Under the pieces are notes generated by a model. It had not been told where the DNA came from. It saw nothing but the letters and a program-made list of their open reading frames with translations, and searched no databases. A DNA stretch of 64,000 bases, taken from positions 1-64,000 of the forward strand of contig NW_024883107.1 in NCBI RefSeq assembly GCF_019059575.1, written 5' to 3'. The stretch's first letter is position 1. Each line of letters opens with the position of its first letter. Shown piece after piece: positions 1 through 64,000 of the stretch. A program made the translations under genes and the position numbers. This stretch comes from Amphibalanus amphitrite. Its lineage: Eukaryota; Arthropoda; Thecostraca; Balanomorpha; Balanidae.

Positions 1-307
1 ATCAGTCCATATCATCGCTTTTGTTCGGAGTCAATGATGATGATTTGGAGTGACAGGGCGCACCAGCTGCGAGGCTATGCTATCATCGACCGTTCGTTCT
101 TGCGATTTAATTTCGTCTCCCTAGTTTAGCGAAATTATGCACCCTTTCATAAGCATATTATTAATCCCCATATCCTACAGCATATTCTGCACCATTACCC
201 CGTTGACATGGGCAGTCTCTGTATGCCGGCGGACTGAGCTATATGTGCCGCAGCTGAGACGGTCTACGCTGCTCCGTCCCCCGCCCCGGCCACTGGCGGC
301 TCTGTGA

Positions 308-1655
308 CCACGGTTCGTCGGAAGGTCATCTCAGGCTCAAAAGAAACGATATATACCATTCGAAAGCTGACGGTGAGCTGAATCCAAAAATGTAATTTTT
401 ATCAAAATCGATCGATGGCCTTTTTTGAAAATTGCGTTTTTGTAAAAACTTTATAATTTTTTATTCAACGGGCTGTCCCGGACATTCTTGAAAACATAAA
501 CATGTATTTTTGAGTTCCAGTAAAAGCTGAACGCCTAAAGAACAATATTTAGCGAAGCAATATTTCCAACCATTAATATGCGTCTCCCACAGCCGACAAT
601 AAGGCGCAATTACACATCTCAATGTCACGATGGACCAAGTCAGCCACACAGAACCGTGAAATGACCCTTATCGACTCGCAGACCGGCGCTCCCGGCCCGC
701 CCACCAGCCACGGAAAGAACGTTCGCCTCTCGTTCTACTAAACAAATGTCATATTTGTCAGTTTAACTGTCTACATTGCTATTAAAGTTATTCAGGATAC
801 CTGTGAAGAAAATGCATTGTTCTGCTTGATTTACAACATGCTTTAATTTACATTTTTCTTATACATGTTTTGTTCCATCCAGCTGCGCTCAGTGCCCGCG
901 CAGGGGAAGTGAGCGGGGTTTCACCGTCAGAGGCTGTACTGGTGACAGCTGCTCGGCCGTGCGACCGGTCAAAGGTTACCCTGCCCCACCGGGCGCTACC
1001 CCCACTCTACCCGAGCTGAGGTCGGTACAACCTCTGACATTTCAGCGCGGCCAATTTTCCTTATATGGGCATGCCACCAAGCTCAATTGAGCAAAGTAGA
1101 CGTGAACAAATGCAAATTAATGCGTGGTGTGAAGATGACAGAGCAATGAATCTTCTGCTCATGTATCCTGAATAACTCAAGTACCGACTTGAATCGTTAA
1201 ACTAACAAATATGACGTCTGTTTAGTAGAACGACAGCCGAACCTCCTTGCCGTGGCCGGTCAGGCGGGCCGAGAGCGCCGGGTCTGCGAGTCGATAAGGG
1301 TCATTTCACGCTTCTGTGTGGCTGACTTTGGTCCATCGTGACACTGAGCTGTGTAATTGCGCCTTATTGTCGGCTGTGGGAGACGCATATTAATGTTTGG
1401 AAATATTGCTTCGCTAAATATTGTTCTTTAGGCGTTCAGCTTTTACTGGAACTAAAAAATACATGTTTATGTTTTCAAGAATGTCCGGGACAGCCCGTTG
1501 AATAAAAAATTATAAAGTTTTTACAAAAACGCAATTTTCAAAAAAGGCCATCGATCGATTTTGATAAAAATTACATTTTTGGATTCAGCTCACCGTCAGC
1601 TTTCGAATGGTATATATCGTTTCTTTGAGCCTGAGATGCCCTTCCGACGAACCGT
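308..1655. mobile_element. 1.35-kb fold-back element, left arm
   Basis: The ends are inverted copies of each other. CGGTTCGTCGGAAGG near 310 is mirrored near 1640, and the match runs inward for about 480 bases on each side (to about 790 and from about 1165). The outer parts look close to identical and the inner parts are clearly diverged. No coding region was recognised in the arms or in the unpaired middle. The class is unknown; a non-autonomous fold-back transposon is the simplest reading. Confidence 0.7.
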
Positions 1656-2280
1656 GTGACCGCGCGGCCCGACGCCGGCGCCTGGGACCCGTCTCCCCAC
1701 TGTAAACACACGGCCGACCTCGGCCGGCCGCAGCCAGGGGCCGCCGCCGGACCGGGGCCAGCGGATCTGGAACAGCCGGCCACCGGCGGCACTGGACGAA
1801 AACACGGCCACGGGACGAGGCCAGCGCTGGACGACATCGGGGCCTTAGTGAAGCAGCTCAGGGCCGGACAAATGTCGGACAGGCCTTAGTGAAGCAGCTC
1901 AGGGCCGGACAAATGTCGGACACCCGGGCCAGGCACCGAGTTTAATAGAACCAGGGCTGCACCGAGAGTCGGCAGTAGCCTGGAGCAGCCGGGTGTATAC
2001 CACGAACCAGCAGTTTAGCAGAGACGAACCATCAGTCTCCTCCAGTAGCTGATAACCAGAACTAGGTCACCCAGCCGCCAGTAGCAAATGGAGCAGGACC
2101 GGGTAACCTCACCATCTTTTTAGCAGCCCAGTGTTTGACAGTGGTGACCTAAAATCGCGTCCCTCAACGTCTACCAAATGGATACTGAGAGTTGAGAGTG
2201 AGAAACTCCAGTACTGCTGTCAGTGATGGCAGCAGCACGGGCGTTCTCACAATATCACCCATGTCCCATATATTACTCAC

Positions 2281-5200
2281 CGAGCCCGTGAGCCGCGCGA
2301 AGGCCTGCTTGATGAGGGCGCGCTCCTTGAATGTCCTCTTGGTGAGGATACCGATCAGGACGTCGTCGTCGACTCCGAACAGGCCGAACGCGTCGCTGTG
2401 GGAGATAATATTCAGTGTCAGACGGGGGATCAGCTATACTGAGAGGCTGGGAACAGAGGTGGGGCGAGATGACAGCGACACATGACGGGTTAGCTTACTA
2501 CGGCACAGTCCGGGTCAACTGTTAGCAATGTCACCATATTAGTCGACTGTCTCGCTGTCAGATCGCAGTCAGCTGACAGTCAGCAGTGACCCGACTCTGC
2601 TCAGCTGATTGTCGGCGGTGATATCACCTCGGTCAGCTCCCAGCGGGGGCCGACCGTGCCCGTATCAGAACAGTCCTAACATTCCTAGTTTTCCGTCGGC
2701 CAGTGTTTACGGTGGCTGTGACGAGAGGCAGGCGTCTGCGGCGGTCGAGCGGGGCCTGGTACCGACAGGACCGGCACACGTACAAACCTCCACTGCCGTC
2801 TAACATCCACTTCATACAATCTTATTCAGCGGCCCCTGACTAGGTCACACGGAGCCTACGTATAAATCGGACCCAACATTGAACACGATATTTGCTCGTA
2901 TAGGATCTTCCAGATTATGTAACGGCTGTTCTCAGCTGAACAAAAACAAACGATCGTACTCACTTCAGCGCTCTGGCGTCTCGCTCAGCGTCGAAGTACG
3001 GCGTAGGACGGAGAGCCGGCAGCACGTTGAACTGAAAAGGATTGGAAAAAATGCTAGGTTATCAGCAGTGAAATAGGAACCATTCTCGGAAGGAGCAATA
3101 CATTACTATCTCCTATGGAATATACCAACAAAATTGTTTTTTTTTTCTGGAGAGCCATCGACCCCCGTTTGCGTACCAGCGGGTTCCTCACTCAGTGAGT
3201 TACAGTGTGAGTTTCTCTCCCCTCGAGTCACCCCGTTTCTCACCTGGTGAGTGCTGGAGCAGGCGACGCTCAGCGGGTACGACTTGCAGAACCGGTACAT
3301 GTCGTACTCGATACGGTCCAGGCTGCTGGCGGGCGGACGGACCGCCGGGCCGCCCGACTGCGGACGGGAGCAACACACCTGCAGAGGGGGGGGGGGGGGG
3401 GGTCAGAGTGGCGGCCCGAACGGAGCGGGCTGAGTCAGTGTTCCGAGGATCGGTGACCTCTTTAAAGACTGACCCTCTTGACTCGTCCCCTTTTATTTAC
3501 CCGTCCCCCTTTTACTGACCCGCCCACCCCCTTATTGACCTGTCACCTTTCACTGACCTGCTCCCTTTTATTGACCCATTTAATGACCCAGCCCTATTTA
3601 CTGACCTTCCTTTCATGGACCAGTCCCTCCCTCTTTATTGACCCACACCCCTTTATAACCGACACCCCATTCCCCTGTACTCAGCGGGTACAGGTATATC
3701 ACACAGGACCCGATTCTGGCCCTGTCCACACTGACCTGAGTGCCGGGACAGGTGGGCGCGTTGACGTTGGTGTAGCGGGTGAGGATGTCCTGCTGGCGGC
3801 ACTGGTTTCCGGGCACACAGCTGCATGGCGCCGGCGGGGCCGTCGGCTGCACCTGGGCCCACGGCACCGCGCAGCACACCTGAAAACGGACAGCACAGTG
3901 TGATGGCACCGCGCAGCACACCTGAAAACAGCACGGCACAGTGTGATGGTACCGCGCAGCACACCTGAAAATGGACAGCACAGTGTGATGGCACCGCGCA
4001 ACACACCTTAAAACAGCACAGCAGAGGAGAGACCGTCAAATGTCCAACGGTCACAGCGAGGGAGCGTATGTATACGGTAATTTGCGATAAGCACCGGCGG
4101 TGAACTACCAGAGCGCCCATTAGTTATATGACAAAAATTGTCTCGCTTGGATATCACTTCACCTTTCACCTCAAACCATTTGTCACCTATCACGTCACCT
4201 TTACTATAAACCACTTCTCACCGCGGAAACTCAAGTCGCCTGTCATCTGTCACCCCATCTGTCACCTCTCACCCGTCACCTCTGAGCTCACCCGTCACCA
4301 GTCACCTCACCTGTCCGTCGTAGCTGCAGCGTCCCGTCTGCGACACCTGGCGCATGTCGACGAGCAGCTGCTGCGAGGCGCCGATCTGGCCGCCCTGGCA
4401 CAGGTACGAGGAGACGCACACGCAGGGCCGGGAGCTGGCGACGTGCGGCGCCAGCGGCGAGGAGCGGCCGGCCAGATCCAGTTCGGCGGTCGGCACAGAG
4501 GTGACCACGCCCGGCCGGAGGCCCGGAGTGGACTCCAGCTGACGGAGCACCTCCGGCGGCGTGTCACAGCACACCCGGAACCCGGAGCACTGCTTCCGGG
4601 AGCCGATACTGCCGGACGGACACAGCGTCAGTACAGACCCGGGACACAGTCAGTACAGACCCGGAACACAGAGTCAGTACAGACCCGGAACACAGTCAGT
4701 GCGGACCCAGAACACAGAACGAGCCGATACTGCAGGATGGACACGGGAGGGGAGGAATCAGTGGAGAGTAGAGACACATATATAATCACGGATAGTTACG
4801 ACACGAAATATACTTTGACTCTGAACGATGACGGTAGAGGAACACTTGCTGCTACTACTCTTACGAACTTATCTCTGCTACTACTCGCAGGTCTATATGT
4901 CTGGATGCCCGGATTAGTAAATGCTGTTCGGGCTGATGTAGGGAGACCCAGTGAAGTGTTGAAGGTCAGGTTTCACCCACCTGAAGTCTGACAGGTCAGG
5001 TTTTCCCCACCTGAAGTCGAGCAGGTCGGCGCCGTGGTGCAGCAGGTTGCCGTCCGAGCAGCGGTCGAAGCGCACGCAGACGCAGCTGTCGCCGGCCTGG
5101 GCGGCGGCGCGCGGCGTCTCGTCTCGGCCGGTGAACAGGTCGGTCCAGCCGCGCCGGTGACGCTGCGACTGCTGCGAGTAGCTGCGCCAGTAGCTAGAGC

Positions 5201-8156
5201 CCGACTCCAGCGGCGCCTGACCGGACAGATAACCGTAAGGGGGTGGATTGACGGCCTGGAAGACGTCAGAATATACAAGAAGCTCTGGCAAAGTGGCGGC
5301 TTCATGTGCCATACCAACGAGCAACGATGATCACTCAGTGGTATTTGCTACGGAGTACGGGAGCAGCACACAAAAGAACATATCTGTGGAGCATGATGGC
5401 AAAATGCCAGCCATACTTCTTAGAGTGCTGAGTCAGTGACTCGGGCGCCTCGTACTCACCGCCTGCGAGGAGTGAGAGCTGGACGAGTAGCGGTAGCTGG
5501 AGCCGCTGCCGCCCGCGGAGCCGGCTGGGTACTGGTGGGAGCCGCCGCCGGCCGGCACCAGTCCTCCCGAGGAGCCGCTCTCAGAGCGGGAGGACCAGGA
5601 GGACGAGGACCGGTAGCTCGAGCCGCTCGAGTAGCCGCCCGAGGAGCCGCCGGACAGACCCAGGTCGCCGCCCGCCAGGCCCAGGTCGCCGCCGGACAGG
5701 CCCAGGTCGCCGCCGGACAGGCCCAGTTCGCCGTCGGCGTCCCCGGACACCACGCGCCGCTCGGAGTAGTGGCGGGACGAGGTGACCGACTCGCCGCCGG
5801 AGAGGCCCGCGTCTCCGCCGGCCAGCAGGCCCGCGCCGCCGCCGCCGCCGCCGCCGCCCGAGGTGGAGTGCTGGGCCGAGTAGCGCCGGGAGGAGCTGGT
5901 CAGCTCCGGCCGGGCGCCGTGCTGGCCGCGCAGACCGGCGCCGCCGGCCAGCAGCGCTGCGTCGCCCTGCTCGCCGGACGAGGTCGAGCTGGACGAGCTG
6001 CGGTAGGAGTAGTGGCGCGAGCTGCTGGAGGAGTCCAGCTGCGGGCCCGGCAGGTCGACCGGCCGGTCCGGGTAGCGCGGGTAGCCGCCCGTGGTGGCCT
6101 GCTCGCCGCTGTCCTCTCCGGAGACGACGCGCCGCTCTGAGTAGTGTCGGCGGCTGGAGATGACCCGCGAGCCGCTCTGCTCGGCAGAGTCCTCCTTGTC
6201 CGTGTACCCGGAGCCGTGGGCGCCGGACAGCAGGTCGGCGCCGGCGCCGCCGTACCCCGAGCTGGTCCTCTCGTACGAGTGGGTGCGGCGGCTGTGGCCG
6301 GCGCTGCCGTCGGCAGGGTAGAGCGGCCGGCGCGGGTCCGCCGGCTCGGGCAGCTGCTCGCCGGAGGAGCTGCGGCTGCGGTAGCTGTAGTGGCGCGTGC
6401 TGCTCGTCTGGCCGCCGGTGACGGCCGGCAGCGGCGCGGCGCCCGAGGTCTCAGTGCGCGAGTGCTCGGTGCGGCTCACCTCGGAGCGCCGGTGGCCGCC
6501 GGAGACGTCCCTGGCGTCATCGTACCGCGAGAGCGAGCTCTGCAGGCCGCGGAGGTCGACCGGCCGCTGCACGGGCGCCCGCTCGTCCGTGTCCACGTGC
6601 TGCACAATGTCCCGGAACAGGTCGCGCTCGCGCTGCACGAAGGCCGGGTCGGGGGTGGTGTGCCGGGAGACGGGGGCCGGCGTCGGCAGCAGCGGAGCCG
6701 GCTCCGTGGCCGGCTGGTACGGCTGGGACACCAGCTGCCGCTTACAGCAGACCATCGGGCGGCGGCACTTCTGCAGGCCGGCCAGCGAAAAGTCGCGCTC
6801 GCGGTAGGAGCAGGTGTCGCGCGGCACGCAGTTGCAGGCGGGCTCCTCGCGCACCTGGGGCTCGGCCTGCGGCCGGCGCACTCGGCTCGGCTCGGTGGGC
6901 GCCGGCCGCGGGTAGTCGGTGGTCACCCGTGGCAGCAGTGGCCGCTGCTCGCGGCAGCACACCTCGTCGGCCCGGCAGCGGCTCAGCGCGGCCGCCGAGA
7001 CCACCCGGTCCGAGTACAGACATCGCGAGCGGGGCACGCAGGCGCAGCTCTCGGCGCCCTCCTCGCGGCGCGTCTCGGTGCGCTCCTCGCGGAAATATGA
7101 TGTGGAGCGGGACCCGGAGGACCCGCCGTGTGTCGGCCGCCGGCCGCCCGACCGCGAGCCGTACTCCGACTCAGCAGAGTCCGAGCCGAACTCCGAGTGG
7201 GACCGCGACCGCGAGTCGGACCGCGAGTCGAAGCGCGAGTCAGACCGCGAGTCGGACCGCGAGTCGAAGCGCGAGTCGAATCTGGCGCCGGAGCCGCGCA
7301 CGCCGTGGATGTCGAACACGTCGTCGAAGCCGCGCCCGCCGACCATGCTCTGTCGGCGCCGGTGGTACTCGGCCTCCGAGATGGTGGCGCGGTCGAGCAC
7401 GGTGCCGTCCGCGTCCCGGATCAGCTCCAGGCCGTACTCGCGCACGCCCTCGCTGTTCCGGCGGCCCGTGATGCTGGTGGTGTGCGTGCCGTTGCTGAAC
7501 GAGTAGTGCGACTCCTCGCTGGAGAAGCTGGTGGTCGAGTGCCGGCCGTGGCCGCCGCGCCGGTGCGCCAGCCGCCGTTCCATCTCCGTCAGTAGGTCCT
7601 CGCCCGAGAGACGGCGCGAGCTCAGGCCGTGCAGCTCTCCGCCGCCCAGCGACTCGAACCCGAAGCTGCCGTCGGAGCCGGTGAGGCCGAGGCTGGCGCG
7701 CCGCTGGCGGTACTCGGCCTCCGAGAGCACGGCGCTCTCGATGACGGCGCCGTCGGCCAGCCGCGTCATGCGCAGGTGGAACTGGGGCACGCCCTCGCTG
7801 GAGCGCTTGCTGGTGATGGTGGTGCTGTGCGTGCCGTTGCTGAACGTGTACTCGGACTCCTCGCTGGAGAAGTGGTAGGTGCGCCGCTGGCCGCCGCCGC
7901 TGCGGCCGAGCAGGCCGGGCCGGTAGCGCGGCGCCAGCTGGCCGGAACTCGTGTAGCGACTGCTGTGGGAGGAGGTGCGGTAGCCGCCGCCGCCGCCCGA
8001 GTGACCCCCGCCGCTGCCGCAGATGTCACAGCCCTGGTCGCCGCCGGCCGCGGCCCAGTCGGGCTGGCCGCCGACCAGCACCGTGCGGAACCTGTCCGCG
8101 GCGACCGGCGCCGTCAGCGCCGCCGCCACCGCCAGACAGGCCACCAGCGCGCGCAT
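2281..8156 (-). CDS. Clip-domain annexin, exons 1-7 (left arm, 5' part of gene)
   Basis: Exons on the minus strand, each with GT-AG borders: 5460-8156, 5011-5255, 4311-4608, 3736-3879, 3244-3378, 2964-3031 and 2281-2395. Phases agree at every junction. Exon 1 (899 codons) is open throughout in this arm. It starts with a signal peptide (residues 1 to about 20), then a Gly/Ser-rich stretch, two copies of a roughly 63-residue module (about 91-153 and 205-268), an RSDS-type run (about 293-321), clip-like knots at about 371-401 and 441-471, and a long Ser/Tyr/Arg/Gly-rich tail. Exons 2-5 add three more knots, and exons 6-7 begin annexin repeat 1. The remaining annexin exons would lie before position 1 if the palindrome extends that far. 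Exon borders are convincing; protein function is inferred from domains only. Confidence 0.85.
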
Positions 8157-8280
8157 CGCTCTCCGAGGGGCCGGGGAGGGTCAGTCCAGTCCAGTGCAGT
8201 CCAGTCACACACACTGCTGCCACCGAGCGCCGCTGGAGGTCGGCGAACCGACTGGTGTGTGCCCCGGCGGCCACGGCCCT

Positions 8281-8288
8281 CTATATAG
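8281..8288 (-). promoter_or_regulatory. TATA box of clip-annexin, left arm
   Basis: CTATATAG on the minus strand, about 125 bases upstream of the ATG at 8156. A CCAGTCGG initiator-like motif lies about 30 bases downstream. The matching site in the right arm is at about 28529-28536. Confidence 0.6.
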
Positions 8289-10502
8289 CCGCGGAAATAT
8301 AAACACAGCGGGCGAGACGGACGGTGGCAGGAGCCAGGGACGGGACGGCACGGGCTGGCGCGTACGCAGCTCATTAGCTGCCAAATATCATTGGCCACTA
8401 GCTACACTGCTGCAGTGGCAGCAGCATCGCCATCTTCAGAAGCTTCAGCGGAAACGGCTGGGGCACCGAAGAAGTTTCAGTTGCACTTGCGGATCAAAAT
8501 GCATTGCATTTTGCGGTACCCATTCAAAGACACAGTCATCCGAGCTGTCATCAAACTATTCTATCACTGCCGGATCTTGTGCCAGATTGGCCGATTGCGG
8601 AGCCACCGGCGGTAAGTTAATGACGTCATGGAGTAAATTCATGGAATATTGGATGACGGCACGAGATGTTTTCGCACTGTCGGGTAGATTTCCTGAAACG
8701 TCGCTCACTCCGATCTGTCGAATGGTTCAACTGTGAACGTCAGCCTCCGGTGACCTCTATAAAGGTCAATGGCATACATTCATCACCGTCGGAATCACAT
8801 CAGCCTCTGAGCAAATGGCTGGTCCACCAATGGTAGCGATTGGCGAACGTAGTCGTGTGGGGCATGGACTCTTAACACTCGCAGAGCAGCATCACCAACA
8901 TCACACCGACTGCCTAATGGAAGAAAACTGGCGAGGATGGAAGCAGCCTGCAGAGGGATTCCTTAATTCTTAAGTAGGATATGAACAGCCACTGGGACTC
9001 CCAGCGAGACGGAAGGGCACGCCGCCCGATGAGGTAGGACGCCTGAGACCGTACATACATGTAGAGTACGAATGTCACGTATCTGCGTCGTCCGTTTTTT
9101 TCTGTTTACATAGAAGCACGGTCAGCCCAGTCCCCTCACTCCCCCCCCCCTCCCTTGGTGGTCGGCGCTGGCCGCCGAGTCATAGGTCATGATAATGATT
9201 CAGAGCCCCCACCCTCCTCCGGCCAGGGGTGTCAACGTCCGTGACAAACCCATGGATGGCTCGTGACAGTGATGGCAGCGACCCCAGAGGACTGCCAAGG
9301 GTTTCGTAACAGCCAGGTGGGCGTGGGCTCGGCGACCTTTCCGCTGCCGCTGCAGCCTCTCTGGGGAGGGGAGGAAAGGCTGAGGGTAATTGCGCAGTGC
9401 GCACACTGCACACTGCACAGGGTGGACGGCTCTTGCTCAATAGCAGCTGAAACAACATCCGTCCGTAGAAAGCCATAGCCACAAACTATTAAAAATCCCA
9501 TGTCATATAGACCTTCACATTTCACATCAAAGCACAGTTGCCTTTTACGGATCATAGCACGTACATTTTGGGTCTACTAGGAGAGTGCAGTGAGCACACT
9601 CCTTTGCACATTTTGCAAACACCTATGTGAGACGTAAGTACGTTGTCTGAGCATCCGTTTCGGCGAGTTTTGCCTTGTATACTTTGGCGGTGTGGATTTT
9701 CCACTCTAGCGCCACTGGAGGCCGTATGAGCTGCCGCCGTACCGTCCGGCACGTGCCGAGTATCTCTCTCAGTTGTTTTGACTGGTCCCGGAGCCCCGGT
9801 GACGTCAGCACGCGACTGTTTCTTCTCGTGGCCAAACCGCTGCGTCAGGCGGCGATACACCACAGGCGGTTCCCGGAGTCGGTGCCACTTGGGCACAGCG
9901 CGACTTGGGGTATGTATACCGCCGCATAGTTCATCCACAGACTTTCCATGTCATAGCCCCAAGCCAATGTGTAGAATTTCGACATTCTATAGAATCCCTA
10001 GACATTCTCTTAAATGCCTGGACGACCAGCTATCCCTCTAAACGACCAGGCATTTTGAATGCCTAAGCGTTCTGTAGAATGCCTGGTCGTCCAGGCATTC
10101 TATGGACTGAGTAGGCAGTCTGTGGAATGCCTAATATTCAGGCATTCTACTCTATGGAATGCCTCAGGAGCCGAGTTAGACGGGGGGCGTGAAGACGCCA
10201 TCCCCCCCCTCGTACACCACGGAAAAACTTAGACCACCAGGACGGCGTGGGCTAAAAACACATCGGCTAACCAGCCACTTTTTGCTGAAGGGCCCGTAAC
10301 TTCTGGTCTCTGGTCGAGGGCACAGCGAATCTTATTTTGAAAGTGCAAATGTCCGTCCAAGCGACGATTCACTTCTGAAAGGACAGCGCGCAGTAAAACA
10401 GGAAACTCTCCATCCTGTTTTACCAAAAATTTAAATCGGACAAGCCAAACACATTTTAAAATGTCAACATATTTTTCAGCGTTTACGATTCTAGGAGCGG
10501 AC
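8289..10502. other. Upstream region between the two divergent genes, left arm
   Basis: Apart from the octamer cluster near 10 kb I see no gene. The open frames here (the longest 128 codons at 9552-9938 on the minus strand and 92 codons at 10229-10507) have no recognisable domain, signal or splice context. A C run at 9143-9152 and the hairpin GGGGGCGTGAAGACGCCATCCCCC near 10182 are the only other structures. Mirror copy at about 26310-28530. Confidence 0.6.
9967..10170. repeat. Cluster of AGGCATTC / GAATGCCT octamers, left arm
   Basis: About 200 bases hold repeated copies of this octamer and close variants in both orientations, some joined as perfect inverted pairs around GGTCGTCC. Neighbouring variants include GACATTCT and TAGAATCC. 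Mirror copy at about 26650-26850. It lies 400 bases upstream of the peptide gene. Purpose unknown. Confidence 0.65.
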
Positions 10503-10556
10503 GACACAGGGGTGACCTATGGGGCACCATTTTGACAGTTCAGGCCGCTATAAAAA
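10503..10556 (+). promoter_or_regulatory. Promoter of the cysteine-rich peptide gene
   Basis: TATAAAAA at 10549-10556, 37 bases before the ATG. GACACAGGGGTGACCTATGG lies just upstream at 10503-10522. The same block precedes the decayed second copy at 11779, where it is itself duplicated, which marks it as the likely control region. Confidence 0.6.
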
Positions 10557-10592
10557 CAGGCTGGGGGCCGACGAGGCTCAGAACAAACAACC

Positions 10593-11150
10593 ATGAAGTT
10601 GGTCTTCCTTCTACCGGTGCTGGCACTTCTATGTGCCACGCTGCGTGAGTATATACCTATAATATAGTGTGGTTATTTCATGGGCAGTTAGTTGTTGTAG
10701 GTACGCTGTAAAAGATGACTGCGTAAACAAATAATTCATGTATGTAGCGTCGTTTTGTCGGTAAAATTTCATTTGTGTGATGTATAATTATAGTTCTGGT
10801 GATAACAACAGAAATCATGTTCTCAGCAATGTGTGCAGCTCTGTTTCTGTGTGCGTTTACTTCGGTGAATATGAGCACTAATTTAGTGCAAATACTCAAT
10901 TGCAGAATCGGCGAGCGCGTGGCAGTGCCCCCGTCACCACATAATTTACCTACGGACCTACAAGACATCGGCCAGCGCCAGCAAGTGCTACTGCTCCCGG
11001 CCGGGCTGGAAGTGCTGTCCCACCAAATGGGGATACATGTGCCTGCCCGTCTGTAAGCCCTACACACACTGGAAGATCAGGTGTCCCAAATACAAGCACC
11101 GCTGCGGACTGGTCACCCAAACCAAACACTGGTACTCCAGATGCTTCTGA
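10593..11150 (+). CDS. Small cysteine-rich cationic secreted peptide, left arm
   Basis: Two exons, 10593-10644 and 10906-11150, joined by a GTGAGT donor and a TTGCAG acceptor, give 98 residues. Exon 1 encodes a hydrophobic signal (MKLVFLLPVLALLCATL); the mature part starts around the SASAW stretch. The mature chain has ten cysteines, including CYC and CC pairs, and contains 9 Lys and 6 Arg but no Asp or Glu, so it is strongly basic. It ends CF. A TATA box lies at 10549 and AATAAA at 11312. Neither exon is long enough to stand out as an open frame by itself. I do not recognise the family. An antimicrobial or structural disulfide-rich peptide is a guess from charge and cysteines. It is divergent from the clip-annexin gene, with 2.4 kb between start codons. 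Confidence 0.8.
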
Positions 11151-11311
11151 ACGTCACACGGCTTCGAATACCGGGGGAAGGACGGCGCAGGGAGAAGACG
11201 AGCCCGAGACCCATCGTCCGGAGCAGGGGGAATCACGCACAGCTTTATATCACAACCCTATCCGAACCAGGCTTTGTCAGACATGACATCTTCGTTTCTC
11301 CTCCAGTTCGT

Positions 11312-11317
11312 AATAAA
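11312..11317 (+). terminator. Poly(A) signal of the cysteine-rich peptide gene
   Basis: AATAAA 162 bases after the TGA stop at 11148-11150, right distance for a short 3' UTR. Confidence 0.6.
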
Positions 11318-11644
11318 TGCACAATGTACCTACCAAAGCAACGAGTAAAGCTCTCGTGACCTGTATATTTGGCTTATGAAGAAACAATGCAATATAATTT
11401 CGCTGGGGAACGACTGTTTCATGGGTTAAAGATCTGAGGTGGAATCATCGGCCCACTGAATTGGAGCCGAGGGAATGGACATTCGACGGTTACCCCGGCA
11501 TAGGTACCTATACCTACGTCCTACTGTCTTCGCTATCCCCATCGGAAGCTTACTGCTTGATCAAGACCACAAACTATTTTTTGTCCGTACAAAAAAGGGG
11601 CTATGCAGAAATCGTATATCTACCCACCACTCAGTTTCGAAAAG

Positions 11645-11862
11645 CTCGGACAAGTCAAACATATTTTCAAATGCCAACATATTTTCATCCGCTCACGAAC
11701 CTAAGAGCGGGCGACACAGGGGTGACCTATGGGACACAGGGGTGACCTATGGGGCATCATTTTGACAGTTCAGACCACTATAAAAACAGGCTGGGGGCCG
11801 GCGTAACTCAGAACAATCAACGAAGTTGGTCTTCCTTTTAGCGCTTCTATGCGCCACACTGC
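11645..11862 (+). pseudogene. Decayed tandem copy of the cysteine-rich peptide gene, left arm
   Basis: Promoter and first exon of the peptide gene are repeated 1.2 kb downstream: the upstream block (two copies of the GACACAGGGGTGACCTATGG region), TATAAAA at 11779, the leader, and a signal-peptide exon ending at a GTGAGC donor at 11863. The start codon is lost by a 3-base deletion (CCATGAAG is reduced to CGAAG) and a further 9 bases are missing from the signal region. No cysteine-rich second exon is recognisable downstream. Confidence 0.75.
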
Positions 11863-13294
11863 GTGAGCATAGATATTAGACAGGTACACACTACAGACCT
11901 TACAAGCCTATACGAAACTACCACCAACCTATAATTTGACTAGGCGGTCTACATAGTCCGTCCAGCCCGGACCAGCCCGTCAACAATGAATGGATCATGG
12001 ACACCAAACAGGTATTACATATATATGTCACCCATAGGCGCAAAGAAACAATCTTTTGGGAGCAGCATGCACAATGCACATTGCACATATATGCTTTCAT
12101 TCATTTTTTTAGTCTTGCACAGTAATAAGCTAGTTTTTGTTTTTAGCTCAGTCGCGAACCTCTGAGTCCACTTTACAGTCCTTGTCCCAGCCCATCCACA
12201 CTCACCACAGCCCATCGATTATTTATATTTGAGGGCCCAGCCCAGCCCATGACCCATTGGCTGGCCCGGCCCATGGCGAACACTGCCATATAAGTCCACT
12301 CGCCAGAAAGCCCGTCGTGAAAACGGCTATTTTTCGGCAGACTGGCTTCCGCTTCGGGTATAACTTTGAGCCATTCAGTTAGCGATGTCGATTCTGCTCC
12401 GGAGTCGGAGTTAGTAAGATTTTGGTGACTCTGGGTTCAACTCCGATTCTATATACTGTCCTGGCTCAGACCCATTCTAATCTTGCTCCACCCCATCATT
12501 CAGATCGCAAATTCGCCAAATTCTAAGATCGATGGAGATCCTATATCGATAAAAACGCGCATTGATCTAATGCGAAAAGGCTCCAGACCAGTCACATGCA
12601 TGGAAGAGATTATACCATGGAGCAACCTATGTTTTTGGCGGCGTTTCAAGCTAACAGGCCGGTTACCTTAGTGTTCGTGCAAGCATCGTGCAAGTATCTC
12701 TAGGGGACGAGAATTGTTGACGACACGTGCGAAACGTCAGAAATTAGTGAAAAGCCTGTGTGAATACCACCGTCACTTATTTTCCTTCTCAGTAGCAGTA
12801 ACCTTGGCAGTAACAGCGGGAGGTCTGGGAGAGGGTCAAAGCGTCCAACCCTTCTGGCGCCCGTGCCTTCGCTATCGCTTTCAGGAACACGCGCGCGGCC
12901 GCTATTGTGCGCCCGTCAAACCCAGCCCGCCCTTTGACAGCGGGCGGGTCATCAGCGGTCCGCCCGCGTCCCTTCCTGTGACGTCACTACGGTCCTGGAA
13001 TGCAAGCGAAGCGTAGTCCAGCGGTGCATTGTTGTCATTGTTGTGGGTACATAGGCATTAAAAACAATCAGCTCGGCTAGCATCATGTTTCTCTCGTCCA
13101 ATAGTGTAGAATGGTGTGTAATTTGACCTCCAAAGATGAACATTTTTTAAGGTCGAGCTCATGACCTGACCGGTAAAACTCATGTGGCATCCCAATCGAT
13201 TGCCTATTGTAAAACTGAACGCATTGCAGCTGTTTTTACTGCCTTTCCACGTCTCACTCACATGTCAATTGTCCAAAAGTGCTTTTTCGACTGC
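11863..13294. other. Gene-free stretch between peptide pseudogene and MITE block, left arm
   Basis: AT-rich to mixed sequence with no coding signal I can support. A short CAGCCCA-rich patch lies at about 12175-12275. The 100-codon frame at 12714-13016 has no recognisable family. Mirror copy at about 23529-24955. Confidence 0.5.
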
Positions 13295-14047
13295 TTAACC
13301 CTCGCTGGACGCCGCCACAGGGGGGGGGGGGGAGGGGGTATGCAACTATCCACTAAGGTTTTTCGCGAATAACTCGCGTATAAAGCGGCCGATCGCGACG
13401 AAACTTTCAGTCCCTCGCATTGATCAATTTTACACCTACCCTGAAAATTTCATGACCTTGACCCAAATGACCTTTGACCTGTGACCTACTTTCCGAGACC
13501 ATGTTGGGCCGGAATCGCGATTCGGCGTATGTCGGCTCGCATTGGCCGCGCGTTTGCAGTCTTTTCGTGGTTTTATGCGTTCAAACATGGGATATGATGT
13601 TGCTCCCATGCATTAGGGTGGGTGTCAAGGTCATCGGAAGTTCAGGTCAGGCCATTGACCTTTGGTGACCTCGGTCCACTTTTTCGAGTTTTACATGTTT
13701 CTAGGCTAGTTTTTGGAGCTGAGTTCGAATTTAGCAACCATTTGAACATTTACGAAGTAGTGTTGGTGCCTCCGTAACATGTTACAAAGCTGTCAGAGGC
13801 GGTTGACACGTATTACGAATACCCGTCACGACCCCTACTGGTTGACCTGACCTGACCTGACCCGACCTGGTCTAAATACCCAATGACATCATCTGTGATC
13901 AAAACTAACACGATATTCGTGATCGGCACCCCGGGAAAACCCCATAGCAGCCACACTTAACGACTTTCTAATAGGTCCCGATTTTCCCGACTTCTGGGTC
14001 ATTGATCCCAGGGACTGACCTAGGAGGTCAATCGATGACCTAGGACC

Positions 14048-15324
14048 TTAACCCTCGCCGGCCGAGGGGGGGGGGGGGGGGGGGGGGGCGCGGGTGCCGC
14101 CCCCCCCCCCATAGGTTTTTTTCGCGATAGCTCCGAACACGCTGGCGATAGAGAGCTGAAACTTGGCATACCTGACCTTTGATTCAAGCCGGATCTTTTG
14201 ACACTAACCGCATTTGTGAACCTCTGCACGGTCTTCAGATGTCGCAACTTCGCAACGCCCTCACTGCCAGAGGAGATGTCACAGGGAAATGAAACTTGCA
14301 GGATCTAGTATCCATTATGAGTCTCACAACTTGTATATCTCAGATTTTTCCTAAAGGTCATATGAGATCAGGTCATTTTCGTGGCCTCACCATTATAAGT
14401 CAATGCAATGGGGAAAAAAAAACTGCTATTCTGGCGCCGGCAACGATCTACAACTATCTCAAGCACACAGAATCGTGATTTAATGCGCTCCTTGCAAGGT
14501 TAGATGCGTACTTTTGCAATGTTGAACTTGCGTTACGTCATTTATGACGTCATCAAGGTCATATTATTTTTTCGTCAATAACTCTTGATCAAATTGAGCT
14601 AGCGAGTCGGGAAAGCCACCAATGGACTCAGAAAGACCTGCCGAATCGAATGATATGCGACATGACCTCTTTCGACCAACTTCGTGACCTGGGGGTGCTG
14701 ACCTGACCTTGACCTGAGGTCAACACCCTAAGCTGACCTGACCCGAACAAAAGTATATCATTCGACGCGCCTGAGCGAGGCGAACACGATGCTGCCAAAA
14801 TCGTGGCTCTGCGGCCGTTTTTTGCGAAGTTATTCACCAAACACTGAACCGTGCCTTGGGGCATTTGACCTGACCTCAGAGGTCACCGGTTGACCTAGGA
14901 CCTTACAATCGGGTACCAATCTCTGCGTCTCGTAACGGCGCACACGCTCCTTTTTTCCGCGACGCGCTAGCTCCACCAGGGGCGAAACGGCGAGGGGGGT
15001 CGTACTCGTCCCCCCCCCCCTCGGCCGGCGCATATCGACACCTTTTTTTTAACCCCACATTTGTTCTCCCGTGAAGTTCAGACAAGTTGTTTAGAAACCT
15101 TCAAAAAAGGTACAGTCACTCGATTTTTCTTAAGTTTGTCTGTCTTGGCAAATCAAGCAATGCCAGAGCAAGCTTACGAACACACAAATTTGATCAGGAT
15201 CGGACGATTGGACACTTCTAAAAAGAGATCTTTCGTGCTTCCCCGGAAATTCACCGGAGAACAGATGTGGGGTTTAAAAAAAGGTGTCGATATGTAGAAA
15301 ACCAATAGGGCCGGCGAGGGTTAA
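14048..15324 (+). mobile_element. Second TTAA-flanked MITE inserted inside the first, left arm
   Basis: Runs from TTAACCCTCGCCGGCCGAGG to GGCCGGCGAGGGTTAA. The TTAA is duplicated at both edges (14048-14051 and 15321-15324) and the host sequence is restored when it is removed. Contains long G/C runs at 14066-14110 and (AGGTC)-type repeats. A third element (15031-15294) lies near its right terminus. Confidence 0.75.
15031..15294. mobile_element. CATATCGACACC-terminal MITE, left arm copy
   Basis: 264 bases with perfect 12-base inverted ends CATATCGACACC / GGTGTCGATATG, extended by T/A runs and CCCACAT / TGTGGGG. GGCCGGCG stands immediately left (15023-15030) and again at 15309-15316, 15 bases beyond the right end, which may be an 8-base target duplication. 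Related copies at 21546-21804 and 40555-40819. Confidence 0.75.
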
Positions 15325-15431
15325 AATTGGGTATCATCGGCTTCCTCTCGTGACGGGCAACACGCTCGTTTTTTCCGCGAAGCTCTAGCTCTCAGAGGAG
15401 TGGAAGATAATATATTTCTGCCCGGGGCCGG

Positions 15432-15530
15432 GATGATTCAATAAATGTCACCGAGGTTTTTTAGCGAAAACTCCGAGGGCCGTTAGGCCCGAGGTGATTT
15501 TGCTAAAAAAGCGAGGTGACATTTATTGAA
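15432..15530. repeat. Hairpin with TTCAATAAATGTCACC arms, left arm
   Basis: TTCAATAAATGTCACC at about 15437 is mirrored by GGTGACATTTATTGAA ending near 15530, and the inner part also pairs (TTTTTTAGCGAAAA with TTTTGCTAAAAAA; CCTCGGGCC-type centre). It looks like a complete small fold-back element. Mirror copy at about 21310-21405. Confidence 0.6.
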
Positions 15531-15606
15531 TTTCCGGCCTTAGGGCTGGAAGGTGTTTCCCATACAGGTGCCAAAAAGCTCACAACTATATGATAGTGAC
15601 GTCAGC

Positions 15607-16166
15607 AGCCGTGTGGTTCAACGTGTTTAAAGGAAAAGGGCCACCTTTAACATGGGGATTGAAACTGAGATAGCCATCTTGTAGCCCGTGTCCGAAAACC
15701 TGTCTGTTTACCTCCTTACGGCCGATTTCGGCCTCCATTCGTAGTTATCGGCAATTTTAAAAGAAAATACGCCAGGAATGCGTCCTTATCCCAGGAATGC
15801 GTTCTTATCCGACAATACAGCCACCCGCGGCGAGGCTTTGGTTTTTTACCAATCAGCTCCAACCAGCTCAGCTTTAACCAATCAGCTTATCTGACACAAT
15901 CCGACGAGTCTGTCTTCTGAACGCTGATTGGCTTGAGTGTGACGTCATCGCTATGCCATCATACAGTAGGTGCCGTAGAGAGTATCAACATAGTACCAAT
16001 ATGTTAAATAGTTTTAAATACTTTTTCGCGAATTGTGCACTTCTGGCACCAGTTTTAAAAAGAAAATGAAAAATAATAATGTCAAAATGAAAAACAACGA
16101 TATCTTCATATTTCACGAAGGTGGCCCTTTTCCTTTAACCACACCCCTTGAACCACACGGCTTGTA
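15607..16166. mobile_element. MITE with AGCCGTGTGGTTCAA termini, left arm
   Basis: Inverted ends AGCCGTGTGGTTCAA... and ...TTGAACCACACGGCT enclose an inner pair TTAAAGGAAAAGGGCCACCTT / AAGGTGGCCCTTTTCCTTTAA (15627 and 16138). About 560 bases, no coding capacity. The inner ends resemble the TTAAAGGAAATAG element at 60171-60714. Confidence 0.7.
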
Positions 16167-16589
16167 ATATTAAAGCATTGCATTAAATTTTGAAAAGTGT
16201 GGTACAGTGCACGTGCCGTTTAAATGCCTGGATGTCTCGATTTAATCATGCAATGTAGCAGGTATGGGAAAACGGAAAGATATCAGCATTTACATATAAC
16301 GGCCCGGCCCAGCCTGTAACGCTTTTGAGAGGCATGTATTTCATGCCTCAGTAACCGTTGCAGTGGTTGGGCTGATCGACCTGCCGCCCTTTTTGTTGGG
16401 AAGCCTATTTCTTCTACCCCGTAATTAATTGCTCTTAATACATCTACATATAACATACATAGGTGATCGTCGTGGCAACTGGCACGTGTCACGCGAAAGC
16501 TGTTTTGTTGAAGTAGCACTTTTGAAAGACCTAAACCTTTCTAGTAGAGGTTTTAGCCAATGGGTCTACAGTGCAGGGATATTTCTATC

Positions 16590-17999
16590 TTAACCCTCGC
16601 CGGCACAGGGGGTGGGGGTTGATGCCCCCCCCCCTAAGGTTTGTCGCGAATAACTCGCGTAAAAAGCGGCCGATCGCGACGAAACTTTCGGTACTCTCGT
16701 ATTGATTATTTTTACACCATACCCTGAAAATTTCATGACCCTGACCCAAATGACCTTTGACCTGTGACCTCTTTTCCGAGACCATGCTTGACCGGAATCG
16801 CAATTCGTCGTATGTCGGCTCGCTTTAGCCGCGCGTTTGCAAGCTTTTCGTGGTTTCAAACGTTCCAACATGTGATTTGATGTTCCTCCCATGCATTAGG
16901 GTGGTTGTCAAGGTCACCTGAAGGTCAGGTCAGGTCATTGACCTTTGGTGACCTCGGTTCACTTTTTGGAGTTTTACATGTTTCTAGGCTAGTTTTTGGA
17001 GCTGATTTCGAATTTAGCAACCATTTGTACATTTACGAAGTAGTTTTGTTGCCTTCGTAACATGTTACGAAGCTGTCAGAGGCGGTTGACACGTATTACG
17101 AATACCCGTCACGACCCCTACCGGTTGACCTGACCTGACCTGACCTGACCCGACCTGGTTTAAACGCTTAGAAACAAAATCTCTGATCAAAACTAACACG
17201 ATATTCGTGATCAGCACCCCGGAAAACCCTATAGCAGCCACACTTTACGACTTTCTAACAGGTCCCGATTTTCCCGATTTTCGGGTCATTGACCTGACCT
17301 GGAAGGTCTCCCGATGACCTAGGACCTTAAAATTGGATATCACCGGCTTCCTCTCGTGACGGGCAGCACGCTCGTTTTTTCCGCGAAGCTGTAGCTCGAT
17401 CAGGGGCAAACGCGAGGCCGCAGGCACGTACCCAGGATTTCGCCCTGGAGGGGGCCACCTGCTTCCGAAGGGGCCCTTAGGTCACCCGGGGCCCCAGGCC
17501 GCCCAGGCGAACAGGAGCCCCAGGCAACCAGGGGCCCTCAGGGGTCCCAGGCAACCAGGGGCCCCCATGCGACCAGGCCCCCGCTACCTTGGCGACTAGG
17601 GGCCCCAGGCGATCAGGGGCCCATGCGACCAGAGGCCCCCATGCGACCAGGCCCCCCGGCTACCAGGGCCCCCTAGGCGACTAGGGACCCCAGGCAATCA
17701 GGGGCCCATGCGACCAGGCCCCGGCTACCAGGGGCCCCCTAGGCGACCAGGGGCCCAGGAAACCGGGGGCCCTCGGATGACTGCAGGGGCCCATCGGGTA
17801 ACCAGGGGCACATAAATGAAACTTTGACATCATTTTTTCTTCCTAGTAAAAGACGTTTTATCCAGTGTTCGAAAAATATACCGGGGCCTGAGGGCCCCCC
17901 CCCCTTGGGTACGTCACTGCGCGAGGGGGGGGGGGGTCGTACCCCCCCCCCCCTTGTGCCGTCGATGGACGCAAAATGGCCTGTGCCGGCGAGGGTTAA
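16590..17999 (+). mobile_element. Full-length TTAA MITE carrying a second insertion, left arm
   Basis: TTAACCCTCGCCGGCACAGG at 16590 and GCCGGCGAGGGTTAA ending at 17999 are inverted terminal repeats, each followed inward by a G-run/C-run hairpin. The body holds the sequence AGGTCA-C-AGGTCA-A-AGGTCA on the minus strand (16751-16770) and four to five tandem AGGTC units (about 17125-17155). Removing the insert at 17420-17920 leaves about 910 bases, close to the 914-base copy at 54220-55133. Confidence 0.8.
17420..17920. mobile_element. Insertion with GCAGGCACGTACCCA ends and an internal minisatellite, left arm
   Basis: Interrupts the TTAA MITE at ACGCGAGG. Ends are GCAGGCACGTACCCAGG and, inverted, GGGTACGTCACTGC. 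GCGAGG stands on both sides, and an 8-base duplication with two mismatches is possible, which would suit a hAT-like element. The interior is a run of GGGGCCC-CATGCGACCAG-type units of about 24 bases. Mirror copy at 18933-19427. Confidence 0.65.
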
Positions 18000-18052
18000 A
18001 AAGATTTCGCTTCGCTTGCGCGGTCCGTTCGCTCGTATATTTCTCCTTCGTT

Positions 18053-18370
18053 TTAACCCTCGCTCGTATTTGTTTGCCAGCGTCAACGTATATGGGGGGG
18101 GGGGGGGTCCGTTGGACTCTACTTGCCGTTTGGCCTCTGATGGAGCTAGAGAGAAAAAAAACGAGCGCGTTGCCAGCAACGAAAGTAAGCCGATGATACC
18201 TAATTTTATGGTCTTATTTATGTCACTGGTTGACCTTCCAGGTCAGGTCAATGACCCAAAAATCGGAAAAATCGGGACTTGCTGGAAGTTCGTAAAGTGA
18301 GGTTGAAAACGGGATTTTGTGGGGTGCTGAACACGTAGTTCATGCTAGCTTTGATCACATATCTTTGATG
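18053..18370 (+). mobile_element. Truncated TTAA MITE next to the palindrome centre
   Basis: Starts TTAACCCTCGCTCG at 18053 with a G run at 18095-18107, then the typical GAGCTAGAG...AACGAGCGCGTTGCC and GGTCAGGTCAATGACC body. It is cut off at 18371 where the central element begins. Mirror copy ends near 18805. Confidence 0.65.
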
Positions 18371-18487
18371 TCAACCCTCGCCCGCACATGCCATTTTCCC
18401 ATCCTAGAACGCACATGGGGGGGGGGGGTGGTTGCCACCCCCCATGTGCGTTCTAGGATGGGAAAATGGATGTGCGGGCGAGGTTGA
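18371..18487. repeat. Palindrome centre inside a MITE terminal hairpin
   Basis: Each side begins with a CCCTCGCC-type MITE terminus (18373 on, mirrored to 18486), then CCATTTTCCCATCC, then a G run. The axis is GGTGG-TTG-CCACC at 18427-18439. Other copies of this MITE family carry a G run, short loop and C run at the same relative place (for example 54266-54297 and 55092-55116), followed by element interior. Here the interior is missing and the sequence folds straight back. Confidence 0.85.
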
Positions 18488-18855
18488 CATCAAAGATATG
18501 TGATCAAAGCTAGCATGAACTACGTTCAGCACCCCACAAAATCCCGTTTTCAACCTCACTTTACGAACTTCCAGCAAGTCCCGATTTTTCCGATTTTTGG
18601 GTCATTGACCTGACCTGGAAGGTCAACCAGTGACATAAATAAGACCATAAAATTAGGTATCATCGGCTTACTTTCGTTGCTGGCAACGCGCTCGTTTTTT
18701 TTCTCTAGCTCCATCAGAGGCCAAACGGCAAGTAGAGTCCAACGGACCCCCCCCCCCCCCATATACGTTAGACGCTGGCAAACACGAATACGAGCGAGGG
18801 TTAAAACGAAGGAGAAATATACGAGCGAACGGACCGCGCAAGCGAAGCGAAATTT

Positions 18856-20253
18856 TTAACCCTCGCCGGCACAGGCCATTTTGCGTCCATCGACGGCACG
18901 GGGGGGGGGGGTACGACCCCCCCCCCCCTCGCGCAGTGACGTACCCAAGGGGGGGGGGCCCTCAGGCCCGGTATATTTTTCGAACACTGGATAAAACGTC
19001 TTTTACTAGGAAGAAAAAATGATGTCAAAGTTTCATTATGTGCCCTGGTTACCCGATGGGCCCCTGCAGTCATCCGAGGGCCCCCGGTTTCCTGGGCCCC
19101 TGGTCGCCTAGGGGGCCCCTGGTAGCGGGGCCTGGTCGCATGGGCCCCTGATTGCCTGGGGTCCCTAGTCGCCTAGGGGGCCCTGGTAGCCGGGGGGCCT
19201 GGTCGCATGGGGGCCTCTGGTCGCATGGGCCCCTGATCGCCTGGGGCCCCTAGTCGCCAGGTAGCGGGGGCCTGGTCGCATGGGGGCCCCTGGTTGCCTG
19301 GGACCCCTGAGGGCCCTGGTTGCCTGGGGCTCCTGTTCGCCTGGGCGGCCTGGGGCCCCGGGTGACCTAAGGGCCCCTTCGGAAGCAGGTGGCCCCCTCC
19401 AGGGCGAAATCCTGGGTACGTGCCTGCGGCCTCGCGTTTGCCCCTGATCGAGCTACAGCTTCGCGGAAAAAAACGAGCGTGCTGCCCGTCACGAGAGGAA
19501 GCCGGTGATATCCAATTTTAAGGTCCTAGGTCATCGGGAGACCTTCCAGGTCAGGTCAATGACCCGAAAATCGGGAAAATCGGGACCTGTTAGAAAGTCG
19601 TAAAGGTGGCTGCTATAGGGTTTTCCGGGGTGCTGATCACGAATATCGTGTTAGTTTGATCAGAGATTTTGTTTCTAAGCGTTTAAACCAGGTCGGGTCA
19701 GGTCAGGTCAGGTCAGGTCAACCGGTAGGGTCGTGACGGGTATTCGTAATACGTGTCAACCGCCTCTGACAGCTTCGTAACATGTTACGAAGGCAACAAA
19801 ACTACTTCGTAAATGTACAAATGGTTGCTAAATTCGAAATCAGCTCCAAAAACTAGCCTAGAAACATGTAAAACTCCAAAAAGTGAACCGAGGTCACCAA
19901 AGGTCAATGACCTGACCTGACCTTCAGGTGACCTTGACAACCACCCTAATGCATGGGAGGAACATCAAATCACATGTTGGAACGTTTGAAACCACGAAAA
20001 GCTTGCAAACGCGCGGCTAAAGCGAGCCGACATACGACGAATTGCGATTCCGGTCAAGCATGGTCTCGGAAAAGAGGTCACAGGTCAAAGGTCATTTGGG
20101 TCAGGGTCATGAAATTTTCAGGGTATGGTGTAAAAATAATCAATACGAGAGTACCGAAAGTTTCGTCGCGATCGGCCGCTTTTTACGCGAGTTATTCGCG
20201 ACAAACCTTAGGGGGGGGGCATCAACCCCACCCCCTGTGCCGGCGAGGGTTAA
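18856..20253 (-). mobile_element. Full-length TTAA MITE carrying a second insertion, right arm
   Basis: Mirror of 16590-17999, with TTAA at 18856-18859 and 20250-20253. The inserted element is at 18933-19427 and the triple AGGTCA block at 20075-20094. Confidence 0.8.
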
Positions 20254-20679
20254 GATAGAAATATCCCTGCACTGTAGACCCATTGGCTAAAACCTCTACT
20301 AGAAAGGTTTAGGTCTTTCAAAAGTGCTACTTCAACAAAACAGCTTTCGCGTGACACGTGCCAGTTGCCACGACGATCACCTATGTATGTTATATGTAGA
20401 TGTATTAAGAGCAATTAATTACGGGGTAGAAGAAATAGGCTTCCCAACAAAAAGGGCGGCAGGTCGATCAGCCCAACCACTGCAACGGTTACTGAGGCAT
20501 GAAATACATGCCTCTCAAAAGCGTACAGGCTGGGCCGGGCCGTTATATGTAAATGCTGATATCTTTCCGTTTTCCCATACCTGCTACATTGCATGATTAA
20601 ATCGAGACATCCAGGCATTTAAACGGCACGTGCACTGTACCACACTTTTCAAAATTTAATGCAATGCTTTAATATTACA

Positions 20680-21235
20680 AGCCGTGTGGTTCAAGGGGTG
20701 TGGTTAAAGGAAAAGGGCCACCTTCGTGAAATATGAAGATATCGTTGTTTTTCATTTTGACATTATTATTTTTCATTTTCTTTTTAAAACTGGTGCCAGA
20801 AGTGCACAATTCGCGAAAAAGTATTTAAAACTATTTAACATATTGGTACTATGTTGATACTCTCTACGGCACCTACTGTATGATGGCATAGCGATGACGT
20901 CACACTCAAGCCAATCAGCGTTCAGAAGACAGACTCGTCGGATTGTGTCAGATAAGCTGATTGGTTAAAGCTGAGCTGGTTGGAGCTGATTGGTAAAAAA
21001 CCAAAGCCTCGCCGCGGGTGGCTGTATTGTCGGATAAGAACGCATTCCTGGGATAAGGACGCATTCCTGGCGTATTTTCTTTTAAAATTGCCGATAACTA
21101 CGAATGGAGGCCGAAATCGGCCGTAAGGAGGTAAACAGACAGGTTTTCGGACACGGGCTACAAGATGGCTATCTCAGTTTCAATCCCCATGTTAAAGGTG
21201 GCCCTTTTCCTTTAAACACGTTGAACCACACGGCT
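20680..21235. mobile_element. MITE with AGCCGTGTGGTTCAA termini, right arm
   Basis: Mirror of 15607-16166 with the same outer and inner inverted ends. Confidence 0.7.
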
Positions 21236-21515
21236 GCTGACGTCACTATCATAGTTGTGAGCTTTTTGGCACCTGTATGGGAAACACCTTCCAGCCCTAA
21301 GGCCGGAAATTCAATAAATGTCACCTCGCTTTTTTAGCAAAATCACCTCGGGCCTAACGGCCCTCGGAGTTTTCGCTAAAAAACCTCGGTGACATTTATT
21401 GAATCATCCCGGCCCCGGGCAGAAATATATTATCTTCCACTCCTCTGAGAGCTAGAGCTTCGCGGAAAAAACGAGCGTGTTGCCCGTCACGAGAGGAAGC
21501 CGATGATACCCAATT

Positions 21516-23528
21516 TTAACCCTCGCCGGCCCTATTGGTTTTCTACATATCGACACCTTTTTTTAAACCCACATCGTTCTCCGGTGAATTTCCGGGGAAG
21601 CACGAAAGATCTCTTTTTAGAAGTGTCCAATCGTCCGATCCTGATCAAATTTGTGTGTTCGTAAGCTTGCTCTGGCATTGCTTGATTTGCCAAGACAGAC
21701 AACTTAAGAAAAATCGAGTGACTGTACCTTTTTGAAGGTTTCTAAACAACTTGTCTGAACTTCACGGGAGAACAAATGTGGGGTTAAAAAAAGGTGTCGA
21801 TATGCGCCGGCCGGGGGGGGGGGACGAGTACGACCCCCTCGCCGTTTCGCCCCTGGTGGAGCTAGCGCGTCGCGGAAAAAAGGAGCGTGTGCGCCGTTAC
21901 GAGACGCAGAGATTGGTACCCGATTGTAAGGTCCTAGGTCAACCGGTGACCTCTGAGGTCAGGTCAAATGCCCCAAGGCACGGTTCAGTGTTTGGTGAAT
22001 AACTTCGCAAAAACGGCCGCAGAGCCACGATTTTGGCAGCATCGTGTTCGCCTCGCTCAGGCGCGTCGAATGATATACTTTTGTTCGGGTCAGGTCAGCT
22101 TAGGGTGTTGACCTCAGGTCAAGGTCAGGTCAGCACCCCCAGGTCACGAAGTTGGTCGAAAGAGGTCATGTCGCATATCATTCGATTCGGCAGGTCTTTC
22201 TGAGTCCATTGGTGGCTTTCCCGACTCGCTAGCTCAATTTGATCAAGAGTTATTGACGAAAAAATAATATGACCTTGATGACGTCATAAATGACGTAACG
22301 CAAGTTCAACATTGCAAAAGTACGCATCTAACCTTGCAAGGAGCGCATTAAATCACGATTCTGTGTGCTTGAGATAGTTGTAGATCGTTGCCGGCGCCAG
22401 AATAGCAGTTTTTTTTTCCCCATTGCATTGACTTATAATGGTGAGGCCACGAAAATGACCTGATCTCATATGACCTTTAGGAAAAATCTGAGATATACAA
22501 GTTGTGAGACTCATAATGGATACTAGATCCTGCAAGTTTCATTTCCCTGTGACATCTCCTCTGGCAGTGAGGGCGTTGCGAAGTTGCGACATCTGAAGAC
22601 CGTGCAGAGGTTCACAAATGCGGTTAGTGTCAAAAGATCCGGCTTGAATCAAAGGTCAGGTATGCCAAGTTTCAGCTCTCTATCGCCAGCGTGTTCGGAG
22701 CTATCGCGAAAAAAACCTATGGGGGGGGGGGCGGCACCCGCGCCCCCCCCCCCCCCCCCCCCTCGGCCGGCGAGGGTTAAGGTCCTAGGTCATCGATTGA
22801 CCTCCTAGGTCAGTCCCTGGGATCAATGACCCAGAAGTCGGGAAAATCGGGACCTATTAGAAAGTCGTTAAGTGTGGCTGCTATGGGGTTTTCCCGGGGT
22901 GCCGATCACGAATATCGTGTAGTTTGATCACAGATGATGTCATTGGGTATTTAGACCAGGTCGGGTCAGGTCAGGTCAGGTCAACCAGTAGGGGTCGTGA
23001 CGGGTATTCGTAATACGTGTCAACCGCCTCTGACAGCTTTGTAACATGTTACGGAGGCACCAACACTACTTCGTAAATGTTCAAATGGTTGCTAAATTCG
23101 AACTCAGCTCCAAAAACTAGCCTAGAAACATGTAAAACTCGAAAAAGTGGACCGAGGTCACCAAAGGTCAATGGCCTGACCTGAACTTCCGATGACCTTG
23201 ACACCCACCCTAATGCATGGGAGCAAATCATATCCCATGTTTGAACGCATAAAACCACGAAAAGACTGCAAACGCGCGGCCAATGCGAGCCGACATACGC
23301 CGAATCGCGATTCCGGCCCAACATGGTCTCGGAAAGTAGGTCACAGGTCAAAGGTCATTTGGGTCAAGGTCATGAAATTTTCAGGGTAGGTGTAAAATTG
23401 ATCAATGCGAGGGACTGAAAGTTTCGTCGCGATCGGCCGCTTTATACGCGAGTTATTCGCGAAAAACCTTAGTGGATAGTTGCATACCCCTCCCCCCCCC
23501 CCCTGTGGCGGCGTCCAGCGAGGGTTAA
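21516..23528 (-). mobile_element. Nested TTAA MITE pair, right arm
   Basis: Mirror of 13295-15324. The inserted element spans 21516-22780 with TTAA at each edge, and the outer element continues to TTAA at 23525-23528. The outer remnant also extends from 21516 back to about 21425. Confidence 0.75.
21546..21804. mobile_element. CATATCGACACC-terminal MITE, right arm copy
   Basis: Mirror of 15031-15294 with the same 12-base inverted ends. Confidence 0.75.
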
Positions 23529-24955
23529 GCAGTCGAAAAAGCACTTTTGGACAATTGACATGTGAGTGAGACGTGGAAAGGCAGTAAAAACAGCTGCAAT
23601 GCGTTCAGTTTTACAATAGGCAATCGATTGGGATGCCACATGAGTTTTACCGGTCAGGTCATGAGCTCGACCTTAAAAAATGTTCATCTTTGGAGGTCAA
23701 ATTACACCATTCTACACTATTGGACGAGAGAAACATGATGCTAGCCGAGCTGATTGTTTTTAATGCCTATGTACCCACAACAATGACAACAATGCACCGC
23801 TGGACTACGCTTCGCTTGCATTCCAGGACCGTAGTGACGTCACAGGAAGGGACGCGGGCGGACCGCTGATGACCCGCCCGCTGTCAAAGGGCGGGCTGGG
23901 TTTGACGGGCGCACAATAGCGGCCGCGCGCGTGTTCCTGAAAGCGATAGCGAAGGCACGGGCGCCAGAAGGGTTGGACGCTTTGACCCTCTCCCAGACCT
24001 CCCGCTGTTACTGCCAAGGTTACTGCTACTGAGAAGGAAAATAAGTGACGGTGGTATTCACACAGGCTTTTCACTAATTTCTGACGTTTCGCACGTGTCG
24101 TCAACAATTCTCGTCCCCTAGAGATACTTGCACGATGCTTGCACGAACACTAAGGTAACCGGCCTGTTAGCTTGAAACGCCGCCAAAAACATAGGTTGCT
24201 CCATGGTATAATCTCTTCCATGCATGTGACTGGTCTGGAGCCTTTTCGCATTAGATCAATGCGCGTTTTTATCGATATAGGATCTCCATCGATCTTAGAA
24301 TTTGGCGAATTTGCGATCTGAATGATGGGGTGGAGCAAGATTAGAATGGGTCTGAGCCAGGACAGTATATAGAATCGGAGTTGAACCCAGAGTCACCAAA
24401 ATCTTACTAACTCCGACTCCGGAGCAGAATCGACATCGCTAACTGAATGGCTCAAAGTTATACCCGAAGCGGAAGCCAGTCTGCCGAAAAATAGCCGTTT
24501 TCACGACGGGCTTTCTGGCGAGTGGACTTATATGGCAGTGTTCGCCATGGGCCGGGCCAGCCAATGGGTCATGGGCTGGGCTGGGCCCTCAATATAAATA
24601 ATCGATGGGCTGTGGTGAGTGTGGATGGGCTGGGACAAGGACTGTAAAGTGGACTCAGAGGTTCGCGACTGAGCTAAAAAACAAAAACTAGCTTATTACT
24701 GTGCAAGACTAAAAAATGAATGAAAGCATATATGTGCAATGTGCATTGTGCATGCTGCTCCCAAAAGATTGTTTCTTTGCGCCTATGGGTGACATATATG
24801 TAATACCTGTTTGGTGTCCATGATCCATTCATTGTTGACGGGCTGGTCCGGGCTGGACGGACTATGTAGACCGCCTAGTCAAATTATAGGTTGGTGGTAG
24901 TTTCGTATAGGCTTGTAAGGTCTGTAGTGTGTACCTGTCTAATATCTATGCTCAC

Positions 24956-25173
24956 GCAGTGTGGCGCATAGAAGCGCTAAAAGGAAGACCAACTTCGTTG
25001 ATTGTTCTGAGTTACGCCGGCCCCCGCCTGTTTTTATAGTGGTCTGAACTGTCAAAATGATGCCCCATAGGTCACCCCTGTGTCCCATAGGTCACCCCTG
25101 TGTCGCCCGCTCTTAGGTTCGTGAGCGGATGAAAATATGTTGGCATTTGAAAATATGTTTGACTTGTCCGAGC
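24956..25173 (-). pseudogene. Decayed tandem copy of the cysteine-rich peptide gene, right arm
   Basis: Mirror copy of 11645-11862 with the same lost start codon. The TATA region is at about 25032-25038. One extra base is missing relative to the left arm near 25026. Confidence 0.7.
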
Positions 25174-25666
25174 TTTTCGAAACTGAGTGGTGGGTAGATA
25201 TACGATTTCTGCATAGCCCCTTTTTTGTACGGACAAAAAATAGTTTGTGGTCTTGATCAAGCAGTAAGCTTCCGATGGGGATAGCGAAGACAGTAGGACG
25301 TAGGTATAGGTACCTATGCCGGGGTAACCGTCGAATGTCCATTCCCTCGGCTCCAATTCAGTGGGCCGATGATTCCACCTCAGATCTTTAACCCATGAAA
25401 CAGTCGTTCCCCAGCGAAATTATATTGCATTGTTTCTTCATAAGCCAAATATACAGGTCACGAGAGCTTTACTCGTTGCTTTGGTAGGTACATTGTGCAT
25501 TTATTACGAACTGGAGGAGAAACGAAGATGTCATGTCTGACAAAGCCTGGTTCGGATAGGGTTGTGATATAAAGCTGTGCGTGATTCCCCCTGCTCCGGA
25601 CGATGGGTCTCGGGCTCGTCTTCTCCCTGCGCCGTCCTTCCCCCGGTATTCGAAGCCGTGTGACGT

Positions 25667-26224
25667 TCAGAAGCATCTGGAGTACCAGTGTTTGGTTTGG
25701 GTGACCAGTCCGCAGCGGTGCTTGTATTTGGGACACCTGATCTTCCAGTGTGTGTAGGGCTTACAGACGGGCAGGCACATGTATCCCCATTTGGTGGGAC
25801 AGCACTTCCAGCCCGGCCGGGAGCAGTAGCACTTGCTGGCGCTGGCCGATGTCTTGTAGGTCCGTAGGTAAATTATGTGGTGACGGGGGCACTGCCACGC
25901 GCTCGCCGATTCTGCAATTGAGTATTTGCACTAAATTAGTGCTCATATTCACCGAAGTAAACGCACACAGAAACAGAGCTGCACACATTGCTGAGAACAT
26001 GATTTCTGTTGTTATCACCAGAACTATAATTATACATCACACAAATGAAATTTTACCGACAAAACGACGCTACATACATGAATTATTTGTTTACGCAGTC
26101 ATCTTTTACAGCGTACCTACAACAACTAACTGCCCATGAAATAACCACACTATATTATAGGTATATACTCACGCAGCGTGGCACATAGAAGTGCCAGCAC
26201 CGGTAGAAGGAAGACCAACTTCAT
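25667..26224 (-). CDS. Small cysteine-rich cationic secreted peptide, right arm
   Basis: Mirror copy: exon 1 at 26173-26224 and exon 2 at 25667-25911 on the minus strand, apparently identical in coding sequence to the left-arm gene (98 residues, ten cysteines in the mature part, no acidic residue). TATA box near 26262-26268 and poly(A) signal near 25500-25505, both read on the minus strand. Confidence 0.8.
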
Positions 26225-28528
26225 GGTTGTTTGTTCTGAGCCTCGTCGGCCCCCAGCCTGTTTTTATAGCGGCCTGAACTGTCAAAATGGTGCCCCATAG
26301 GTCACCCCTGTGTCGTCCGCTCCTAGAATCGTAAACGCTGAAAAATATGTTGACATTTTAAAATGTGTTTGGCTTGTCCGATTTAAATTTTTGGTAAAAC
26401 AGGATGGAGAGTTTCCTGTTTTACTGCGCGCTGTCCTTTCAGAAGTGAATCGTCGCTTGGACGGACATTTGCACTTTCAAAATAAGATTCGCTGTGCCCT
26501 CGACCAGAGACCAGAAGTTACGGGCCCTTCAGCAAAAAGTGGCTGGTTAGCCGATGTGTTTTTAGCCCACGCCGTCCTGGTGGTCTAAGTTTTTCCGTGG
26601 TGTACGAGGGGGGGGATGGCGTCTTCACGCCCCCCGTCTAACTCGGCTCCTGAGGCATTCCATAGAGTAGAATGCCTGAATATTAGGCATTCCACAGACT
26701 GCCTACTCAGTCCATAGAATGCCTGGACGACCAGGCATTCTACAGAACGCTTAGGCATTCAAAATGCCTGGTCGTTTAGAGGGATAGCTGGTCGTCCAGG
26801 CATTTAAGAGAATGTCTAGGGATTCTATAGAATGTCGAAATTCTACACATTGGCTTGGGGCTATGACATGGAAAGTCTGTGGATGAACTATGCGGCGGTA
26901 TACATACCCCAAGTCGCGCTGTGCCCAAGTGGCACCGACTCCGGGAACCGCCTGTGGTGTATCGCCGCCTGACGCAGCGGTTTGGCCACGAGAAGAAACA
27001 GTCGCGTGCTGACGTCACCGGGGCTCCGGGACCAGTCAAAACAACTGAGAGAGATACTCGGCACGTGCCGGACGGTACGGCGGCAGCTCATACGGCCTCC
27101 AGTGGCGCTAGAGTGGAAAATCCACACCGCCAAAGTATACAAGGCAAAACTCGCCGAAACGGATGCTCAGACAACGTACTTACGTCTCACATAGGTGTTT
27201 GCAAAATGTGCAAAGGAGTGTGCTCACTGCACTCTCCTAGTAGACCCAAAATGTACGTGCTATGATCCGTAAAAGGCAACTGTGCTTTGATGTGAAATGT
27301 GAAGGTCTATATGACATGGGATTTTTAATAGTTTGTGGCTATGGCTTTCTACGGACGGATGTTGTTTCAGCTGCTATTGAGCAAGAGCCGTCCACCCTGT
27401 GCAGTGTGCAGTGTGCGCACTGCGCAATTACCCTCAGCCTTTCCTCCCCTCCCCAGAGAGGCTGCAGCGGCAGCGGAAAGGTCGCCGAGCCCACGCCCAC
27501 CTGGCTGTTACGAAACCCTTGGCAGTCCTCTGGGGTCGCTGCCATCACTGTCACGAGCCATCCATGGGTTTGTCACGGACGTTGACACCCCTGGCCGGAG
27601 GAGGGTGGGGGCTCTGAATCATTATCATGACCTATGACTCGGCGGCCAGCGCCGACCACCAAGGGAGGGGGGGGGGAGTGAGGGGACTGGGCTGACCGTG
27701 CTTCTATGTAAACAGAAAAAAACGGACGACGCAGATACGTGACATTCGTACTCTACATGTATGTACGGTCTCAGGCGTCCTACCTCATCGGGCGGCGTGC
27801 CCTTCCGTCTCGCTGGGAGTCCCAGTGGCTGTTCATATCCTACTTAAGAATTAAGGAATCCCTCTGCAGGCTGCTTCCATCCTCGCCAGTTTTCTTCCAT
27901 TAGGCAGTCGGTGTGATGTTGGTGATGCTGCTCTGCGAGTGTTAAGAGTCCATGCCCCACACGACTACGTTCGCCAATCGCTACCATTGGTGGACCAGCC
28001 ATTTGCTCAGAGGCTGATGTGATTCCGACGGTGATGAATGTATGCCATTGACCTTTATAGAGGTCACCGGAGGCTGACGTTCACAGTTGAACCATTCGAC
28101 AGATCGGAGTGAGCGACGTTTCAGGAAATCTACCCGACAGTGCGAAAACATCTCGTGCCGTCATCCAATATTCCATGAATTTACTCCATGACGTCATTAA
28201 CTTACCGCCGGTGGCTCCGCAATCGGCCAATCTGGCACAAGATCCGGCAGTGATAGAATAGTTTGATGACAGCTCGGATGACTGTGTCTTTGAATGGGTA
28301 CCGCAAAATGCAATGCATTTTGATCCGCAAGTGCAACTGAAACTTCTTCGGTGCCCCAGCCGTTTCCGCTGAAGCTTCTGAAGATGGCGATGCTGCTGCC
28401 ACTGCAGCAGTGTAGCTAGTGGCCAATGATATTTGGCAGCTAATGAGCTGCGTACGCGCCAGCCCGTGCCGTCCCGTCCCTGGCTCCTGCCACCGTCCGT
28501 CTCGCCCGCTGTGTTTATATTTCCGCGG

Positions 28529-28536
28529 CTATATAG
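28529..28536 (+). promoter_or_regulatory. TATA box of clip-annexin, right arm
   Basis: CTATATAG within CGCGGCTATATAGAGGG, followed after about 30 bases by CACCAGTCGG, a plausible arthropod initiator, and by the ATG at 28661. It implies a 5' UTR of roughly 95-100 bases. Confidence 0.6.
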
Positions 28537-28660
28537 AGGGCCGTGGCCGCCGGGGCACACACCAGTCGGTTCGCCGACCTCCAGCGGCGCTCGGTGGCAG
28601 CAGTGTGTGTGACTGGACTGCACTGGACTGGACTGACCCTCCCCGGCCCCTCGGAGAGCG

Positions 28661-31358
28661 ATGCGCGCGCTGGTGGCCTGTCTGGCGGTGGCGGCGGCGC
28701 TGACGGCGCCGGTCGCCGCGGACAGGTTCCGCACGGTGCTGGTCGGCGGCCAGCCCGACTGGGCCGCGGCCGGCGGCGACCAGGGCTGTGACATCTGCGG
28801 CAGCGGCGGGGGTCACTCGGGCGGCGGCGGCGGCTACCGCACCTCCTCCCACAGCAGTCGCTACACGAGTTCCGGCCAGCTGGCGCCGCGCTACCGGCCC
28901 GGCCTGCTCGGCCGCAGCGGCGGCGGCCAGCGGCGCACCTACCACTTCTCCAGCGAGGAGTCCGAGTACACGTTCAGCAACGGCACGCACAGCACCACCA
29001 TCACCAGCAAGCGCTCCAGCGAGGGCGTGCCCCAGTTCCACCTGCGCATGACGCGGCTGGCCGACGGCGCCGTCATCGAGAGCGCCGTGCTCTCGGAGGC
29101 CGAGTACCGCCAGCGGCGCGCCAGCCTCGGCCTCACCGGCTCCGACGGCAGCTTCGGGTTCGAGTCGCTGGGCGGCGGAGAGCTGCACGGCCTGAGCTCG
29201 CGCCGTCTCTCGGGCGAGGACCTACTGACGGAGATGGAACGGCGGCTGGCGCACCGGCGCGGCGGCCACGGCCGGCACTCGACCACCAGCTTCTCCAGCG
29301 AGGAGTCGCACTACTCGTTCAGCAACGGCACGCACACCACCAGCATCACGGGCCGCCGGAACAGCGAGGGCGTGCGCGAGTACGGCCTGGAGCTGATCCG
29401 GGACGCGGACGGCACCGTGCTCGACCGCGCCACCATCTCGGAGGCCGAGTACCACCGGCGCCGACAGAGCATGGTCGGCGGGGCGCGGCTTCGACGACGT
29501 GTTCGACATCCACGGCGTGCGCGGCTCCGGCGCCAGATTCGACTCGCGCTTCGACTCGCGGTCCGACTCGCGGTCTGACTCGCGCTTCGACTCGCGGTCC
29601 GACTCGCGGTCGCGGTCCCACTCGGAGTTCGGCTCGGACTCTGCTGAGTCGGAGTACGGCTCGCGGTCGGGCGGCCGGCGGCCGACACACGGCGGGTCCT
29701 CCGGGTCCCGCTCCACATCATATTTCCGCGAGGAGCGCACCGAGACGCGCCGCGAGGAGGGCGCCGAGAGCTGCGCCTGCGTGCCCCGCTCGCGATGTCT
29801 GTACTCGGACCGGGTGGTCTCGGCGGCCGCGCTGAGCCGCTGCCGGGCCGACGAGGTGTGCTGCCGCGAGCAGCGGCCACTGCTGCCACGGGTGACCACC
29901 GACTACCCGCGGCCGGCGCCCACCGAGCCGAGCCGAGTGCGCCGGCCGCAGGCCGAGCCCCAGGTGCGCGAGGAGCCCGCCTGCAACTGCGTGCCGCGCG
30001 ACACCTGCTCCTACCGCGAGCGCGACTTTTCGCTGGCCGGCCTGCAGAAGTGCCGCCGCCCGATGGTCTGCTGTAAGCGGCAGCTGGTGTCCCAGCCGTA
30101 CCAGCCGGCCACGGAGCCGGCTCCGCTGCTGCCGACGCCGGCCCCCGTCTCCCGGCACACCACCCCCGACCCGGCCTTCGTGCAGCGCGAGCGCGACCTG
30201 TTCCGGGACATTGTGCAGCACGTGGACACGGACGAGCGGGCGCCCGTGCAGCGGCCGGTCGACCTCCGCGGCCTGCAGAGCTCGCTCTCGCGGTACGATG
30301 ACGCCAGGGACGTCTCCGGCGGCCACCGGCGCTCCGAGGTGAGCCGCACCGAGCACTCGCGCACTGAGACCTCGGGCGCCGCGCCGCTGCCGGCCGTCAC
30401 CGGCGGCCAGACGAGCAGCACGCGCCACTACAGCTACCGCAGCCGCAGCTCCTCCGGCGAGCAGCTGCCCGAGCCGGCGGACCCGCGCCGGCCGCTCTAC
30501 CCTGCCGACGGCAGCGCCGGCCACAGCCGCCGCACCCACTCGTACGAGAGGACCAGCTCGGGGTACGGCGGCGCCGGCGCCGACCTGCTGTCCGGCGCCC
30601 ACGGCTCCGGGTACACGGACAAGGAGGACTCTGCCGAGCAGAGCGGCTCGCGGGTCATCTCCAGCCGCCGACACTACTCAGAGCGGCGCGTCGTCTCCGG
30701 AGAGGACAGCGGCGAGCAGGCCACCACGGGCGGCTACCCGCGCTACCCGGACCGGCCGGTCGACCTGCCGGGCCCGCAGCTGGACTCCTCCAGCAGCTCG
30801 CGCCACTACTCCTACCGCAGCTCGTCCAGCTCGACCTCGTCCGGCGAGCAGGGCGACGCAGCGCTGCTGGCCGGCGGCGCCGGTCTGCGCGGCCAGCACG
30901 GCGCCCGGCCGGAGCTGACCAGCTCCTCCCGGCGCTACTCGGCCCAGCACTCCACCTCGGGCGGCGGCGGCGGCGGCGGCGGCGCGGGCCTGCTGGCCGG
31001 CGGAGACGCGGGCCTCTCCGGCGGCGAGTCGGTCACCTCGTCCCGCCACTACTCCGAGCGGCGCGTGGTGTCCGGGGACGCCGACGGCGAACTGGGCCTG
31101 TCCGGCGGCGACCTGGGCCTGTCCGGCGGCGACCTGGGCCTGGCGGGCGGCGACCTGGGTCTGTCCGGCGGCTCCTCGGGCGGCTACTCGAGCGGCTCGA
31201 GCTACCGGTCCTCGTCCTCCTGGTCCTCCCGCTCTGAGAGCGGCTCCTCGGGAGGACTGGTGCCGGCCGGCGGCGGCTCCCACCAGTACCCAGCCGGCTC
31301 CGCGGGCGGCAGCGGCTCCAGCTACCGCTACTCGTCCAGCTCTCACTCCTCGCAGGCG
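28661..31358 (+). CDS. Exon 1 of clip-annexin, right arm (frameshifted)
   Basis: The ATG follows a TATA box by about 125 bases and opens a secretory signal (MRALVACLAV then an Ala-rich core, likely cut near Ala20). Reading is open to about codon 274, where GGCGGG in the left arm is GGCGGGG here; the frame is restored in the +1 register from 29499 to the donor at 31359. The Ser/Gly-rich C-terminal half contains repeated HYSYR and GLSGGDL units. Codons are strongly GC-ending, which is why long antisense frames lie opposite. Confidence 0.85.
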
Positions 31359-34300
31359 GTGAGTACGAGGCGCCCGAGTCACTGACTCAGCACTCTAAGA
31401 AGTATGGCTGGCATTTTGCCATCATGCTCCACAGATATGTTCTTTTGTGTGCTGCTCCCGTACTCCGTAGCAAATACCACTGAGTGATCATCGTTGCTCG
31501 TTGGTATGGCACATGAAGCCGCCACTTTGCCAGAGCTTCTTGTATATTCTGACGTCTTCCAGGCCGTCAATCCACCCCCTTACGGTTATCTGTCCGGTCA
31601 GGCGCCGCTGGAGTCGGGCTCTAGCTACTGGCGCAGCTACTCGCAGCAGTCGCAGCGTCACCGGCGCGGCTGGACCGACCTGTTCACCGGCCGAGACGAG
31701 ACGCCGCGCGCCGCCGCCCAGGCCGGCGACAGCTGCGTCTGCGTGCGCTTCGACCGCTGCTCGGACGGCAACCTGCTGCACCACGGCGCCGACCTGCTCG
31801 ACTTCAGGTGGGGAAAACCTGACCTGTCAGACTTCAGGTGGGTGAAACCTGACCTTCAACACTTCACTGGGTCTCCCTACATCAGCCCGAACAGCATTTA
31901 CTAATCCGGGCATCCAGACATATAGACCTGCGAGTAGTAGCAGAGATAAGTTCGTAAGAGTAGTAGCAGCAAGTGTTCCTCTACCGTCATCGTTCAGAGT
32001 CAAAGTATATTTCGTGTCGTAACTATCCGTGATTATATATGTGTCTCTACTCTCCACTGATTCCTCCCCTCCCGTGTCCATCCTGCAGTATCGGCTCGTT
32101 CTGTGTTCTGGGTCCGCACTGACTGTGTTCCGGGTCTGTACTGACTCTGTGTTCCGGGTCTGTACTGACTGTGTCCCGGGTCTGTACTGACGCTGTGTCC
32201 GTCCGGCAGTATCGGCTCCCGGAAGCAGTGCTCCGGGTTCCGGGTGTGCTGTGACACGCCGCCGGAGGTGCTCCGTCAGCTGGAGTCCACTCCGGGCCTC
32301 CGGCCGGGCGTGGTCACCTCTGTGCCGACCGCCGAACTGGATCTGGCCGGCCGCTCCTCGCCGCTGGCGCCGCACGTCGCCAGCTCCCGGCCCTGCGTGT
32401 GCGTCTCCTCGTACCTGTGCCAGGGCGGCCAGATCGGCGCCTCGCAGCAGCTGCTCGTCGACATGCGCCAGGTGTCGCAGACGGGACGCTGCAGCTACGA
32501 CGGACAGGTGAGGTGACTGGTGACGGGTGAGCTCAGAGGTGACGGGTGAGAGGTGACAGATGGGGTGACAGATGACAGGCGACTTGAGTTTCCGCGGTGA
32601 GAAGTGGTTTATAGTAAAGGTGACGTGATAGGTGACAAATGGTTTGAGGTGAAAGGTGAAGTGATATCCAAGCGAGACAATTTTTGTCATATAACTAATG
32701 GGCGCTCTGGTAGTTCACCGCCGGTGCTTATCGCAAATTACCGTATACATACGCTCCCTCGCTGTGACCGTTGGACATTTGACGGTCTCTCCTCTGCTGT
32801 GCTGTTTTAAGGTGTGTTGCGCGGTGCCATCACACTGTGCTGTCCATTTTCAGGTGTGCTGCGCGGTACCATCACACTGTGCCGTGCTGTTTTCAGGTGT
32901 GCTGCGCGGTGCCATCACACTGTGCTGTCCGTTTTCAGGTGTGCTGCGCGGTGCCGTGGGCCCAGGTGCAGCCGACGGCCCCGCCGGCGCCATGCAGCTG
33001 TGTGCCCGGAAACCAGTGCCGCCAGCAGGACATCCTCACCCGCTACACCAACGTCAACGCGCCCACCTGTCCCGGCACTCAGGTCAGTGTGGACAGGGCC
33101 AGAATCGGGTCCTGTGTGATATACCTGTACCCGCTGAGTACAGGGGAATGGGGTGTCGGTTATAAAGGGGTGTGGGTCAATAAAGAGGGAGGGACTGGTC
33201 CATGAAAGGAAGGTCAGTAAATAGGGCTGGGTCATTAAATGGGTCAATAAAAGGGAGCAGGTCAGTGAAAGGTGACAGGTCAATAAGGGGGTGGGCGGGT
33301 CAGTAAAAGGGGGACGGGTAAATAAAAGGGGACGAGTCAAGAGGGTCAGTCTTTAAAGAGGTCACCGATCCTCGGAACACTGACTCAGCCCGCTCCGTTC
33401 GGGCCGCCACTCTGACCCCCCCCCCCCCCCCCCTCTGCAGGTGTGTTGCTCCCGTCCGCAGTCGGGCGGCCCGGCGGTCCGTCCGCCCGCCAGCAGCCTG
33501 GACCGTATCGAGTACGACATGTACCGGTTCTGCAAGTCGTACCCGCTGAGCGTCGCCTGCTCCAGCACTCACCAGGTGAGAAACGGGGTGACTCGAGGGG
33601 AGAGAAACTCACACTGTAACTCACTGAGTGAGGAACCCGCTGGTACGCAAACGGGGGTCGATGGCTCTCCAGAAAAAAAAAACAATTTTGTTGGTATATT
33701 CCATAGGAGATAGTAATGTATTGCTCCTTCCGAGAATGGTTCCTATTTCACTGCTGATAACCTAGCATTTTTTCCAATCCTTTTCAGTTCAACGTGCTGC
33801 CGGCTCTCCGTCCTACGCCGTACTTCGACGCTGAGCGAGACGCCAGAGCGCTGAAGTGAGTACGATCGTTTGTTTTTGTTCAGCTGAGAACAGCCGTTAC
33901 ATAATCTGGAAGATCCTATACGAGCAAATATCGTGTTCAATGTTGGGTCCGATTTATACGTAGGCTCCGTGTGACCTAGTCAGGGGCCGCTGAATAAGAT
34001 TGTATGAAGTGGATGTTAGACGGCAGTGGAGGTTTGTACGTGTGCCGGTCCTGTCGGTACCAGGCCCCGCTCGACCGCCGCAGACGCCTGCCTCTCGTCA
34101 CAGCCACCGTAAACACTGGCCGACGGAAAACTAGGAATGTTAGGACTGTTCTGATACGGGCACGGTCGGCCCCCGCTGGGAGCTGACCGAGGTGATATCA
34201 CCGCCGACAATCAGCTGAGCAGAGTCGGGTCACTGCTGACTGTCAGCTGACTGCGATCTGACAGCGAGACAGTCGACTAATATGGTGACATTGCTAACAG

Positions 34301-37300
34301 TTGACCCGGACTGTGCCGTAGTAAGCTAACCCGTCATGTGTCGCTGTCATCTCGCCCCACCTCTGTTCCCAGCCTCTCAGTATAGCTGATCCCCCGTCTG
34401 ACACTGAATATTATCTCCCACAGCGACGCGTTCGGCCTGTTCGGAGTCGACGACGACGTCCTGATCGGTATCCTCACCAAGAGGACATTCAAGGAGCGCG
34501 CCCTCATCAAGCAGGCCTTCGCGCGGCTCACGGGCTCGGTGAGTAATATATGGGACATGGGTGATATTGTGAGAACGCCCGTGCTGCTGCCATCACTGAC
34601 AGCAGTACTGGAGTTTCTCACTCTCAACTCTCAGTATCCATTTGGTAGACGTTGAGGGACGCGATTTTAGGTCACCACTGTCAAACACTGGGCTGCTAAA
34701 AAGATGGTGAGGTTACCCGGTCCTGCTCCATTTGCTACTGGCGGCTGGGTGACCTAGTTCTGGTTATCAGCTACTGGAGGAGACTGATGGTTCGTCTCTG
34801 CTAAACTGCTGGTTCGTGGTATACACCCGGCTGCTCCAGGCTACTGCCGACTCTCGGTGCAGCCCTGGTTCTATTAAACTCGGTGCCTGGCCCGGGTGTC
34901 CGACATTTGTCCGGCCCTGAGCTGCTTCACTAAGGCCTGTCCGACATTTGTCCGGCCCTGAGCTGCTTCACTAAGGCCCCGATGTCGTCCAGCGCTGGCC
35001 TCGTCCCGTGGCCGTGTTTTCGTCCAGTGCCGCCGGTGGCCGGCTGTTCCAGATCCGCTGGCCCCGGTCCGGCGGCGGCCCCTGGCTGCGGCCGGCCGAG
35101 GTCGGCCGTGTGTTTACAGTGGGGAGACGGGTCCCAGGCGCCGGCGTCGGGCCGCGCGGTCACACGGTTCGTCGGAAGGGCATCTCAGGCTCAAAAGAAA
35201 CGATATATACCATTCGAAAGCTGACGGTGAGCTGAATCCAAAAATGTAATTTTTATCAAAATCGATCGATGGCCTTTTTTGAAAATTGCGTTTTTGTAAA
35301 AACTTTATAATTTTTTATTCAACGGGCTGTCCCGGACATTCTTGAAAACATAAACATGTATTTTTTAGTTCCAGTAAAAGCTGAACGCCTAAAGAACAAT
35401 ATTTAGCGAAGCAATATTTCCAAACATTAATATGCGTCTCCCACAGCCGACAATAAGGCGCAATTACACAGCTCAGTGTCACGATGGACCAAAGTCAGCC
35501 ACACAGAAGCGTGAAATGACCCTTATCGACTCGCAGACCCGGCGCTCTCGGCCCGCCTGACCGGCCACGGCAAGGAGGTTCGGCTGTCGTTCTACTAAAC
35601 AGACGTCATATTTGTTAGTTTAACGATTCAAGTCGGTACTTGAGTTATTCAGGATACATGAGCAGAAGATTCATTGCTCTGTCATCTTCACACCACGCAT
35701 TAATTTGCATTTGTTCACGTCTACTTTGCTCAATTGAGCTTGGTGGCATGCCCATATAAGGAAAATTGGCCGCGCTGAAATGTCAGAGGTTGTACCGACC
35801 TCAGCTCGGGTAGAGTGGGGGTAGCGCCCGGTGGGGCAGGGTAACCTTTGACCGGTCGCACGGCCGAGCAGCTGTCACCAGTACAGCCTCTGACGGTGAA
35901 ACCCCGCTCACTTCCCCTGCGCGGGCACTGAGCGCAGCTGGATGGAACAAAACATGTATAAGAAAAATGTAAATTAAAGCATGTTGTAAATCAAGCAGAA
36001 CAATGCATTTTCTTCACAGGTATCCTGAATAACTTTAATAGCAATGTAGACAGTTAAACTGACAAATATGACATTTGTTTAGTAGAACGAGAGGCGAACG
36101 TTCTTTCCGTGGCTGGTGGGCGGGCCGGGAGCGCCGGGTCTGCGAGTCGATAAGGGTCATTTCACGGTTCTGTGTGGCTGACTTTGGTCCATCGTGACAT
36201 TGAGATGTGTAATTGCGCCTTATTGTCGGCTGTGGGAGACGCATATTAATGGTTGGAAATATTGCTTCGCTAAATATTGTTCTTTAGGCGTTCAGCTTTT
36301 ACTGGAACTCAAAAATACATGTTTATGTTTTCAAGAATGTCCGGGACAGCCCGTTGAATAAAAAATTATAAAGTTTTTACAAAAACGCAATTTTCAAAAA
36401 AGGCCATCGATCGATTTTGATAAAAATTACATTTTTGGATTCAGCTCACCGTCAGCTTTCGAATGGTATATATCGTTTCTTTTGAGCCTGAGATGACCTT
36501 CCGACGAACCGTGGTCACAGAGCCGCCAGTGGCCGGGGCGGGGGACGGAGCAGCGTAGACCGTCTCAGCTGCGGCACATATAGCTCAGTCCGCCGGCATA
36601 CAGAGACTGCCCATGTCAACGGGGTAATGGTGCAGAATATGCTGTAGGATATGGGGATTAATAATATGCTTATGAAAGGGTGCATAATTTCGCTAAACTA
36701 GGGAGACGAAATTAAATCGCAAGAACGAACGGTCGATGATAGCATAGCCTCGCAGCTGGTGCGCCCTGTCACTCCAAATCATCATCATTGACTCCGAACA
36801 AAAGCGATGATATGGACTGATCGCCAGCCCGTCTTCTGATGCCATCAACTCTAGACCGCGTCAACCTACTGACACCAATTGATGATGTTTGATCTGTGTC
36901 TCACACATCTGACGTGTTGTGCCGCAGAACCTGGCGGACAAGATCGAGAGGTACTCGACGGGCAACTACGAGGACCTGATGGTGGAGCTGCTGGACGGCG
37001 CCTCCATGGAGGAGTACCTGGCCAAGCGGCTGCACGAGGGTATGGACCGGCTGGGCACCGACGAAGACGTGGTGCTCGAGACACTCATCAGCAGCACCAA
37101 CCAGGAGATCGCCGCCATCAAACCCTACTTCTACGCAGGTCGGTGGACCAGAGATAAAACCCCAATTCTATGCAAGTCGGTGGCGAGGCGGTCAGGGAAT
37201 CGTTCGCTGTCTCTGACGCTAGGTGCCGTCTGGTCCACCATCACATGCAATATTGGTTAGCTCATGCGTATCCTGGGACTTACAGACGCGTCTGTACAGA

Positions 37301-39963
37301 CGCGTTACAGTGGGACTTACAGACGCCTAGACGTCTGTAATCTGCTGACTCAAACACATTGACGAATGCCGCTGATATTTGTTGGACACTATTCCTTTTC
37401 ATTGCAAAAAGCGTCCACCCTGACCTTCTTCCGGCCTTAGGTCCGCTCGTTTCGCATTGACATATTCCTTAGTTCTAAAATTATTTCCTTCGTTGACTCT
37501 CCGTCCTATCCGATGGCCTCCACTATTTATGTGTTTCTAAGCCTTCTAACACCGTCCGGCTCCCGCAGAGTCCGGCCACACGCTGGAGGCCGACATTGCC
37601 GACGACTTCTCCGGAGACTTGGAGGACATTCTGGTGGCTCTGGCCAACGGCACGCGCGACAGCAGCTTCACCGTGGACCGACGGCGGGCCCGCGAGCAGG
37701 CGGCCGCCCTGCGCAGCGCAGGTACGGGGACGGGGGTCTCAACAGGCCGGGGTGATTACTACGGCCTTCGAATATAATGGAAACCGGAAGGCCAAGGGAT
37801 GCCGTGATCCCTACTAACATTATCTTCATATAAGTTGACGTACTTGAAGTTCTTCATCAGTTCCGCGATGAGTGGAAACTTCTTCAAAACGATAAGAGAA
37901 CAACGTGAAAGAGCGAGGCGGCGTGAAATTTGAAAGCTTTCTAATAGATATGGGATAGTAAGAAGATCGCTCTGGTATTGCAGCCTTGGATCTGTATTCC
38001 GCTGCCGTTTCGGTAGTTTCTGACCGATTTCCATGGCCCTGTTCGGCCAGGTGAAGGGCTGGGCACCAGTGAGGAGACGTTCAAGTACTATCTAACCCAC
38101 GAGAACTACGCCCAGCTGGCGCTCATTTTCTCCGAGTACGAGCAGCTCGCCGGCGAGACGTTCGAGGACGCTCTGGAGGACGAGTTCAGCCGGCATACCG
38201 AGGACGCCGTACTGGCCATCGGTGAGGACGGGAGGACTGGGGACACAGGGGAGGGGAGGGGAGGACAGAGAGGAGGGGAGGGGACGCTCTGGAGGACGAG
38301 TTCAGCCGGCATACCGAGGACGCCGTCCTGGCCATCGGTGAGGACGGGAGGGGAGGACTGAAGACGTAGGGGGAGGGGAGGGGAGGACAGGGAGGAGAGG
38401 AGGGGAGGGGCTGGAGGACGAGTTCAGCCGGCACACAGAGGACGCCGTACGCGCCATCGGTGAGGACGGGAGGACTGGGGACATAGGGGAGAGGGAAGGG
38501 GAGGACAGGGAGGAGAGGAGGGGGGCTGGAGGACGAGTTCAGCCGGCACACAGAGGACGCCGTACTGGCCATCGGTGAGGACGGGAGGGGAGGACTGGGG
38601 CTAACGACAATAGTGATACTGGGGGATGACAGTTCTAAACGTTATAAATCGGGTAAATACTTCACTGATAAATGTCTAAGAAGCTCACCATCTCGCATTT
38701 GACTTCAGTCGTTCTCTAGGTGATGGCTAAATTGCACACGTCATGTTACTCTAGCTCGTGCCATCGGGGACTCAATTGATGAGGCTGACCTGCCCCTACC
38801 CCCACCCCTGACCCCTCTGTCCCTCCCCACCCCTGACCCCTCTGTCCCTCCCCACCCCTGACCCCTCTGTCCCTCCCCACCTCTGACCGTTCTGCCCCTC
38901 CCCACCTCTGACCCCTCTGTCCCTCCCCACCTCTGACCCCTCTGCCCCGCTCCCCACCTCTGACCGCCCTGTCCCGCTCCTTCGGCAGTGGAGGTGACCA
39001 GGAACCTGCCGGCCTATTTCGCCGGCCGGCTGTACGACGCACTGTGGGGCCGCGGGGTGATCTCCAAGGACGACTCGTCTCTGCGGCGGATCATCATCTC
39101 GCGGGCCGAGCGGGACCTGGGCTCCATCGCGCAGGAGTACCAGCGCCGCTACGGCAACTCGCTCAAAGACGATATCGAGGTACGGCACACGGTATCACCG
39201 GTCACAGACAACACACAATACACAGTGCACCATCACCCTACACCGCACGCACACACAGCACACAGCATACAGCACACAGCACACATACCAAAACTGCACA
39301 CAGTGCCAGCGCCGCTGCGGGAACTCGCTCAAAGACGATATCGAGGTACGGAGGAGACACGGGGGCAGCCCGAGGGACACTCAGACTCACCCAGTGCATA
39401 CCACAGCATACACCGTACACCGCTTAACGTACGAACTTCAGCACAATGCACATTGCACAGCTTAGTAAAGTTATTCAAGTTGTGTCGTTTATCCACGTTG
39501 ATGTGTTAGTTACTTGTTTATATATGCAGCAATTTTATGTAGTCATAAATGAAAAATATGATGACTAGGTATGTGACAATAAGAACCTAAATATATTTTC
39601 GTAATTTGGCGACGTTAAGTACTAAAATCTACATAAACATTCCAATGACCTTGCCATGTGATCAGTTTTTCCGCATTTACCTGTGTTATATTCGTTCCGA
39701 TAGTCTCGGCCTAACTTCCCCATATGTTCGCCAGACGCCAGTGATTTATCTGCTCCTACACTCTGGCCCGTGTCACTGATGTATCCGCTCCTACAATCTG
39801 GCCCGTATGATCACCCCGCGATGTTGACGCCAGTGTTTTACCCGCTCCTCCATTCTGGCCCGTATGATCGCCCCGCGATGTAGTGACGCCAGTGTTTTAC
39901 CCGTTCCAGACCAAGTCCACGTCCGACTATGAAGACGCACTGGTATCGCTGATTGGCGGCTAG
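28661..39963 (+). CDS. Clip-domain annexin, complete 12-exon gene with a frameshift in exon 1
   Basis: Exons: 28661-31358, 31563-31807, 32210-32507, 32939-33082, 33441-33575, 33788-33855, 34424-34538, 36928-37138, 37569-37721, 38051-38221, 38989-39179, 39910-39963 (stop TAG). All introns are GT-AG and phases fit throughout. Without the one-base insertion after 29478 the product is about 1493 residues: signal peptide, low-complexity Ser/Gly/Arg/Tyr region, five CxC...C...CC clip-like knots, then an annexin core of about 308 residues in four repeats. Clip knots are known from arthropod serine protease homologues of the melanisation cascade. Annexins bind phospholipid, usually with Ca2+. GTDE and GTSEE loops remain in repeats 2 and 3; repeats 1 (GVDDD) and 4 (GVISKDD) have lost the GT motif. 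An extracellular, membrane- or matrix-binding role is inferred. The mirror copy lacks the insertion, so the frameshift may be a sequencing error. Confidence 0.85.
29479..29484. other. One-base insertion that breaks exon 1 in the right arm
   Basis: The right arm reads GTCGGCGGGGCGCGGC where the left arm complement reads GTCGGCGGGCGCGGC. The extra G shifts the frame after about residue 274, splitting the exon into frames that end at 29578 and resume at 29499. The upstream and downstream protein is otherwise unchanged. Confidence 0.85.
31563..33575 (+). CDS. Exons 2-5 of clip-annexin: three clip-like cysteine knots
   Basis: Exons 31563-31807, 32210-32507, 32939-33082 and 33441-33575. Each knot is split by an intron, with its CxCV...C part at the 3' side of one exon and its closing C...CC or VCC at the start of the next. 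The pattern with a central LLDFR or LLVDMR is very like the GLIDIR of clip domains in serine protease homologues. The donor of exon 3 and the acceptors of exons 3 and 4 sit in short tandem repeats. Confidence 0.85.
32098..32205 (+). repeat. Minisatellite abutting the exon 3 acceptor of clip-annexin
   Basis: About four units of a 25-base repeat around GTTCCGGGTCTGTACTGACT lead directly into the acceptor at 32209. At 32083-32097 stands CTGCAG-TATCGGCTC, a copy of the acceptor plus the first bases of exon 3. Mirror copy at about 4613-4735. Confidence 0.75.
32805..32961 (+). repeat. Four tandem copies of the exon 4 acceptor of clip-annexin
   Basis: Units of 42-43 bases beginning TTTTCAGGTGTGCTGCGCGG start near 32805, 32847, 32890 and 32932. 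Only the last continues into exon 4. The third acceptor lies 42 bases upstream and is in frame, so its use would add 14 residues (VCCAVPSHCAVRFQ). Mirror copy at about 3857-4013. Confidence 0.8.
33788..39963 (+). CDS. Exons 6-12 of clip-annexin: four-repeat annexin core
   Basis: Exon 6 ends with YFDAERDARALK, the usual entry to annexin repeat 1, and exon 7 continues with GVDDDVLIGILTKR. Exon 8 carries the end of repeat 1 and the GTDEDVV loop of repeat 2. Exons 9-10 carry the end of repeat 2 and repeat 3 (GLGTSEE). Exons 11-12 carry repeat 4, ending DYEDALVSLIGG. Exon sizes 115, 211, 153, 171, 191 and 54 mirror those of the downstream annexin (115, 205, 153, 109+65, 182, 54), so the two genes share ancestry. 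Confidence 0.93.
35167..36514. mobile_element. 1.35-kb fold-back element, right arm copy
   Basis: Mirror copy of 308-1655. In the right arm it lies inside the intron between exons 7 and 8 of the clip-annexin gene (34539-36927). No coding sequence was recognised. Confidence 0.7.
38166..38573 (+). repeat. Four tandem copies of the exon 10 tail plus its donor
   Basis: GAGGACGAGTTCAGCCGGCA...GCCATCG-GTGAGG is present in exon 10 and repeated at about 38284-38338, 38411-38459 and 38526-38573, with GGGAGG-rich spacers, giving a unit of about 120 bases. The extra copies lack acceptors and are probably intronic. The last two share changes (CACACAGAG for CATACCGAG). Confidence 0.85.
38805..38980 (+). 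repeat. Pyrimidine-rich minisatellite before exon 11 of clip-annexin
   Basis: Seven or so units of CCTGACCCCTCTGTCCCTCC (about 24 bases) occupy the intron end up to the acceptor at 38988 and act as its polypyrimidine tract. Confidence 0.8.
39307..39350 (+). repeat. Duplicate of the exon 11 tail and donor
   Basis: CAGCGCCGCTGCGGGAACTC...GATATCGAG-GTACGG repeats the last 39 bases of exon 11 and its donor 128 bases downstream, after a CACACAG-rich stretch. Confidence 0.8.
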
Positions 39964-40341
39964 CCGTCAACTGTCCACTGCTGATGTGATATACCGGACG
40001 GGCCGCCGGACGGGGCCGGTATGTGGACCGGCCGGCGGCCACGGGTGACCCGCGGGGCGCCCCAGACAGAGGCGCCGGAGTCGGAGAGAGGACCCGGGTG
40101 TGCTCAGAGGGGAGGGAGCTGTACTGACAGCCGTGAACACTGACTGTATAAAGTGGTATTGTGACAATATACAATTGAGACTGTATGCAGTGTTTGGCTC
40201 GCTCAAAGGGGCAATCAAATGGGGATCCCGGAGAAATGCGAATGCATCATCAGACATTAAATGTATATTTTATAAAGGTAGTTTATTTTTAGACGGTGAA
40301 CTGAGCTTCCTGCGCAATACACGGTGGCCAGCAATCGAGAT

Positions 40342-40347
40342 AATAAA
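40342..40347 (+). terminator. Poly(A) signal of clip-annexin
   Basis: AATAAA about 380 bases after the TAG stop at 39961-39963. It is the first clear signal on this strand and implies a short 3' UTR ending near 40365. Confidence 0.6.
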
Positions 40348-40554
40348 ATGGTGCACGCCTTTTTGACATATATGTATGTTAATCAGTCCGAATATCGGTC
40401 AACAACGAACACTGTCCAGCATTGTCGAACACCTGAACCACGGTAAAAAGACGGTCACAGCGAATAGGCGGTCACGGCAAATAGGCGGTCACATATTCCG
40501 CGGGAAATATAAATAGACGATTACATTAGCACGTTTAATATTAAATGACGGTCA

Positions 40555-40819
40555 CATATCGACACCTTTTTTTAAAACCCCACATTTGTTCTCCCGTGAA
40601 GTTCAGACAAGTTGTTTAGAAACCTTCAAAAAAGGTACAGTCACTCGATTTTTCTCAAGTTTGTACCTATATCTTGGCAGATCAAGCAATGCCAGAGCAA
40701 GCTTACGAACACACAAATTTGATCAGGATCGGACGATTGGACACTTCTAAAAAGATCTTTCGTGCTTCCCGGAAATTCACCGGAGAACAGATGTGGGGTT
40801 TAAAAAAAAAGTCGATATG
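40555..40819. mobile_element. CATATCGACACC-terminal MITE outside the palindrome
   Basis: Same element as 15031-15294, same orientation, highly similar, located about 200 bases after the clip-annexin poly(A) signal and surrounded by GGTCACA and GGCGGT repeats. The right terminus is slightly eroded (AAAAGTCGATATG). Confidence 0.75.
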
Positions 40820-41277
40820 GCGTGAAGTAGGTGGCCATATGTATCATACGCTACGTAATATAGGCGGTGTCGTATGCATTCACACCTTTGGCGCCTCACT
40901 TGATGTAGCGCCTCTACATCGAGCGGTTTACAGTTGTAGTTACAGTAACTCGCCACCAGGCTGTAGCAGCCTTAGACTCATAGGCGGCGGAGCGGGGAGG
41001 GCACCGGGGCACCGTGCCCCCTTTGATTTTGGCATTTTAACATTAGCCCTATGGGTGTTGCATGGAAAGAATGGGACCAAAAGTCGGCAGTGCCCCCCCC
41101 CCCTTGCTTGAGGGTGTTCCGCCGCTACTGCTTAGACTCGGCGAATTATGGGCTGGAACTTGGAAGCACTAGCGCCTCTACTCTACATCAACATGGAGCA
41201 TTTGATAGTTGTCTGTTGTAGTTAACAGGTTTTGTCGATACGTTTCACCTGGCATCAATGTCCGCCCGCTTTTTGTA

Positions 41278-41456
<179 letters not shown>

Positions 41457-43269
41457 GTCCCTCTTAAAAACGTCAGGGAGGTGTTATCCGCGTCTGGTAA
41501 GGTGCGATGTCACTACCTTGACGGCTGATGTGGGGGCGGTGGCGGGGGCGGTGGGGGGGGGGGGAGAGCGGTGGGATGCACGTGGCGGCCGCCGCCCTCT
41601 CACCGGCCGGCGACCATAGAGATGGACAAGTACCGCCTCCTGTCGACGCCGGAACAAGTACCTGAGCATATCACGCATCGGCAGATCGGACGGGTACTGG
41701 AATGAGTGGAATGTGAGGGAGTTTGAAGACCGGACCTGCACTGCACGGTAAAAACGTCAGCCGGACTTCACGCGCTACATAGCGTGCATTGACGGTCTGA
41801 CGAGATCCCAATAGCTTGCTGAATAGGTACTGATAGCGAGGTGCCCGTGAAACAGTCTCCCAGTCTGCAGTCAGCCGGCCTCGATCCCCCTGTGAGCAGT
41901 GGGGAGTCGGGAACACCGGCGGGCCCACTTTCAATAGCGACAGCGAGCTGACTCAGTGGGGTGGGTGCTGCTGTGATCCCCTGCCAAACGGCACGGCAAA
42001 CACTGCGTCATTGGGACTTCCAGCCACTGCCGCGGATGTCTGCCGGTAGCTGCTGGTGTGCAGAACCCGCTGCTGTGCTGGCCGGCTGCTGTGACTCCCA
42101 TTGCTCTTTCCTAGCCGGCACCTGTAGCTCCCACTGCTCTGTCCCGCCCGGTCGCTGTTGTCCCCCCCCCCCCTCTGCCGGATTGCAGCCATCAGCCACT
42201 GTGATGACATCACCCCGCGTGCCGCCGCACCCCTCCCCCTCCCCCTGGCGCCGCGCCGGCCGGCGGGCTGGCACAGCCGGTTTGGCGGTCATAAATGCAC
42301 CCTCCCCCGTCCCTGGCTCCCGCCCCACCCTTGGCCGCCCACGCCGTCCGTCTCCGCAGTCACGACCCGCCTCTCACAGCTGAGAGAGGCGGACACGGAC
42401 GAAACGCCACTGAGTGGGAAGGGAACAGACGGGACGGGGCTGGAAACGGACGGGACGGGGCTGCGAACAGGCGGGACCGGGCTGAGAACGGACTGGAGGG
42501 GGCTGGAAACGAGGCTGGCTAGGAACGGTAGGTAACTACATGGACGAGACAATAATGAAACAGAAAACGAGCAAACGAAAGAAAACGAGAAAATGGCACT
42601 AAATCTATTCTGATAATTCATAAACAATTAGATATGGAGTTCGGAGCGTGTGCAACTGTAAAAAAAAAAAACAAATAATAAGAATATAGGTATTTTGCTG
42701 GGTCAAATCACCAAATAGGTACGTTTCAAAATAATCAGGATCCTTATTCATAGTCCATAGAAACAATTAACATGGCTGTAGGTGTTTTTATATTTGTAGG
42801 TATTAAAACAACAACAAAAATATAATGAGGAATCATAAAACTACACGCGGTGGATACACGGGAAGATCGTTGATAACACTAACAGTTACGAAAAATCCCT
42901 CCCTAACCGCACTGGCTATGGAACTGGTGTGACTCACACCTATTCCATAGCCGGCGGATACAAAGTAACACTCATGAACTTCAATGCAGTGTTTATTTCC
43001 AGTGACTCACGTCTCCCCCTCTCCGTCTCCCCATTCCCCACTCCCCACTCCATCTCCCAACTCTCCACTCCATCTCCCCACTCCCCACTCCGTCTCCCCA
43101 CTCCTCACTCCGTCTCCCCACTCTCTCACTCCGTATCCCCACTCCATCTCCCCACTCCTCACTCCGTCTCCCAACTCCCTACCCCGCCGGCCGGCTGCAC
43201 GTCCGTCCGTCCGCCCACACTAAGTAGTGCCCGGCGGCCCAGTCTATCTACAGGCGCCCGACACCAGTG

Positions 43270-43495
43270 ACATCTAGTGACGGGAATGTGAGCTACGCAG
43301 TCTGGCGGCACAGTCTACCTGCAGGCGCCTAATACTAATGCCATCTAGTGGCAGAAACGCATACTTGGGTAGCATTGCGGTACAGCCTAGCTTCAGGCGC
43401 GTATCACTCCTGCCATCTAGTGAGAGAAACGAGTACTTGGAGAGCGTTGCGGCACAGCCTACCTGCAGGCGCGAATGTTACTGCCATCTAATGGG
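43270..43495. promoter_or_regulatory. Cluster of four CTCF-like motifs in about 70-base tandem repeats
   Basis: ACATCTAGTGAC (43270), GCCATCTAGTGGCAG (43340), GCCATCTAGTGAGAG (43412) and GCCATCTAATGGGA (43483) occur at the same place in four diverged repeats that also share CAGGCGC and GCGGCACAGCCTACCTG. The core fits the conserved CTCF pattern GCCMYCTRSTGG. It sits between two co-oriented paralogous genes. Motif assignment is by eye. Confidence 0.4.
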
Positions 43496-44149
43496 ATAAA
43501 AGCGCACATGGTATGTGCGTATAGTTGCATCATGTTTACTTCCACATCCACATTGAGGTTCGTCCGAATATCGATAACCTTCTGCGACATTCAGATTCAT
43601 ATTCGTCCCCAATATCGATGACCTTGAATGCACTATATTCGCGTTCAGGTCGATATTCGTAGAATTAAGGCTTTCGCGCTATTTAGAATAGGTACCAAAA
43701 TGCTTATTACGGTGAGGTGAAACTTTTTCAATCTTTAATTCTGACTTGAACCTTAGTTTTGATTCCGAACTATAGCTTCAAAAGACGGTAGTACCTACCG
43801 CATCAGTAGGCCCTTTTCGTCCGATCGTTTCCTAACTGGTAAGTACCTACTTGGGCGGCATAGTCTGTCTACCTATAATGCGTTCCTCGCCTACAGGACC
43901 ATCGGGGATGGCCATGACCTGTGAATTCTAACTTGACCTTTTGGAGGGTCAAAGAAAAAGTGTAAAAATCTTACCACTGAGAAACTTGTGATTCTGCCAC
44001 AAAAATATCGGAAAAAACTAAAACTAGAAAGTTTGAATAATGTTAGCCATATAGGCCCGACCAGCGCGGCGGGCCGCCACAAGTACCGGTACTGGGTTCC
44101 GGCCGGCGCGCTGCCCAGCTCTAGGCGGCGCGGCGGTGCCGGCCGGCGC

Positions 44150-44227
44150 CCAGTCGTCCGTCCGTCCGTCCGTCCGTCCGTCGTCCGTAGTCCGTCCGAC
44201 AGCAGCGCTCCTACTGAAACAGCAGCC
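44150..44227 (+). promoter_or_regulatory. GC-rich 5' UTR / promoter of the second annexin
   Basis: Contains a (GTCC)n run (about 44156-44185) followed by a short leader to the ATG at 44228. No TATA box is seen. The transcription start cannot be fixed from sequence. Confidence 0.45.
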
Positions 44228-53098
<8,871 letters not shown>

Positions 53099-53221
53099 AC
53101 ACTCCGCCATAGGTCAGACCGAGCGGTGGCGGCGGCTCTGCGGGACACCGCGGCTCCACCTGCCGCGCCGTTCTGCAGCTCGCGGTCACAGGGGGCGCTC
53201 CGCTGTCTCTGAGGGCGTCCT

Positions 53222-53345
53222 CAGACACAGCGGGCGCCGTCCCCTGACACTGCGGGCGCCGTCCTCTGACACTGCGGGCGCCGCCCTCTGACACTGCGGG
53301 CGCCGTCCTCTGACACTGCGGGCGCCGTCCTCCGACACTGGGGGG
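53222..53345 (+). repeat. GGGCGCCGTCCTCTGACACTGC repeat in the annexin 3' UTR
   Basis: About six units of 20-22 bases lie 120 bases after the stop codon, then a G run at 53341-53347. Confidence 0.85.
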
Positions 53346-53736
53346 GGGCGGGGGAGGGGGCGAGGCGCCGTCCGGTCACAGCGGGCGCGGGTGCTGGGAA
53401 CACTGTGAACGAATGCTTGCAGCAGCTGAATTGCCATTCTCATGTGTCACCGGTTGTTACTATGTGCCTAAAACGCTTTATAGGCGAGCTGTGAATCGGA
53501 TGATTGTACTCTGGTGTTTTTTTTTTCGTGCTGCCAAGTCAGATTGAGTTGTCAAATGTACCCGCACCATGGAGGAAAGAAAGGGCGCAGTTTTATAGTG
53601 TCGAACTAGTGTCCGACTACATTTCACAATCTCGCTCAGTCCACGACTGCCTCTTAGTACATCACCGAGAACCATACGCTTTTAGGCTTCACGAGTCTCT
53701 ATACTTCTGCTAGCTTTAACACGAATCGTCCAGCTT

Positions 53737-53742
53737 AATAAA
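53737..53742 (+). terminator. Poly(A) signal of the second annexin
   Basis: AATAAA in CTTAATAAACGTGTG, 639 bases after the stop, the first convincing signal on this strand. Confidence 0.6.
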
Positions 53743-54219
53743 CGTGTGAAAATAGTTATGAATGTGTTTAGACGTATTGGATGAGGACGGGAAATATAAA
53801 TGCTGCCGACTGCTCGTTGGTTGAGTCATTGTTTTCACAATAACGACTATGCAGAAAAAATATCGCTCATTTTGAGAAGTTATTACTCAGATTGAACGGA
53901 CCTAGCCCGTTGAAGGCTTCCCGCGATCGGGAGATTACTGAGCGTGTTTGTTACGTATTTGGTACTGGGTGGGCTACTGGGTCTTCATCCTCGAGGACTC
54001 CAAGTCGACATTATTCGCTTATTTCCTTCCACAAGTACCTATTTCCATTCCCCGCCCTCCTCGTGATTGCTTGCCAACTATCATGCGTGCACTGTGATTG
54101 GCGCGGCTGAGCCGTGGGCATTGCATTGTCTTGCTCTCAACAATAACTCCAGCCACATCGTCTCCAAATAGTCAGAAAGGCAGATGATGCTATCCTAATT
54201 TCATAAGTTGTTTGATAAG

Positions 54220-55133
54220 TTCACCCTCGCCGGCACAGGCCATTTTGCGTCCTTCGACGGCACAGGGGGGGGGGGGTTAGTACTACCCCCCCCCCCCTCG
54301 CGTTTGGCCCCTGATCGAGCTAGAGCTTCGCGGAAAAAACGAGCGTGTTGCCCGTCACGAGAGTAAGCCGATGATACCCAATTTTAAAATCCTAGGTCAT
54401 CGGGTGACCTTTCAGGTCAGGTCAATGACCAGAAAACCGGAAAAATCGGGACCTGTTAGAAAGTCGTAAAGTGTGGCTGTTATGTGGTTTTCCGGGGTGC
54501 TGATCACTAATATCGTGTTAGTTTTGATCAGAGATGATGTCTTTAAGCATTTAGAGCAGGTCGGGTCAGGTCAGGTCAGGTCAACTGGTAGAGGTTGTGA
54601 AGGGTATTCGTAATACGTGTCAACCGACTCTGACAGCTTCGTAACATGTTACGAAGGCACCAAAACTACTTCGTAAATGTTCAAATGGTTGCTAAATTCG
54701 AATTCAGCTCCAAAAACTAGCCTATAAACATGTAAAACTCGAAAAAGTGAACCGAGGTCACCCGAGGTCACCAAAGGTCAATCACCTGACCTGACCTTCA
54801 GGTGACCTTGACACCCACCCTAATGTATGGGAGCAACATCAAATCACATGTTTGAACGTTTGAAACCACGAAAAGCTTGCAAACGCGCGGCTAATGCGAG
54901 CCGACATACCTACGCCGAATCGCGATTCCGGCCAAACATGGTCTCGGAAAAGAGGTCATAGGTCAAAGGTCATTTGGGTCAGGGTCATGAAATGTTCAGG
55001 GTAGGTGTAAAATTGATCAATGCGAATGTACTGTAAGTTTCGTCGCGATCAGCCGCTTTTTAGGTAAGCGAGTTATTCGCGAAAAACCTTAGGGGGGCTG
55101 TTGCATCAACCCCCCTGTGCCGGCGAGGGTTAA
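54220..55133 (-). mobile_element. Uninterrupted TTAA MITE (CCCTCGCCGGCAC termini), 914 bases
   Basis: CACCCTCGCCGGCACAGG at the left (preceded by TTCA, a decayed TTAA) and CTGTGCCGGCGAGGGTTAA at the right. G-run/C-run hairpins stand inside both ends (54266-54297 and 55092-55116). Body carries AGGTCA-T-AGGTCA-A-AGGTCA at 54953-54972 and tandem AGGTC at about 54563-54583. It is the best reference copy for the interrupted elements in the palindrome. Confidence 0.8.
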
Positions 55134-55242
55134 GGACTAATTTTTTGGACTACTTTTTAAGTCATTTATAGGTTATGTAATATGTTATACAAGATATAGG
55201 TATGCTTATTTCTTTGGATCACGCAACAGAATCGGTGAATAG

Positions 55243-56218
55243 TAGGGTAGACCGGGGCAAGTCGCCCCGCCGAGGTAAAACGCCTCACCGATGTTTCTCG
55301 GAACTGGCAAGGTTCTGGGGAAACATCCTCTCTTCTATAAAACGTGCACTATACGATCACTATATGAGCAGACTGGAAAGAAATTGTGATGACGATTTAG
55401 GGAGACATAGCCAAAAATGTGTTTTTGGAGTGATTTTTATGTTTTGTTGTCAGATTATGCATCATGGCGTTCTTTTATCGTCCACATCAGGTTAACGACT
55501 TTTATGTCTTTTGAACGACTATTGTCTAACGCTTATAATGCCGGGTTGGTTCGTGTTAAATTATGTCTTCCTGGAGTGCAAGGCGTTGTTCTCTGACCGA
55601 ACTACGTGATGGGGTAAAACGCCCCAGTAGGTCGCGGGGCAAAAAGCCCCATGGGGCGTTTTACCTCATGTGTTGTTTGGACTACCCACTTCCTAATGTT
55701 CGGTAGCTGGCGAAAGGCATGTTTCTATGCATTTATATGTACTTTTCTCAGCAACTGGATGGCAAAGGAAGTATTTTGTTAACATTTGCATCGCAATAAT
55801 TTATTATTTGGCCTTCTGAGGCAGGTGAAAAAACTGCTCATACAATAGTGTCGTAGCTGAACACCTGATAGGATGGAAGGTGCTAACTTCAGTGCCGTGC
55901 CTCCCAAGGTCTAACGGACCTCTCATATAAGATTTAGTCAACTAGCATGTTTAATCTTTAATCTAGAGTATGGGGCTTCTTGCCCCAGGCCGTGGGGCGT
56001 TTTGCCCTGGGGTTGGGGCAAAACGCCCTATTTGCAGTTGCTTCACAAATCACTTCCTAGCTGGGAGTCCGATCATAAGTGAATGAATTTGAGGGGTGTA
56101 ATTTAAAGTAAAATGTCCAAAGAACGCATTGAGCACAAATTTGGCCTTCCAGGTGATGTGGGACAAAAGTTATGTAGCAAAATGAATTATCTGGGGCGTC
56201 TTGCCCCAGGCTACCCTA
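55243..56218. mobile_element. DNA element with TAGGGTAG-CCGGGGCAAG termini
   Basis: Left end TAGGGTAGACCGGGGCAAG and right end, inverted, TAGGGTAGCCTGGGGCAAG are about 25-base terminal inverted repeats. GGGGCAAAACGCCCC-like palindromes recur inside at about 55613-55665 and 55975-56035. About 976 bases, no transposase frame. Confidence 0.7.
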
Positions 56219-56253
56219 CAATCTTTGGCCGTTGAAGGCCGTCTTCAGAATGT

Positions 56254-56660
56254 TTAACCCTCGCCCAGTTGGGGGAGGGGGGGTGGCAATCTGGCTCCCC
56301 TTTGGTGTTTCCTGTAACAAGAAAACGCTTCGCACAAAATTTCAAGTCTTAGGTCACCTTAGGTCAGGAGTTATTGAGAACATGCATGTTCGAGCAAAAA
56401 TGAGCAAAAAACATAAAATCTTGAAACACTCACAAAAGCTAGAGTTAACAAACAATTTGAATGTTCTTTATGTGGTCGTGTAGAGAAAAAAGGACACTAC
56501 AAAACTGCTATCTCGTATTTTCAAAATTTTGGGATTTTGACCCCCAAAAATTAAGAAGTTCACTTTTTAAGAAAAACGCAAAGAAATTCTAAAAGTTTTC
56601 CGAATTTCGAAATACCGGAATATATAAGATAGTCCCTGCGTTCGTCTATCTACATATTAA
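56254..56660 (+). mobile_element. 5' part of a TTAA MITE (CCCTCGCCCAGTTGG terminus)
   Basis: Starts TTAACCCTCGCCCAGTTGGG and has a G run plus CTCCCCTTTGGTG, then AT-rich body. It is cut at TTAA 56657 where the next element begins. Part of its body resembles 58085-58330. Confidence 0.55.
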
Positions 56661-57841
56661 CCCGCGCCCCACTGGGGTCTGTGTATAACACGCCCTACTG
56701 GGGGGGGGGGGCTATTCATAGCCCCCCCTCCTAACTCCGAAACTACTGGGCCGATCGTCAAAATTCAAACGGCGTCTGATAGCCCCGGAAAAACTGTCGA
56801 GCGAAACCTAATTTCATTGACCTCGAGGTCACCGATGACGTCACAGGTCAGGTCAAAGTAAAAATTATTAGCACTTTGGCTTGTTCACATTTTGGGCTCT
56901 GGCCACCGTCTTACAAGTCAGATCAGGCTCATTTTTGGTTTCCACACTCGTGAACAGATGCTCTAGATACCTTGAGGGTACCAAAATTGTACTTTGATTT
57001 TCAGGTCGGGGTCAGGTCATCACAGGTCACGAAAATATTATATCATGCGTCGGTCACGTGACACATGTTTTATGGTCCATTTAGGCCATAGATTTCGAAT
57101 TTGATGTCGTCTGTGTCATTCAAGGTCATTTTGAGTCGAAATTAGCTTAGGTCAGGTCACTTTCAGGTCAAAAAAGGTCAAATTTTGAAGTTGATATTTT
57201 TCAACAAAAAAGGTGTCTATTGGATGCAGTTTGAGCTCAGGAACACGATGGTGCCATTTATATTGGTGTACGATGCCAAATACGTACTGAAAAATTGATT
57301 TGAAAAATTAATAATTGTGAATTTTTTGCAATAATGCGTATAACTTGGCCATTTTTGAAGATATTTAGCTAAAACTTGCTAGAGTTAGTCATAATCATGC
57401 GTTCTGTCACATATATTCCGGTTTTTTCGAAAAGTCAAAAACTTTTTGAAAAAAATATAAAAATATAAATTTTGAATATTATTATAAAAAAATTCGCAAT
57501 TTTCAAAATTTTGAAAATCCGAGATAGCAGTATGATAGCGCGGTCAATTCTGAGTTCTTTCATGCAAAGAAATTGGATCTAGCTTAAAAACTGAGCTCTT
57601 GGGAGCGATTGCCGTGGTTCAATGTTTTGCGTCGAAATCGGACGAACATGACGTCACTCTGACGTCATTTCCGGCCGACCTATGGTAGCTACGAAGTTCA
57701 AATTTTGACACAAGGTGTCAAATTGATGCAGCCGAAGGTACTGAAAGTTTGGCGTCGATTCGTCAAGCGGTTTGGAAGTTATTGCAGAAAAACGGGAGGG
57801 GGGGCTATAAATAGCCCCCCCCCCAGTGGGGCGCGGGTTAA
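56657..57841. mobile_element. TTAA MITE with CCCGCGCCCCACTGGGG termini
   Basis: TTAACCCGCGCCCCACTGGG at the left and CCCAGTGGGGCGCGGGTTAA at the right are inverted. Each is followed inward by a G-run/C-run hairpin around CTATTCATAG or CTATAAATAG. Interior is AT-rich with scattered AGGTCA. Confidence 0.8.
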
Positions 57842-59007
57842 CCCGCGCTCCGTAGGGGGGCTGAAACGGCCCCCCGCTGTCCTTTTCCGTCGATATCTCC
57901 TAAGCGGCTGGAGATATCGCCACCAAACTTTCAGGACCTCTCCGGGCATCAATTTTACACATTGTGACGAAAAAAAATCCAGAGGCTATGATAGGTTGGC
58001 CACAAATGACGTCAGAATGACGTCATGTTCTGTCATTTTCGACCGAAAAAAACCTTCGCGAGAAGACCTGTCAGGCCTTCAGCTTTGAAGATACAGAAAA
58101 ATGATTATGACATAAAAGGTGTAGAATTAATAGGGCTACAAAAATGCAATCTCGGATTTTTTATATTTTTGAGTTTTTTCCCCCAAAAATCAAAAATGCA
58201 ATTTTATGGATATATTAGCCAAAAAATCCAAAAAAATTTGAGTTTCGAGAAAAACAGAATATATGTGATAGTACCTACTGTCTCCTATCGACATATCAAA
58301 TTTCAGATCGATATCTCATTTTTTGGCCAAGTTATAGCGAAAAAAACTGTTCAAAAATGATGACGTCAAATTTTCAAACTCAATTGTTGGCAATTCTAGA
58401 CCTCGTAGAGCAAAACAAAGACCACCATTAGACTCCCCATGACAAGCTGCATCGAATCAATACCCATTTTGTGCAAAAATATTAACTTTGAAATTTGACC
58501 CAATTTGACCTGATCTTGACCTGACCTTCACCAAAACGTGACCTAGGCTGGCCCCAAAGGCTGCCTAACCCACATAATCGCATTTTTCATGTAAAATGGA
58601 CCATAAAACATGTCACACGACACTTTCATATTGTGACCCCCGGTGACCTGACCTCGCTGTGACCTGACCTGGTATCAGTGACCTCAGATAGCAAATTATG
58701 TGTTTGACGAACAATATACCATCGATGGTTTTCAATAAATTACCAATTTACTCGATTTCACAGCACATTTCTTGAAATGCCTGTGTACGGTGAAAATCCG
58801 ACCTTTGACCTGACCTGTGACGTCATCGGTTTGACCTAGGTCAATGAAATTTGGTCAGAAGGTATTTCCTCGGTGGGGCTATCGAACGCCGTTTGAATTT
58901 TAAAAATCGGCCGGTTAATTTCCGAGATCTTAGGGGGGGCGAAACGCCCCCCCCCCCCCCTATAAAGGTGATAGGGTCCGCCGATAGCCCTAAGGGGCGC
59001 GGGTTAA
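57838..59007. mobile_element. Adjacent TTAA MITE sharing the same TTAA
   Basis: Begins TTAACCCGCGCTCCGTAGG and ends CCTAAGGGGCGCGGGTTAA, sharing TTAA 57838-57841 with its neighbour. G/C hairpins stand inside both ends (57855-57872 and 58932-58960). About 1.17 kb. Confidence 0.75.
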
Positions 59008-59336
59008 CTAGCAAAATATGTGTTCGACGAACAATTCCCCCATCGATGATGTTCAATGACATGCATTTTACTCGATTTTACAACACATTTCTTGAAATGC
59101 CCGAGCCCCGTTAATGATGAAAATTCGACATTTGACCTTACCTGTTACGTCATCGAGGTATGACCGAGGTCAATGAAATTAGGCCACAAGGTAGTTCCAC
59201 GTTGTGCTATCCAACACCGTTTGCTGTTTGTCGCTATGTGGCGTGGTTGTCAACATCTTAGGGAGAGGGGCAAAATACCCCCCCCCCCCCCAAACAGGGC
59301 GCGTTGCTAGGCCGACCGCTACGGGGCCCTGGTTAA
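59004..59336. mobile_element. Third, shorter copy of the TTAA MITE end
   Basis: Repeats the segment TAGCAAATTATGTGTTTGAC...CTTGAAATGCC of 58688-58780 in near-identical form, then the C-run hairpin, and ends GGGCCCTGGTTAA. It looks like a partial neighbouring element. Confidence 0.6.
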
Positions 59337-59956
59337 TAGTTTTTTCATGCCAGAATAAGGCCTAGAAATTTAAGAAATAGATATAATTTGTAAAACATTT
59401 TTAATTAAGCCTTTTGTAATGTTGCCAATGTTGCAATAATGTTGGATGCACGTTCTTCTTCAACTTTTAACTAAATCTGGCCACTCTTAGTGAGAAGTAT
59501 TCAAGTACTTTTCCAATTTTTCACTTAAGAGTTCACAAAATTTCCTACTTCTTTTACAACATAGCACTATTTGAATAAATTAAATAAATAATTTGGCAAC
59601 TTATTTATATGTAACTTGCCTATCTATTCCTGTGTATAAGACCCAGACAACAAATAACTCTCAGAAGACTCTGTTCCAGATTGTCCAGCTCTACAGTGCA
59701 ACAGTTCTCGACATTTATTGGGTCGGATCCGGTGTGTTGCTGTGAAGTTGTGCCCTGTTTGCTCCGTATTTTGAAATTATTGTTACAGAACACCCATAGC
59801 TATTCGAAGAAAAGTGTTGCAAAACCACGGTGAAGTGTTTTATTACTGTGCTGCCGTTGGACAGTTCTTAAAAGGGGCGTTGAAATACACTGTCAGCTGC
59901 GCAAGTTTCGCCTAATTTGTGCAAGGGCCTGGCCCCTTAGGAAAATATTGAAATAA

Positions 59957-63709
<3,753 letters not shown>

Positions 63710-63960
63710 CGCACTGTCAGCGCGCGGCTGAGCTGTGCTGTGTGGCGGCGGCGGAGCGCGGGCCGTTTCGCCGGTGTCGGACGCCGTCGGTGGTCCGGCC
63801 CGACTCGGGTGACGTCAGTATGACGTCACGGTGTGGCCGGCCCGGTGCGTCGCGTCATGGGCGGCTCCCGACTGGCTGGGCCGACTCCAAACGGCCCGGC
63901 CCGCTCCGTGGGAGGGGTGGGGGCGTCACCCCGTCCCTCCCCGGCGCATTCAGGTCACTC
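63710..63960. promoter_or_regulatory. CpG-rich segment with two CRE sites
   Basis: Strongly GC- and CpG-rich against an AT-rich background. Contains two perfect TGACGTCA palindromes at 63810-63817 and 63821-63828, only three bases apart. It could be an intronic drk promoter or enhancer, or the promoter of an overlapping gene outside the window. Confidence 0.4.
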
Positions 63961-64000
63961 AGACACTGTATTAGTGGTACTCTGCTATCGTCAGAGACTT

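Follow-up and report, generated by a model that had tools for sequence, protein, structure and literature searches.

Features of the locus

The window, by which we mean the whole stretch of 64,000 bases that was analyzed, corresponds to bases 1-64000 of an Amphibalanus amphitrite contig (C1610; 137,595 bp) in an assembly of 807,550,619 bases and 2,644 contigs. The features discussed below are as follows, with the basis of each in parentheses.

1..18431, minus strand: left arm of a palindrome, an inverted copy of 18435-36821 that starts at contig base 1 (arm alignment and contig start).
18373..18443, plus strand: native end segment of a repeated element that has inverted ends; it includes the hairpin G12-TGG-TTG-CCA-C6 (element copies).
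18432..18434, no strand: TTG loop, both the palindrome centre and the loop of the native hairpin in the repeated element (sequence and native copies).
18435..36821, plus strand: right arm, joined to the remaining contig and collinear from 24876 with a second contig, C1212 (alignments).
18486..24209, plus strand: multi-copy repeat region carrying the element, unmatched in the part of C1212 examined (genome and C1212 searches).
28637..31382, plus strand: long open stretch, located upstream of the weak CLIP-domain matches listed next and interrupted near 29480 by an extra G (reading frames).
31488..32513, plus strand: two stretches with weak CLIP_1 matches of 24.7 and 20.1 bits, the Pfam cut-off being 26 (Pfam).
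About 34386..39506, plus strand: Annexin-repeat exons on both sides of 36821, collinear in C1212 (Pfam).

The mirrored counterpart of the long open stretch in the left arm (5436-8180, minus strand) forms an uninterrupted stop-to-stop frame of 915 codons; a Pfam search with it found no family at E 0.01. An internal repeat (~76%) pairs 28909-29118 with 29255-29463, inside the open stretch upstream of the CLIP-like stretches. Four of the five Annexin pieces score above the Pfam cut-off, the fifth reaching 23.8 against a cut-off of 25. The original prediction had raised the prospect of a doubled gene dosage at this locus. We find no support for it, because the contig starts before the left arm could include a counterpart of those annexin exons that lie from ~36913 onward; judged from the sequence, the annexin part in the left arm is truncated. 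Elsewhere in the window there are a tandem repeat with a period of ~25 bases (50022-50573) and two simple CT-repeat arrays (41278-41465 and 48451-48671).

Extent and centre of the palindrome

A BLASTN comparison of the window with itself returns a single inverted match, which pairs 1-36821 with 36821-1. The alignment is 36,879 columns long at 99.66% and contains 11 mismatches and 94 gap openings. This bears out the earlier description of a palindrome of at least 36.8 kb with arms of ~18.4 kb, and the centre proposed at 18433 with a 3-base spacer is likewise right. The loop TTG (18432-18434) lies between TGG and CCA, a run of 12 G occupies 18417-18428 and one of six C 18438-18443, and the loop is enclosed by a native inverted repeat of 9 bases per side. 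When the centre is omitted, the left and right arms align over 18,422 columns with 0 substitutions and 47 indel events, in agreement with the earlier statement that they are alike apart from small indels. The 94 gap openings of the self-match are these 47 indels counted twice, and its 11 mismatches arise because the 15 central bases (18423-18437) are laid ungapped on themselves, 12 G facing six C (an accounting made by eye).

The palindrome had been thought to run out of the window on the left. This was wrong: base 1 of the window is base 1 of the contig, and the palindrome therefore reaches the contig start, with no outer flank in the assembly. The position at a contig end decides nothing by itself, because the same picture would result if the assembler had broken a real palindrome of greater length; the contig stops at the arm, and a broken assembly could conceal a flank of the second arm.

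Differences between the arms

The 47 indels were judged against homologous loci elsewhere in the assembly, which side with the left arm at 33 of them, with the right arm at five and with neither at nine. Each locus voted through its best match alone, and some loci lie on the same contig or overlap (for example L003/L034, L007/L033), so that the votes are not independent; no vote was taken from loci of C1610, from one C1280 locus that was a duplicate or from the duplicate loci of C1212. The base is absent from the right arm at 38 of the 47. Because the homologues mostly side with the left arm, the differences resemble consensus errors. From the sequence they look like errors lying mostly in the right arm and mainly at 18470-25026, a stretch within ~6.6 kb of the centre that holds 42 of the 47 indels (binomial P ~4e-14 against an even spread). 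This cluster nearly coincides with the repeat region (18.5 to ~24.9 kb), and distance from the centre is thus confounded with repeat content.

The polarity is not absolute. Three of the five indels that favour the right arm are in C-runs; the other two, at right-arm positions 18770 and 18785 (gaps in the left arm), each went to the right arm by 9 votes to 0, and the left arm is therefore not itself error-free. At all five indels past 25.1 kb it is the left arm that is shorter, the homologues deciding for the left arm at two and for neither at three. The extra G near 29480 that interrupts the 915-codon open stretch in the right arm is one case in which the sole homologue judged backs the left arm. 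The original prediction had placed the differences, as indels of 1-2 bases, in sequence runs. The size was right for 46 of 47 (the exception is a CCC), but only 28 of the 47 are in runs of at least three bases.

Divergence elsewhere in the assembly is mostly by substitution. Between the right arm and C1212 there are 502 mismatches and 156 gap openings in 9,738 columns (summed over matches of at least 100 bp, each column entered only once), and the longest inverted pair in a repeat array on another contig, C2620, differs by 62 substitutions and 25 gap openings, as against 0 and 47 between the arms. At the C1212 share, a run of 47 indels without a substitution would have a chance of ~4e-30, by a simple calculation that assumes independent events. 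A real duplication, unless extremely young, would be expected to show differences in both arms, substitutions among them; what is found is no substitution at all and indels that the homologues divide 33/5/9.

Four short contigs were searched for comparable structures in their first 8 kb, with matches up to 250 bp (contig against itself) and up to 150 bp (against the arm) omitted from the listings. C2640 and C2600 have no inverted match, and C2580 has only ones of ~110 bases or less. In C2620 (L044, L047, L048) long inverted matches extend to its base 1. Over its whole 20 kb (matches up to 800 bp omitted), this contig is a tandem and inverted array with units of several kilobases that differ mainly by substitutions. 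Given the substitutions and gap openings of its longest pair, it differs in kind from the window and serves as a contrast.

A divergent second copy

C1212 is a contig of 211,549 bases, the first 26 kb of which were compared with the window. It follows the right arm from window position 24876, past 36821 and on to ~43.7 kb, in order and unmirrored, at ~77-96% identity in pieces of at least 150 columns (matches of at least 60 bp considered; at least 50 bp and 40 bp in two other comparisons). There are insertions on either side, and 6.2 kb of C1212 is unmatched near window 27.8-28.0 kb. The matches that flank 36821 are 230 bases apart in C1212 and 235 in the window. A genome search with arm region 28000-33500 returned only the two arms and C1212, plus two short matches (69 and 50 bases). 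For the junction at 35900-38900, the matches are to the window itself, to the left arm as far as contig base 1 and to many copies of a repeat over the first 0.6 kb; C1212 is not among the best 40 of 1301 candidates scored there, though the direct comparison does match it. Because the annexin exons span 36821 and C1212 is collinear there, the true order is likely to be that of the right arm followed by the right flank.

C1212 carries a second, divergent copy of the locus, either the other allele or a paralogue. We set aside its use as proof of another allele, since it could be a paralogue.

C1212 stops short of the palindrome centre, and its first 2.2 kb are without a match in the window. Most of C1212:1-2260 is a repeat present on many contigs (best 40 of 1014 candidates scored), for which reason a search through it did not find the true left neighbour of the locus. 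Nor was any contig with the true continuation beyond the centre found in the assembly.

One further difference between the two contigs concerns a smaller piece of the right arm. Window 35165-36510 is an insertion of ~1.35 kb with ~550-bp inverted ends (91-92% alike) that is missing from C1212. Some 10 bases of C1212 (18323-18332) match both edges of the insertion, as for a target-site duplication, and at least 37 other contigs carry a ~0.6-kb piece of the insertion.

The hairpin and its repeated element

The palindrome turns exactly at the hairpin that is native to the repeated element, with the loop TTG (CAA on the opposite strand). Copies of the element on C1210 and C226 are ~0.9 kb long with inverted ends. 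All eight copies read (six printed loci, C1210 and C226) continue beyond the hairpin into the body of the element, two of the six printed copies being in reverse with only a few bases visible past the hairpin; the window folds back at this point. Two pieces of the element's continuation have no exact string in the window on either strand. Copy counts from the genome searches are lower bounds, the best 40 of 5087, 7295, 1014, 357 and 1301 candidates having been scored. With the hairpin region (18368-18492) as query, 39 other places were scored (best 40 of 357), and the longest single match at any of them covers at most 84 of the 125 bases; the two mirrored halves are therefore matched together at none of the 39.

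When the stretch from C1210 is folded as DNA, its overall stability is no higher than that of shuffled sequences (z 0.08) and the short hairpin appears in both the minimum-energy and the centroid structures. Hairpin stability is no evidence in this case.

The element in the window (18373) and the one in C226 (L030, ~765-1670) appear to occupy one and the same position in copies of a shared host repeat, but they run in opposite directions; this points to two independent insertion events. The C226 element has TTAA at either edge.

Origin of the palindrome

The original prediction left open whether the palindrome is a young duplication or an artefact. The contig end, the polarized indels, the native hairpin and the unmirrored C1212 favour the latter, and we put at roughly 0.93 the probability that a fold-back artefact at the contig end, and not a real gene duplication, produced the palindrome. 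The left arm would then most likely be the redundant half of the fold-back. The genomic locus would be single, running from the right flank through the right-arm sequence into the body of the element past the centre, which the contig does not reach. A strand whose end lay in the hairpin's C-run would have snapped back on its own G-run, with TTG as the loop. Copying of the folded strand, during library preparation or sequencing, would have produced a molecule holding the forward sequence followed by its reverse complement; by an alternative route, the assembler would have made an equivalent turn in its graph. Such a fold-back molecule would have been retained by the assembler at the left end of the contig. 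Polishing reads from the single locus could map to either arm, and near the centre would mostly have mapped to the left one, which would leave residual indels in the right arm there. The lack of substitutions does not by itself speak for an artefact, since a real but very recent duplication overlaid by sequencing noise would show it as well.

The geometry is that of fold-back artefact reads from long-read sequencing. Heinz, Meyerson and Li (2026, PMC12870357) describe these as near-perfect palindromes with almost no spacer, whose second half falls at the same place on the opposite strand, within 200 bp; typically fewer than half have more than 11 bases separating the halves. In the window, too, the arms are inverted copies of each other, with only the 3-base TTG between the halves. 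Two differences from the published reads are that the structure here is an assembled contig end and not a read, and that it turns at a native hairpin. The same authors give fold-back reads as ~0.55-0.6% of Nanopore genomic reads and report virtually none in PacBio genomic data (PMC12870357), which counts against an artefact, depending on the platform used here.

Within the artefact explanation, a smaller part of the probability goes to a pure turn in the assembly graph, in which the assembler linked the contig to its reverse complement and no fold-back molecule was involved. The near-identical arms and the contig end would be expected of it, and the native 9-base inverted repeat flanking the loop offers a turning point, but a turn placed exactly in a 3-base hairpin loop is simpler as a copied strand. 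A share lower again goes to fold-back during whole-genome amplification or to a missed SMRTbell adapter, both of which PMC6218980 names as sources of palindromic long reads. The same paper also ties inverted duplications in an assembly to palindromic reads. Palindromic chimeras of amplification, as described there, have in common with the window an inverted self-copy of a stretch. A loop of 3 bases leaves no room for an adapter. There is no adapter remnant at the centre, and the adapter core has no exact match in the window, though an adapter that was wholly lost would leave no trace.

Native hairpins can seed fold-backs in vivo as well. Hairpin-primed fold-back inversions, which are real rearrangements, start from a short inverted repeat with a small loop that comes to lie at the centre of a large palindrome. 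The window shares this geometry, but the evidence here points to a single-copy locus. We weighed a real and very young inverted duplication with arms of 18.4 kb or more, made in vivo when a break in the element was followed by hairpin-primed fold-back. The arms without a substitution would suit such an event, as would a centre at a native hairpin able to act in this way. Against it stand the indels mostly polarized against one arm, the missing outer flank, the single occurrence of the arm region in C1212 and the truncated second gene copy. We regard this duplication as highly improbable, and a real duplication with an effect on gene dosage was judged less likely than an artefact.

A compact native palindromic element, its two ends face to face, would account for the centre alone, which does have an end of the repeated element on each side, but it is disfavoured to the point of being negligible: none of the 39 other scored places (best 40 of 357) has both mirrored ends, and the mirroring out to 36821 would be left unexplained.

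Implications

Taken at face value, the contig would yield a report of a recent gene-bearing palindrome. The fold-back reading makes it instead a worked case of how a fold-back contig end can be judged without reads, from the contig start, from indels polarized by homologues and from a native hairpin. It is very unlikely that a real palindrome of at least 37 kb, germ-line or somatic, was primed by the G-run hairpin of the element end; if true, the many-copy element family would be a genome-wide palindrome seed in this organism. On the fold-back artefact that we prefer, the G-run hairpin of the element could be the seed of more false palindromes in the same assembly.
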